Part shown: positions 1 to 43,487 of the stretch, in pieces | Numbering within the stretch: the first letter of the stretch is position 1 | Layout: each line of letters starts with the position of its first letter | Notes under the pieces: model-generated | The model's database searches: none | Seen by the model: the letters and a program-made list of their open reading frames with translations, nothing else | What the model was told of the DNA's origin: nothing | NCBI GenBank assembly: GCA_028288505.1 | Contig: JAQBNN010000047.1 | Location: 1-43,487 of the forward strand | Source of the DNA: Segetibacter sp. | Lineage (GTDB): Bacteria > Bacteroidota > Bacteroidia > Chitinophagales > Chitinophagaceae | Length of the DNA: 43,487 nucleotides | Reading direction: 5' to 3' | Translations under genes and position numbers: made by a program

Positions 1-95
1 TACCATTTACCAATACACCCGTTGCTGATCAGTTTGCTATCAATTGTTTTATGAAAGACTTTGTGCATGAAAGGTATAGGGAGTATAGAAACTAA
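1..95 (+). CDS. C-terminal end of an unidentified protein (partial)
   Basis: Reading from base 3, an open frame runs without interruption to a TAA at 93-95, giving about 30 residues that end in MKDFVHERYREYRN. The charged, aromatic-rich tail looks like a genuine protein end, and the stop lies 2 bases from the stop of the convergent AraC gene, as expected for two tail-to-tail genes. The other two frames on this strand hit stops earlier. The upstream part lies outside the window, so the family cannot be named. It may be another member of the glycan locus, but that is only position-based inference. Confidence 0.5.
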   Translation, partial: PFTNTPVADQFAINCFMKDFVHERYREYRN

Positions 96-97
96 TT

Positions 98-985
98 TTA
101 TACGCCTTCAATTCCTTCAGTTCGAAAATGCTTCGGTGACACTCCATTTTTTTTCTTGAACAACTTAGAGAAATAAAATACAGAATCGAAACCGGTCTGA
201 TCTGCAACTTCATTGATGTTTAAAGCGGTACCTGTCAACAAATCTTTTGCTCTGTTTAATCGAAGGTTAAGATGATATTGATTTGGGGATTCACCTGTTA
301 TTTTCTTAAATGCTTTTCTAAATGAAGAATATCCCATGGGAAGTTCTCTTGCCAATTTCTCCATGTCTACCGGTTTCTCTAAAGACTCCTGTAACAGGAA
401 TTTAGCCTTAGAAATATGCTTTCCCACCGGGTTGTCATCATACTCCTGGTGTTGAGAGATGGCGTTTACCAAGCCTAGTATTTGTAGAGTTATTCCCGCT
501 ATCATTTGGTTATATCCGGTTGAAGTGGATCGAACCATTTCAATTAGATTCCTGAGCAAAACAAGTAAGTCTTTGTTGAGGCCAACATTAATAAAAGGAT
601 CATCTTTTTTAAAAATTCCATTGTTCATTAAATACTCTGCATAAGACCCGCTAAAGCCAATCCAATATTCCTCCCATCCCGACTTTATATTAGGTTTATA
701 GCGGTGCCAAACGCCGGGATAAAGAAAAAAACAGGTGCCTGCTGTTATCTCTGCAGCAGATGTTAAAGCTGATTCAAAGACCCCTTCACCCTTAGAAATA
801 AAGATCATATAATAACCGTTTAAAATTCGCCCTTTATTCCAGGAAAGACTATGGTTTTGCGGGTGTTCTTTATTGTTTGGATAGTTTTGATTTGGGTCAA
901 TCTTAGAGTAACCAATAGTAGTTACATAAAAGCCCCATCTTTCTTCAAGCGGACTAATGCTTAAGTATTTAAAGTAATTATTCAT
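98..985 (-). CDS. AraC-family transcriptional regulator
   Basis: A 295-residue protein with an N-terminal cupin-like sensing half (motifs SKGEGVFES and CFFLYPGVWHRYKP, typical of the AraC effector-binding barrel) and a C-terminal double helix-turn-helix of about 100 residues (from ISKAKFLLQESLEKPVDMEK to the signature NINEVADQTGFDSVFYFSKL and KKKNGVSPKHFR). The frame is open 19 codons further up, to 1042, but that extension is hydrophobic and unlike the family, so the start at MNNYFKY (985) is preferred. The gene is divergent from the SusC/SusD run, with the shared control region at 986-1159, and is likely the sugar-responsive activator of that run. Family is certain; ligand is unknown. Confidence 0.9.
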   Translation of the reverse strand: MNNYFKYLSISPLEERWGFYVTTIGYSKIDPNQNYPNNKEHPQNHSLSWNKGRILNGYYMIFISKGEGVFESALTSAAEITAGTCFFLYPGVWHRYKPNIKSGWEEYWIGFSGSYAEYLMNNGIFKKDDPFINVGLNKDLLVLLRNLIEMVRSTSTGYNQMIAGITLQILGLVNAISQHQEYDDNPVGKHISKAKFLLQESLEKPVDMEKLARELPMGYSSFRKAFKKITGESPNQYHLNLRLNRAKDLLTGTALNINEVADQTGFDSVFYFSKLFKKKNGVSPKHFRTEGIEGV

Positions 986-1106
986 ATAGTTTCTAATAAC
1001 GCATACGCTGGTCGAATAACGTATAAATATCAAAAAGTACAAAAAAAATTACTGTTATGAAGTTATGATATCAATCTTAAAGGTGAGATTTGGTTATTAA
1101 CTTTTT

Positions 1107-1136
1107 GATAGCATTTTTAAGATTGCGATTGCTATC
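1107..1136. promoter_or_regulatory. Inverted repeat upstream of the first susC-like gene
   Basis: GATAGCA (1107-1113) and its exact complement TGCTATC (1130-1136) are separated by 16 bases and lie 24 bases before the susC-like start. It could be an operator for the divergent AraC protein or the GntR protein at the far end of the locus, or a hairpin in the 5' leader of the mRNA. No convincing TAnnTTTG promoter element was found in this gap. Confidence 0.35.
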
Positions 1137-1159
1137 AGCCATATAAAATACTAACTGCC

Positions 1160-4100
1160 ATGTGTAAAAGATGCTTGCCCAACAAGAATCTATTTAAGCC
1201 ATTGTCTTTCCTATTTCTATTCTTAATTACTTCTTCGTTTGCTTTTGCACAACAAATAAGTGTTAAAGGAAAGGTTACTGCTTCTACTGATGGGACTCCT
1301 ATAGCAGGTGCTACTGTTAACGTAAGAAATACAAATACTTCCACATCAACTGATGCAGAAGGTAGTTTTACAATCTCCGCTCCAAGAGGTGCTACATTGC
1401 TTTTTACCTTTATTGGCTATGAAACTTTACAAGCGATTGCACGTGCAGATCAACTAGTGAACGTTACACTTACGGCATCAGCTAAAACTTTAAACGAAGT
1501 AATTGTTACAGGTCTTACAAGTCAAAAGCGTTCGGAGGTTACTGCAGCAATTAGTACTATTTCTGGTGAGGATATTTTGAAGGCTCCTGTATCTAATATT
1601 ACAAATTCGCTTGCTGGTCGTGTACCTGGTGTTATTGCAGTACAAAGTAGTGGCAGACCGGGCATGAACCAGGCGGATCTATACATACGCGGACAAGTTA
1701 GTGCAGATGCTAAAGCTTTAATTGTTGTTGATGGAGTGGAGAGAGAGACCTTTGGTGATATTGACCCTAACGAGATAGAAAGTATTACTGTTCTTAAAGA
1801 CGCTGCATCTACAGCACTATATGGTATAAAAGGAGCAAATGGTGTTTTTGTAGTAACAACGAAAACAGGAAGAAATGCTGCGCCAAGGGTTTCTGCTACA
1901 AGTAATGTTGCAGTATTAGGTTATGTAACGCTACCAGGCATTTTACCAGCCTATGAAAGTGCACTGCTACATACAGAGGGACAAGTAAATATTGGGCAAG
2001 GTGCCAATAGGTTATTTACAAATCAAGATCTGGATCATTTTAAGAACGGTACGGGCGATCCGTTATTGTTTCCAAATACAAATTGGTATAAAGCCCTTAC
2101 ACGTCTTAGTTGGATGCAAACCCAGAATAACATAAATATTTCGGGTGGTTCCAGGTTTGCGAAATATTTCACTTCGTTTGGTCACTTGTTTGAAGATGGA
2201 ATGTTCCAAAAGTTTTCAACTAAAACAGGACATACAACTACACCGAGTTACAACCGTTATAACTTTCGTGCAAACGTTGATTTTAATCCAACACAATCAA
2301 CTTTAATTAGTGTTCGTCTTGCTGGTAGAATGGAAAAAAGATATGCTCTTAGTGGTATTGGCTCAGGTAACGATTGGCGCCGGCAATTTGAATCTGCGCA
2401 GGAAGGCTTTGTTCAAAGAATACTATTTCTTCCTTCATGGGGACTTCCTTTCTTTCCTGAATATGCACAAGATGCTTACGATGTTCGCAACGTGTATAAT
2501 AAGATAATAGACTATACACGCCTTGGTACCAATACGTTTAATCCTTATGCTTTATTAACGGGTGGCGGTTATTTTCAGTATGATAATAATATCTCTGAAA
2601 ACATTATAAGCATTAACCAAAAGCTCGATGGTATTACAAAAGGACTTTCTGTAAAAGCGTTGGTCGGTTATACCGCTTCATTACAATCTGTTAGATTGCA
2701 ATTAGCGAATTATGCTCTTTATAATTTAAACAGAACTACTAAAGATTTGACCGTGGCAGCAGGTACTTTTGATGCCCCGCTCCAAGCAATTAGGCCTCAA
2801 AACTATGGCGATATAAAAACAACTCTGCAGGTCTTCTTGAACTATTCCCGCACTTTTAAAGGACATAGTGTTGCTGCTAATTTAATTGGAACTCGCGATC
2901 TTCGCGAGGTGGAAGGAGCAAATGCGCCTTTTGCTAATCAAGGATTAGTATTCAATACTTCTTACAACTATAAGAACAGGTATTTTGCACAATTGAACGG
3001 TGCCTATAACGGCTCTGAGAACTATCCCAAAGACAAACGTTATGGTTTGTTCCCCGCTCTTTCATTGGGCTATACTATTTCTAATGAAGAGTTCATGAAA
3101 GATATTGCATGGATAAGTAATGTTAAATTGCGGGGATCTATTGGCCTTGTGGGTAGGGAAAGTTTTGGCGGAAGAAGATTTCTTTATCTAGATGAATATA
3201 GCCAGGGTTCTTCTGTGCTTTTTGGCTCTTCAAGTTCTCTTGTTTCAAATACCACTTATGCCCATAGCAGGATCGGTAATCAGTTAATAACGTGGGAAAA
3301 GTCGCGCAAGAGAAATTTTGGTATTGACGCCTCCTTCTTCAAGAATAAATTAGGATTAACCTTTGATGTTTTTGATGATAAGCGTTATGATATACTGCTG
3401 CCTCGTAATAATACAAGTTTTGCTACTTATGGTGAAAGCCTTCCTGATGTTAACTATGGCCAAAACTACAACGCGGGCTATGAGGTAGAACTTACGCACC
3501 AAGATAAAATCGGCCACTTTACTTATTCTGTGAATGCACAGCTAAGCTTTGCACGTAACAAAGTAGAAATTGCTGATGAGCCAGGACAGTTGGAGCCATG
3601 GAGAAAAGCTGCGGGGCAGCGTATTAATCAACAACGCGGATATAAAGTACTAGGCTTTTATTCTGACACAGCGGAAATAAACAGAAGCCCTATTAATAAA
3701 ATTACATCTAATCCTTCCATTCCTGGTGATTTTAGATTTGCCGATACTAACGGTGATGGGGTAATTGATCAGTTAGACCAAGTGCCTATCGGTTATTCAA
3801 ACATACCAGAATATGTTGGAGGTCTAAGCTTTACAGCGGGATATAAGGGCTTGTTGTTAAGTGTACTATTCCAGGGTGTAACTCATGTTAGCTCTGATCT
3901 TATTTTCTTTAGCAACGGGGCAGGTTCTAACCAGTTTACAAACCAGTACTACGAACCTATGTTAGGGCGTTGGACACCAAATAATCCAAACCCAATCTGG
4001 CCTGTAATGAGACCAGGAAATCAAGCGGGAGGAAACCCTAACGAAGTGACAAATGACTTCTTGTTACAAGACGGTTCTTATATAAAACTACGTAACATAG

Positions 4101-4312
4101 AGCTTCGTTATAGCTTACCCAAAAGTATTATAACACGTTTAAAAGTTCAGGGACTTTCTATTTATACAAATGGTCAAAACCTTAAAACATGGACGAAGTT
4201 TTACGGTTTAGATCCTGAGAATAATGCAACACCACAGAACGTTTTGTATAGTAAGAGGACAACTTATCCCTCGAGCAGGATTTTGAATTTTGGTTTAAAC
4301 GTACAGTTTTAA
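1160..4312 (+). CDS. SusC/RagA-type TonB-dependent outer-membrane transporter (first copy)
   Basis: A 1050-residue outer-membrane receptor that imports a glycan fragment using TonB energy. Order of parts: signal peptide (about residues 1-30, ending AFAQ), a carboxypeptidase-regulatory-like domain (about 32-110, VKGKVTASTDGTPIAGATV), a TonB box-like stretch (LNEVIVTG), the plug domain (SNITNSLAGRVPGVIAVQSS, then LYIRGQ and TALYGIKGANGVFVVTT), and a 22-strand-type barrel ending in the aromatic terminus NFGLNVQF, which is the usual assembly signal. It is followed after 17 bases by its SusD partner. Length and architecture are normal for SusC. First gene of the glycan locus, read away from the AraC gene. 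Substrate cannot be read from the sequence. Confidence 0.95.
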   Translation: MCKRCLPNKNLFKPLSFLFLFLITSSFAFAQQISVKGKVTASTDGTPIAGATVNVRNTNTSTSTDAEGSFTISAPRGATLLFTFIGYETLQAIARADQLVNVTLTASAKTLNEVIVTGLTSQKRSEVTAAISTISGEDILKAPVSNITNSLAGRVPGVIAVQSSGRPGMNQADLYIRGQVSADAKALIVVDGVERETFGDIDPNEIESITVLKDAASTALYGIKGANGVFVVTTKTGRNAAPRVSATSNVAVLGYVTLPGILPAYESALLHTEGQVNIGQGANRLFTNQDLDHFKNGTGDPLLFPNTNWYKALTRLSWMQTQNNINISGGSRFAKYFTSFGHLFEDGMFQKFSTKTGHTTTPSYNRYNFRANVDFNPTQSTLISVRLAGRMEKRYALSGIGSGNDWRRQFESAQEGFVQRILFLPSWGLPFFPEYAQDAYDVRNVYNKIIDYTRLGTNTFNPYALLTGGGYFQYDNNISENIISINQKLDGITKGLSVKALVGYTASLQSVRLQLANYALYNLNRTTKDLTVAAGTFDAPLQAIRPQNYGDIKTTLQVFLNYSRTFKGHSVAANLIGTRDLREVEGANAPFANQGLVFNTSYNYKNRYFAQLNGAYNGSENYPKDKRYGLFPALSLGYTISNEEFMKDIAWISNVKLRGSIGLVGRESFGGRRFLYLDEYSQGSSVLFGSSSSLVSNTTYAHSRIGNQLITWEKSRKRNFGIDASFFKNKLGLTFDVFDDKRYDILLPRNNTSFATYGESLPDVNYGQNYNAGYEVELTHQDKIGHFTYSVNAQLSFARNKVEIADEPGQLEPWRKAAGQRINQQRGYKVLGFYSDTAEINRSPINKITSNPSIPGDFRFADTNGDGVIDQLDQVPIGYSNIPEYVGGLSFTAGYKGLLLSVLFQGVTHVSSDLIFFSNGAGSNQFTNQYYEPMLGRWTPNNPNPIWPVMRPGNQAGGNPNEVTNDFLLQDGSYIKLRNIELRYSLPKSIITRLKVQGLSIYTNGQNLKTWTKFYGLDPENNATPQNVLYSKRTTYPSSRILNFGLNVQF

Positions 4313-4329
4313 TTCCCCAATTAGTTTAT

Positions 4330-5964
4330 ATGAAATTTCGATCAAACATAGCATTGTTCATTTCAATTGCATTATTATCCTCTTGTAAAAAAGATTTCCT
4401 ACAAAGAGATCCAGGGGTACCTATCGATTATGAAAAGGTCTTCAACGATCCACAACTTGCTGCAGGTTTCGGCGACAATTCATATAATTTTTTATTGAAC
4501 GATTACGCTCGTCTTACTACAGCTAATGGCATGACAAGTCAGTTTACTGATGAGTCGATTTCGAATACCGGTGATATTGTTGTAAACGTTATTAATAGTG
4601 GTCGTTTTACGAATACGAGTGCAACGGATGTAATAAATGTTTATAGCCAGATGTATAGAGGAATACGTAACACAAACGTTATGCTGTCTAACATAGATCG
4701 TGTCCCTTGGAATGACCCTGCTAAATACAATCCAAAATATATAAGGGGAGAGCAACTATTTTTAAGAGCGTTTTTTTACTATGAACTATTGAAACGTTTT
4801 GGAGGAGTTGTATTGTTGGATCAGGCACAAACAATAGCAGAATCAGGTGCTGATCTACAAAGAAGCACATACGATGAAACAGTTGCTTTTATAGTTAAGG
4901 ATTTAAACGAAGCAGCAATTTTATTACCTGATGAATGGCAAGCTTTTAATTATGGCCGTGCAACAATAGGTGCAGCAATGGCATTAAAAGCAAGGACACT
5001 TTTAAATGCTGCCAGTCCTTTAAACAATGCACAAGGAAATGCGGGAAAATGGAAAGCGGCTGCAGACGCAGCTAAAGCCGTAATGGATCTAAGAAAATAT
5101 ACACTAGAGCAAAGCTATGGTGATGTATTAATAAAAGAGACGTCTCCTGAGTACATCATGATAAGTGTTAAAGCACCAAGGGCATGGACAGGATACATCA
5201 ACAATTTTATTGCTCCTCCAAGTTATGGCGGTCAACAAAGCCTTATTGCTCCCACTCAAAACCATGTTGATCTATATGAGATGAACAATGGTAAACTTAT
5301 AACAGACCCGACATCAGGTTACAATCCCCAAAACCCTTATCTGAATCGCGACCCAAGATTTTATAATAACATCATTTATAACGATCAAACATGGCAAGGT
5401 AGAAAAGTGCAAACGTTTACGGGAGGAATGGACGTATCAGCGACTTCACTCATCTATACTAAAACAGGCTATTATTTAAAGAGATTATGGCCTGAGCAAA
5501 TAAACAGGAACACTGGAACAGGGGTGCTAAACTTCGTCTACTTACGCTACGCCGAAATGTTACTCAATTATGCGGAAGCGCTTAATGAAGCAGAAGGTCC
5601 TACAAGTGAAGTTGCTACTGCAGTTAATACCGTTCGCTTTAGGGCCGGCTTACCTGCTTTGCCGCTAGGGCTTTCAAAAGACGTTATGCGTGCCCGAATT
5701 AGAAATGAGAGATCAGTAGAGTTTGCTTTTGAAGATATAAGATGGTGGGATATCCTTCGTTGGAAACAAGGAAAAGAAATTGTAGCGCAACCAATGAAAG
5801 GTGTGGTTATAACAAGGCCGACACCAACTACTTTTTCGTATACGGCTACAACCCTTGCAACAAATTTCCAAAAGGTCTTCGAAGATCATATGCATGTCTA
5901 TCCTATTCCACTCAACGAAATTTTGAAAAGTAATGGCGTGTTAAAACAGAATCCAGGGTGGTAA
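4330..5964 (+). CDS. SusD/RagB-type surface glycan-binding lipoprotein (first copy)
   Basis: A 544-residue outer-membrane lipoprotein that caps the SusC barrel and binds the glycan. A short lipoprotein signal ends at LLSSC with Cys19, followed by KKDFLQR, the usual start of this family. The TPR-like helical region (GEQLFLRAFFYYELLKRFGG, about residues 138-157) and the C-terminal signature (FVYLRYAEMLLNYAEALNEA, then RNERSVEFAFEDIRWWDILRW and HVYPIPLNEI) are all present, so the protein looks complete. It sits directly behind its SusC partner and its end overlaps a spurious upstream extension of the next gene. Function as a SusD is secure; specificity is unknown. Confidence 0.95.
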   Translation: MKFRSNIALFISIALLSSCKKDFLQRDPGVPIDYEKVFNDPQLAAGFGDNSYNFLLNDYARLTTANGMTSQFTDESISNTGDIVVNVINSGRFTNTSATDVINVYSQMYRGIRNTNVMLSNIDRVPWNDPAKYNPKYIRGEQLFLRAFFYYELLKRFGGVVLLDQAQTIAESGADLQRSTYDETVAFIVKDLNEAAILLPDEWQAFNYGRATIGAAMALKARTLLNAASPLNNAQGNAGKWKAAADAAKAVMDLRKYTLEQSYGDVLIKETSPEYIMISVKAPRAWTGYINNFIAPPSYGGQQSLIAPTQNHVDLYEMNNGKLITDPTSGYNPQNPYLNRDPRFYNNIIYNDQTWQGRKVQTFTGGMDVSATSLIYTKTGYYLKRLWPEQINRNTGTGVLNFVYLRYAEMLLNYAEALNEAEGPTSEVATAVNTVRFRAGLPALPLGLSKDVMRARIRNERSVEFAFEDIRWWDILRWKQGKEIVAQPMKGVVITRPTPTTFSYTATTLATNFQKVFEDHMHVYPIPLNEILKSNGVLKQNPGW

Positions 5965-6014
5965 GAAGAGAGAACAATCACAAAAACTGCTTATCAAATA
6001 AAATAGTAACGAAA

Positions 6015-9000
6015 ATGAGATGTTTAAAATTCTTTATCCTGGCTACTTTAATCTTAGCAATTTCTACCAATGCGATAGTTGCCCAGGAAAGAAATGAGAA
6101 AGTAATAATAAACTTACTAAGCGGTAAAGTAACAGATAGAAATAACAAGCCACTTGCGGGTGTTACTGTAGAAGTTCAAGAGGGCAATAGAAGAACCGTA
6201 ACAAAAGCGGACGGCACCTTTACCATAAATACTGCTGCAACTGATGTATTAATTTTTACTAAGAAAGGTTTTACGGCCATTCAAAAAGAGGCCGGTCGTT
6301 TAAGTCAGTTAACCATCCAGCTTGAACAAACAAAAATTGGAGGGGGTGATGATGAGGACATAGCAATTCCTTTTGGTACTAGAAAGAAAAGAGAAATTAA
6401 TTATGCTATTTCTAAACTTGATGGTAATCAACTTCCACAAGTTCCAACAAGTAACGTAGTAAATCTTTTAGCAGGAAGAATTTCCGGACTATATGTGCAA
6501 CAAGTTAATACAACAGCTGGTTCAGAAAGTGCCACATTGCAAATTCGCGGAAGGTCAACATATAACTCGGGCAACAATCCAAGAGTTTTAATAGATGGCA
6601 TTGTAAGAGATGCAAGTGAGTTAGATGTAAGCGAAATTGAAAGCGTAACAGTCCTTAAAGATGCAGCAGCTTTAACCTGGTATGGCTTGAACGCAGCAAA
6701 CGGTATTGTACTAATAAACACTAAGAAAGGAAGTAGTAAGAAGCTTACGCTTAATTACACAAGTCAGATAGGTAGCCAGCAGAGGCAGAGTATGATACAA
6801 CCTCTTAGTTCGTTTGATTACGCAACACTTTATAACGAAGCGCTTACTAACGTAGGTCAGACAGGTATTTATAATCAGGCTGCTTTGGGTGCCTATAAAG
6901 GCAATACAGATCCTTACCTTTTTCCAAATAATAATTACATAGAAAATTATTTAAAGAAGTCAGGACCGGTGCAACGTCATGTTATTTCTGCAGATGGTGG
7001 TAGCAATACTTTCAGGTATTTTACCTTGTTAAGTTATTTAAAGCAGGATGGAATGTTTACGCCAGCAGAGACCTCTGATTTTAATTCAAATATAAAGTTT
7101 CAACGTATTAACCTACGTGTAAACCTCGACTTTGATGTAAATAAGAGTTTAAACATAAAGCTATTTGCTGCTGCACGCACAGGTAGTGGAAGAGAGCCTC
7201 TTGATGGCGCACCAGGTCTATTAAATGACTTATATAATTTACCTCCTAATGCCTTTCCTATTTTAAATAAAGACGGCTCTTATGGTGGTACCTCTGTTTA
7301 TCAAAACAATCCTTTAGCACGTTTACAGGCAAGGGGTTATACGCGCAGTCTAGATAGAGCAATGTTGGTGAACGTGATGGCAAAGCAACAGATCGGTATC
7401 ATTCCCGGTTTATCTGCTAACGTTTTAGTTTCTTATGATGCAAGAGGAAATTATATATCAGGTCTATCAAAAAACTACGAAGTGTTTGATATGACAGGTA
7501 CTACGCCTGCAAAATTCAGAACTGCTGCTCCCCTAAACTATATCAGTGCTTCGTTCAATGGCAATAATCGTAAGAATGAAATTTGGGCTGGGCTTGATTA
7601 CGATAAGGCGTTTGGTGATCATAAAATCAATGCTTCAACCCGTGTACAACGTTCTGTTGATTTTGCTGCAGACAGGTTAGATTTTCGTGGACAACAAGTA
7701 GCAGGTAGAATTGATTATTCATTCATGGATCGTTATTTTGTTGGTGTTGTTGGAAGCTATTCTGGTTCTGAAAACTTTCCTCCTGGAAAACGCTATGGTT
7801 TTTTCCCTGCTGTTTCTGCAGGTTGGATCTTATCCGAAGAAAGCTTTTTACAAGACATCCTGAAAGACAACTATATTAAACTTCGCGCTTCTTACGGTTC
7901 TATGGGTAATGGAGATATTGGTGGCGCACGTCTTCCATATCGTTCACTCTATAGAGCACCTGCTGGCTTCGGATATTCTTTCGGAACTTCTTTTGCAGCA
8001 ACTGTTAGCGCCGATGAGAACAGCCCTACAGGTAATCCAAACATTACCTGGGAGAAATTGAAACGCTTCAATTTTGGTACAGACTTTACTTTCTTAAAAA
8101 GAGCACTAAATTTATCTCTTGACTACTTTAACGATGAAAGAAGCGGAATACTTACAACACCAATCATCCCTTCTATATTAGGTATTGCAGTTACTGGCGT
8201 AAATGAAGGAGTTGCAACAAGTAAAGGTTTTGAAGGGGCGTTAAATTTTGACAAGGAGATTGGTGATTTAACCTTAGGTATAAATGCCAACTGTACTTAT
8301 GCAAAAAACAATGTAGTGTCTTTAAACGAAGATCCTGGGATCCCTTCTTATCAATCGACTATTGGTTATAACACAGGTACTGTAAGTGTTGTTAATACAA
8401 AACGCTTTTTCATCTCTCAAGGTCTTTTTCAAACACAAGCCGAGATTGATGCCGCACCAAGACAAACACTTGCTGGTAAAGTGGTTCCGGGAGATATAAG
8501 GTATGCAGATGTAAACGCAGACGGAGTTATTAATAACCTCGATGCTGTTAATACAAATTACACTGATATCCCAACTTCCTACTACGGTTTTGGAATGTAC
8601 TTTATGTACAAGATATTTACCTTAAGCGGACAGTTTCAAGGTACTTCAGGTAGAACAATACAAATAAGAACACTTGTAAATGCAGGCCCTTCCAATTTGA
8701 ATGCTCTAAGCTTAGAGCGCTGGACACCTACTACAGCAGCAACTGCTAAATATCCAAGGCTGGCTATTTCTGATAGAGGAAATAATGACGCCAACTCCGA
8801 CTTCTGGTTACGTTCGGGCGATTTCTTAAAGCTTAGAACGTTAGAATTTGGGATTGCTGTTCCTGAAAAGTTTACAAATAAAATTAAGATACAAGGCGCT
8901 AGAATTTTTGCTACAGGTTACAACATTGTAAACCTAAAAAAGCTTGATATAGATATAGATCCTGAAATGCCTTATGCCGGTTATGGATCTGCTTTCCCTT

Positions 9001-9041
9001 ATACAAAAATGTTTTCAGTAGGCTTAAACGTTCAATTTTAA
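6015..9041 (+). CDS. SusC/RagA-type TonB-dependent outer-membrane transporter (second copy)
   Basis: A 1008-residue SusC-like receptor, clearly diverged from the first copy. Signal peptide MRCLKFFILATLILAIST ending near IVAQ, a carboxypeptidase-regulatory-like domain (LLSGKVTDRNNKPLAGVTVEV), plug domain (SNVVNLLAGRISGLYVQQVN, LQIRGRSTY, ALTWYGLNAANGIVLINT) and a barrel ending SVGLNVQF. The frame is open to 5958, overlapping the SusD end, but the extra 19 residues are charged and precede the signal peptide, so ATG 6015 is chosen. The linker between the regulatory-like domain and the plug carries a short acidic run (GGGDDEDIAIPFG). Paired with the SusD at 9062. Two adjacent pairs in one locus suggest uptake of two related fragments. 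Confidence 0.94.
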   Translation: MRCLKFFILATLILAISTNAIVAQERNEKVIINLLSGKVTDRNNKPLAGVTVEVQEGNRRTVTKADGTFTINTAATDVLIFTKKGFTAIQKEAGRLSQLTIQLEQTKIGGGDDEDIAIPFGTRKKREINYAISKLDGNQLPQVPTSNVVNLLAGRISGLYVQQVNTTAGSESATLQIRGRSTYNSGNNPRVLIDGIVRDASELDVSEIESVTVLKDAAALTWYGLNAANGIVLINTKKGSSKKLTLNYTSQIGSQQRQSMIQPLSSFDYATLYNEALTNVGQTGIYNQAALGAYKGNTDPYLFPNNNYIENYLKKSGPVQRHVISADGGSNTFRYFTLLSYLKQDGMFTPAETSDFNSNIKFQRINLRVNLDFDVNKSLNIKLFAAARTGSGREPLDGAPGLLNDLYNLPPNAFPILNKDGSYGGTSVYQNNPLARLQARGYTRSLDRAMLVNVMAKQQIGIIPGLSANVLVSYDARGNYISGLSKNYEVFDMTGTTPAKFRTAAPLNYISASFNGNNRKNEIWAGLDYDKAFGDHKINASTRVQRSVDFAADRLDFRGQQVAGRIDYSFMDRYFVGVVGSYSGSENFPPGKRYGFFPAVSAGWILSEESFLQDILKDNYIKLRASYGSMGNGDIGGARLPYRSLYRAPAGFGYSFGTSFAATVSADENSPTGNPNITWEKLKRFNFGTDFTFLKRALNLSLDYFNDERSGILTTPIIPSILGIAVTGVNEGVATSKGFEGALNFDKEIGDLTLGINANCTYAKNNVVSLNEDPGIPSYQSTIGYNTGTVSVVNTKRFFISQGLFQTQAEIDAAPRQTLAGKVVPGDIRYADVNADGVINNLDAVNTNYTDIPTSYYGFGMYFMYKIFTLSGQFQGTSGRTIQIRTLVNAGPSNLNALSLERWTPTTAATAKYPRLAISDRGNNDANSDFWLRSGDFLKLRTLEFGIAVPEKFTNKIKIQGARIFATGYNIVNLKKLDIDIDPEMPYAGYGSAFPYTKMFSVGLNVQF

Positions 9042-9061
9042 GCTCCCTAAATTAACTGGTT

Positions 9062-10738
9062 ATGACTAAAATATTTCACAAGGTTTGTTATTGCTTTCTC
9101 ATCGTACTTTGTTGTGCTGGTTGTAAAAAAGATTTTCTTGAATTTCCCTTTACTGAAGGTCCTGTAACAGAAGAAAACGTTTGGGGTTCAGACCGTAACG
9201 CACGTGGTTATTTAAACTTTGCTTATCGCGGATTAGGTATAGCACAAGAGCGTTATAGCATAGGGGGAGCATTGCTTGCGAGCGCATCAGACGAAGCAGT
9301 TAATAGTGATCTTTCTGCTTCTATCAATATCCTTAACAACGGTACATGGGGTCCTCAACGTACTGTGGATGATCAATATGCCAACATGTATTCATGGCTT
9401 CGGATGACCAATACTTTTTTAGAAAAGTCTCCAACCTCGGTTATCTTTCCGCAGGAGGAAATTCCATCATTAAGAGGGGAAGCTTTCTTCTTACGCGCCA
9501 TGTATCATTTCGAATTATTTAAGCGCTATGGGAGAATAGTTTTGGCAACACGCACTTTCTCTCAAACCGAAAACTTAAACTTACCTAGAAATTCTGTTGA
9601 CGAAGTAGTAACACAAATAAGTGCGGATTGCGATTCAGCTAACAGGCTGATCTCAGCTGTTTGGACGGGCGAAGGAACAGTTGCGCCATTTAATGACGGA
9701 TATGACGCTGCTAACAGGGGTAGGGCTACTAAAGCCGCAGCACTTGCATTAAAGGCTCGCTTGCTTCTTTATTATGCAAGCCCTTTTTATAATCCTTCTA
9801 ATGATGTAACCCGGTGGCAAGCTGCTGCTAATGCATCAAAAGCGGTTATAGACTTAAATAAACATACTTTAGTTACACGTACTTTGTTGGCATCTCTCTG
9901 GGATTACAACACATCTCTTGTTTACAATAAAGAGGTCATTTTTGCATCAACGGCAGTAGCTGGAAATACAATAGAGGTTAATAATGCACCTACAGGTTTT
10001 GGTGGCTTAGGAAGAACGAATCCGACACAAGATTTAGTGGACGCTTTTGAGATGACAAACGGAAAGCCTATCAGCGATCCTATGTCTGGTTACAATCCTG
10101 CAAACCCTTACCTAAATCGCGATCCTCGTTTAGGCCTTTTTATTATCACCAACGCATCAACTTTTAAGATTGGTGCGATAGCAGCAAGGCCTGTTGAAAC
10201 ATTTGAAGGTGGACTAGATAAGGTTCTGACTAATCCTAACGCTACTAAGACGGGCTATTATATGCGCAAGTTTATAAGTGAAGCTGCAGGTATAACTCCT
10301 GCTGTACTACGGAGAAGGCCATGGGTTTTCTTTAGATATGCAGAGACATTGCTGAATTATGCGGAAGCTCTTAATGAAGCTGTTGGTCCAACAGCAGAAG
10401 TATTAAACGCAGTTAATCTTGTAAGAGTTAGAGGTGGTTTACCTGCATTAGTAACAGGACTTACAAAAGATCAAATGCGGGATCGTATACGTAACGAAAG
10501 AAGGGTAGAGCTAAGCTTTGAAGAACACCGATTTTTTGATGTACGCAGGTGGAAATTAGGTGAAGTTATTTTTAATGCACCTGTAAGAGGTATGAGAATA
10601 ACCAAGGTTGGAGCTGTCTCAACTTATGCACCTTTCGTTGTTGAAAATCGTGTGTTTACATCTAAAAATTATCTTTTTCCAATTCCACAATCGGAGTTAG
10701 ATAAGGCACCCGAGCTTCAGCAAAATCCTGGTTATTAA
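9062..10738 (+). CDS. SusD/RagB-type surface glycan-binding lipoprotein (second copy)
   Basis: A 558-residue SusD homologue. The lipoprotein signal (Cys-rich, MTKIFHKVCYCFLIVLCCAG) places the lipidated residue at Cys21, followed by KKDFLEFP. Family landmarks in order: RGEAFFLRAMYHFELFKRYG (about residues 138-157), KARLLLYYASPFYNPSND, a conserved block shared with the first copy (MSGYNPANPYLNRDPR), FFRYAETLLNYAEALNEA, RNERRVELSFEEHRFFDVRRW and the end LFPIPQSELDK. It starts 20 bases after its SusC and closes the four-gene uptake block; an 86-base gap separates it from the next lipoprotein. Confidence 0.95.
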   Translation: MTKIFHKVCYCFLIVLCCAGCKKDFLEFPFTEGPVTEENVWGSDRNARGYLNFAYRGLGIAQERYSIGGALLASASDEAVNSDLSASINILNNGTWGPQRTVDDQYANMYSWLRMTNTFLEKSPTSVIFPQEEIPSLRGEAFFLRAMYHFELFKRYGRIVLATRTFSQTENLNLPRNSVDEVVTQISADCDSANRLISAVWTGEGTVAPFNDGYDAANRGRATKAAALALKARLLLYYASPFYNPSNDVTRWQAAANASKAVIDLNKHTLVTRTLLASLWDYNTSLVYNKEVIFASTAVAGNTIEVNNAPTGFGGLGRTNPTQDLVDAFEMTNGKPISDPMSGYNPANPYLNRDPRLGLFIITNASTFKIGAIAARPVETFEGGLDKVLTNPNATKTGYYMRKFISEAAGITPAVLRRRPWVFFRYAETLLNYAEALNEAVGPTAEVLNAVNLVRVRGGLPALVTGLTKDQMRDRIRNERRVELSFEEHRFFDVRRWKLGEVIFNAPVRGMRITKVGAVSTYAPFVVENRVFTSKNYLFPIPQSELDKAPELQQNPGY

Positions 10739-10824
10739 TAACTGATAAAATAAGATCGTCGGTTGTATTTTGACTGATGCTGGAAGAAGCGTTTCTGCTA
10801 ATTGTTTAAATAGAAAAGTTAGTT

Positions 10825-11757
10825 ATGTTGAAGTTAATTAATAGAAGAATAGCAATAGGTTGTGTAGCAATTATAGTGACAGCCGCAACTGGCTGTAATC
10901 AAGATGTGTTTATACCAGATTCTCCCATCGTCTCTAATAAAACGTATTCAAGCCCGTTAACAAAAAAAGTAGTTGATAGAGTTAATTTGGTTCAAACAGT
11001 TATTGCTGATACGCTAATTGAGCTAGCTCCGGGTGTAAAGCAAACGACAATAAATTATCTTGATTATTCTAATAAGCCAATGCGAATTTTTATTATCGAG
11101 GCAGATTTAAATAATCCTTCAATTACCCTTAAAGCAGGTACTCCTAATAACAGAACTACATATGGTAAACAAACTGTAACAGATATAGCACGTTTACAGG
11201 ACAGTGTAAAAAATCGTGTTATAGCCGCTGTTAATGGTGATTTTTTTAATGCCACTACCGGAGAGCCTCAAAGTATTCTTTTTAAAAATGGTGTAGCTGT
11301 TAAGCCTCTATTTAGGATGTGCGATCTGTGTACTTCTCTTACTGTTGACAACACAGGGAATCCAGTAATCATAACTAAACCGCGGGTACCACAAATTGAC
11401 TCGACAAAAATTCGGGAAGCAGTAGGTGGTTACCATTTGTTGGTTCAAGATGGTTTGAAGGTGGGGCAGGGAGATCCATCGATTGAACCTCGAACAGCGG
11501 TAGGGGTAACCACAGGAAAAATCGTATACTTTGTTGTAGTTGATGGACGTAAAGCAGATTATTCAAATGGTTTTTCTTTAGGACAACTATCCGACGTGTT
11601 TGTTGCATTAGGTGTTAAGGATGCAATTAATCTTGATGGCGGTGGGTCTACAACCCTTGTTGTAAAAGAAGGTGCTAATTGGATTGTAAAAAACAGGCCT
11701 TCCGATCCCGCTCCAAGACCAATTGGCAATGCATGGACGATCGTAGATGTAAGATGA
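10825..11757 (+). CDS. Phosphodiester glycosidase family (NAGPA/DUF2233) lipoprotein
   Basis: A 310-residue lipoprotein: signal ending ATG-Cys24, then a domain of the family that includes mammalian N-acetylglucosamine-1-phosphodiester alpha-N-acetylglucosaminidase, which removes a sugar from a sugar-phosphate-sugar diester. Family hallmarks seen: AAVNGDFFNATTGEP (NGDFF at 137-141), EPRTAVGVT (RTAVGV at 223-228) and the strictly conserved INLDGGGSTTL (NLDGGGST at 269-276). The family tie is strong; the actual bond cut here is unknown, since bacterial members also include peptidoglycan- and exopolysaccharide-associated proteins. Its place between SusD and an MFS transporter suggests that the imported glycan carries a phosphodiester-linked sugar, processed in the periplasm or at the outer membrane. 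Confidence 0.85.
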   Translation: MLKLINRRIAIGCVAIIVTAATGCNQDVFIPDSPIVSNKTYSSPLTKKVVDRVNLVQTVIADTLIELAPGVKQTTINYLDYSNKPMRIFIIEADLNNPSITLKAGTPNNRTTYGKQTVTDIARLQDSVKNRVIAAVNGDFFNATTGEPQSILFKNGVAVKPLFRMCDLCTSLTVDNTGNPVIITKPRVPQIDSTKIREAVGGYHLLVQDGLKVGQGDPSIEPRTAVGVTTGKIVYFVVVDGRKADYSNGFSLGQLSDVFVALGVKDAINLDGGGSTTLVVKEGANWIVKNRPSDPAPRPIGNAWTIVDVR

Positions 11758-11798
11758 TAAATTAGGAGAGCAGCTAACCTTAAACCACATTGAATACT

Positions 11799-13046
11799 AT
11801 GAGCACTTCCACCCGTATGAAGCTCTCTTTAATGATGTTTTTTAATTTCTTCATATGGGGAGCATGGTTTGTTACAATGGGCACTTACCTGCAGGGGATT
11901 GAAGGAATAACAGATGTGCAAATTGGGCTTGCTTATGGCACACAATCCTTAGGAGCTATCATTGCTCCTTTTATAATTGGTTTAATTGCAGACAAATTTT
12001 TTGCAGCCCAAAAAATTTTAGGTTTGCTACATATTGCAGGTGCTGCGTTACTTTATTACATTTCAACGCTCGATAACTTCTCTTCGTTTTATATAGCACT
12101 GTTGATTTACATGATCCTGTACATGCCAACACTTGCTCTTGTGAATTCAATATCGTTCAAGCAAATTCAAGATCCTGAAAAGGAGTTTTCAAACATTCGT
12201 GTTTGGGGTACCGTGGGCTGGATAGTTGCAGGATTAATTATTGGTTGGTTATTATGGGAACAAAAAAACAGTTTAAGAAATACTTTCCTCCTTTCTTCAG
12301 GTATGTCTTTATTGACGGGTCTCTTTAGTTTCACCCTACCAAATACACCACCACCAAAAGCAAATACTAAAACAACTTTTGGCGAAATAATAGGACTGGA
12401 TGCAATAGGCTTATTGAAAGATAAAAACTTCCTGATCTTCTTTCTTGCGTCTTTGCTTATTTGTATTCCACTTGCTTTTTACTACCAGGCAACAAATATG
12501 TTCCTTAACGAACAGAACGTGCAAGGCGCAGCAGGAAAAATGACGATGGGGCAAATGTCTGAGATGCTATTCTTATTCTTAATGCCCTTATTTTTTAAAA
12601 GGTTAGGTGTAAAGAAAATGTTGCTGATAGGGATGGGAGCATGGGTAGTAAGGTACCTGCTATTTGCTTTTGGAGACACTGGAAGCAGTATGTGGATGCT
12701 GTATGGTGGGATCGTACTTCACGGTATATGTTACGATTTCTTTTTTGTTACAGGACAAGTATATACTAATGAAAGAGCGGGTGAGAAGATCCGCTCATCA
12801 GCTCAGGGAATGATAACACTTGCAACTTATGGAGTAGGGATGTTGATAGGCTTTTGGATTGCCGGAATGGTAGCAGAAAAGTATGCAACAGCAGCAGGAC
12901 ACGATTGGAAACAGATTTGGATAGTACCTGCAGCTATTGCATTTGTAGTACTTGCATTATACGGCCTCTTGTTTAAAGAAGAAAAAACAAAAGTGATTAC
13001 AAAGCGGAACGCTGAAAAGGGTTTGGCAGCCAGCCCTGTTAGCTAA
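11799..13046 (+). CDS. MFS transporter, nucleoside/sugar:H+ symporter type
   Basis: A 415-residue inner-membrane protein with about 12 hydrophobic segments. The N-terminus (MKLSLMMFFNFFIWGAWFVTMGTYL) and the stretch FSNIRVWGTVGWIVAGLIIGWLL resemble the NupG/XapB nucleoside:proton symporter branch of the major facilitator superfamily, which in Bacteroidota is often found in sugar loci. A TTG codon at 11790 is in frame, but ATG 11799 is preferred. It most likely carries the mono- or disaccharide product across the inner membrane after periplasmic processing. It ends 150 bases before the dehydrogenase gene; that gap carries a dispersed repeat. Confidence 0.85.
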   Translation: MSTSTRMKLSLMMFFNFFIWGAWFVTMGTYLQGIEGITDVQIGLAYGTQSLGAIIAPFIIGLIADKFFAAQKILGLLHIAGAALLYYISTLDNFSSFYIALLIYMILYMPTLALVNSISFKQIQDPEKEFSNIRVWGTVGWIVAGLIIGWLLWEQKNSLRNTFLLSSGMSLLTGLFSFTLPNTPPPKANTKTTFGEIIGLDAIGLLKDKNFLIFFLASLLICIPLAFYYQATNMFLNEQNVQGAAGKMTMGQMSEMLFLFLMPLFFKRLGVKKMLLIGMGAWVVRYLLFAFGDTGSSMWMLYGGIVLHGICYDFFFVTGQVYTNERAGEKIRSSAQGMITLATYGVGMLIGFWIAGMVAEKYATAAGHDWKQIWIVPAAIAFVVLALYGLLFKEEKTKVITKRNAEKGLAASPVS

Positions 13047-13097
13047 TAAAATTTAAAAAAGGTTATAAAGTTTGGAGTGTTTAACAACGGACAAACA

Positions 13098-13132
13098 GTA
13101 CAAGTGAGTGACACAACGATGTTGCCATGAAA
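13098..13132 (-). repeat. Dispersed intergenic repeat, variant II (copy a)
   Basis: Read on the minus strand the core CGTTGTGTCACTCACTTGTA (plus C) occupies 13098-13118, and upstream of it TTTCATGGCAACAT extends to 13132. The same core occurs exactly at 37902-37922 and 43255-43275 and with one change at 35010-35030. The TTTCATGGC extension is shared with the copy at 39292-39320. It is the only copy inside the glycan locus and lies between the MFS and dehydrogenase genes. Confidence 0.85.
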
Positions 13133-13195
13133 GCCTTTAGCTAGAGAACAAAAGATTCTTTTAATACGAACTATTAAAGTAAGAGATTTTAGTTT

Positions 13196-14932
13196 ATGGG
13201 TATACAAATAAAAGAGCAACCTAAATTTTACGACGCCATTGTTGTAGGCTCTGGTGCAGGTGGTGGAATGGCAGCATACACCTTAGCCAATGCAGGTTTA
13301 AAGGTTGCTTTAATTGAAGCAGGTGCTGATTATGATCCTGCAAAGAATGTAACCCAGCTTAAGTGGCCCTGGGAGTCTTTGCGCAGAGGTGCAGCTACTA
13401 AGTATAGGCCCTTTGGAGATTTTGATGCGTCTTATTGGGGATGGGATATTGATGGAGAACCCTTTACTAAAGAAGCAGGTACGCAGTGGGATTGGTGGAG
13501 GTCGAGAATGGTGGGTGGACGTACCAACCATTGGGGGAGAATTTCTTTACGTTTTGGGCCGAAAGATTTTAAAAGGAAAAGCATTGATGGATTAGGTGAT
13601 GATTGGCCTATAAGCTATGAGGAGGTAAAGCCTTATTACGACAGGGTAGATCGATTGATAGGGATTTTTGGAACGAAGGAAGGTTTAGAAAATGAGCCTG
13701 ATGGTATTTTTCTTAAACCACCTAAGCCTCGCTTACATGAGCTAATGATAAAGCGTGCAGGTACTATGGCAGGAGTAAATGTTATTCCTGGTAGAATGTC
13801 TATCTTAACAGAAAAGATTAACGACGAAAGAGGAACTTGTTTCTATTGCAATCAATGTTATCGTGGTTGTATGGCTTATGCTGATTTTTCATCGGCGTCT
13901 GTTTTAGTAAGACCGGCCCTTGCTACAGGTAATGTTGATCTCTATACCAATGCAATGGCAAGAGAAGTGACTACAAACGCAAACGGAACAGCATCTGGTA
14001 TTTCTTATGTTGATAAAACAAATATGCAGGAGTACCATGTGAAAGGAAGGACGGTTGTGCTTGCGGCAAGTGCATGTGAGTCTGCTCGATTATTATTAAA
14101 CAGCAGATCAACAACACACCCAAATGGGCTTGCAAATTCAAGTAATGTTGTTGGTAAATACCTGCATGATTCTACCGGTACGGCAATGGGGGGCGTTATC
14201 CCTCAATTATTCGACCGGAAGAGATATAATGAAGATGGAGTAGGAGGTATGCATGTGTATTCGCCATGGTGGTTAGATAATAAAAAGTTGGACTTCCCCC
14301 GGGGTTATCATATTGAGTACGGGGGTGGAATGGGTATGCCTTTGTATGGCTTTCAATGGGGAATAGAGCAGATTAATGGCAAGCTTAAGATTAATGGAGA
14401 AGTAAAAGATAACGGAGGTTATGGACGGTCGTTAAAGCAAGATTATCGGATGATGTACGGAGCAGGTATTGCAATGGCAGGACGCGGAGAAGCAGTAGCA
14501 TTTGAAGAAAATAAATGTGAGATTGATCCTTTTATTGTTGATAAGTACGGTATTCCTGTTTTGAAGTTCAACGTTAAGTGGAGCGAACATGAGGTAAAGC
14601 AGGCCAGGCATATGAAGGAGACTTTTCGTGAAATTATGCATAACCTTGGTGCTGTTATAACATGGGGTGATAATGGTACTCCTGAGAATAATTATGGTCT
14701 TGAGAATCCCGGTAAGATTATTCACGAAGCCGGGACTGCACGCATGGGTAAGGATCCTAAAAGATCGGTATTAAACAAGTACAACCAGGCGCACGACTGT
14801 AAGAATTTATTTGTAATGGATGGAGCTGCTTTCGTTTCACAAGCCGACAAAAATATAACATGGACAATTCTTGCATTGGCAATGAGGTCTTCTGAATATA
14901 TTGTAAGTGAGATGAAGAGAAATAATATTTAG
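13196..14932 (+). CDS. GMC-family FAD dehydrogenase large subunit (glucoside 3-dehydrogenase type)
   Basis: A 578-residue flavoprotein of the glucose-methanol-choline oxidoreductase family. Seen directly: the FAD dinucleotide-binding motif GSGAGGG (18-24), the conserved GGRTNHWGR (107-115), a four-cysteine set at 215, 218, 221 and 225 as in FAD dehydrogenases that carry an iron-sulfur cluster, and the C-terminal active-site pair His510 (IIHEAGTARMG) and Asn553 (DKNITWTI). There is no signal peptide; the partner small subunit encoded 21 bases downstream has the Tat signal, so the complex is probably exported folded as one unit. By family it oxidises a sugar hydroxyl, probably C3 of a glycoside, passing electrons to cytochrome c. 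Substrate is inferred from neighbours. Confidence 0.88.
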   Translation: MGIQIKEQPKFYDAIVVGSGAGGGMAAYTLANAGLKVALIEAGADYDPAKNVTQLKWPWESLRRGAATKYRPFGDFDASYWGWDIDGEPFTKEAGTQWDWWRSRMVGGRTNHWGRISLRFGPKDFKRKSIDGLGDDWPISYEEVKPYYDRVDRLIGIFGTKEGLENEPDGIFLKPPKPRLHELMIKRAGTMAGVNVIPGRMSILTEKINDERGTCFYCNQCYRGCMAYADFSSASVLVRPALATGNVDLYTNAMAREVTTNANGTASGISYVDKTNMQEYHVKGRTVVLAASACESARLLLNSRSTTHPNGLANSSNVVGKYLHDSTGTAMGGVIPQLFDRKRYNEDGVGGMHVYSPWWLDNKKLDFPRGYHIEYGGGMGMPLYGFQWGIEQINGKLKINGEVKDNGGYGRSLKQDYRMMYGAGIAMAGRGEAVAFEENKCEIDPFIVDKYGIPVLKFNVKWSEHEVKQARHMKETFREIMHNLGAVITWGDNGTPENNYGLENPGKIIHEAGTARMGKDPKRSVLNKYNQAHDCKNLFVMDGAAFVSQADKNITWTILALAMRSSEYIVSEMKRNNI

Positions 14933-14953
14933 TAATGCTATTAAGTTATAGTA

Positions 14954-15613
14954 ATGGATAGAAGAGAGTCGATTAAAGCTTTAACGCTATCTGCTTTATC
15001 AACAAGCTTATTAGTAAATGCATGTAACCCTTCTGCAAAGAAAGAACATGCTGAAGCAGTACAAGTTGCAAAGCAAACACTTGATAGAACAGCAGATGAA
15101 AAGGCAAACGATGAAAGGTTGTCTTCCCTTAAATTTTTTAGTGCAGAGGAGATGGCGACAATTGTTGTATTGTGTGATATAATTATCCCGAAAGATGATG
15201 TATCCGGAAGCGCGACCGATGCAAAAGTTCCTGACTTCATTGAGTTTATAGTAAAAGATAAACCTGAGTTTCAAACACCTATACAAGGTGGTCTTCGATG
15301 GCTTAATCTTGAAAGCTTTAGACGTTTTAAAAAGTCGTTTACTGATGTGGCGGAACCGCAAAGGCTGCAAATAATAGACGAAATTGCTTATCCTGAAAAA
15401 GCAAAGATGGAAGTGTTTAGAGGAGTGCATTTCTTCAACTTATTTCGCAACTTAACTGCTACGGGATTTTACACTTCAGAGATAGGAATTAAAGACCTTG
15501 GTTACAAGGGTAACACGCCTAATCAATGGAATGGTGTGCCTGATGAAGTACTGAAACAATACGGATATGCATATACAGAAAAGGAATTGAAGGAATGTAT
15601 TTCCTTTACTTAA
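14954..15613 (+). CDS. Gluconate 2-dehydrogenase subunit 3 family protein, Tat-signal small subunit
   Basis: A 219-residue partner of the GMC dehydrogenase. The N-terminus MDRRESIKALTLSALSTS has a twin-arginine motif of the Bacteroidota kind, ending in LVNAC with Cys24, so the mature protein may also be lipidated. The body matches the Gluconate_2-dh3 family: the conserved LKFFSAEEMATIVVLCDIII, PKDDVSGSATDAKVPDFIEF and the C-terminal FYTSEIGIKDLGYKGN. In this family the small subunit carries the large subunit through the Tat pore and anchors it. It lies 21 bases behind the large subunit and 6 bases before the next gene. Confidence 0.88.
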   Translation: MDRRESIKALTLSALSTSLLVNACNPSAKKEHAEAVQVAKQTLDRTADEKANDERLSSLKFFSAEEMATIVVLCDIIIPKDDVSGSATDAKVPDFIEFIVKDKPEFQTPIQGGLRWLNLESFRRFKKSFTDVAEPQRLQIIDEIAYPEKAKMEVFRGVHFFNLFRNLTATGFYTSEIGIKDLGYKGNTPNQWNGVPDEVLKQYGYAYTEKELKECISFT

Positions 15614-15619
15614 AGGTTA

Positions 15620-16801
15620 TTGATAAAATCTAATGTTGTGAGAAAGCTGCGAATGGGAATGATAGGGGGAGGTAAAGGTGCTTTTATCGGGAGCATTCAT
15701 AGAACTGCTGCAAGCCTGGATGGACTTGTAGAATTAGTGTGCGGAGCCCTTAGCAGTAAGCCGAATGTAGCAAAGGAATCGGGTAAAGATTTGTTTCTTA
15801 AAGAAGACAGAACTTATACTTGTTACCAAGAGTTAATAGAAAAAGAGAGCAAATTGGCTGTTGATGAAAGAATTGATTTTGTAAGCATCGTTACTCCTAA
15901 TTACGCTCATTTTCAACCTGCAATGTTGGCCCTGAGTCATGGTTTTCATGTAATGATAGAAAAGCCGATCACTTTTACACTGGAAGAAGCAAATACCTTG
16001 CAAAGAAAGGTTGGTGAAACAGGTTTGTTGTTAGGATTAACTCATACCTACTCAGGCTACCCGATGGTAAAGCAAGCAAGGCAAATGGTGAAAGAAGGTG
16101 CACTTGGAAAGATTAGAAAGATTATTGTAGAATACCCACAAGGATGGTTAAGCCAGCTAATAGAAAATGAAGGAAACAGGCAAGCTGAATGGAGAACAGA
16201 TCCAGCACGTTCAGGAAAGAGCGGTTGCATGGGAGATATAGGAGTACATGCTGCACATTTAGCTGAGTATGTGTCAGGACTAAAAATAAAATCAGTTTGT
16301 GCAGACCTTAATATTGTTGTAGAAGGTAGGGCATTAGATGATGATTGTAATGTGTTAGTAAAGTTTGACAATGCTGCTGCAGGTGTATTGATAGCTTCAC
16401 AAATAGCAACAGGCGAAGAGAATGCTTTACGAATAAGAGTTTATGGTGAAAGGGGAGGCCTTGAGTGGGCACAGCAAGAACCGAATAGTTTAATAGCCAG
16501 GTGGCAAGATAAACCAATGCAAGTTTTAAGATCAGGTGCTAATTATAAAGACCCTCTTTCAAGTTTTGCGAAACACAATTTTCGAACTCCTGGAGGTCAT
16601 CCTGAAGGTTATATTGAAGCTTTTGCTAACATCTATCGGAACTTTTCTTTGACTCTGTTAGCTAAGCTTGAAGGAAGAGTACCAAGTGCAGAAGAACTTG
16701 ATTTTCCAACAGTAGCAGATGGAGTTAGGGGGATGGCTTTTATTGAAGCAGTTGTTGCATCTGGCATGTCGGAACAGAAATGGACCCCTTTTATTCATTA
16801 A
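15620..16801 (+). CDS. Gfo/Idh/MocA-family NAD(P)-dependent oxidoreductase
   Basis: A 393-residue oxidoreductase with an N-terminal Rossmann fold (MGMIGGGKGAFIGSIHR, glycine motif at about 16-24), the family EKP motif (114-116, lysine catalytic) and the C-terminal substrate domain (GKSGCMGDIGVHAAHLAEYV; GHPEGYIEAFANIYRNF). Members like this reduce or oxidise 3-keto or inosose sugars; here it may reduce the 3-keto sugar released by the DUF1080 protein or act as a cytoplasmic 3-dehydrogenase. The first in-frame codons are TTG (15620) and GTG (15638); the first ATG (15653) would remove RKLR just before the fold, which homologues normally keep, so the TTG is used with reservation. No signal peptide. 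Confidence 0.87.
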   Translation: MIKSNVVRKLRMGMIGGGKGAFIGSIHRTAASLDGLVELVCGALSSKPNVAKESGKDLFLKEDRTYTCYQELIEKESKLAVDERIDFVSIVTPNYAHFQPAMLALSHGFHVMIEKPITFTLEEANTLQRKVGETGLLLGLTHTYSGYPMVKQARQMVKEGALGKIRKIIVEYPQGWLSQLIENEGNRQAEWRTDPARSGKSGCMGDIGVHAAHLAEYVSGLKIKSVCADLNIVVEGRALDDDCNVLVKFDNAAAGVLIASQIATGEENALRIRVYGERGGLEWAQQEPNSLIARWQDKPMQVLRSGANYKDPLSSFAKHNFRTPGGHPEGYIEAFANIYRNFSLTLLAKLEGRVPSAEELDFPTVADGVRGMAFIEAVVASGMSEQKWTPFIH

Positions 16802-16819
16802 AATAACTATTACTATTAC

Positions 16820-17875
16820 ATGAAAACAATAAAAGGTCCGGCAATATTTCTTGCGCAATTTTTAAGTGATGAACCACCGTTTAATGATCTTAAATCTATT
16901 TGCAAATGGGCTAAAGGTTTAGGATATGTAGGGGTACAAATACCTACAAACGATTCTCGTTGTATAGACTTAGTAAAGGCTGCTGAAAGCAAGACTTATG
17001 CAGATGAATTAAATGGTTTAATAAATGAGTGCGGGTTAGAAATAACAGAACTTTCAACACATTTGCAAGGTCAGCTGGTTGCAGTTAATCCTGCTTACGA
17101 TACTTTGTTTGACGGCTTTGCTCCGGAAGTGGTAAAAGGTAACCCAAAAGCAAGAACAGCATGGGCTACTGAACAATTAAAGTTAGCAGCAAAGGCTTCT
17201 AAAAATTTAGGTTTAAATGCTTGTGCAACTTTCAGCGGTTCTCTCTTGTGGCCAATCATATATCCCTGGCCCCAACGTCCTGTAGGCTTAATAGATGGAG
17301 GGTTTGAAGAGTTAGCAAAGAGATGGTTGCCCATACTTAACACTTATGAAGAATGTGGAATAAATCTTTGTTATGAAATACATCCGGGAGAGGACTTACA
17401 TGACGGCATTACCTATGAGATGTTCTTACACAAAGTAAACGATCATTCAAGGGCCTGCTTGTTATACGATCCTTCACACTTTGTTTTACAGTGCCTTGAT
17501 TATCTTTCTTACATCGATCATTATCATGCACGTATAAAGATGCTTCATGTAAAAGATGCTGAGTTCAACCCAACAGGAAAACAAGGTGTTTATGGGGGGT
17601 ACCAGAGTTGGATTGATAGGGCGGGTCGTTTTCGTTCTCTAGGTGATGGACAGGTTAATTTTAAAAGTATTTTTAGTAAGCTTACCGCCTATGATTTTAC
17701 CGGTTGGGCAGTGATGGAGTGGGAGTGTTGTTTAAAGCACCCGGAGCAAGGCGCAAGAGAAGGCGCTCAGTTTATAAAAGATCACATAATAGAGGTAACA
17801 GATAACGCATTTGATAATTTTGCTTTGGTGTTTAAAAACGAGACGCTAAATAGAACAGTATTAGGATTGGATTAA
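16820..17875 (+). CDS. Sugar phosphate isomerase/epimerase family TIM-barrel protein
   Basis: A 351-residue cytoplasmic protein of the AP-endonuclease-2-like (xylose isomerase-type) TIM barrel. Likely metal ligands are visible at the expected strand ends: Glu186 (CYEIHPGED), Asp217 and His220 (LLYDPSHF), His243 (MLHVKDAE) and Glu300/Glu302 (VMEWEC). Proteins of this kind are regular neighbours of DUF1080 and Gfo/Idh/MocA genes and are thought to act as isomerases, epimerases or hydratases on keto-sugar intermediates. It begins 18 bases after the oxidoreductase stop. Family assignment is firm; the reaction is inferred from context. Confidence 0.85.
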   Translation: MKTIKGPAIFLAQFLSDEPPFNDLKSICKWAKGLGYVGVQIPTNDSRCIDLVKAAESKTYADELNGLINECGLEITELSTHLQGQLVAVNPAYDTLFDGFAPEVVKGNPKARTAWATEQLKLAAKASKNLGLNACATFSGSLLWPIIYPWPQRPVGLIDGGFEELAKRWLPILNTYEECGINLCYEIHPGEDLHDGITYEMFLHKVNDHSRACLLYDPSHFVLQCLDYLSYIDHYHARIKMLHVKDAEFNPTGKQGVYGGYQSWIDRAGRFRSLGDGQVNFKSIFSKLTAYDFTGWAVMEWECCLKHPEQGAREGAQFIKDHIIEVTDNAFDNFALVFKNETLNRTVLGLD

Positions 17876-17900
17876 TAAAAAGGATCAAAAAGATATTAAG

Positions 17901-18281
17901 ATGAAAAAGATGATAACCATGTTTTGTTTGGTTGGAATTACGCTTGCTTGTAACGACAAGACCAGCAATGCAAGTAATGTGAACAGCAAAACAACATATG
18001 TAGCTAAAGATCCTGATGTAGAAAGAGGCTTGCAGCTTGTTGCTAACAGTGACTGTTTATCTTGCCATAAAATATCTGAGCCAATGACTGGCCCTTCATA
18101 TAAAGCAATTGCGAATAAGTACCAGGATAATAGTGAGAATATATCATCCCTTGTGAAAAAAATTATTATAGGAGGATCAGGTGTTTGGGGACAAGTTATG
18201 ATGACACCGCATCCACAAGTATCCAAACAAGATGCAGAAACAATGGTTAAGTATATTTTTTCTTTAAAAGACACCAAATAG
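17901..18281 (+). CDS. Monohaem c-type cytochrome lipoprotein
   Basis: A 126-residue lipoprotein: signal MKKMITMFCLVGITLA with lipidated Cys17, then a small cytochrome c fold of the c-551/c-552 type. The single haem site is CLSCH at 52-56, and the distal methionine is probably in VMMTPHPQVSKQDAETM. It is co-directional with and 25 bases downstream of the isomerase gene, in the same run as the GMC dehydrogenase, which fits a role as the periplasmic electron acceptor of the dehydrogenase complex, passing electrons toward a terminal oxidase. In characterised sugar dehydrogenases of this class the third component is a cytochrome c. Confidence 0.88.
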   Translation: MKKMITMFCLVGITLACNDKTSNASNVNSKTTYVAKDPDVERGLQLVANSDCLSCHKISEPMTGPSYKAIANKYQDNSENISSLVKKIIIGGSGVWGQVMMTPHPQVSKQDAETMVKYIFSLKDTK

Positions 18282-18290
18282 AAATTCAAC

Positions 18291-19031
18291 ATGAAAAACT
18301 TAAGGTACCTGGTGCTTCTTGTAATAATATTTTCCTCTTGTAATGGTGTAAAAAACAACTCTGGTAAAGGTGGACTTAATACCTTATCACCTGCAGAAAA
18401 AAATGAAGGATGGCAATTGTTATTTGATGGAAAGTCCATGGCAGGATGGCATTCGTACGGCAAAAAAAGTTCAGGCAATGGATGGTCAATTAGCAACAAT
18501 GCATTGTTCTTAGACCCGGCAAAAAAAGATACAGGGAACCAGGTGCATGAGGACCTGGTAACGGCAGACGAATATGATAATTTCGCCTTAAAGCTTGATT
18601 GGAAGATTGCACCTAATGGAAACAGTGGAATTATCTTTTTTATAAAAGAGGATGCTGTTAAGTATCCTGCACCCTGGGTAACAGGTCTCGAAATGCAGGT
18701 GATAGATAATGAAGGTCATGCAGATGCAAAGTTTCCAAAACATCGTGCAGGAGATCTTTATGATTTGATATCAGTATCAAAAGAAAATGTAAAGCCAGTA
18801 GGACAATGGAATTCAATCGAAATTAGAAGCAATAGAGGCAAGCTGGATTTTTTCATGAATGGTGAACATGTGGTAAACACAACCCTTTGGAATGATACAT
18901 GGAAAACAATGGTTGGAAATAGCAAGTTTAAAGACTATTCAGATTTTGGCACTATGAAAGCTGGAAGAATTGCACTGCAAGATCACGGTGATGCAGTATG
19001 GTATAGGAACATTAAAATAAGAAGATTATAA
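18291..19031 (+). CDS. DUF1080 (3-keto-disaccharide hydrolase family) lipoprotein
   Basis: A 246-residue lipoprotein (signal MKNLRYLVLLVIIFSS, Cys17) followed by a concanavalin-like jelly roll of the DUF1080 family. Landmarks: EGWQLLFDGKSMAGWHSYG, NFALKLDWKIAPNGNSGIIF, GLEMQVIDNEGH, WNSIEIRSNRGKLDFFMNGE and the end RIALQDHGDAVWYRNIKI. Pfam now describes the family as 3-keto-disaccharide hydrolase; members cleave glycosides already oxidised at C3, by hydrolysis or elimination. Its neighbours here (C3-dehydrogenase complex, cytochrome c, Gfo/Idh/MocA, isomerase) are exactly those of a 3-keto-glycoside pathway. Stop at 19029-19031, 15 bases before the GH92 start. Confidence 0.88.
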   Translation: MKNLRYLVLLVIIFSSCNGVKNNSGKGGLNTLSPAEKNEGWQLLFDGKSMAGWHSYGKKSSGNGWSISNNALFLDPAKKDTGNQVHEDLVTADEYDNFALKLDWKIAPNGNSGIIFFIKEDAVKYPAPWVTGLEMQVIDNEGHADAKFPKHRAGDLYDLISVSKENVKPVGQWNSIEIRSNRGKLDFFMNGEHVVNTTLWNDTWKTMVGNSKFKDYSDFGTMKAGRIALQDHGDAVWYRNIKIRRL

Positions 19032-19046
19032 TTGGGGCGATTAAGT

Positions 19047-21299
19047 ATGAAAAGAATATTTAAAATAGCATCAGCATTATTTATAACCCTTGTTACTTTA
19101 AACACAAGTGCTCAATTAAAAGGGTTAGACCTAGTAAAATATGTTGATCCTTTTATTGGAGCAGTAGGCGAAGGTCATACTTTTCCTGGTGCAACTTTGC
19201 CTTATGGTATGGTTAAACTCGGTCCTGATGTTGCACCTTTAAACTCGAACTCAGGGTACCTTCCTCAAGGTAATATTCGCGGTTTTAGCCATGTGCACGT
19301 TAGTGGTACTGGAGGCCCTCCAAAGTATGGGAATGTATTAGTCGCTGCAACTTCAGGAGACGTAAACATAAAAGACTTTAGTACAGATCGTGCTAATGAA
19401 AAATCTAGTCCAGGTTATTATACTGTTCAGTCAACAAAATATAAGTTGAAGTCGGAATTTACTGTTACACATAGTGTTGGCTTTCATAGATATACTAATA
19501 CAAATAAAGGTAACCTTAATCTTTTTTTTGATCTTGGCAGCTTTCTTAGCTGGGGAGGTTACAAAGAAGTTGGCGAGTTAGACCAAGAGCTTGTTGGATC
19601 AGAAATTAAGATTGTTTCGGCGACGGAAATTGAGGGTTACACAAGAGTTAGAGGAGGTTGGAATGTTGGAGAAGCTTACACCGTTTTCTTCTATGCAGTG
19701 CTGGATAAACCTGCAAATGCTTACGGAACTTGGAAGTCTGGACAAATTCACGAAGGGTCAAAAGAAGAGTTTGATTCACATGAAGCAACCGGCGCTTACC
19801 TAACTTTCGATACTGCCGCTGCAACAATACAAATGAAAGTAGGCATCTCTTATATATCGGCAGGTAAAGCCCGGCAAAATGTACATATAGAACTAGCACA
19901 TTGGGATTTTAATAGAGTGAAAAAGGCAGCTTCTGATACATGGAATAAGAAATTAAATTCAGTAATTGCTAACACAAAAAATGAAGATCAAAAGAAGATA
20001 TTTTATTCTGCTCTTTATAGAACAATGTTGATGCCTGTAAATCGTACAAACGAAAATCCTAAGTGGATCTCAAAGACTCCTTATTACGACGATTATTATT
20101 GTATTTGGGATACTTACCGTGCAACTCATCCATTACTAACCCTCATTCAAAAAAAAGAGCAAGTTGCAATGATAAACTCTCTACTCGATATTTACAAAAA
20201 TGAAGGTTATATGCCAGATGCTCGTAGCGGAAATTATACTGGCAGAACACAAGGCGGCAGTAACACCGACGTTTTAATAGCAGATGCATATGCAAAGGGA
20301 CTTGAAGGAATAGACTATCATGAAGGCTTAAATGCTATGCTTAAAAACGCAGAAGTCCCTCCAGGGGGAAACGAGCGGCAATATGGGAGGGGAGGTTTGA
20401 GTGATTATAATACAATAGGCTATGTTTCAACTGATTTTGAAAGGGCCGGCAGCCGAACAATGGAGTATGCTTATAATGATTTTTGTATTGCAATGGTAGC
20501 AAAAGGAATAGGTAAGGATAGCCTTTATAAAAAGTATATTAAACGATCAGGTAATTGGGAGAATTTATGGAATGCTGGAATAAAGAGCAATGGCGTATCA
20601 GGCTTTATCTGGCCAAGAACAAGAAATGGAAGTTGGCAAGGAGCTTGGAATGTGCATAAAAGTGAGGGTTGGAATGGTTGGCTTTATGAAGGTAACTCAT
20701 GGGAGTACTCTTTGTATGTTCCTCATAATGTAAATGGTTTAATTAAAAAAGCTGGCGGTAACAGTGCGTTCATTAAAAGATTAGATACGTTTTTTACCAA
20801 GAACTCGCAGTCTTTTCATGCATGGTTGAATGATTATTACAATGTGAATAATGAGCCGGGTTTTCTTACGCCTACTTTATATAGTTATGTTGGTAAACCT
20901 GCCAAAACAAATGAAACAGTAAGGAAGATAATAGCTAATAATTATAATTCAAACCCTGATGGTTTACCTGGAAATGATGATGCAGGAAGTATGTCTGCTT
21001 GGTATGTTTTTAATTCTATAGGATTTTTCCCTGTTGCCGGCCAGGATCTTTACCTAATTACTTCTCCTATGTTTGATGAGATTAAATTGGATTTAGGTGA
21101 GGGAAAGCAGTTGAGTATTATTAGCAAAGGATTAAGCCAAAATAATAAATATATCACCTCCGCGAGTTTAAATGGCAGGCCTTTGAACCGCAGTTGGTTT
21201 ACGCATACTGAAATTAAGAATGGAGGAACCATTATATTTCAAATGGCACCAGTTCCGTCTAATTGGGGAACAGCAATTTTGCCACCTATTATACAATAA
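19047..21299 (+). CDS. GH92 family alpha-mannosidase
   Basis: A 750-residue secreted glycoside hydrolase. Signal peptide MKRIFKIASALFITLVTL ending near SAQ; ATG 19047 is used in place of an in-frame TTG at 19032 because it begins exactly at that signal. GH92 hallmarks in order: YVDPFIGAVGEGHTFPGATL and PYGMVKLGPD at the N-terminus, GFSHVHVSGTG, YCIWDTYRATHPLLTL, WEYSLYVPHNVNGLI (acid Glu region) and LPGNDDAGSMSAWYVFNSIG (base Asp region) followed by FFPVAGQDLYLITSP. Enzymes of the family are calcium-dependent exo-alpha-mannosidases, some acting on mannose-phosphate. It is the only classical glycosidase of the locus, so alpha-mannosides are the likely substrate. Confidence 0.92.
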   Translation: MKRIFKIASALFITLVTLNTSAQLKGLDLVKYVDPFIGAVGEGHTFPGATLPYGMVKLGPDVAPLNSNSGYLPQGNIRGFSHVHVSGTGGPPKYGNVLVAATSGDVNIKDFSTDRANEKSSPGYYTVQSTKYKLKSEFTVTHSVGFHRYTNTNKGNLNLFFDLGSFLSWGGYKEVGELDQELVGSEIKIVSATEIEGYTRVRGGWNVGEAYTVFFYAVLDKPANAYGTWKSGQIHEGSKEEFDSHEATGAYLTFDTAAATIQMKVGISYISAGKARQNVHIELAHWDFNRVKKAASDTWNKKLNSVIANTKNEDQKKIFYSALYRTMLMPVNRTNENPKWISKTPYYDDYYCIWDTYRATHPLLTLIQKKEQVAMINSLLDIYKNEGYMPDARSGNYTGRTQGGSNTDVLIADAYAKGLEGIDYHEGLNAMLKNAEVPPGGNERQYGRGGLSDYNTIGYVSTDFERAGSRTMEYAYNDFCIAMVAKGIGKDSLYKKYIKRSGNWENLWNAGIKSNGVSGFIWPRTRNGSWQGAWNVHKSEGWNGWLYEGNSWEYSLYVPHNVNGLIKKAGGNSAFIKRLDTFFTKNSQSFHAWLNDYYNVNNEPGFLTPTLYSYVGKPAKTNETVRKIIANNYNSNPDGLPGNDDAGSMSAWYVFNSIGFFPVAGQDLYLITSPMFDEIKLDLGEGKQLSIISKGLSQNNKYITSASLNGRPLNRSWFTHTEIKNGGTIIFQMAPVPSNWGTAILPPIIQ

Positions 21300-21332
21300 T
21301 TGATAGAGGATTGCACGATTATTACTATTGTT

Positions 21333-22361
21333 ATGCTTAAAGTATATACCGATAATAAAGTAACCAAGGTTGTTCAAATAGTATCTTTTATTATAAAGGA
21401 TATTGAAAAAGGTGTTTTGAAAAAAGATTCAAGGCTTCCTTCTATTAATGAGTTTAGTGAACAATATGCCGTTGCTCGCGATACAATTGAGAAGGCTTAC
21501 AAGGAATTGAAAAAGGAAGATTATATAATTTCTGTTGCTGGTAAAGGCTTTTATGTAAAAGGTAAAAAAGATAATCGTCTAAAAATTCTATTAGTTTTTA
21601 ATGAGATGACTTCTTATAAGAAAGTTCTATACGACGCCTTTATTAATGAATTAAAAGATAAAGCTACCGTTGATCTTCAATTCCACCATTATAATCCAGA
21701 ACACCTTACCGCTATTATAGAAAGGAACTTAGGTAACTACCATTATTATGTAGTAATGCCGCACTTTTTTCACAAAAGTAAAAAAGAGCAGTATTTAAAA
21801 GTATTAAACCAAATACCAGAAGATGAACTAATGTTTTTAGATAAAGCGATACCTGAATTATCAGAAAATGTTAAAGCAGTTTACCAAGACTTTAAAAATG
21901 ATATCTACAAAGCTCTTCTATCAGCGAAACCACTGTTGAAGAAATACGAGAACTTAACTTTTGTATTTCCTACTCACACAAATTACCCATTGGAAGTTTT
22001 AGAAAGTTCTTGCAGATTTTGTAAGAAGCATGGATTTAATTTCTCTAAAATGAGTAATCAGGTAATAGAGGAAATAAAAAAAGGAACTGTTTATTTAGTA
22101 AATGTTGAAGCCGATCTGGCACAATTAATAAAAAAGATAAGGCAATCAGGGTTTGAGTTAGGGAAGGAAGTTGGAGTATTGTCTTTTAATGAAACGGTAA
22201 TGAAAGAATTTTTGGATATTACTGTAGTTACAACTGATTTTGAGTTAATGGGACAATGTGCCGCTAAAATGCTGCTCAAGCGAGAGAATAGACGGGTTAT
22301 TAATCCTTATAGGTTAATCCTACGTAAATCCGTTAAAGTGCTTATTAATCTTAAAAAATAA
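21333..22361 (+). CDS. GntR-family transcriptional regulator with sugar-binding-like domain
   Basis: A 342-residue regulator: an N-terminal winged helix of the GntR type (IEKGVLKKDSRLPSINEFSE, VARDTIEKAYKELKKEDYII, GKGFYVKG; about residues 10-80), then a periplasmic-binding-protein-like sensor half resembling LacI/AraR proteins (LKILLVFNEMTSYKKVLYDAFI, VGVLSFNETVMKEFLDITVVTT). An in-frame TTG at 21300 directly after the GH92 stop is less likely than ATG 21333. It follows GH92 without room for a strong promoter, so it is probably co-transcribed and gives feedback on the locus, in addition to the AraC protein at the other end. Effector unknown. Confidence 0.87.
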   Translation: MLKVYTDNKVTKVVQIVSFIIKDIEKGVLKKDSRLPSINEFSEQYAVARDTIEKAYKELKKEDYIISVAGKGFYVKGKKDNRLKILLVFNEMTSYKKVLYDAFINELKDKATVDLQFHHYNPEHLTAIIERNLGNYHYYVVMPHFFHKSKKEQYLKVLNQIPEDELMFLDKAIPELSENVKAVYQDFKNDIYKALLSAKPLLKKYENLTFVFPTHTNYPLEVLESSCRFCKKHGFNFSKMSNQVIEEIKKGTVYLVNVEADLAQLIKKIRQSGFELGKEVGVLSFNETVMKEFLDITVVTTDFELMGQCAAKMLLKRENRRVINPYRLILRKSVKVLINLKK

Positions 22362-22630
22362 TGCATACACAAAATAAAAACATTCCCTCTTAATTCGTTT
22401 ATTTTCCATCTTGCACTCTAAAGCCTGTCTAAATATTATTTTAAATTTCTACTTTATTTACTCGTTATAAAAAAGAACGAGATAAACATTGCCTGTCTTT
22501 ACTTTAAGTATGGTAATAAATAATGTTGTTAGTATTCGTAATCTCCCGCATCTTTTTCAGCTCTTGTTGCCCGGAAAACCTAATTTTAACTAAGTTCATC
22601 ATCTAACTTCCCTTAGTAATTTTTATTTCT
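22362..22630. other. Intergenic region between the glycan locus and the kinase gene
   Basis: 269 AT-rich bases without a supported gene. A small hairpin is possible: CTCGTT (22461-22466) pairs with AACGAG (22476-22481) across a 9-base A-rich loop, without a following T-run. A near match to the promoter element, TAATTTTA (22581-22588), lies 42 bases before the kinase start. The triplet TGA does not occur in the gap, so the TGA-N6-TCA operator found elsewhere in this half is absent and the kinase-regulator pair is probably not controlled by it. Confidence 0.5.
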
Positions 22631-23923
22631 ATGGCCGTTTCCCATATTCAAAAATCGCTTAGTAATCCTGATAATATTCAGCAGTTTGAGGCCCTTTTTA
22701 ACTTTGCGACCATTGGCATTATTGTAACTAATAATGAAGGCCAGATTATTAACTTCAACAAGTATGCAGAAACGCAGTTTGGTTATTCAAGAGAGGAAAT
22801 GCTTGGGCATACTGTAGAAGTTCTATTGCCTGCAACTATCCATTCAAAGCATACAAAGTATAGGGAGCAATATTATCATAATCCCGAGCCAAGGATTATG
22901 GGGCATGGGAGAGATCTTTATGCGCAAAGAAAAGATGGAACCACATTTCCTGTTGAAGTTAGTCTTAGCCATTATACGGTTAAAGAAAAAACTTTTGTAA
23001 TTGCTTTTGTTATCGATATTACTGTTCGTAAAAAACATGAAGCAGTGGTACTGGAGCAAAAAAGTGAATTGGAGGAAGTTACATCAGAAATAAGGTTGAT
23101 GAATGCGGATCTTGAACAAAAGGTAGAGGATAGAACAAAGATGCTGAGGGAGGCATTGGCAGAATTAGAAAAATCAAAAGAGGAACTAAACGAAGCTTTT
23201 GAGAATGAAAAGGAACTAGGCGAATTAAAATCTCGCTTTGTAACCATGGCATCACATGAGTTCAGAACACCCTTAAGTACCATACTTTCATCAACCTATT
23301 TGTTAGATAAATATAACCAGCTTAAGCCTGATCCTAAAACGGAAAAACATATAAGCCGAATAAAAGGAGCTGTTGGCGGAATGAAAAGTATTCTTGAAGA
23401 TTTTCTCTCTCTTGGTAAATTGGAAGAAGGATTGGTAAAGACAGATGTTGAGAAGTTATCTCCTCCTGCTATTGACGATATATTAAAGAACCAGTTACAG
23501 GAATTAGATACGCTTTTAAAAGCAGGTCAGCAAATCCAACTATCAAATACTATCGAACAACCTGTTTTTGCTGACAGGCATCTTTTAAAAAACATATTAA
23601 TCAACCTTCTGTCAAATGCTATAAAATTTTCGGCAGAAAATACTACCCTTCAGGTATCTTCTTCAGTTCAAAACAACGAGTTTGTTATTTCGGTTACCGA
23701 TACTGGTATTGGAATTTCTGAAGAGGATCAACAACACTTATTTGAGCGATTCTTCCGCGCAAAGAATGCAAGTAATATACAGGGTACCGGCTTGGGGCTA
23801 CACATTGTAGCTAAATACCTGGAACTTATGAATGGAAGAATTGAAATGAAAAGTAAGTTGGACATTGGCTCCACCTTTACGATTTACATCCCCCAAGAAA
23901 ATCTACAGGAGAACTTAGAATGA
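22631..23923 (+). CDS. PAS-domain sensor histidine kinase, FixL-like
   Basis: A 430-residue soluble kinase without membrane segments. Residues about 18-135 form one PAS domain, 140-200 a coiled coil, 200-265 the dimerisation domain with phospho-acceptor His209 (MASHEFRTP), and 310-425 the ATPase domain (Asn329 of the N box, DTGIGIS at 357-363, GTGLGLHI near 386). The PAS core (SKHTKY, RIMGHGR, RKDGTTFPVEVSLS) lines up without gaps with rhizobial FixL: His74 falls on the haem-ligand His200, Ile89 on Ile215 and Arg94 on Arg220 of the Bradyrhizobium protein. Many PAS domains share part of this motif, so haem binding is possible, not proven. The stop overlaps the next start by 4 bases, so the two are translationally coupled. 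Confidence 0.9.
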   Translation: MAVSHIQKSLSNPDNIQQFEALFNFATIGIIVTNNEGQIINFNKYAETQFGYSREEMLGHTVEVLLPATIHSKHTKYREQYYHNPEPRIMGHGRDLYAQRKDGTTFPVEVSLSHYTVKEKTFVIAFVIDITVRKKHEAVVLEQKSELEEVTSEIRLMNADLEQKVEDRTKMLREALAELEKSKEELNEAFENEKELGELKSRFVTMASHEFRTPLSTILSSTYLLDKYNQLKPDPKTEKHISRIKGAVGGMKSILEDFLSLGKLEEGLVKTDVEKLSPPAIDDILKNQLQELDTLLKAGQQIQLSNTIEQPVFADRHLLKNILINLLSNAIKFSAENTTLQVSSSVQNNEFVISVTDTGIGISEEDQQHLFERFFRAKNASNIQGTGLGLHIVAKYLELMNGRIEMKSKLDIGSTFTIYIPQENLQENLE

Positions 23924-24975
23924 AAAAAATTTTGATTATAGAGGATAATTTAGAAGTACGTGAAAACACGGCTGAAATCCTTGAACTTAGTAACTATGAG
24001 GTGCTTACTGCGGAAAATGGAAAAGTAGGGGTAGAAATAGCGTTAAAGGAAAGGCCCGACCTTGTTGTATGCGATATTATGATGCCCGTTTTAGATGGCT
24101 ATGGGGTCTATCATTTACTCAGCAAGCACCCACAAACTGCTGCTATTCCTTTCATTTTCTTAACAGCTAAATCAGAAAAATCTGATTTTAGAAAAGGAAT
24201 GGAGATAGGCGCTGACGATTACATCACAAAACCTTTCGACGGTATCGAATTATTAAATGCTATCGAAGTCAGACTGAAGAAAAGCGACCTGCTAAAACAA
24301 CAATATGTCGGCCATGAAGCCCTAAATGAGTTTCTTGACGATGCCCAAAAAACAGGCAAGGTGCAACTTACTTCTAATGAACGAGAAATTTATAGCTATA
24401 ACAAGAAACATGTTGTATACAAGGAAGGTCAGCGACCACGAGCAGTGTATTATGTAGTTAGCGGCAAGGTTAAAATTTGTAGAATTAACGACGACGGGAA
24501 AGAATTTATCACTAACATCCACACTACTGGTGACTACTTCGGTTATACCTCTGTTTTGGAAGAGGCGAATTACAAAGACCAGGCACAGATATTAGATGAT
24601 GCAAAACTAATGTTAATACCTCGCGAAGACTTTTTGCAATTGGTAAATAATGATATACAGATAGCACAGTCCTTTATTAAAATCGTTACACAAAACATTG
24701 TCGAAAAGGAAAAGAGTCTTTTAAATCTTGCTTATAACTCTCTACGTAAAAAAGTTGCATTTGGCCTTATTCAATTGCTCAAAAAATACAAAGTCCAGGA
24801 AAATGAAAACGTTGTATTAAACCTTAGCAGGGAAAATATGGCCCAATCAATTGGAATAGCGACCGAATCTCTCATAAGAACACTCGGTGACTTTAAAGAT
24901 GAAAAGCTGATCGAAATTCAAACAGGCAAAGTCATCATTATCGACGAAAATAAATTGAGAAATCTTCCCTATTAA
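23920..24975 (+). CDS. Response regulator fused to a Crp/Fnr-type DNA-binding protein
   Basis: A 351-residue fusion. Residues 1-120 are a receiver domain (acidic pocket Glu8/Asp9, phospho-acceptor Asp52 in CDIMMP, Lys104 in TKPFD). A linker leads to a cyclic-nucleotide-binding-type barrel (about 150-250: VVYKEGQRPRAVYYVVSGKV, GDYFGYTSVL), the long dimer helix, and a Crp-type helix-turn-helix (about 295-345). The recognition helix IGIATESLIRTLGDF aligns with the Fnr helix, keeping Glu316 and Arg320 but with Ile319 where Fnr has Ser. Fnr iron-sulfur cysteines are missing (only Cys51 and Cys187), so the signal should come by phosphorylation from the kinase. It combines FixJ and FixK roles in one chain. 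Predicted operators precede six transcription units downstream. Confidence 0.92.
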   Translation: MKKILIIEDNLEVRENTAEILELSNYEVLTAENGKVGVEIALKERPDLVVCDIMMPVLDGYGVYHLLSKHPQTAAIPFIFLTAKSEKSDFRKGMEIGADDYITKPFDGIELLNAIEVRLKKSDLLKQQYVGHEALNEFLDDAQKTGKVQLTSNEREIYSYNKKHVVYKEGQRPRAVYYVVSGKVKICRINDDGKEFITNIHTTGDYFGYTSVLEEANYKDQAQILDDAKLMLIPREDFLQLVNNDIQIAQSFIKIVTQNIVEKEKSLLNLAYNSLRKKVAFGLIQLLKKYKVQENENVVLNLSRENMAQSIGIATESLIRTLGDFKDEKLIEIQTGKVIIIDENKLRNLPY

Positions 24976-25022
24976 CGAGGAGCTCTTTTTAAAATAAAGG
25001 TGATCTAAAGCCACTTGTTTGC

Positions 25023-25066
25023 ATGATACCGATCAGAATAATTTAAAAACATACTCTTCATCTTTG
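25023..25066 (+). promoter_or_regulatory. Predicted Crp/Fnr-type operator and promoter for the acetyl-CoA hydrolase/transferase gene
   Basis: The palindrome ATGATACCGATCAG (25023-25036) contains an exact TGA-N6-TCA core with its centre at 25029.5. The promoter-like element CATCTTTG (25059-25066, one base off TAnnTTTG) ends 36.5 bases further on, the class II spacing also seen for hemN and the proximal ccoI site. The start codon follows the final G after 4 bases, so the transcript may be leaderless, putting the operator centre at about -41.5. Confidence 0.72.
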
Positions 25067-25070
25067 CAGT

Positions 25071-26348
25071 ATGATGAACCCAAAATACAGTACAGCAACA
25101 CAAGCCGTTCAATGTGTAAAACCTGGTCACAGGGTATTTATCCATGGCAGTGCTGCTACCCCTGCTTTCCTCATACAGGCACTGCAGGATCGTCATAACG
25201 AGCTTAACAATGTTGAACTCGTTAGCATCACCAATATCGGCGATTTAAATTTCGATAAACCTGAATACAGGAAGAGCTTCTTTTTCAATTCCCTGTTCGT
25301 ATCTGCAAATACACGTAATGTCGCCAACAGTATCAACGGCGATTATGTACCGGTTTTCCTCAGCCAAATTCCCCAGTTATTTCGCAAGAAGATCTTGCCC
25401 GTTGATGTTGCACTTATCCAGGTGTCACCACCCGACAGGCACGGCTTCTGCTCCCTTGGCACCTCGGTCGACATTGCAAAGGCTGCAGTAGAAATGGCCG
25501 CCTTTGTGGTGGCACAGGTTAACCCAAAAATGCCCCGAACTCATGGCGACGGTTTTGTCCACGTAAACAAAATAGATTTTCTCGTACCACACGAAAGCGA
25601 GTTACCCGAAATTGATTATTCAACTAAAACAAGTGACGCCATTGTGCAAATAGGTAAGAACGTTGCTTCACTAATCGAAGACGGCGCAACCCTGCAACTA
25701 GGTATAGGCAGCATACCCGACCAGGTAATGCAGAACCTGTACAGTCATAAAAACCTTGGTATCCATACCGAAATGATGTCTGATGGAGTAATACCACTTA
25801 TTCAAAACGGCATCATCAACAACAGCTTAAAAAAATTAAATATTGGCCGTTCGGTAACAGGTTTTATGGCAGGCACTCGCAAACTATACGACTTTGTTGA
25901 TGACAACCCGCAAATAAGAGTAATGGATATTGCATATGTAAACGACACAAGTGTTATTAGGCAAAACCCAAAAGCTACTGCTATTAACAGTGCTATCGAA
26001 ATTGATTTAACCGGGCAGGTCTGCGCAGATTCAATTGGTACCTACCAGTTCTCGGGCATTGGTGGCCAAATGGATTTTATCCGTGGAGCTTCCCTCTCCG
26101 AAGATGGAAAACCTATTATAGCGCTGCCATCAACTACTTCCAAAGGTCTTTCCAGGATTGTGCCTTTTTTAAAAGAAGGTGCAGGTGTTGTTACTACACG
26201 AGGTCATGTACATTGGGTGGTTACAGAGTACGGCATCATTAATTTATTTGGAAAAAACCTCAAGCAGCGTGCTAAAGCCTTAATTGAAATTGCACATCCC
26301 GATCATCGTGAAGCACTCGATAAATCCTTCTACGAGCGTTTTAAATAA
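25071..26348 (+). CDS. Acetyl-CoA hydrolase/transferase family (CoA-transferase)
   Basis: A 425-residue cytoplasmic enzyme of the family that includes 4-hydroxybutyrate and succinyl-CoA:acetate CoA-transferases and acetyl-CoA hydrolase. Signs: the N-terminal CoA-transferase half (VQCVKPGHRVFIHGSAATP; VDVALIQVSPPDRHGFCSLG), the CoA-binding GIGSIPDQV (211-219), the catalytic glutamate Glu234 in GIHTEMMSDG, and the C-terminal VVTTRGHVHWVVTEYGI. It likely interconverts acetyl-CoA and acetate, conserving a CoA thioester when oxygen is scarce. ATG 25071 is followed by a second in-frame ATG at 25074. It is the first gene after the kinase and fusion regulator and carries a predicted operator of that system. 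Confidence 0.88.
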   Translation: MMNPKYSTATQAVQCVKPGHRVFIHGSAATPAFLIQALQDRHNELNNVELVSITNIGDLNFDKPEYRKSFFFNSLFVSANTRNVANSINGDYVPVFLSQIPQLFRKKILPVDVALIQVSPPDRHGFCSLGTSVDIAKAAVEMAAFVVAQVNPKMPRTHGDGFVHVNKIDFLVPHESELPEIDYSTKTSDAIVQIGKNVASLIEDGATLQLGIGSIPDQVMQNLYSHKNLGIHTEMMSDGVIPLIQNGIINNSLKKLNIGRSVTGFMAGTRKLYDFVDDNPQIRVMDIAYVNDTSVIRQNPKATAINSAIEIDLTGQVCADSIGTYQFSGIGGQMDFIRGASLSEDGKPIIALPSTTSKGLSRIVPFLKEGAGVVTTRGHVHWVVTEYGIINLFGKNLKQRAKALIEIAHPDHREALDKSFYERFK

Positions 26349-26846
26349 TTAAACTTCATGCTAACAAATAAGGCCGGTTATAGTACCAGCATTTATTTTT
26401 CATAGCATCATCGTTGCGTCGCAATCCTTTCATCGGCAAATCTTTTGGCATCAAACTTACATCAAGGCAACAAGCAACCAGCCTGATAATAAAAGATTAT
26501 AAACGTAAATAGGCAGAAATGAAAATCAGAGTTTTTACCTGACATCAGAAAAAAACGTTACGATAAAATACTGGTCGCCAAAATTCGAACACACCAAAAC
26601 CAAAAAATAAAATGAACCACGTAAATGAAATAGAGCATACTGAAGTACGAAAAAGCAATAGGCTGTAAATCATACAAAGGCACGTTATCGGTACTGTTGT
26701 AACTAATTTCATTTTCGGCTGATCTAAAATTTTCAGCTCTCTTCCATCAGTCTTGCCTTTTTTAGGTCACGACAAAATAAGCAAAGCAAAACATATATTT
26801 AAAAATGACCCTTTTGATGAAGTAAATAGCTTTAAGAGTATTTCTA
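26349..26846. other. Long intergenic region between convergent genes
   Basis: 498 bases between two convergent stops. It holds one dispersed-repeat copy (26398-26426), the short inverted pair CTGA-CA-TCAG (26538-26547) and otherwise AT-rich sequence. A 55-codon frame on the minus strand (26545-26712) has no family resemblance and is not called. No operator of the TGA-N6-TCA type is present. It may contain decayed sequence or an unrecognised RNA. Confidence 0.5.
26398..26426 (+). repeat. Dispersed intergenic repeat, short form (copy b)
   Basis: A 29-base unit beginning TTTCATAGCATCATCGTTGC and ending GTCGCAATC. It matches the minus-strand copy at 39292-39320 in 27 of 29 positions. It shares CATCGTTGCGTCGCA with the longer variant I but lacks the CTCTTGTAC end. 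Confidence 0.8.
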
Positions 26847-27143
26847 TTAACCTTGCGTAAGTAAACACAAGCTATCCTCCAAAGCCTCAACAGAGTGCAT
26901 AACATTTACAGGAATATCAATCTGGTCAAACGTTTCAAGTTCAGTTAGACTTTCACCCTGCCTATATTTCACCCTTCCTGTTATAACAGTAAGTTTAGAA
27001 GGTAAGTGGGCAGTGTGTTCTTTAAGTCTCATTCCCATTTTAAAACCAATAACTAGTACTTTAAAATGCTCTCCTTTGTGCAAAACTTTTGCTACTGGGT
27101 TGTTTGCAGTTTCTAATTGCTCGTTAACTTCTCTTATTGTCAT
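26847..27143 (-). CDS. Small cupin-domain protein
   Basis: A 98-residue single-domain cupin. The first cupin motif is recognisable in the sequence GMRLKEHTAHLPSKLTVITG, with His and Glu in place, and the second around FDQIDIPVNVMHSVEALEDS. No signal peptide. It lies 32 bases downstream of the uncharacterised gene at 27176-27565 on the same strand, so both are probably read from the operator-carrying promoter at 27623-27688. Small cupins of this kind bind a metal or small ligand; enzymatic role cannot be stated. The convergent neighbour is the CoA-transferase gene. Confidence 0.75.
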   Translation of the reverse strand: MTIREVNEQLETANNPVAKVLHKGEHFKVLVIGFKMGMRLKEHTAHLPSKLTVITGRVKYRQGESLTELETFDQIDIPVNVMHSVEALEDSLCLLTQG

Positions 27144-27175
27144 TATTCCTTGTATCCTCGTAATGCATTTATATT

Positions 27176-27565
27176 TTAATAGGAAGAAGCCATTTCCGAA
27201 CTAATAAATTCTCCTGCAGAGTTTTGGTTTTCTAAAGTCCATCCCTCAGTAACAGAAATAACGTTCCAAACGTTACCAGATTTTCTAAATACCTGCACTA
27301 TCACTCCCAGTGTGTGTTGGAGGTCGTGAGAAATGTCTGACACCGTTCTGTTGCTATTGATATCAAGTTTCTGGGGAACACCTACATTTGCTATCTGCTT
27401 CAACGCGGTGCTGTTATCAATCTTAGCACTTCTAAGAGTCTTCGCGGTATTATCAGTTTGAAGAAATTCAATTTTCAGGAACGGATAACGGGCAGAGAAT
27501 GCACCCTGGATGTCTTTCAAGAGACTCTCATTGTGTATTAATATTTCCTTATTATTCGTGTCCAT
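27176..27565 (-). CDS. Uncharacterised 129-residue protein in the predicted oxygen regulon
   Basis: I do not recognise the family. The protein is soluble, without signal peptide or membrane segment and without cysteine or obvious metal motif. Visible stretches: ESLLKDIQGAFSARYPFLKI near the N-terminus, a central VGVPQKLDINSNRTVSDISH, and a predicted beta-rich end LGVIVQVFRKSGNVWNVIS followed by VTEGWTLENQNSAGEF. Coding character is supported by co-direction with hemN and the cupin, and by an exact TGA-N6-TCA operator at the standard 58.5-base spacing upstream. Its company suggests a role in micro-oxic respiration or haem/metal handling. Confidence 0.7.
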   Translation of the reverse strand: MDTNNKEILIHNESLLKDIQGAFSARYPFLKIEFLQTDNTAKTLRSAKIDNSTALKQIANVGVPQKLDINSNRTVSDISHDLQHTLGVIVQVFRKSGNVWNVISVTEGWTLENQNSAGEFISSEMASSY

Positions 27566-27622
27566 AATTAGTTCGCTTTTACAATATCTTCTCTTTTTCC
27601 ATTAATTACTTAATGCTTCGTT

Positions 27623-27688
27623 CAAAGGTCATATTTGTAGATTTCCTTTTCTAATACTACCGTCACAAGGATTTATGATTTTCGTCAT
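27623..27688 (-). promoter_or_regulatory. Predicted Crp/Fnr-type operator and promoter for the 27565-26847 gene pair
   Basis: On the minus strand the palindrome ATGACGAAAATCAT (27675-27688; arms ATGA and TCAT are exact complements, core TGA-N6-TCA) has its centre at 27681.5. The promoter-like element GACCTTTG (27623-27630, one base off TAnnTTTG) ends 58.5 bases downstream. That is the same distance as at ccoI, ccoS, fixH and yceI. The leader to the start codon at 27565 would be about 50 bases. Confidence 0.7.
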
Positions 27689-27701
27689 GCTTGTATCTCA
27701 A

Positions 27702-29081
27702 CTAAATGCCTTTGCTAAACAATTGCTTTGCCATTGCTGGTTTAATTCTTTGCAGGTAGAGATCAAATGCACTGCAAATATTCCTAATGAAGTAGTGGCC
27801 TACCGCCGTAACGGTACAATCATCCTCATTAAACTGTACAAGCCCATCTTCCTGCAAACCTTTTAAAAATGGAAAGGAGCACTGCCTGAGGGTCGCCAAC
27901 TCGGTATCATTAAACTTAGTATAACCTCTACAACTAATATTTAAGATATGTCTACGAAAAAGAAGGTCTTCTTCACTTAAAATAAATCCTTTTTTTATAG
28001 GCAGTGTTACCGCGTTAATTAATTTATAGTAATCATGAAGTGTCTTCTCATTTTGTGCAAACCCAATTCCTACATCACTTATGCTCGATACACCTAGCCC
28101 AAACAGCATACCAGAATGTTGGGTAGTGTAACCCATAAAATTTCGATGTAGGCTACCAGCTGTGCGGGCCTTATATAATTCGTCGTGTGGTAATGCAAAG
28201 TGGTCCATCCCTATATCTGTATAACCTTTGCTCATCAAAAGCTCTTTTCCTTTCACATACAATGCTACCTTCTCTGTTGCGCAAGGCAGGTCGTTTTCAT
28301 CGAACAACCGTTGTCCCTTACTCGTCCAGGGAACATGCGCATAGCTGTAAAAAGCTATCCTGTCCGGCATAAGCCCGGTTACTTTTTTAATGGTGGTTTC
28401 AATGCTACTAATGGTTTGTAAAGGCAGGCCGTAGATCAGGTCAAAATTTACTGATGTAAATCCAACACTTCTTGCGTTCTCGGTAGCCCGTTTTACATTT
28501 TCAAAAGGCTGAATGCGGTTAATTACTTTTTGAACTTCCGGATCATCATCCTGTACACCATAACTTATTCGTCTAAAGCCGTTGTTGTATAATACCTGGA
28601 GTTGTTCAATAGTAGTATTATTAGGGTGTCCTTCAATGCTAAATTCATGCATTGGGTGAACAATGCTATCGTGTAGGAAGACTTCTAATATTCTTTGAAG
28701 GTTTACGTCTGAAAAGAAGGTAGGCGTTCCACCACCAAGGTGTAGTTCCCTAATAACGGGTACCTCGTGCATTAATTGGCGGTACAGCTTCCATTCCATT
28801 TCCAATGCCTTTATATATGGCTCTTCTACTCCGTGGTTCGTTGTAATTTTTTTGTTGCATCCGCAATAGGTACACAAACTCTCGCAAAACGGTAAGTGAA
28901 TGTACAGGCTAATTCCACCTTTACTGTTTTCAATCTTAAACTTGTTGGCTACAATATTTTTCCAATCTTTCACTTCCATCGTTTCTTTCCAAAAAGGCAC
29001 CGTTGGGTAGCTTGTATACCTAGCAACAGGTTGGTTGTATTTTTCTATCAGCGTCTGATCAACCTTGTTCTGCTCATTCAT
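27702..29081 (-). CDS. hemN: Oxygen-independent coproporphyrinogen III oxidase
   Basis: A 459-residue radical-SAM enzyme that decarboxylates coproporphyrinogen III to protoporphyrinogen IX without oxygen, a haem biosynthesis step. The iron-sulfur motif is C66-x3-C70-x2-C73 (HLPFCESLCTYCGCNKK), preceded by the family start RYTSYPTVPFW, with GGGTPTF and FDLIYGLPLQT further on, and the HemN C-terminal domain (YTKFNDTELATLRQ). Length matches true HemN rather than the shorter HemW. It is divergent from ccoI and shares its control region; haem supply for the cbb3 oxidase at low oxygen is the obvious link. A predicted operator lies at 29116-29129. Confidence 0.93.
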   Translation of the reverse strand: MNEQNKVDQTLIEKYNQPVARYTSYPTVPFWKETMEVKDWKNIVANKFKIENSKGGISLYIHLPFCESLCTYCGCNKKITTNHGVEEPYIKALEMEWKLYRQLMHEVPVIRELHLGGGTPTFFSDVNLQRILEVFLHDSIVHPMHEFSIEGHPNNTTIEQLQVLYNNGFRRISYGVQDDDPEVQKVINRIQPFENVKRATENARSVGFTSVNFDLIYGLPLQTISSIETTIKKVTGLMPDRIAFYSYAHVPWTSKGQRLFDENDLPCATEKVALYVKGKELLMSKGYTDIGMDHFALPHDELYKARTAGSLHRNFMGYTTQHSGMLFGLGVSSISDVGIGFAQNEKTLHDYYKLINAVTLPIKKGFILSEEDLLFRRHILNISCRGYTKFNDTELATLRQCSFPFLKGLQEDGLVQFNEDDCTVTAVGHYFIRNICSAFDLYLQRIKPAMAKQLFSKGI

Positions 29082-29085
29082 GCGA

Positions 29086-29129
29086 CGAAATTAAAATCAC
29101 TTCAAGCACAAAAAAATGACATTGGTTAG
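29086..29129 (-). promoter_or_regulatory. Predicted Crp/Fnr-type operator and promoter for hemN
   Basis: Read on the minus strand, CTAACCAATGTCAT (29116-29129) has one exact half-site (TCA) and one with a mismatch (TAA for TGA). Its centre, 29122.5, lies 36.5 bases from the end of the element TAATTTCG (29086-29093, one base off TAnnTTTG). The start codon begins 5 bases past that final G, exactly as for the CoA-transferase gene, so a leaderless message is likely. Weaker in sequence than the other sites but supported by two matching distances. Confidence 0.55.
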
Positions 29130-29177
29130 GACTCTAGAAACTGTGGCAGCACAATATGTGTGCAAGCTAATAAAAAG

Positions 29178-29243
29178 CTGATTACAGTCATGTATTTAGG
29201 TGAAGCCAATCATGCGTCACCACTTCAACGGCTTTTAGTTTTG
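29178..29243 (+). promoter_or_regulatory. Double predicted Crp/Fnr-type operator and promoter for ccoI
   Basis: Two exact TGA-N6-TCA palindromes, CTGATTACAGTCAT (29178-29191) and GTGAAGCCAATCAT (29200-29213), have centres 22 bases apart. The promoter element TAGTTTTG (29236-29243) is a full match to TAnnTTTG, and the two centres lie 58.5 and 36.5 bases before its last G. This one promoter therefore shows both distances used elsewhere in the window. The message would have a leader of about 22 bases before ATG 29270. Confidence 0.78.
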
Positions 29244-29269
29244 CCTACATAGCATACAAGCCTTCTTTT

Positions 29270-31660
29270 ATGATAGATCAAACACAACAAAGGGCCTGTT
29301 TTCATTGTGGCGAAAATTGTGGTAAACATCCTATTGTTGCACAGGAAAAATATTTTTGTTGCGAAGGCTGTAAAATGGTGTATGAGATCCTAAATCACAA
29401 TGGCTTGTGTAATTACTATGAAATTTCCCTGAACCCCGGTACGAGCAGGAAGATCGAAATAAGGATGGATAAGTTTTCTTTTTTAGACGATGAAAACATT
29501 AAAAACTCTCTCGTTGCTTATTCAGATGGAAAACAAACACACATTACTTTTTACCTGCCGCAAATACATTGCAGTAGCTGTTTATGGTTGTTGGAAAACC
29601 TTCACCGGTTAAACGAGCATATTATCTCGAGCAAAGTAAATTTTGCTTGTAAAGAAGCAGATATCATTTTCAACAACAACAAAACTTCTTTACGGCAAGT
29701 TGCAGAACTGCTCACCAACATAGGCTACGAACCTTACATCAGCTTCAGCAATATGAAGGAAGCCAAACCACAGCTTGATAAATCAAAAATTTATAAGTTG
29801 GGTGTTGCTGGTTTCTGTTTTGCCAACATCATGCTACTCAGCTTTCCCGAATACCTCAGTATCGATATAAAAGAAAACAGGTTAGTTACTTTGTTCCGTT
29901 ACCTTAACCTTGCACTAAGTCTTCCTGTTTTTTTCTATAGCGCTTCCGAGTTTTATATAAGTGCCTGGAAAAGCCTTAAACACCGTTTTCTAAATATTGA
30001 TGCACCAATCGTTCTTGCGGTTATTGTAACCTTCGGTAGAAGTTTATACGAAGTGCTGACCGCAAGAGGTGGTGGCTATTTCGATAGCATGAGCGGCATT
30101 GTTTTCTTCATGCTGGTTGGCAGGGTATTGCAGGATAAAACATACCAGCAGTTAAGCTTCGATCGCGATTATACTTCCTATTTTCCCATTGCGGTAACAA
30201 GGGTAGGTAATGATAAAGAAGAAACAGTTGCCCTACCCGATATTAAATTAAATGATACGCTTTTAATTCATGCGCACGACCTCATTCCTGCAGACGGAAT
30301 TCTTACACGCGGAACTGCTTTAATTGATTATAGTTTTGTAACAGGTGAAAGTGCACCAATTCAAAAGGAGATGGGTGAGATTGTGTATGCAGGAGGAAAA
30401 CAAATTGGCGCTAACATCGAAATCCTTGTTATAAAGGAAGTAGCACAAAGCTATCTAACAAAGCTTTGGAACCGCAGCGAATTTAAAGACGATAAGAAAA
30501 AGGAACGACATTCTTTTGTGCACCTGTTAAGCCGTTATTTTACCTGGATAGTTTTTACCATTGCTATTGCAACAGCTCTCTATTGGTACTTCACCAATCC
30601 ATCAAAGGTTTGGACGAGCATTACCGCAGTTCTTATTATAGCCTGCCCTTGTGCTTTGTTGCTTAGCAATACCTTCACCAATGGTAATATTTTAAGACTG
30701 CTCAGCAGAAGCAAACTATACCTAAAGAATGCACAAACCATTGAAGATATTGCACACATCAATCATATCGTTTTCGACAAGACCGGTACACTAACCGACC
30801 GGCAGTTTGAAGAACCCGAGTATATTGGAATGCCGCTGTCCAACCTACAAAAAAAGCAGATCGGCACTCTTGCAGCACAATCGTCGCATCCAATGAGTAA
30901 GGCAATTGCTGCTTCGTTGGTAGAAAAAGTGAATGAAAAAGTAATCGCTTTTTCAGAAGTGCCTGGAAGCGGTATTGAAGGAATTGTTGATGGCGATTTA
31001 ATTAGTATTGGCTCTATAAAATTCTTAAAAGGAACAAACGATCATTCCCAGGAAACGTCAGTTTTTGTTTCAATAGAAGAAAAGATTTATGGTAAGTTCA
31101 TTTTCAAAAATCATTACCGCACCGATGTTCCTTTAATGATTACACAACTTCAAAAGCACTATGATTTGTCTGTGTTAAGTGGCGACAATCACGGAGAGAA
31201 GAAGACACTTAAAAAGATGTTTGGCGGCGAGTATCAATTGCTATTTCGCCAAAAGCCCGAGGACAAGTTGGAAGTGATAAAACAATTGCAGAAACAGGGA
31301 AAAAAAGTGTTGATGTTAGGAGATGGGCTAAACGATGCAGGCGCTTTAAAGCAGGCAGATGTTGGCATTGCAGTTAGTGATAACACCAACAATTTTACCC
31401 CGGCAAGCGATGCTATAATTGATGCAGGAAAAATCTCTATACTTCCAAAATTTTTACGGCTTTGTATTATTAATAAGCGTATTGTTATTGCAAGTTTTAT
31501 TATTTCAATTGTATATAATATTATCGGGATCTACTTTGCGGTTCAAGGCAACTTATCTCCTATGATTGCTGCCATCTTAATGCCTGCAAGTAGTCTTTCT
31601 ATTTTGCTCGTCACTTTCGGGTGTAGTAACCTTGCCGCTACTCGTTTAGGGCTTAAGTAG
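29270..31660 (+). CDS. ccoI: Copper-translocating P1B ATPase for cbb3 oxidase assembly
   Basis: A 796-residue membrane ATPase of the FixI/CcoI type, which supplies copper for the binuclear centre of cbb3 oxidase. The N-terminal cysteine-rich domain (CFHCGENCG, FCCEGCKMVYEIL) marks this branch and precedes a heavy-metal domain with C101-x2-C104 (IHCSSCLWLL). Then come paired membrane helices, the phosphatase loop (DYSFVTGESAP), the transmembrane CPC motif (459-461), phosphorylation Asp503 (DKTGTLTD) and the hinge MLGDGLNDAGALKQADVGIA. Divergent from hemN; downstream lies a repeat and a decayed gene before ccoS. Two predicted operators precede it. Confidence 0.93.
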   Translation: MIDQTQQRACFHCGENCGKHPIVAQEKYFCCEGCKMVYEILNHNGLCNYYEISLNPGTSRKIEIRMDKFSFLDDENIKNSLVAYSDGKQTHITFYLPQIHCSSCLWLLENLHRLNEHIISSKVNFACKEADIIFNNNKTSLRQVAELLTNIGYEPYISFSNMKEAKPQLDKSKIYKLGVAGFCFANIMLLSFPEYLSIDIKENRLVTLFRYLNLALSLPVFFYSASEFYISAWKSLKHRFLNIDAPIVLAVIVTFGRSLYEVLTARGGGYFDSMSGIVFFMLVGRVLQDKTYQQLSFDRDYTSYFPIAVTRVGNDKEETVALPDIKLNDTLLIHAHDLIPADGILTRGTALIDYSFVTGESAPIQKEMGEIVYAGGKQIGANIEILVIKEVAQSYLTKLWNRSEFKDDKKKERHSFVHLLSRYFTWIVFTIAIATALYWYFTNPSKVWTSITAVLIIACPCALLLSNTFTNGNILRLLSRSKLYLKNAQTIEDIAHINHIVFDKTGTLTDRQFEEPEYIGMPLSNLQKKQIGTLAAQSSHPMSKAIAASLVEKVNEKVIAFSEVPGSGIEGIVDGDLISIGSIKFLKGTNDHSQETSVFVSIEEKIYGKFIFKNHYRTDVPLMITQLQKHYDLSVLSGDNHGEKKTLKKMFGGEYQLLFRQKPEDKLEVIKQLQKQGKKVLMLGDGLNDAGALKQADVGIAVSDNTNNFTPASDAIIDAGKISILPKFLRLCIINKRIVIASFIISIVYNIIGIYFAVQGNLSPMIAAILMPASSLSILLVTFGCSNLAATRLGLK

Positions 31661-31689
31661 AAGAATTATGTACCAGGCAATAGTATTCC

Positions 31690-31720
31690 AATTAAGCATC
31701 CTTGCGTCGCACTCTTGTAC
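31690..31720 (+). repeat. Dispersed intergenic repeat, variant I (copy c)
   Basis: AATTAAGCATC (31690-31700) followed by CTTGCGTCGCACTCTTGTAC (31701-31720). The core agrees with variant I copies at 32202-32222 and 34776-34796 except for its first base. The AATTAAGCAT lead is shared with the variant II copies at 43255 and, on the minus strand, 35010. It faces copy d in inverted orientation about 480 bases away. Confidence 0.82.
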
Positions 31721-31740
31721 AGTTTTAACCGCTGCAACAG

Positions 31741-32096
31741 TTAAGCCTTTTTGCGCAGCTTTTTCTTCGAGGTAACAGAAACTTTGTTAAGTCAAGAGCG
31801 AGGTTCATCAGTAGTCAAATTTCTTTTTCGCTCTAATGCTTTCTATGCTTACATAAGCATATCCCTTCGAAGTTCTGTCGTTAAAAGTCATAAGTCTTAC
31901 ACCCTTCATTTCTAAAGCAGTTTTAATAGCACCAGCACCAATGCCGCAAAGCATATCCTCATTACCCAAACAAACACACATCTTTTTATTGACCCATAAA
32001 TCATATGCCTCCTGAAAAAATTTTTTTCTCCTCCAGGTCATGCAGGTGTGCTTGCGCTTCTCTAATTCGGTTTGTTAGTTCTTCATTTGCAGCCAT
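31741..32096 (-). pseudogene. Decayed TfoX/Sxy N-terminal-domain gene
   Basis: Piecing frames together on the minus strand from ATG 32096 gives MAANEELTNRIREAQAHL...EEKKIFSGGI, then a TGA, FMVNKKMCVCL...MLCGIGAGAIKTALE, GVRLMTFNDRTSKGYAYVS, KKKFDY, W-MNLALDLTK and TSKKKLRKKA before a TAA at 31741. This is the full TfoX N-terminal domain in order (family pattern EEKKMFGG, FMVNGKMC, GVRPMDF, KGYVYV, lysine-rich tail) and of normal length, about 118 codons. It is broken by one in-frame TGA (probably a former Cys codon), one inserted base in GGG after ATG near 32001, a lost G in the Trp codon near 31809 and one more lost base near the end. The intact frame 31808-32041 is only its middle part. Flanked by inverted copies of the dispersed repeat. 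Confidence 0.78.
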
Positions 32097-32201
32097 AATC
32101 AGCGGTTATAATTCTTTTAAAGTTAGTAGTTATAAAGTTTAGACTAATCGTACAAACCACTTGCTTTCCTAATTGAACCTACAGTTAAATTATTAAATAT
32201 A

Positions 32202-32222
32202 GTACAAGAGTGCGACGCAACG
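32202..32222 (-). repeat. Dispersed intergenic repeat, variant I (copy d)
   Basis: On the minus strand CGTTGCGTCGCACTCTTGTA plus C, identical to the copy at 34776-34796. With copy c (plus strand, 31690-31720) it brackets the decayed TfoX gene as an inverted pair. Confidence 0.85.
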
Positions 32223-32270
32223 GCTGCCGAGTAATGTTGTTATGCTGGCTCCATAATCTCTTTACAAAAC

Positions 32271-32336
32271 ATGATAACAATCATCTTTCGTGTTGAGGAC
32301 AGTCAACCCTATCGGCTTATACTCAACCTACTTTTG
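32271..32336 (+). promoter_or_regulatory. Predicted Crp/Fnr-type operator and promoter for ccoS-ccoNO
   Basis: The palindrome ATGATAACAATCAT (32271-32284, core TGA-N6-TCA, outer bases also paired) has its centre at 32277.5. The promoter element TACTTTTG (32329-32336) is an exact TAnnTTTG, its last G 58.5 bases away. The leader to the ccoS start would be about 14 bases. The operator is almost identical to the one before yceI (ATGATAAC shared). Confidence 0.78.
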
Positions 32337-32354
32337 AAGCCTGGTTACAATACG

Positions 32355-32516
32355 ATGAGCGCAATTTTCATACTACTAATAGTAAGCATTACAATAGCTG
32401 CAGGTTTTCTTGTAGCCTTCCTGTGGACTGTAAAAGCTGGGCAGTACGATGATGAGATCAGCCCCCCTATAAGAATATTATTTGATGAGGCCCCAACACT
32501 AAAAAATAAAAAATAA
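32355..32516 (+). CDS. ccoS: cbb3-type cytochrome oxidase assembly protein CcoS
   Basis: A 53-residue membrane protein: one N-terminal transmembrane helix (MSAIFILLIVSITIAAGFLV) and the family signature AFLWTVKAGQYDD followed by PPIRILFDE. CcoS is needed for insertion of haem and copper cofactors into the cbb3 catalytic subunit. The frame is open upstream to 32271, but that extension covers the predicted operator and promoter and is unlike the family, so ATG 32355 is the start. It ends 6 bases before ccoNO. Confidence 0.9.
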   Translation: MSAIFILLIVSITIAAGFLVAFLWTVKAGQYDDEISPPIRILFDEAPTLKNKK

Positions 32517-32522
32517 TATTGC

Positions 32523-34721
32523 ATGTTAGACCTATCAGCCCCAACGGGAATAGAAGTGAGAGTTCGAACGCCTGAAAGAACGCAAATTGAGGTTGAGCGC
32601 TTTTTTTACGACAACAACATTGTTAAGTTGTTTGTTTATGCTACCCTTTTTTGGGGAGTTATTGGTATGCTTGCAGGCTTACTTGCTTCTATCCAACTTT
32701 TTTACCCTTTAGCCAATTTCGACTTTGCGCCTACCACCTTTGGTAGGGTACGGCCAGTACATACAAACGCAGTTATTTTTGCTTTTGTTGGTAACGGTAT
32801 TTTTATGGGTGTTTACTACTCGTTGCAACGTCTTTGTAAGGCAAGAATGTTTAGCGATAAACTTAGTAAAATTCATTTTTGGGGATGGCAGGCGATAATT
32901 GTTGCGGGTGCAATTACTTTGTTACTTGGTTATACATCTGGTAAAGAATATGCAGAGCTCGAATGGCCTATTGACATTGCAATAACTGTTGTATGGGTAC
33001 TTTTCGGCATCAACATGTTAGGTACTATTATTAAGAGAAGAGAGAGCCACTTGTATGTTGCTATCTGGTTTTATATAGCTACCTGGGTAACGGTTGCAAT
33101 GCTTCACATTGTAAACTCGTTTGAAATTCCGGTTACCATGTTTAAAAGCTATAGCTGGTATGCAGGTGTACAAGATGCTTTAGTGCAGTGGTGGTACGGG
33201 CATAATGCAGTAGCGTTTTTCCTTACAACCCCTTACCTGGGCTTGATGTATTACTTCTTACCAAAGGCTGCCAACAGGCCGGTGTTTAGCTACCGTTTAT
33301 CAATCATTCACTTTTGGGCGTTGATCTTTATTTATATATGGGCTGGTCCTCACCACTTACTATATACCGCGCTGCCGGACTGGGCACAGAGTCTTGGTGT
33401 AGTGTTTAGTATTATGCTGATAGCGCCAAGCTGGGGGGGCATGTTGAACGGCTTGTTTACACTTAGAGGTGCATGGGATAAAGTAAGAGAAGATCCTATT
33501 TTAAAATTCTTAGTTGTTGCAGTTACTTGTTATGGTATGGCGACATTTGAAGGGCCAATGCTTAGCTTAAAGAATGTAAACGCAGTTGCTCACTACACCG
33601 ATTGGATTGTTGCTCACGTACACGTGGGAGCATTAGGTTGGAACGGCTTCTTAACCTTTGGTGTTATCTATTGGATCATTCCAAAAATATTTAAAACAAA
33701 ACTTTACTCGACCAAACTTGCCAATACACACTTTTGGATAGGAACGATAGGCATTGTGTTATATGCCGTTCCTCTTTATTGGGCAGGCTTTACACAAAGT
33801 ATGATGTGGAAGACATTTACTGAAGAAGGTCAGTTAAAGTTCCAGTTTTTAGAAACTGTTACCAACATTCTTCCAATGTATATGACCAGGAGCCTTGGTG
33901 GAGCCTTATATCTTTCCGGTGTTTTTGTAATGGTTTATAACATTGTAAAAACAGTAAAGGGAGGTAGCCTTGTTCCTAACGAAGCGGCTGAAGCGCCTGC
34001 ATTGCCCAAGCAAATTGAAACACACGGTAAGCAACACTGGCATAGGTGGATAGAAAGAAGACCTGTTCAAATGTTGGTGTTTAGTTTAATCGCAGTGGGT
34101 ATTGGGGGTGTGCTCGAGATAGTTCCAACCTTCCTTATAAAAAGCAATATACCTACTATAACTTCTGTTAAACCATATACGCCGCTTGAGCTACATGGTC
34201 GTGATATTTATGTACGTGAAGGATGTTATACCTGCCACTCGCAAATGATCAGGCCTTTTAGAGACGAGGTAGCCCGCTATGGCGAGTATAGCAAAGCCGG
34301 TGAGTTTATCTACGACCATCCTTTCCAATGGGGAAGTAAGAGAACCGGTCCTGACTTAGCTCGTATCGGTGGTAAGTATCCTGACAGCTGGCATTACAAC
34401 CATATGATGGATCCACGTAGTATGTCGCCCGGTTCAATTATGCCTAACTATCCCTGGTTGATGGACGATAAGGTTGATACAACAATAACAGGTGCAAAAA
34501 TCAGGGCAATGCAAACCCTCGGTGTGCCTTATCCTGATGGTTACGATAAGCAGGCGAATACAGACCTTTTACAGCAAGCGAACAAGATAAAAGCTAGCCT
34601 TAAAAAAGATAAGCTTGAGGCATCAAACACAAGCGAAATAATTGCTTTGATTGCTTACATGCAGCGTGTAGGAACTGATATAAAAGCAGAACCTAAGCAA
34701 GCAGTTGCAGCGTTAAAGTAA
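32523..34721 (+). CDS. ccoNO: cbb3-type cytochrome c oxidase, fused subunits I and II
   Basis: A 732-residue fusion. The first 470 or so residues are CcoN, the catalytic haem-copper subunit with about 12 helices and the metal-binding histidines in ALVQWWYGHNAVAFFLTTPY, IWAGPHHLLYTALPDW and DWIVAHVHVGALGWNGFLTF. After a linker (VPNEAAEAPALPKQ) a new membrane anchor leads into CcoO, a monohaem cytochrome c with C568-x2-C571-H572 (EGCYTCHSQMIRPFRDE) and SMSPGSIMPNYPWLMDD holding the methionine ligand. The fusion is usual in Bacteroidota. It oxidises cytochrome c and reduces oxygen with high affinity while pumping protons. Translationally close to ccoS; separated from ccoQ by a 351-base repeat-bearing gap. 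Confidence 0.95.
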   Translation: MLDLSAPTGIEVRVRTPERTQIEVERFFYDNNIVKLFVYATLFWGVIGMLAGLLASIQLFYPLANFDFAPTTFGRVRPVHTNAVIFAFVGNGIFMGVYYSLQRLCKARMFSDKLSKIHFWGWQAIIVAGAITLLLGYTSGKEYAELEWPIDIAITVVWVLFGINMLGTIIKRRESHLYVAIWFYIATWVTVAMLHIVNSFEIPVTMFKSYSWYAGVQDALVQWWYGHNAVAFFLTTPYLGLMYYFLPKAANRPVFSYRLSIIHFWALIFIYIWAGPHHLLYTALPDWAQSLGVVFSIMLIAPSWGGMLNGLFTLRGAWDKVREDPILKFLVVAVTCYGMATFEGPMLSLKNVNAVAHYTDWIVAHVHVGALGWNGFLTFGVIYWIIPKIFKTKLYSTKLANTHFWIGTIGIVLYAVPLYWAGFTQSMMWKTFTEEGQLKFQFLETVTNILPMYMTRSLGGALYLSGVFVMVYNIVKTVKGGSLVPNEAAEAPALPKQIETHGKQHWHRWIERRPVQMLVFSLIAVGIGGVLEIVPTFLIKSNIPTITSVKPYTPLELHGRDIYVREGCYTCHSQMIRPFRDEVARYGEYSKAGEFIYDHPFQWGSKRTGPDLARIGGKYPDSWHYNHMMDPRSMSPGSIMPNYPWLMDDKVDTTITGAKIRAMQTLGVPYPDGYDKQANTDLLQQANKIKASLKKDKLEASNTSEIIALIAYMQRVGTDIKAEPKQAVAALK

Positions 34722-34733
34722 CCTATGTTTTAT

Positions 34734-34768
34734 AAGAAGGATTTGGTGCCGTACATCATATCCTTCTT
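34734..34768. other. Hairpin just after ccoNO
   Basis: AAGAAGGAT (34734-34742) and ATCCTTCTT (34760-34768) are perfect complements with a 17-base loop, 12 bases after the ccoNO stop. There is no T-run after the stem, so it is more likely an mRNA-stabilising or processing hairpin than an intrinsic terminator. It lies directly before a dispersed-repeat copy. Confidence 0.5.
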
Positions 34769-34775
34769 CACCAGC

Positions 34776-34796
34776 CGTTGCGTCGCACTCTTGTAC
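34776..34796 (+). repeat. Dispersed intergenic repeat, variant I (copy e)
   Basis: CGTTGCGTCGCACTCTTGTA plus C, identical to copy d. With copy f (minus strand, 35010-35030) it forms a second inverted pair, here around 213 bases inside the cbb3 operon. Confidence 0.85.
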
Positions 34797-34868
34797 AGTA
34801 TTTCTTTACGCTGCAAAGTGAAAAAATATAAAGCTGTTCTGCCAAGTAGACGTATCACAAGCATGATC

Positions 34869-34939
34869 GTCATTGCGAGGAGGTACGACGAAGCAATCTG
34901 CTTTTTAAGTAAAGCCTGATTAAGGTAAATGCAGGCTTT
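34869..34939. repeat. Second repeat type with adjoining hairpin
   Basis: The stretch 34869-34901 (GTCATTGCGAGGAGGTACGA then CGAAGCAATCTGC) resembles the interspersed CATTGCGAGG...CGAAGCAATCT repeat seen in many bacterial genomes, as I recall; only one copy is in this window. It is followed by AAAGCCTG (34911-34918) and CAGGCTTT (34932-34939), a perfect 8-base stem with a 13-base loop. Frames that cross this region on either strand are repeat-derived and are not called as genes. Confidence 0.6.
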
Positions 34940-35009
34940 ACAAAGGTTGATTAAGCAAGTGTACACCGCTTCAGCAATCGATGAATGGTGGCCGAATAAA
35001 GAACAAAAA

Positions 35010-35030
35010 GTACAAGTGAGTAACACAACG
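35010..35030 (-). repeat. Dispersed intergenic repeat, variant II (copy f)
   Basis: On the minus strand CGTTGTGTTACTCACTTGTA plus C, one base from the variant II consensus, preceded by AATTAAACAT (to 35040) as in copy i. It lies 42 bases before the ccoQ start. Confidence 0.82.
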
Positions 35031-35072
35031 ATGTTTAATTAATAACTAACAGTTCGCAAAATAATAGCACAC

Positions 35073-35246
35073 ATGAAATTTATAAACTACCTAGAAAATA
35101 TAACAGGAGTTGATGTGTACGCGATGACATCCTTCCTCATCTTCTTCGGCTTTTTTATAGTGATGACCCTGTGGGCATTACGCGCAGATAAGAAGTTGAT
35201 TGATGTATTAAGCAACCTACCATTAGACAACGACAATAATAACTAA
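35073..35246 (+). CDS. ccoQ: CcoQ-like small cbb3 oxidase subunit
   Basis: A 57-residue protein, MKFINYLENITGVDVYAMTS followed by one transmembrane helix (FLIFFGFFIVMTLWAL) and a charged tail RADKKLIDVLSNLPLDND. Size, single helix and position between ccoNO and ccoP fit CcoQ, a subunit that stabilises the oxidase. Sequence conservation in the family is low, so the call rests mainly on topology and synteny. Stop TAA at 35244-35246, 16 bases before ccoP. No TGA-N6-TCA operator precedes it, so it probably depends on read-through from ccoS-ccoNO. Confidence 0.82.
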   Translation: MKFINYLENITGVDVYAMTSFLIFFGFFIVMTLWALRADKKLIDVLSNLPLDNDNNN

Positions 35247-35262
35247 TTGTAAAATTTTAAGA

Positions 35263-36426
35263 ATGAGACTTCGTAAAACATTTGAATGGAAAGGGATGGG
35301 ATTAACCACTGCCATCGCTTTACTTGCATCAGCAAATGTATTTGCAGCAGGCCCCAAGTTAGCATCGGAAGCAAGCAACCCACTAGCAATAATGTTATTG
35401 ATTGTGATAGTAGCGTTGGCACTTGTTATTGCGTTACTGGGGTATGTTTTATTGGGCGCCGCAGAAATAAATTTACAGAGAGCAAAAGATAAGCTATACA
35501 ATGCAAGCAAAGTAGCGCAGGCTACCTTGGTAATAACTTTTTGCTTGTTCTCTTCAGCAGTATTTGCAGCTGACGGAGCAGATGCTATAGCCACCGAAGT
35601 AGTAAGTACTACTATTAATTTGCTATCTAAATTCTCTTACTATACACTTCTATCAGTAGTAGGCTTAGAGGTTTTATTGATACTGGTAATGCTATGGCAG
35701 GTAAAGGCTTTATTAGCAAAAGAGAAGCTTGTAGTAGCAATTGTAGCACAGGAAGCAAAGCAACCGATTTGGCAGAAGTGGTGGGAGAAAATGAACAGCT
35801 TTAAACCTGCTCATGTTGTAGGCGACACTGGCCATAACTACGACGGCATACGCGAACTGGACAACAAGTTGCCGCCCTGGTGGCTGTATGGTTTTTATGC
35901 TTGTATAGTGTTTGCCGTTGTTTATATGTATCGTTTCGAAGTAGTGCATTCTGCCCCGTCTACACGCCAGGAGTATGTAATTGCAATGGAGCAAGCTGAA
36001 GTAGAAAAAGAGGAATACCTGAAACACGCAGCAAACAAAGTAGATGAAAATAGCGTGACTTTATTAACTGAAGCAAGCGCACTAGGAGAAGGAAAAAAAT
36101 TATTTGGAACTGCATGTGCACCATGTCACGGTCCTGATGGGCAAGGCGTAGTTGGACCAAACTTGACGGACGACTTCTGGTTGCATAAAGGTGGTGTAAA
36201 GGATATCTTCAAAAGCATAAAATACGGCGTACCTGAAAAAGGAATGAAGTCGTGGAAAGATGATTTTAGCCCGGTGCAGATAGCTCAAATTGCGAGTTAT
36301 ATTAAATCAATAAGCGGTACTAAGCCGGCTAATGCAAAAGAGCCCCAGGGTGATTTATTCAAGGAGGACGCTTCTACGGCAACAGTAGATTCAACGAAGC
36401 CTGATAATAAGTTAGCGGCGAATTAA
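35263..36426 (+). CDS. ccoP: cbb3-type cytochrome c oxidase subunit III, monohaem
   Basis: A 387-residue membrane cytochrome. The conserved CcoP core starts near residue 185 (GDTGHNYDGIRELDNKLPPW, then the anchor WWLYGFYACIVFAVVYMYRF) and carries one haem site C285-x2-C288-H289 (ACAPCHGPDGQG) with the probable ligand Met328 (KGMKSW). Proteobacterial CcoP has two haems; this one has a single site. The first 150 residues hold two look-alike blocks, each a hydrophobic signal-like stretch ending VFAA(G/D) (about 13-30 and 88-104) followed by a transmembrane helix, which suggests an internal duplication or use of an internal start. It begins 16 bases after ccoQ and ends 2 bases before ccoG. Confidence 0.92.
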   Translation: MRLRKTFEWKGMGLTTAIALLASANVFAAGPKLASEASNPLAIMLLIVIVALALVIALLGYVLLGAAEINLQRAKDKLYNASKVAQATLVITFCLFSSAVFAADGADAIATEVVSTTINLLSKFSYYTLLSVVGLEVLLILVMLWQVKALLAKEKLVVAIVAQEAKQPIWQKWWEKMNSFKPAHVVGDTGHNYDGIRELDNKLPPWWLYGFYACIVFAVVYMYRFEVVHSAPSTRQEYVIAMEQAEVEKEEYLKHAANKVDENSVTLLTEASALGEGKKLFGTACAPCHGPDGQGVVGPNLTDDFWLHKGGVKDIFKSIKYGVPEKGMKSWKDDFSPVQIAQIASYIKSISGTKPANAKEPQGDLFKEDASTATVDSTKPDNKLAAN

Positions 36427-36428
36427 AC

Positions 36429-37847
36429 ATGAGAACAGTAATAGAAAAGAACGCGGTTAAGATCGAGGATAGCTTTCGCGATCATATTGCCACAGTTGAT
36501 GATGATGGTAAACGAAAGTGGATATATGCAAACAAACCAAAGGGTAAGCTGTACAAGTTGCGTACTTATCTAAGCCTTTTTTATTTTGCTGCTTTCTTTA
36601 GCATACCCTTTATTAAAATTGATGGACGGGCGCTGTTTTTATTTAATGTTACCACTGCCAAGTTTATTTTATTTGGTAAAGTATTTTGGCCACAAGATTT
36701 TTTTATACTGGGGCTAGGTATGATTGCTTTCATTTTATTTATCATTCTTTTTACTGCTGCTTTTGGCCGGCTGTTTTGTGGGTGGGCCTGTCCGCAAACG
36801 AACTTCATGGAAATGATGTTTCGTAAAGTGGAGTATTGGATAGAAGGCGATGCACCACGCCAAAAAATGCTGTCTAAAGGTCCTTGGACAGCCGAAAAAA
36901 TATTGAAGAAAGGAGGGAAGCATCTAGCGTTCTTCATGCTCTCATTTATAATTGCAAACTTCTTCCTGGCGTATGTTATAGGTATAGAAGAGTTAGAGAA
37001 AATCGTTACAGCGCCTATGTCGCGGCATGCAACAGGGTTCTTAATGTTGTTAATATTCAGCGGCGTTTTTTATGGCGTTTATGCTTTTTTTAGAGAGCAG
37101 GTTTGTACAGTTATTTGTCCTTACGGCCGATTGCAAAGTGTGCTGCTCGATAAAAATTCTATGATTGTTGCTTATGATTATAAGCGTGGAGAAGCGAGGG
37201 GCATTGCGAAGAAAAGTGAAGAAAATATTTATGGCGATTGCATTAATTGCTTTGCCTGCGTAAAAGTTTGTCCAACAGGTATTGATATTCGCGATGGTGT
37301 ACAAATGGAATGCGTTGGTTGTACTGCCTGCATTGATGCCTGTAATAATATTATGGATCGAATAGGTAAGCCACAGGGTTTAATAAGGTATGCAAGCGAA
37401 AATAGTATTGCTACGGGCGAGCCGTTAAAGTATACATCAAGGATGAAGATGTATACTGCTTTGTGCAGCCTTGTGGTAGTTATATTAGCTGCTATTTTAT
37501 TTACCCGCAAAGACGTTAATGCTACTATAATGCGTACCCCAGGCATCCTTTACCAGGAAAGAGGCGCTGATAGTATCTCCAACTTATATAACATTAAGCT
37601 TGCCAACAAAACAATCAACGTCATTCCTCTTAGCATTCAATTGGAAGATGGAAATGGTAAGATTGAAATTATAGGCAGGCAAGTAATTGATATAGCAAAA
37701 GAAGGGCAGGGCAGTGGATCTTTTTTCGTGGTACTTCCCAGGAGTGCGGTGCACGATCGTAAGACAGAATTAAAGCTGGCGTTGTATGCTGGCAATAATA
37801 AAATTGCAGTTGTGAAAACAAACTTCTTAGGACCTGTAAGCGATTAG
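36429..37847 (+). CDS. ccoG: cbb3 oxidase maturation ferredoxin CcoG (RdxA/FixG)
   Basis: A 472-residue membrane iron-sulfur protein that reduces Cu(II) for insertion into cbb3 oxidase. Membrane segments include LSLFYFAAFFSIPFIKIDG and FILFIILFTAAFGRLF, followed by the conserved CGWACPQTNFMEMMFRKVE; further on, CTVICPYGRLQS and two ferredoxin-type clusters (GDCINCFACVKVCPTGID and MECVGCTACIDACN). The C-terminal 120 residues form the Ig-like FixG domain (NIKLANKTINVIPLSIQLED). It starts 2 bases after ccoP. FixH follows after a 230-base gap with its own predicted promoter. Confidence 0.94.
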   Translation: MRTVIEKNAVKIEDSFRDHIATVDDDGKRKWIYANKPKGKLYKLRTYLSLFYFAAFFSIPFIKIDGRALFLFNVTTAKFILFGKVFWPQDFFILGLGMIAFILFIILFTAAFGRLFCGWACPQTNFMEMMFRKVEYWIEGDAPRQKMLSKGPWTAEKILKKGGKHLAFFMLSFIIANFFLAYVIGIEELEKIVTAPMSRHATGFLMLLIFSGVFYGVYAFFREQVCTVICPYGRLQSVLLDKNSMIVAYDYKRGEARGIAKKSEENIYGDCINCFACVKVCPTGIDIRDGVQMECVGCTACIDACNNIMDRIGKPQGLIRYASENSIATGEPLKYTSRMKMYTALCSLVVVILAAILFTRKDVNATIMRTPGILYQERGADSISNLYNIKLANKTINVIPLSIQLEDGNGKIEIIGRQVIDIAKEGQGSGSFFVVLPRSAVHDRKTELKLALYAGNNKIAVVKTNFLGPVSD

Positions 37848-37901
37848 TTTGTACAAAATAAAAAAGATTTTTTGAGCGAGCATTTAGTCTTTACTCATCA
37901 G

Positions 37902-37922
37902 CGTTGTGTCACTCACTTGTAC
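37902..37922 (+). repeat. Dispersed intergenic repeat, variant II (copy g)
   Basis: CGTTGTGTCACTCACTTGTA plus C, identical in its core to copies a and i; 54 bases after the ccoG stop. Confidence 0.85.
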
Positions 37923-37999
37923 TTTTAGTTTCAATACGCATCTTTTTCAAGCTTTAAGTTCTATACGTTCGTTCACCACAACCGTTAGCTTTTTAAAAG

Positions 38000-38065
38000 C
38001 TGACCAACGTCAGGTTTTGACGTGACTATTGTTTACTTATAACGCTTATTCATATAATAATTTTG
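38000..38065 (+). promoter_or_regulatory. Predicted Crp/Fnr-type operator and promoter for fixH
   Basis: CTGACCAACGTCAG (38000-38013) is a palindrome whose arms CTGA and TCAG are exact complements, with its centre at 38006.5. The promoter element TAATTTTG (38058-38065) is an exact TAnnTTTG, ending 58.5 bases on. Transcription would start about 38070, shortly before the ATGs at 38078 and 38087. This places fixH in its own transcription unit, apart from ccoNOQPG. Confidence 0.76.
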
Positions 38066-38077
38066 CTTTTAATTAAA

Positions 38078-38521
38078 ATGCCATGTATGACCTGGGGAAA
38101 TAAACTTGTATTTGTATTTATTGCCTTTGCAGCGTTAATGGGAACATTAGTTTATAAGTGCATGCAGCAAAACTTCGAGCTGGTATCAAAGGATTATTAT
38201 AATGAAGAGTTGAGATACCAGGATAAGATTGATGGTACCAATAACGCCAATAAGTTGAGTAATGTAAAAGTTGATTATTCTGGTGACGAATTACATATTC
38301 ATTTACCAAAAGAGCTAAACGGTTTAGCCCTTACCGGCGATGCTTTGTTTTACTGTGCTACTAATTCTAAGTTTGATAGAAAGTTACCACTTCAGGTAAA
38401 CGATGAAGGTTTGATGAATGTCGGACTTCGTATATTGGCAAAGACTAATTACATTCTTAAAATAAGTTGGCAGGTAGGCAACGAGCAATATTATAACGAA
38501 CAAAGTGTAGATCTTAAATGA
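38078..38521 (+). CDS. fixH: FixH family protein
   Basis: A 147-residue membrane-anchored protein with one N-terminal helix (TWGNKLVFVFIAFAALMGTL) followed by the family feature ELVSKDYYNEELRYQDKIDG and an immunoglobulin-like periplasmic domain. FixH works with CcoG and CcoI in cbb3 oxidase copper handling. ATG codons at 38078 and 38087 are both possible; a TTG at 38063 lies inside the promoter element and is rejected. The last bases (ATGA, 38518-38521) overlap the next gene's start, so the two are translationally coupled. Confidence 0.86.
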   Translation: MPCMTWGNKLVFVFIAFAALMGTLVYKCMQQNFELVSKDYYNEELRYQDKIDGTNNANKLSNVKVDYSGDELHIHLPKELNGLALTGDALFYCATNSKFDRKLPLQVNDEGLMNVGLRILAKTNYILKISWQVGNEQYYNEQSVDLK

Positions 38522-39222
38522 GCTTGCAGCTTATTATATCAGCTTTTGCGATGGGGTTGCTAAGCAGTTTCCATTGTGTAGGTATGTGCGGTGCCATTGC
38601 ATTTTCATTACCTACTCAGCATCTTTCACCTGCTCGTAAAGCAGTTGGCATTTTGCTGTATAATGTCGGCAGGGTTCTTACCTACACCTTTTTAGGTGTT
38701 ATCTTCGGCGTTGCAGGAAGACAGCTTTACCTGAGTGGCTTTCAGCAATGGTTTTCTATTATAGCAGGTATGTTCATACTTGTTATTGTAATTCAATCTG
38801 CGTTTCATTCACCAGTGTTCCATTTGCCTGGCTTTAAAAAGTTGAATCTTTTTGTTCAAAAACTTATTGGTTCTTTTTTAATGAAACCTTCTAATGGTAA
38901 TATGCTGTTGCTGGGTATGGCTAATGGTTTACTGCCGTGCGGTCTTATATACTTAGCCATCACAGGTGCATTAGCTGCGGGATCAATAGCCGGCGGTGCT
39001 ATCTTCATGGCCTCATTTGGTATAGGCACATTTCCTGCGCTCTTTCTTCTTTCTTACTTCGGGTTTCTTATCAAACTCTCTACACGCAATACTATCAAAA
39101 GGGTAGTCCCTTATTTTGTCGCCAGCATGGCCCTATTACTTATCCTCCGCGGAATGAATTTAAATATTCCATACCTAAGCCCGCTTTTAGGGTCAAATGC
39201 TGAAATTATTTCCTGCCATTAA
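38518..39222 (+). CDS. CcoH-like membrane protein, TauE/SafE (DsbD_2-like) family
   Basis: A 234-residue polytopic membrane protein with about six helices. The N-terminal motif MGLLSSFHCVGMCGAIAFSL is the signature of the UreH/DsbD-like transmembrane family often annotated as sulfite exporter TauE/SafE; a second cysteine motif is GLLPCGLIYLAITGALA. Genes of this type regularly follow FixH in Bacteroidota cbb3 clusters and are thought to move copper or a thiol carrier for oxidase assembly rather than sulfite. Its start overlaps the fixH stop by 4 bases. Confidence 0.85.
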   Translation: MSLQLIISAFAMGLLSSFHCVGMCGAIAFSLPTQHLSPARKAVGILLYNVGRVLTYTFLGVIFGVAGRQLYLSGFQQWFSIIAGMFILVIVIQSAFHSPVFHLPGFKKLNLFVQKLIGSFLMKPSNGNMLLLGMANGLLPCGLIYLAITGALAAGSIAGGAIFMASFGIGTFPALFLLSYFGFLIKLSTRNTIKRVVPYFVASMALLLILRGMNLNIPYLSPLLGSNAEIISCH

Positions 39223-39291
39223 ACAGCTCTGCCGCTGGTTAGCAACTTACTGGTTTACGCCTGCAGATGCCATTTGTACTACAGATGAAGT

Positions 39292-39320
39292 GATTGCGAC
39301 GCAACGATGACGCCATGAAA
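39292..39320 (-). repeat. Dispersed intergenic repeat, short form (copy h)
   Basis: On the minus strand TTTCATGGCGTCATCGTTGC then GTCGCAATC, 27 of 29 positions identical to copy b (26398-26426). It sits in the 332-base gap between the CcoH-like gene and yceI; the remainder of that gap is AT-rich leader and the yceI promoter. Confidence 0.8.
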
Positions 39321-39440
39321 TACAAGGTTGGTATTATATAAAGAGTAATCTTAGAGTTTTCTTCGTTTTACTGACTACTTGTGGTTTACCTGGTCTTTAT
39401 TCCTCTCATCTTATTCTCTCCACGCTTTTGCTTTAACAAC

Positions 39441-39506
39441 ATGATAACTGTCATATTTTCTAAACCTTTTCGTCATGCTTTAACGTACTGCCGACGGGTA
39501 GCTTTG
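39441..39506 (+). promoter_or_regulatory. Predicted Crp/Fnr-type operator and promoter for the YceI-porin unit
   Basis: ATGATAACTGTCAT (39441-39454) has exact ATGA/TCAT arms and its centre at 39447.5. The promoter element TAGCTTTG (39499-39506) is an exact TAnnTTTG, its last G again 58.5 bases away. The leader to ATG 39555 would be about 44 bases. Confidence 0.76.
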
Positions 39507-39554
39507 TGTAAACAAAAGGGAAATAATCCTCCTTCAAAATCAAAAGTAAAAGTC

Positions 39555-40148
39555 ATGAAAAAGATAACTCTCAAAAGCCTTGCAATAATACCAGCAATGT
39601 TTTTTACAACCTGTTTTACAACTCTTAGTGCCCAAAGTGTATTTCAATCACAGGTAATGAATATTAGTTTAACAGGTACTTCAAGCATACACGATTGGGA
39701 AATGAAAGCGGCGAATGGTAAAAGCGAAGCAACTTTTGTAGTGGATGCTAATGGTAACGTTTCTTCTCTTAGCAGGCTAAGTTTTACATTGCCCGCGAAA
39801 AGCCTGAAGAGCAAACACACGATGATGGATAACAATACCTATAAGGCATTAAATACTAGTAAAAACCCTAACATAATCTTTGTACTTACATCTGCTACGG
39901 TATCTCCAAAAGGAGCTAATAACTACCTATTGAATTGTGTTGGTAAACTAACAATAGCAGGCACTACAAAAGAAACGGACCTGGTTGCAACTGGCAAATA
40001 TAATCCTGCAGATAAAAGCTTTACAATTAATGGTGTAAAGAAAATGAAAATGACAGATTATAATGTGAAGCCTCCAACAGTAATGATGGGAACAATTAAA
40101 ACAGGCAACGACATAAGTATCGCTTACAACTTAAAGTTCATTAAATAA
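39555..40148 (+). CDS. YceI-family secreted protein (first copy)
   Basis: A 197-residue secreted protein with a signal peptide (MKKITLKSLAIIPAMFFTTC, cleavage near LSAQ) and a YceI lipocalin-like barrel: the sequence NISLTGTSSIHDWEMKA, LPAKSLKSKHTMMDNNTYKA, KNPNIIFVLTSATV, KLTIAGTTKETDLVATG and the end MMGTIKTGNDISIAYNLKF. Family members bind isoprenoid or lipid ligands in the periplasm. The frame is open to 39381, but that extension contains the operator and promoter, so ATG 39555 is used. The porin gene follows after 43 bases, presumably in one transcript. Confidence 0.88.
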   Translation: MKKITLKSLAIIPAMFFTTCFTTLSAQSVFQSQVMNISLTGTSSIHDWEMKAANGKSEATFVVDANGNVSSLSRLSFTLPAKSLKSKHTMMDNNTYKALNTSKNPNIIFVLTSATVSPKGANNYLLNCVGKLTIAGTTKETDLVATGKYNPADKSFTINGVKKMKMTDYNVKPPTVMMGTIKTGNDISIAYNLKFIK

Positions 40149-40191
40149 AAAACGGAAACTAACCTTTTATTAAAAACAACAATCTTATATT

Positions 40192-41553
40192 ATGAAAAAG
40201 ATGACAGGTAAGTACGCAATAAAATTAGCAATGCTGATGGCTTGTGTACTTCCTTTAGCCTTAGCGGCCCAGACAGATAGAGAATTTTACGGCAAACCTT
40301 CGTACTGGCGACCATATGATAAAGCCGGTATTAATGTTTTTGAAACAGGCAAAGTAGATACTATACCATTTGAAGGACCTAGAATTCGTTTTGGTGCAGG
40401 TTTTACAATGCAGTTTCAGGATTTAAAACATGAGAACGCAAAAAATTCAGGCGCTACAAGGTTGTATCCTTTACAAAGAGGTTTTATGACAGCGCAAGCT
40501 AACCTTTTTACAGATGTTCAACTTGCTGATGGTATACACATGAATGTTACTACCTACCTTTCTTCTCGGCACCATAATGAGGCATGGGTTAAAGGTGGTT
40601 TTATACAAATAGATAAGGCGCCCTTCTTAAAAAGCAAATTGGTTGATAAAATAATGGAAGTGGCTACGATAAAGGTTGGTCATATGGAAATCAACTATGG
40701 CGATGCTCACTTTCGAAGATCAGATGGTGGACAAACTCTGTACAATCCATTTATGGAAAGCTATATTCTTGATGCGTTTGCTACGGAGATAGGTGGTGAA
40801 GTTTACTTACAAAAGAATGGTTTGTTTGGTATGTTAGGTGTAACAAACGGTATGATAAAAGGAAGCGTTGACTCTACCTACAAAACTGCCGCTGATAATA
40901 ACACAAAAAGATCTCCTTCTATTTATTTAAAAGGTGGTGTTGATAAAACACTAGGTGATCTAATAAGAGTACGTGTATCAGGAAGCTATTACCATAATGG
41001 AAGTGCAGCAGCAAGCGGACAGAATTTATATGGTGGCGATCGTTCAGGTTCAAATTACCAGAACGTAATGGAGAATGCTCCTGCAGGCGCTGCCCTTGCA
41101 GCTTCTACAGCCATTGCTTTCTCAGGCCGTGTTAACCCTGGCTTTACTAAAAAAGTTGATGCTGTAATGCTTAATGGATTTTTAAAAGTAAAAGGTGTTG
41201 AATTGTTTGGTACCTACGAAACTGCACAAGGCAGAAATAAAAATGAAGTAGACAGCAGAAAAGCAAGTCAACTTGCAGGCGACGTTCTTTACCGCTTTGG
41301 CAAAGATGAAAATTTTTACTTAGGTGCACGTTATAATACTGCTAAAGTAGAACTTGCAAAAACAACAGCTATCCCTACTAACTACAACGTAAAAGTTAAC
41401 CGTGTTGCACTTGCAGCAGGATGGTTCATGACCAGGAATATATTAATGAAAGCAGAACTGGTTGATCAACAATATAAAAACTTCCCTACGGCTGACTACC
41501 GTAATGGTGGAAAGTTTAAAGGGTATGTAATTGAAGCAGTAGTGGGCTTCTAA
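40192..41553 (+). CDS. Porin-like outer-membrane beta-barrel protein, family not identified
   Basis: A 453-residue protein with a signal peptide (GKYAIKLAMLMACVLPLALA, cleaved near AAQ) and no membrane helices. The rest alternates polar and aromatic residues, has many Gly and Asn turns (YGKPSYWRPYDKAGINVFET, GQNLYGGDRSGSNYQN) and ends in VIEAVVGF with a terminal Phe, all features of an outer-membrane barrel. Lines such as LKVKGVELFGTYETAQGRNK recall phosphate-selective-porin-like proteins, but I cannot name a family. It lies between two yceI genes in the predicted oxygen regulon and may admit a substrate or ion needed under low oxygen. An intrinsic terminator follows. Confidence 0.75.
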   Translation: MKKMTGKYAIKLAMLMACVLPLALAAQTDREFYGKPSYWRPYDKAGINVFETGKVDTIPFEGPRIRFGAGFTMQFQDLKHENAKNSGATRLYPLQRGFMTAQANLFTDVQLADGIHMNVTTYLSSRHHNEAWVKGGFIQIDKAPFLKSKLVDKIMEVATIKVGHMEINYGDAHFRRSDGGQTLYNPFMESYILDAFATEIGGEVYLQKNGLFGMLGVTNGMIKGSVDSTYKTAADNNTKRSPSIYLKGGVDKTLGDLIRVRVSGSYYHNGSAAASGQNLYGGDRSGSNYQNVMENAPAGAALAASTAIAFSGRVNPGFTKKVDAVMLNGFLKVKGVELFGTYETAQGRNKNEVDSRKASQLAGDVLYRFGKDENFYLGARYNTAKVELAKTTAIPTNYNVKVNRVALAAGWFMTRNILMKAELVDQQYKNFPTADYRNGGKFKGYVIEAVVGF

Positions 41554-41584
41554 CATCGCTTTCATAGCAGGTATTGCAAATAGA

Positions 41585-41614
41585 GAATGAGCCTGCAAAG
41601 TGCTCATTCTTTTT
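41585..41614 (+). terminator. Intrinsic terminator after the porin-like gene
   Basis: GAATGAGC (41585-41592) and GCTCATTC (41602-41609) form a perfect 8-base stem with a 9-base loop, followed by TTTTT (41610-41614). It begins 31 bases after the stop and is the clearest rho-independent terminator in the window, ending the yceI-porin transcript. Confidence 0.85.
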
Positions 41615-41639
41615 ATTAGAAAGATTTCGATTTAAAGCA

Positions 41640-42260
41640 ATGATTATGTGTTACAACAATCTTATTAAAGTAGTATTACCGACCATAATTGGTCTTGTAA
41701 TTTATACTACATCAACTGCTCAGCAAACACCTAAAAACCTGGTGAAGTGGGTAGTGGAAAAAAATAGCACACTAAGGGTAGAAGGCGAATCGAACGTGAA
41801 CAAGTTTACCTGTAATATTAATGAGTATGCTAAAAGAGATACCATCTTTGTTTCAGGTAATCAATCAAAACAAGTGAAGTTATCGGGCCGGTTACAAATG
41901 AATGTGATGGACTTTAATTGCCACAATTCGTTAATTACAAAAGACCTGCGAAAGACCTTAAAGTCTAAGGAGTACCCAAAGATGAACATCCATTTTCTTT
42001 CTCTTGAATGTATGCCTGGTTTCCAAAGTAAATGTGAATATATAAAGGGGTGGGTTGAAGTAGAATTGGCTGGTGTAAGAAAAAGGTTCGAGATGAATTA
42101 TACCTTTTCTAAAGATGGTACTTCTTTAATTAAATTAAACGGCGGCCGCAATTTTTGCTTTTCCGATTTTAAATTATCCCCTCCTCAAAAGCTCGCAGGC
42201 CTTATCAAAATCAAAGACGAATTCGATGTAAACTTTCAACTGGTTTTACGCATTATTTAG
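41640..42260 (+). CDS. YceI-like secreted protein (second copy)
   Basis: A 206-residue protein with a signal peptide (MIMCYNNLIKVVLPTIIGLV, cleavage near TAQQ) and a diverged YceI-like barrel (KWVVEKNSTLRVEGESNVNK, FNCHNSLITKDLRKTLKSKE, YPKMNIHFLSLECMPG, LIKIKDEFDVNFQLVL). It has four cysteines in the mature part, unlike the first copy. A frame extension to 41574 starts inside the terminator and is not used; ATG 41640 or 41646 are both possible. It lies after the terminator, so it needs its own promoter; only a weak element (AGATTTCG, 41622-41629) is visible. Confidence 0.8.
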   Translation: MIMCYNNLIKVVLPTIIGLVIYTTSTAQQTPKNLVKWVVEKNSTLRVEGESNVNKFTCNINEYAKRDTIFVSGNQSKQVKLSGRLQMNVMDFNCHNSLITKDLRKTLKSKEYPKMNIHFLSLECMPGFQSKCEYIKGWVEVELAGVRKRFEMNYTFSKDGTSLIKLNGGRNFCFSDFKLSPPQKLAGLIKIKDEFDVNFQLVLRII

Positions 42261-42307
42261 TGGCAGTTGGCGCTATGTAAATCACTATAAACTTTAATTC
42301 ATACAAC

Positions 42308-43186
42308 ATGAAAACAATACTTGTCGCTACAGATTTTTCTCCGGCTGCACATAACGCCTTAATGTATGCTGTTAAGATGGCCACCTATGTTCATGCAAAA
42401 GTGGTTTTATTAAATGTATACCAAACCGTAAACTACATATCCGATATGGTGGTAATGGTTCCCGACCAGGAGTTGAGGGAAGAGAATGAAGAATTGCTAC
42501 TGAACGAGTTTGCACAATTAAGCGAAGAGCAAAAAGAATTCGCTACACTACGTTGTGAACTTGGAAGTGCAACCGATACTATAATTTCTGTTGCCGCCGA
42601 AATTGATGCTGATTGGATAGTTGTGGGTATGAAAAGATCCGATAAAACTTTCAGGAAGATCTTTGGAAGTACTGTGTTGTCACTTCGTCGTGTATCCTCG
42701 CTGCCTCTAATTATTGTTCCGGAAGAAGTAACATTCACCGGTATTAAAAAGATAGCACTTGCAAGTGATCTTACTGCAGAGCACGATATCCATCTTCTTG
42801 ATCCCCTGGTTAAATTAGGCTCTGCATTTCATTCAAACGTGTATGTGGTTAAGGTGCTTCAAAAATACGCCAACGAAGAAACTGCGAGGGGGCAGGTTCC
42901 TTACAACGTTAAGTGGTGTCTCAAAGAGCTTTCGCCAGGATTTGAGTTTTTGAAAGACGACAACTTTAGCCATGCATTAAACACTTTTATTCACGATCAC
43001 GAAGTCCAGATGTTGGCTATGGTGGCACATCCTCATTCTATTTTAGAAAGAATGTTTGTTAGAAGTTCCATTAAAGAAATGCTTTTTAAGGCAAACGTGC
43101 CCATCCTTATTCTGCCAGGCTTTCCCGGCGTTAACCTAAACGATCAGGAAAGTAGCATAATAGAGATGGCGAAAGCAGCATATTAA
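42308..43186 (+). CDS. Universal stress protein with two UspA domains
   Basis: A 292-residue cytoplasmic protein made of two tandem UspA folds. The first (1-140) begins MKTILVATDFSPAAHNALMY and includes DWIVVGMKRSDKTFRKIFG followed by STVLSLRRVSSLPLIIVP, the usual nucleotide-binding end. The second (about 147-275) begins IKKIALASDLTAEHDIHLLD and ends SIKEMLFKANVPILILPGFP but lacks the glycine-rich motif, so it may not bind ATP. Universal stress proteins often accompany oxygen-limitation regulons. It follows the second yceI by 47 bases, probably in the same transcript. Confidence 0.9.
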   Translation: MKTILVATDFSPAAHNALMYAVKMATYVHAKVVLLNVYQTVNYISDMVVMVPDQELREENEELLLNEFAQLSEEQKEFATLRCELGSATDTIISVAAEIDADWIVVGMKRSDKTFRKIFGSTVLSLRRVSSLPLIIVPEEVTFTGIKKIALASDLTAEHDIHLLDPLVKLGSAFHSNVYVVKVLQKYANEETARGQVPYNVKWCLKELSPGFEFLKDDNFSHALNTFIHDHEVQMLAMVAHPHSILERMFVRSSIKEMLFKANVPILILPGFPGVNLNDQESSIIEMAKAAY

Positions 43187-43451
43187 CGACGCTCACAAGT
43201 TCAATTAGTTTTTGGAGATATTTTTGTTCAGGCATTTGAATAAGAATTAAGCATCGTTGTGTCACTCACTTGTACTGTTATTTTTCTTATCAACAGGCAC
43301 GCTGCACTATTACTAACAAACACCTTCCCTAATCCAAAAGTGTGTGGTTGAATAAAAAAGTTTCATAGAAATAACAAAAAGAAGGTTATCTATTTCAAGA
43401 TAAAAGACTAAATAGCAGCGGAAATAGAAATACACCTTTATGATTATACAG
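43187..43451. other. Intergenic region with a dispersed repeat
   Basis: 265 AT-rich bases between the universal stress gene and the next start. Apart from one repeat copy (43245-43275) I see no gene, no exact TAnnTTTG element and no TGA-N6-TCA operator. Confidence 0.5.
43245..43275 (+). repeat. Dispersed intergenic repeat, variant II (copy i)
   Basis: AATTAAGCAT followed by CGTTGTGTCACTCACTTGTA plus C (43255-43275). The core is identical to copies a and g, and the AATTAAGCAT lead is shared with copy c of variant I, tying the two variants into one family. Confidence 0.85.
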
Positions 43452-43487
43452 ATGAAGTATAAGTTTTTATTAAGCCTTCTCTTATTA
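43452..43487 (+). CDS. Start of a gene running off the window (signal peptide only)
   Basis: ATG 43452 opens 12 codons, MKYKFLLSLLLL, a typical signal-peptide start with two lysines and a leucine core, uninterrupted to the edge. An in-frame ATG at 43440 would add MIIQ. The protein is probably exported; nothing more can be said. Confidence 0.55.
   Translation, partial: MKYKFLLSLLLL

Follow-up and report, generated by a model that had tools for sequence, protein, structure and literature searches.

What are the TGA-N6-TCA palindromes that stand at fixed distances before TAnnTTTG promoter elements around the cbb3 oxidase genes of a Segetibacter sp. contig, and which protein reads them? We addressed this question in the whole stretch of 43,487 nucleotides (GCA_028288505.1, contig JAQBNN010000047.1; hereafter the window) and in related genomes. 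The phased placement of the sites is confirmed. The sites quite probably serve a CRP/FNR-type activator as its operators in low-oxygen promoters, and a receiver-CRP fusion protein encoded in the window is the likely reader in this genome; binding and activation are inferred from sequence.

A recheck of the letters recovered all eight sites and all seven boxes listed in the first-pass annotation, and its descriptions of seven exact cores with one single-mismatch core (hemN), and of four full TAnnTTTG boxes (ccoI, ccoS, fixH, yceI) with three one-mismatch boxes, are both true. One site, TGAGGACAGTCA (32294-32305, centre 32299.5), was missing from its list, however; its distance to the box of ccoS (last G at 32336) is 36.5. 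Only distances of 36.5 and 58.5 occur, as claimed, but with this site the tally of three and five changes: nine sites serve seven boxes, four at 36.5 and five at 58.5. The part of Guerin et al. (2021) available to us places the box at -12 to -5 from the transcription start, so that the site centres fall at -41.5 (class II) and -63.5 (class I-like); the value of -41.5 is thus derived from a published box position and not from mapped starts.

The first predicted target on the forward strand is an acetyl-CoA hydrolase/transferase-family gene (25071-26348; Pfam, with an NCBIfam match below its cut-off), whose promoter has the core TGATACCGATCA in the -41.5 slot (25024-25035) and the -7 box CATCTTTG (25059-25066, 5/6). 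Two predicted targets lie on the reverse strand. The gene orf129 (27176-27565), which has a phased promoter and no Pfam match, is preceded by the box GACCTTTG (27623-27630, 5/6), a degenerate -41.5 slot retaining the distal half (TGACGGTAGTAT, 27654-27665) and a core in the -63.5 slot (TGACGAAAATCA, 27676-27687). The hemN-like radical-SAM gene (27702-29081; Pfam Radical_SAM, the name hemN being that of the first-pass annotation) has the box TAATTTCG (29086-29093, 5/6) and, in its -41.5 slot, the one-mismatch core TAACCAATGTCA (29117-29128), an instance of a recurrent TAA-N6-TCA variant. All further features are on the forward strand. The predicted target ccoI, a copper P-type ATPase gene (29270-31660; Pfam), has the cores TGATTACAGTCA (29179-29190, -63.5) and TGAAGCCAATCA (29201-29212, -41.5) before the full box TAGTTTTG (29236-29243), and the ccoS-ccoNO promoter has TGATAACAATCA (32272-32283, -63.5) and the overlooked site (-41.5) before the full box TACTTTTG (32329-32336), so that with this site added ccoI and ccoS each carry both positions. 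The first gene of the cbb3 operon, ccoS (32355-32516), is an open frame with tblastn matches in 74 of 81 sequences (80 loci and the window); it is followed by ccoNO, encoding fused cbb3 oxidase subunits (32523-34721; COX1 and FixO), ccoP (35263-36426; FixP_N and Cytochrome_CBB3) and ccoG (36429-37847; FixG_C, Fer4_18). The predicted target fixH (38084-38521; Pfam FixH) has the core TGACCAACGTCA in the -63.5 slot (38001-38012), a degenerate -41.5 slot with the distal half retained (TGACTATTGTTT, 38023-38034) and the full box TAATTTTG (38058-38065). Finally, the predicted yceI-family target (39555-40148; Pfam YceI) has the -63.5 core TGATAACTGTCA (39442-39453), a degenerate -41.5 slot keeping its proximal TCA half (ACCTTTTCGTCA, 39464-39475) and the full box TAGCTTTG (39499-39506).

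The number of cores in the window is itself ordinary (16 TGA-N6-TCA cores against 11.1 expected, with 11 of 100 shuffles reaching 16), but their phased placement is far beyond chance. Each of the eight exact intergenic cores is accompanied, in one of four phased slots, by a box scoring 5/6 or better, while of 3,555 positions drawn at random from intergenic DNA 4.3% pass the same test (binomial p ~1e-11 for 8/8); near the exact coding cores a phased box was found in 0 of 8 cases. In the whole genome (assembly completeness 94.7%), 22 pairs of an exact core and an exact TAnnTTTG were found at gaps of N19-49, and 13 of them are at the two phased gaps (p ~1e-10); outside the window the count is 7 of 16 (p ~3e-5). 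A phased motif that is common before unrelated genes would have spoken against the proposed code. The scan gave only these seven further exact phased pairs, two of which precede clear low-oxygen genes (CcmE/F-like and D-lactate dehydrogenase-like), the genes behind the others being plausible or unknown; the predicted targets in this genome include the cbb3 oxidase, HemN and CcmE/F-like genes. The reversed-pattern control differs in composition from the true pattern (45 matches vs 22 in the genome scan), and we therefore base our conclusions on the histogram of spacings and on phase-shifted comparisons; the reversed controls of the 395- and 149-genome scans given below are of this weaker kind.

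The spacing is conserved before orthologous cco genes, and a loss of it there would have refuted the code. Among 166 core-box pairs from 80 named ccoNO loci, 39 have the gap N23 and 50 the gap N45, the next gap having 6, and at the other helical turns (N12, N34, N56, N67) there are no pairs at all. At least one exact pair at N23 or N45 is present in 42 of the 80 loci and absent from 38. The sequences of the spacers are unrelated at the two gaps, with identities that average 0.28 and 0.36 and exceed 0.8 in no pair. At a score of at least 20 of 24, a phased promoter precedes ccoNO in 38/78 sequences, ccoS in 30/72 (often the same promoter as that of ccoNO), ccoI in 17/59 and hemN in 5/23, the phase-shifted controls for these genes having means of 0-0.2 and maxima of 0-2; for fixH it was found in one of 60 sequences, that of the window itself. 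The exact tandem occurs 56 times, in 30 of 395 genomes of the phylum, vs 0 for the reversed control, and in 149 genomes of the order the pairs number 654 vs 92 in the reversed control at N23 and 408 vs 113 at N45. Among the matches listed, group means in the order are highest where the fusion or a standalone relative was found, and genomes without a detected relative have a mean of 1.7 pairs per gap vs 0.5 for the reversed control; these regulator classes (fusion, standalone, none) were assigned by hand from search lists, 22 of the 149 genomes stayed in a weak or unlisted category, and the counts are uncorrected for genome size or completeness. Twenty tandem promoters were found in relatives from the family: 10 stand before genes of the cco, haem or nitrogen-oxide groups and another 4 before YceI or universal-stress genes; the genes downstream of tandem promoters in relatives include NosZ-, NirK- and ScdA-like ones.

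The suggestion that the two positions correspond to class II and class I activation fits, except that the upstream position is not the usual one. In Escherichia coli, the usual and optimal upstream position of class I activators is -61.5; this is not the position used in the 80 ccoNO loci, where the gap N43 accounts for one pair vs 50 for N45. The E. coli CRP/FNR systems likewise have a site at -41.5 and another on the same helix face, but here the latter is at -63.5, it is the only upstream position enriched in cco loci, tandems are frequent and the promoter is the TAnnTTTG promoter of Bacteroidota. The unit is often a tandem, many promoters having both -41.5 and -63.5 sites. In promoters whose upstream site alone is exact, a weakened site, often TAA-N6-TCA, is usually retained in the -41.5 slot. 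A TTG before the box is present in only 0-2 of 50 N45 promoters at each offset from 15 to 29. According to our model, an activator dimer would bind TGA-N6-TCA at -41.5, at -63.5 or at both, with paired sites on the same helix face, and would recruit sigma-A polymerase to TAnnTTTG promoters that rarely have a TTG at the -33 spacing.

The likely reader is encoded at 23920-24975 (forward strand) and joins a receiver to cNMP-binding and Crp-type HTH domains (Pfam), and we propose it to be a FixJ-FixK-like regulator. It has the only above-cutoff HTH_Crp_2 match in the genome, and its gene adjoins predicted target genes. Just before it (22631-23923, forward strand) lies the gene of a FixL-like sensor histidine kinase with PAS, HisKA and HATPase domains (Pfam; FixL sequences; family alignment), whose PAS aligns to FixL crystal-structure sequences (E=2e-17) with both the proximal haem His and the distal Arg matched. 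A kinase is immediately upstream of the fusion in 27/29 and 28/30 fusion loci; the fusion lies at most 10 kb from ccoNO in 21 of 80 loci, and in 19 of these the kinase adjoins it. In 81 fusions, pooled from overlapping genome sets with repeats included (68 distinct CRP halves in the tree), the phospho-acceptor Asp52 and Lys104 are conserved in all, and the Glu and Arg of the recognition helix are invariant in all 81 and in all 18 standalone relatives. It is this Glu and Arg that read TGA in the CRP/FNR family. The haem His is aligned in 67 of 71 kinases examined (75 adjacent kinases less 4 short ones); 66 have a PAS-like stretch with the His and 5 lack it, so one of the 67 aligned residues is probably due to chance. 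The distal Arg is kept in only 40 of the 71.

We did not adopt an Fe-S reading of the fusion because its cysteine set is incomplete: the CRP half has no cysteine in 41 of 81 fusions and never more than three, and at the four FNR-like columns outside the receiver overlap 0, 0, 2 and 15 of the 81 fusions have one. A cAMP-CRP reading was set aside because the cyclic-nucleotide residues are degenerate, as judged by eye against the residues of CRP. Autoregulation has little support, phased promoters being rare before the kinase (2/19) and the fusion gene (1/22). We infer that, as oxygen falls, the adjacent haem-PAS kinase would lose O2 and phosphorylate Asp52 of the fusion, which would then dimerise or become active and switch on the genes for the cbb3 oxidase and its assembly, HemN, cytochrome c maturation and fermentation; the kinase-regulator pairing and oxygen control are likewise inferred. 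Induction of cbb3 by oxygen limitation is reported for Flavobacterium psychrophilum in the portion of PMC9723704 accessible to us.

Among the 25 NCBIfam matches listed, the best of CRP type is to the FixK model, although it falls far below the cut-off of that model. FixJ is a receiver joined to a LuxR/GerE-type HTH, whereas the output of the fusion is cNMP_binding and HTH_Crp_2, and FixK is a separate CRP-family protein without the receiver that is fused here. The likely reader appears to merge two steps of the rhizobial cascade, the FixJ receiver and the DNA-binding half of FixK. In the FixL-FixJ-FixK systems of rhizobia and Caulobacter, so far as the part of PMC4999443 available to us describes them, there are likewise a haem-PAS kinase, a phosphorylated receiver and a CRP-family output acting on TTGA-type palindromes before cco genes; here, however, there is no FixJ-to-fixK transcription step, the operators occupy fixed slots before TAnnTTTG boxes and the outermost positions of the core vary. 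The hFixL-FxkR-FixKf system of Rhizobium etli and R. leguminosarum, in what we could access of its description, also places a FixL-type kinase above a CRP-type regulator, but FxkR is separate and acts on fixKf through its own motif, GTTACA-N4-GTTACA. The palindromic operator and the Glu and Arg of the recognition helix are those of an FNR/FixK-type regulon. The oxygen sensor FNR/FnrN, an Fe-S protein, has the same core and similar targets, and the standalone relatives are cysteine-bearing, whereas the fusion has a receiver instead of the FNR cysteine set. In Alphaproteobacteria, one motif is common to FnrN and FixK; the case proposed for Bacteroidota is alike, except that a single protein takes the place of the cascade.

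A chance or compositional origin of the phasing, to which the lack of over-representation of the core in the window might lend some colour, is practically nil, being ruled out by 8/8 phased sites against 4.3%, by 56 exact tandems against none and by the unrelated spacers. The assignment of the fusion as reader stands as a prediction without binding data. The code is not private to it: exclusivity had to be rejected since genomes without the fusion use the code too, many of them with the same spacing. Most of these genomes encode an FNR-like protein that has CxxC and shares the recognition residues (the N-terminal CxxC is present in 15 of 18 standalone relatives, most of which keep further cysteines). 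The regulator search covered 50 of the 80 ccoNO loci (49 genomes; one, G572, was classed as having the fusion from a match to residues 1-272), and at the looser score a phased promoter is lacking in 9 of the 37 loci that come from genomes with the fusion, the regulator classes being assigned by hand here too. The continued use of the code without the fusion leaves it possible, if improbable, that in Segetibacter the reader is another protein, with the fusion controlling something else. One candidate is the second CRP-family protein of the genome (contig C184, 192 aa), which is CRP-like and has an E-T-L-S-R recognition helix, and a standalone FNR could be missing from an assembly that is not complete. 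Nevertheless, the C184 protein scores below the HTH_Crp_2 cut-off and sits on a very long branch away from the fusion and the FNR-like proteins, a search of this genome at E 1e-20 gave no standalone relative among the matches listed, and the fusion has the recognition residues of the standalone proteins of fusion-less genomes and adjoins the targets.

Computation cannot distinguish activation from repression, and the sites might bind a CRP-family repressor or serve repression in oxygen. This is very unlikely, given that -41.5 and -63.5 are both upstream of the box and neither covers it, that the -33 TTG is rare, as expected for activator-dependent promoters, and that many of the genes have low-oxygen functions. 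We also find it unlikely that the regulator senses NO, CO, redox or a cyclic nucleotide instead of O2, with the haem-PAS being a different sensor: the cbb3, HemN and LDH-like targets, the haem His aligned in nearly all kinases and the FixL His and Arg kept in the PAS of the window argue against it, even though NosZ-, NirK- and ScdA-like genes follow tandem promoters in relatives and the distal Arg was not found in 31 of 71 kinases.

Taken with the operator reading preferred here, there seems to be one promoter grammar with two oxygen sensors, binding and oxygen control being inferred. We tentatively propose, without leaning towards it, that the sensors, an FNR-like cysteine protein and a FixJ-FixK fusion of single origin with its FixL-type kinase, are interchangeable and were exchanged while the operators were kept in register at -41.5 and -63.5 before TAnnTTTG, and, as part of the same proposal, that the class II slot comes in grades (TGA, TAA or half-site) that may tune each promoter. 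The C184 protein used as the outgroup is very long-branched, so the direction from standalone to fusion is not shown by the tree. The literature that we searched, which left out response-regulator surveys, offers little on oxygen-control operators in Bacteroidota, and we did not find in it a published description of a two-position low-oxygen promoter code. In the receiver-CRP fusion, a CRP fold would be under the control of phosphorylation instead of an Fe-S cluster or cAMP, which makes for a compact design. The promoter code offers a direct test of whether the sensor of a transcription factor can be swapped in evolution without rewiring of its targets, and its base-strict rule may make low-oxygen regulons, such as those of cbb3 and N2O-reductase genes, predictable from sequence in many uncultured genomes.

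On rechecking, all eight TGA-N6-TCA core centres and seven TAnnTTTG box positions reported for the window in the first-pass annotation were correct. Its list had overlooked a ninth site, an exact one (32294-32305), which gives ccoS the same tandem arrangement as ccoI, i.e., one core at each of the gaps N23 and N45, where the core centre lies 36.5 or 58.5 bases from the last G of the box. By number alone the cores are not enriched, 16 being present in the window against 11.1 expected; it is their placement that is unusual. Each of the eight exact intergenic cores has a box of at least 5/6 in phase, as do 4.3% of random intergenic positions, and none of the eight cores inside genes does. In the own genome (4.07 Mb in 307 contigs, the window being one), there are 22 exact core-box pairs at gaps of 19-49; 13 of them have one of the two phased spacings, as have 7 of 16 when the window is left out.

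According to Pfam, the window's genes run from a PAS histidine kinase and a receiver + cNMP-binding + Crp-HTH protein through an acetyl-CoA hydrolase/transferase-family gene and two small unknown genes to a radical-SAM (HemN-like) gene, CcoI, CcoNO, CcoP, CcoG and FixH, followed by a DsbD_2-domain gene, YceI, two unknown genes and a universal stress protein; CcoS (32355-32516) was assigned from its location and tblastn matches. The unknown gene at 40192-41553, 3' of yceI, has no Pfam or NCBIfam match. In three genomes of the family (L226, L232 and L233), relatives with 61-71% identity directly follow a phased yceI gene, and thus the window's gene probably belongs to the yceI operon. The gaps around the cco genes also contain, in both orientations, all five window copies of the 10-mer TTGCGTCGCA (26414, 31702, 32211, 34778 and 39295; 0.09 expected), a short interspersed repeat whose role is unknown.

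The closest named ccoNO relatives of the window belong to Chitinophagaceae and other Bacteroidota, from which we infer that the own genome is of this phylum. Conservation of the spacing in orthologous promoters, a check proposed in the first-pass annotation, was examined by counting exact core-to-box gaps of 0 to 100 across 1.52 Mb of sequence from 80 named ccoNO loci, and the spacing is conserved: N45 and N23 account for 50 and 39 of the 166 exact pairs, N46 and N24 for 6 and 4, and N12, N34, N56 and N67 for none. N23 or N45 is represented in 42 of the 80 loci, and any other gap in at most five. Because the spacers of the N23 and N45 pairs share on average only 28% and 36% identity, with no near-copies, the spacing has been kept while the intervening sequence diverged.

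In a high-score search of cco-locus sequences, window included, phased promoters precede ccoNO in 38 of 78 sequences, ccoS in 30 of 72 (often one shared promoter), ccoI in 17 of 59 and hemN in 5 of 23; shifting the phase by up to 12 bases left means of 0-0.2 and maxima of 0-2 per gene. Such promoters are rare before ccoG (1/75) and fixH (1/60, the sole case being the window's own), and this search found none before ccoP or the DsbD_2 gene. Across the phylum, the exact tandem has 56 matches in 30 of 395 genomes and was not found in the other 365; the reversed pattern, a control that differs in composition, is found in none. Families differ in this respect: some commonly have the strict tandem, among them the window's own (10 of the 14 genomes sampled), and in others it is rare.

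In F. psychrophilum, according to Guerin et al. 2021 (PMC9723704), the sigma-A box TAnnTTTG lies at -12 to -5 and cbb3 is strongly induced when oxygen is limiting; neither CRP nor FNR is mentioned in the main text of that paper. On this placement, the last G would correspond to -5 and the site centres to -41.5 and -63.5. The latter centre is 22 bases further upstream, on the same helix face. CRP and FNR occupy the -41.5 position at class II promoters. At each offset, TTG at the usual distance before the box occurs in only 0-2 of 50 promoters. If transcription starts five bases after the last G, the CoA-transferase transcript would begin at the A of its ATG (25071; 25059-25073), as would that of hemN (29081, minus strand; 29081-29093), and both would be leaderless.

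Among 64 phased promoters of the 80 ccoNO loci, both sites are exact in 24, the upstream one only in 25 and the downstream one only in 15. The downstream slot of upstream-only promoters still averages 4.5/6 core letters (background 1.5, s.d. 0.57), and thus promoters commonly combine a strong site at -63.5 with one of graded strength at -41.5. The most frequent weakened core is TAA-N6-TCA (15 at N23, 2 at N45, 0.67 per other gap). In 14 promoters from several genera, about half of them Sphingobacteriaceae-like, it accompanies an exact upstream site before ccoS-, ccoN-, ccoI- and D-lactate dehydrogenase-like genes and one unknown gene (named by eye). The mismatched hemN core of the window is this same variant, but hemN has no upstream site. 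Among the window's other weakened -41.5 slots, that of yceI retains the promoter-proximal TCA half, and those of fixH and orf129 the other half.

Some genomes of one family (f25) keep the N23 site but have their second one 32-35 rather than 22 bases upstream of it, possibly a family-specific variant (G334:C1:2676264-2676370, G249:C80:300977-301051, G231, G274 and G444); the G334 site pair serves two divergent promoters. At G113:C1:1378362-1378457 (L237, L238), one site pair is exactly phased to two divergent promoters, those of a cytochrome c/NosZ-like operon and an Rrf2-type regulator, and similar pairs are present in G031 and G135.

The proposed reader, the receiver-CRP fusion (23920-24975), is the only above-cutoff HTH_Crp_2 protein of the own genome, where a cNMP domain is found in two further proteins, of which one is distantly CRP-like. 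Receiver residues Asp52 and Lys104 are kept in all 81 fusions. The histidine kinase lies directly upstream of the fusion in 27 of 29 loci in one search and 28 of 30 in another; the PAS domain of the window's kinase (22631-23923) matches FixL structures (E=2e-17), and both its haem His and its distal Arg align with theirs. In 71 kinases (4 of 75 were left out as short), the haem His is aligned in 67 and the Arg in 40; 66 contain PAS-like sequence around the His and 5 lack it. In 21 of the 80 loci, the fusion and ccoNO are no more than 10 kb apart, with the kinase adjoining in 19 of these.

The fusion is present in 37 of the 49 genomes behind 50 of the 80 cco loci and absent in 12. At a looser score, phased promoters occur in 28 of the 37 fusion loci and 8 of the 12 no-fusion loci (76 and 11 matches versus 0-4 and 0-2 at ten shifted phases). 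We compared 18 standalone CRP-family relatives lacking the receiver: 10 come from the 12 no-fusion genomes, one of which contributed two copies, and 3 from genomes in the order sample that likewise lack the fusion; the others are from genomes also having it. An N-terminal CxxC is present in 15 and absent in L208, L209 and L213, of which the last two come from genomes without the fusion. Five alignment columns are Cys in 14 to 17 of the 18; at four of them Cys occurs in 0, 0, 2 and 15 of the 81 fusions, the fifth being an overlap of the alignment with a receiver cysteine. Judged by sequence, the CxxC standalones may be inferred to be FNR-like Fe-S proteins. Both types share the invariant Glu and Arg of the recognition helix, and the fusions form one fully supported group adjoining the standalones in the tree.

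Of 149 genomes of the order, the 83 that have the fusion average 3.4 N45 and 5.0 N23 pairs, the 29 that have a standalone alone 2.5 and 5.8, the 15 in which no relative was detected 1.7 and 1.7, and the 22 whose relative is weak or unlisted 1.2 and 2.0, the reversed control giving 0.5-0.8 per gap. We read this as one code with two readers, the receiver-CRP fusion and the FNR-like standalone, in the absence of binding data.

Outside the window, the own genome contains seven phased sites. By eye, we read the genes that follow them as a CcmE/CcmF-like pair, D-lactate dehydrogenase-like, aldo/keto reductase-like and HYC_CC_PP-like genes, an alcohol dehydrogenase-like gene at a distance of about 600 bases, and the gene of a 698-aa protein followed by a presumed ferredoxin-like gene; one site is close to a contig end, without a readable gene. 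Only the CcmE/CcmF-like pair and the D-lactate dehydrogenase-like gene are clearly of low-oxygen type. The 698-aa protein gene, of unknown function and 179 bases from its site (C175:15590-18600, L241), is a candidate new low-oxygen gene.

We also read the genes downstream of all 20 exact tandem promoters listed for other genomes of the window's family. The next gene is CcoS-like in five, YceI-like in three and cytochrome c, then NosZ-like, in two; single cases are HemN, a 164-aa gene (then CcoI), a NirK-like gene, a universal stress protein, a CRP-like regulator and an Rrf2-type regulator (then a ScdA-like gene). The remaining four are unplaceable or seemingly unrelated (one TrmD-like). Not every gene fits, but the set is largely as expected for a low-oxygen and denitrification regulon.

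The nearest known system is FixL-FixJ-FixK with the alphaproteobacterial FnrN/FixK pair, in which a single TTGA-type motif is recognised (PMC4999443). In a survey of CRP/FNR proteins, those from Flavobacteriales and Saprospiraceae genomes fall close to a carbon-sensing MalR group, and its available part does not describe this code (PMC8510549). No description of the code or the fusion was found in titles and abstract starts of open-licence literature, which is weak evidence of absence. CRP/FNR activation as a kind is already known; the two-slot tandem before TAnnTTTG, and its reading by a FixJ-FixK-like fusion, seem to be a novel form of it, with binding, oxygen control and the pairing of kinase and fusion not shown. 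The phased two-slot pattern itself, its control by oxygen likewise not shown, is a real and strict promoter grammar of Bacteroidota low-oxygen genes.
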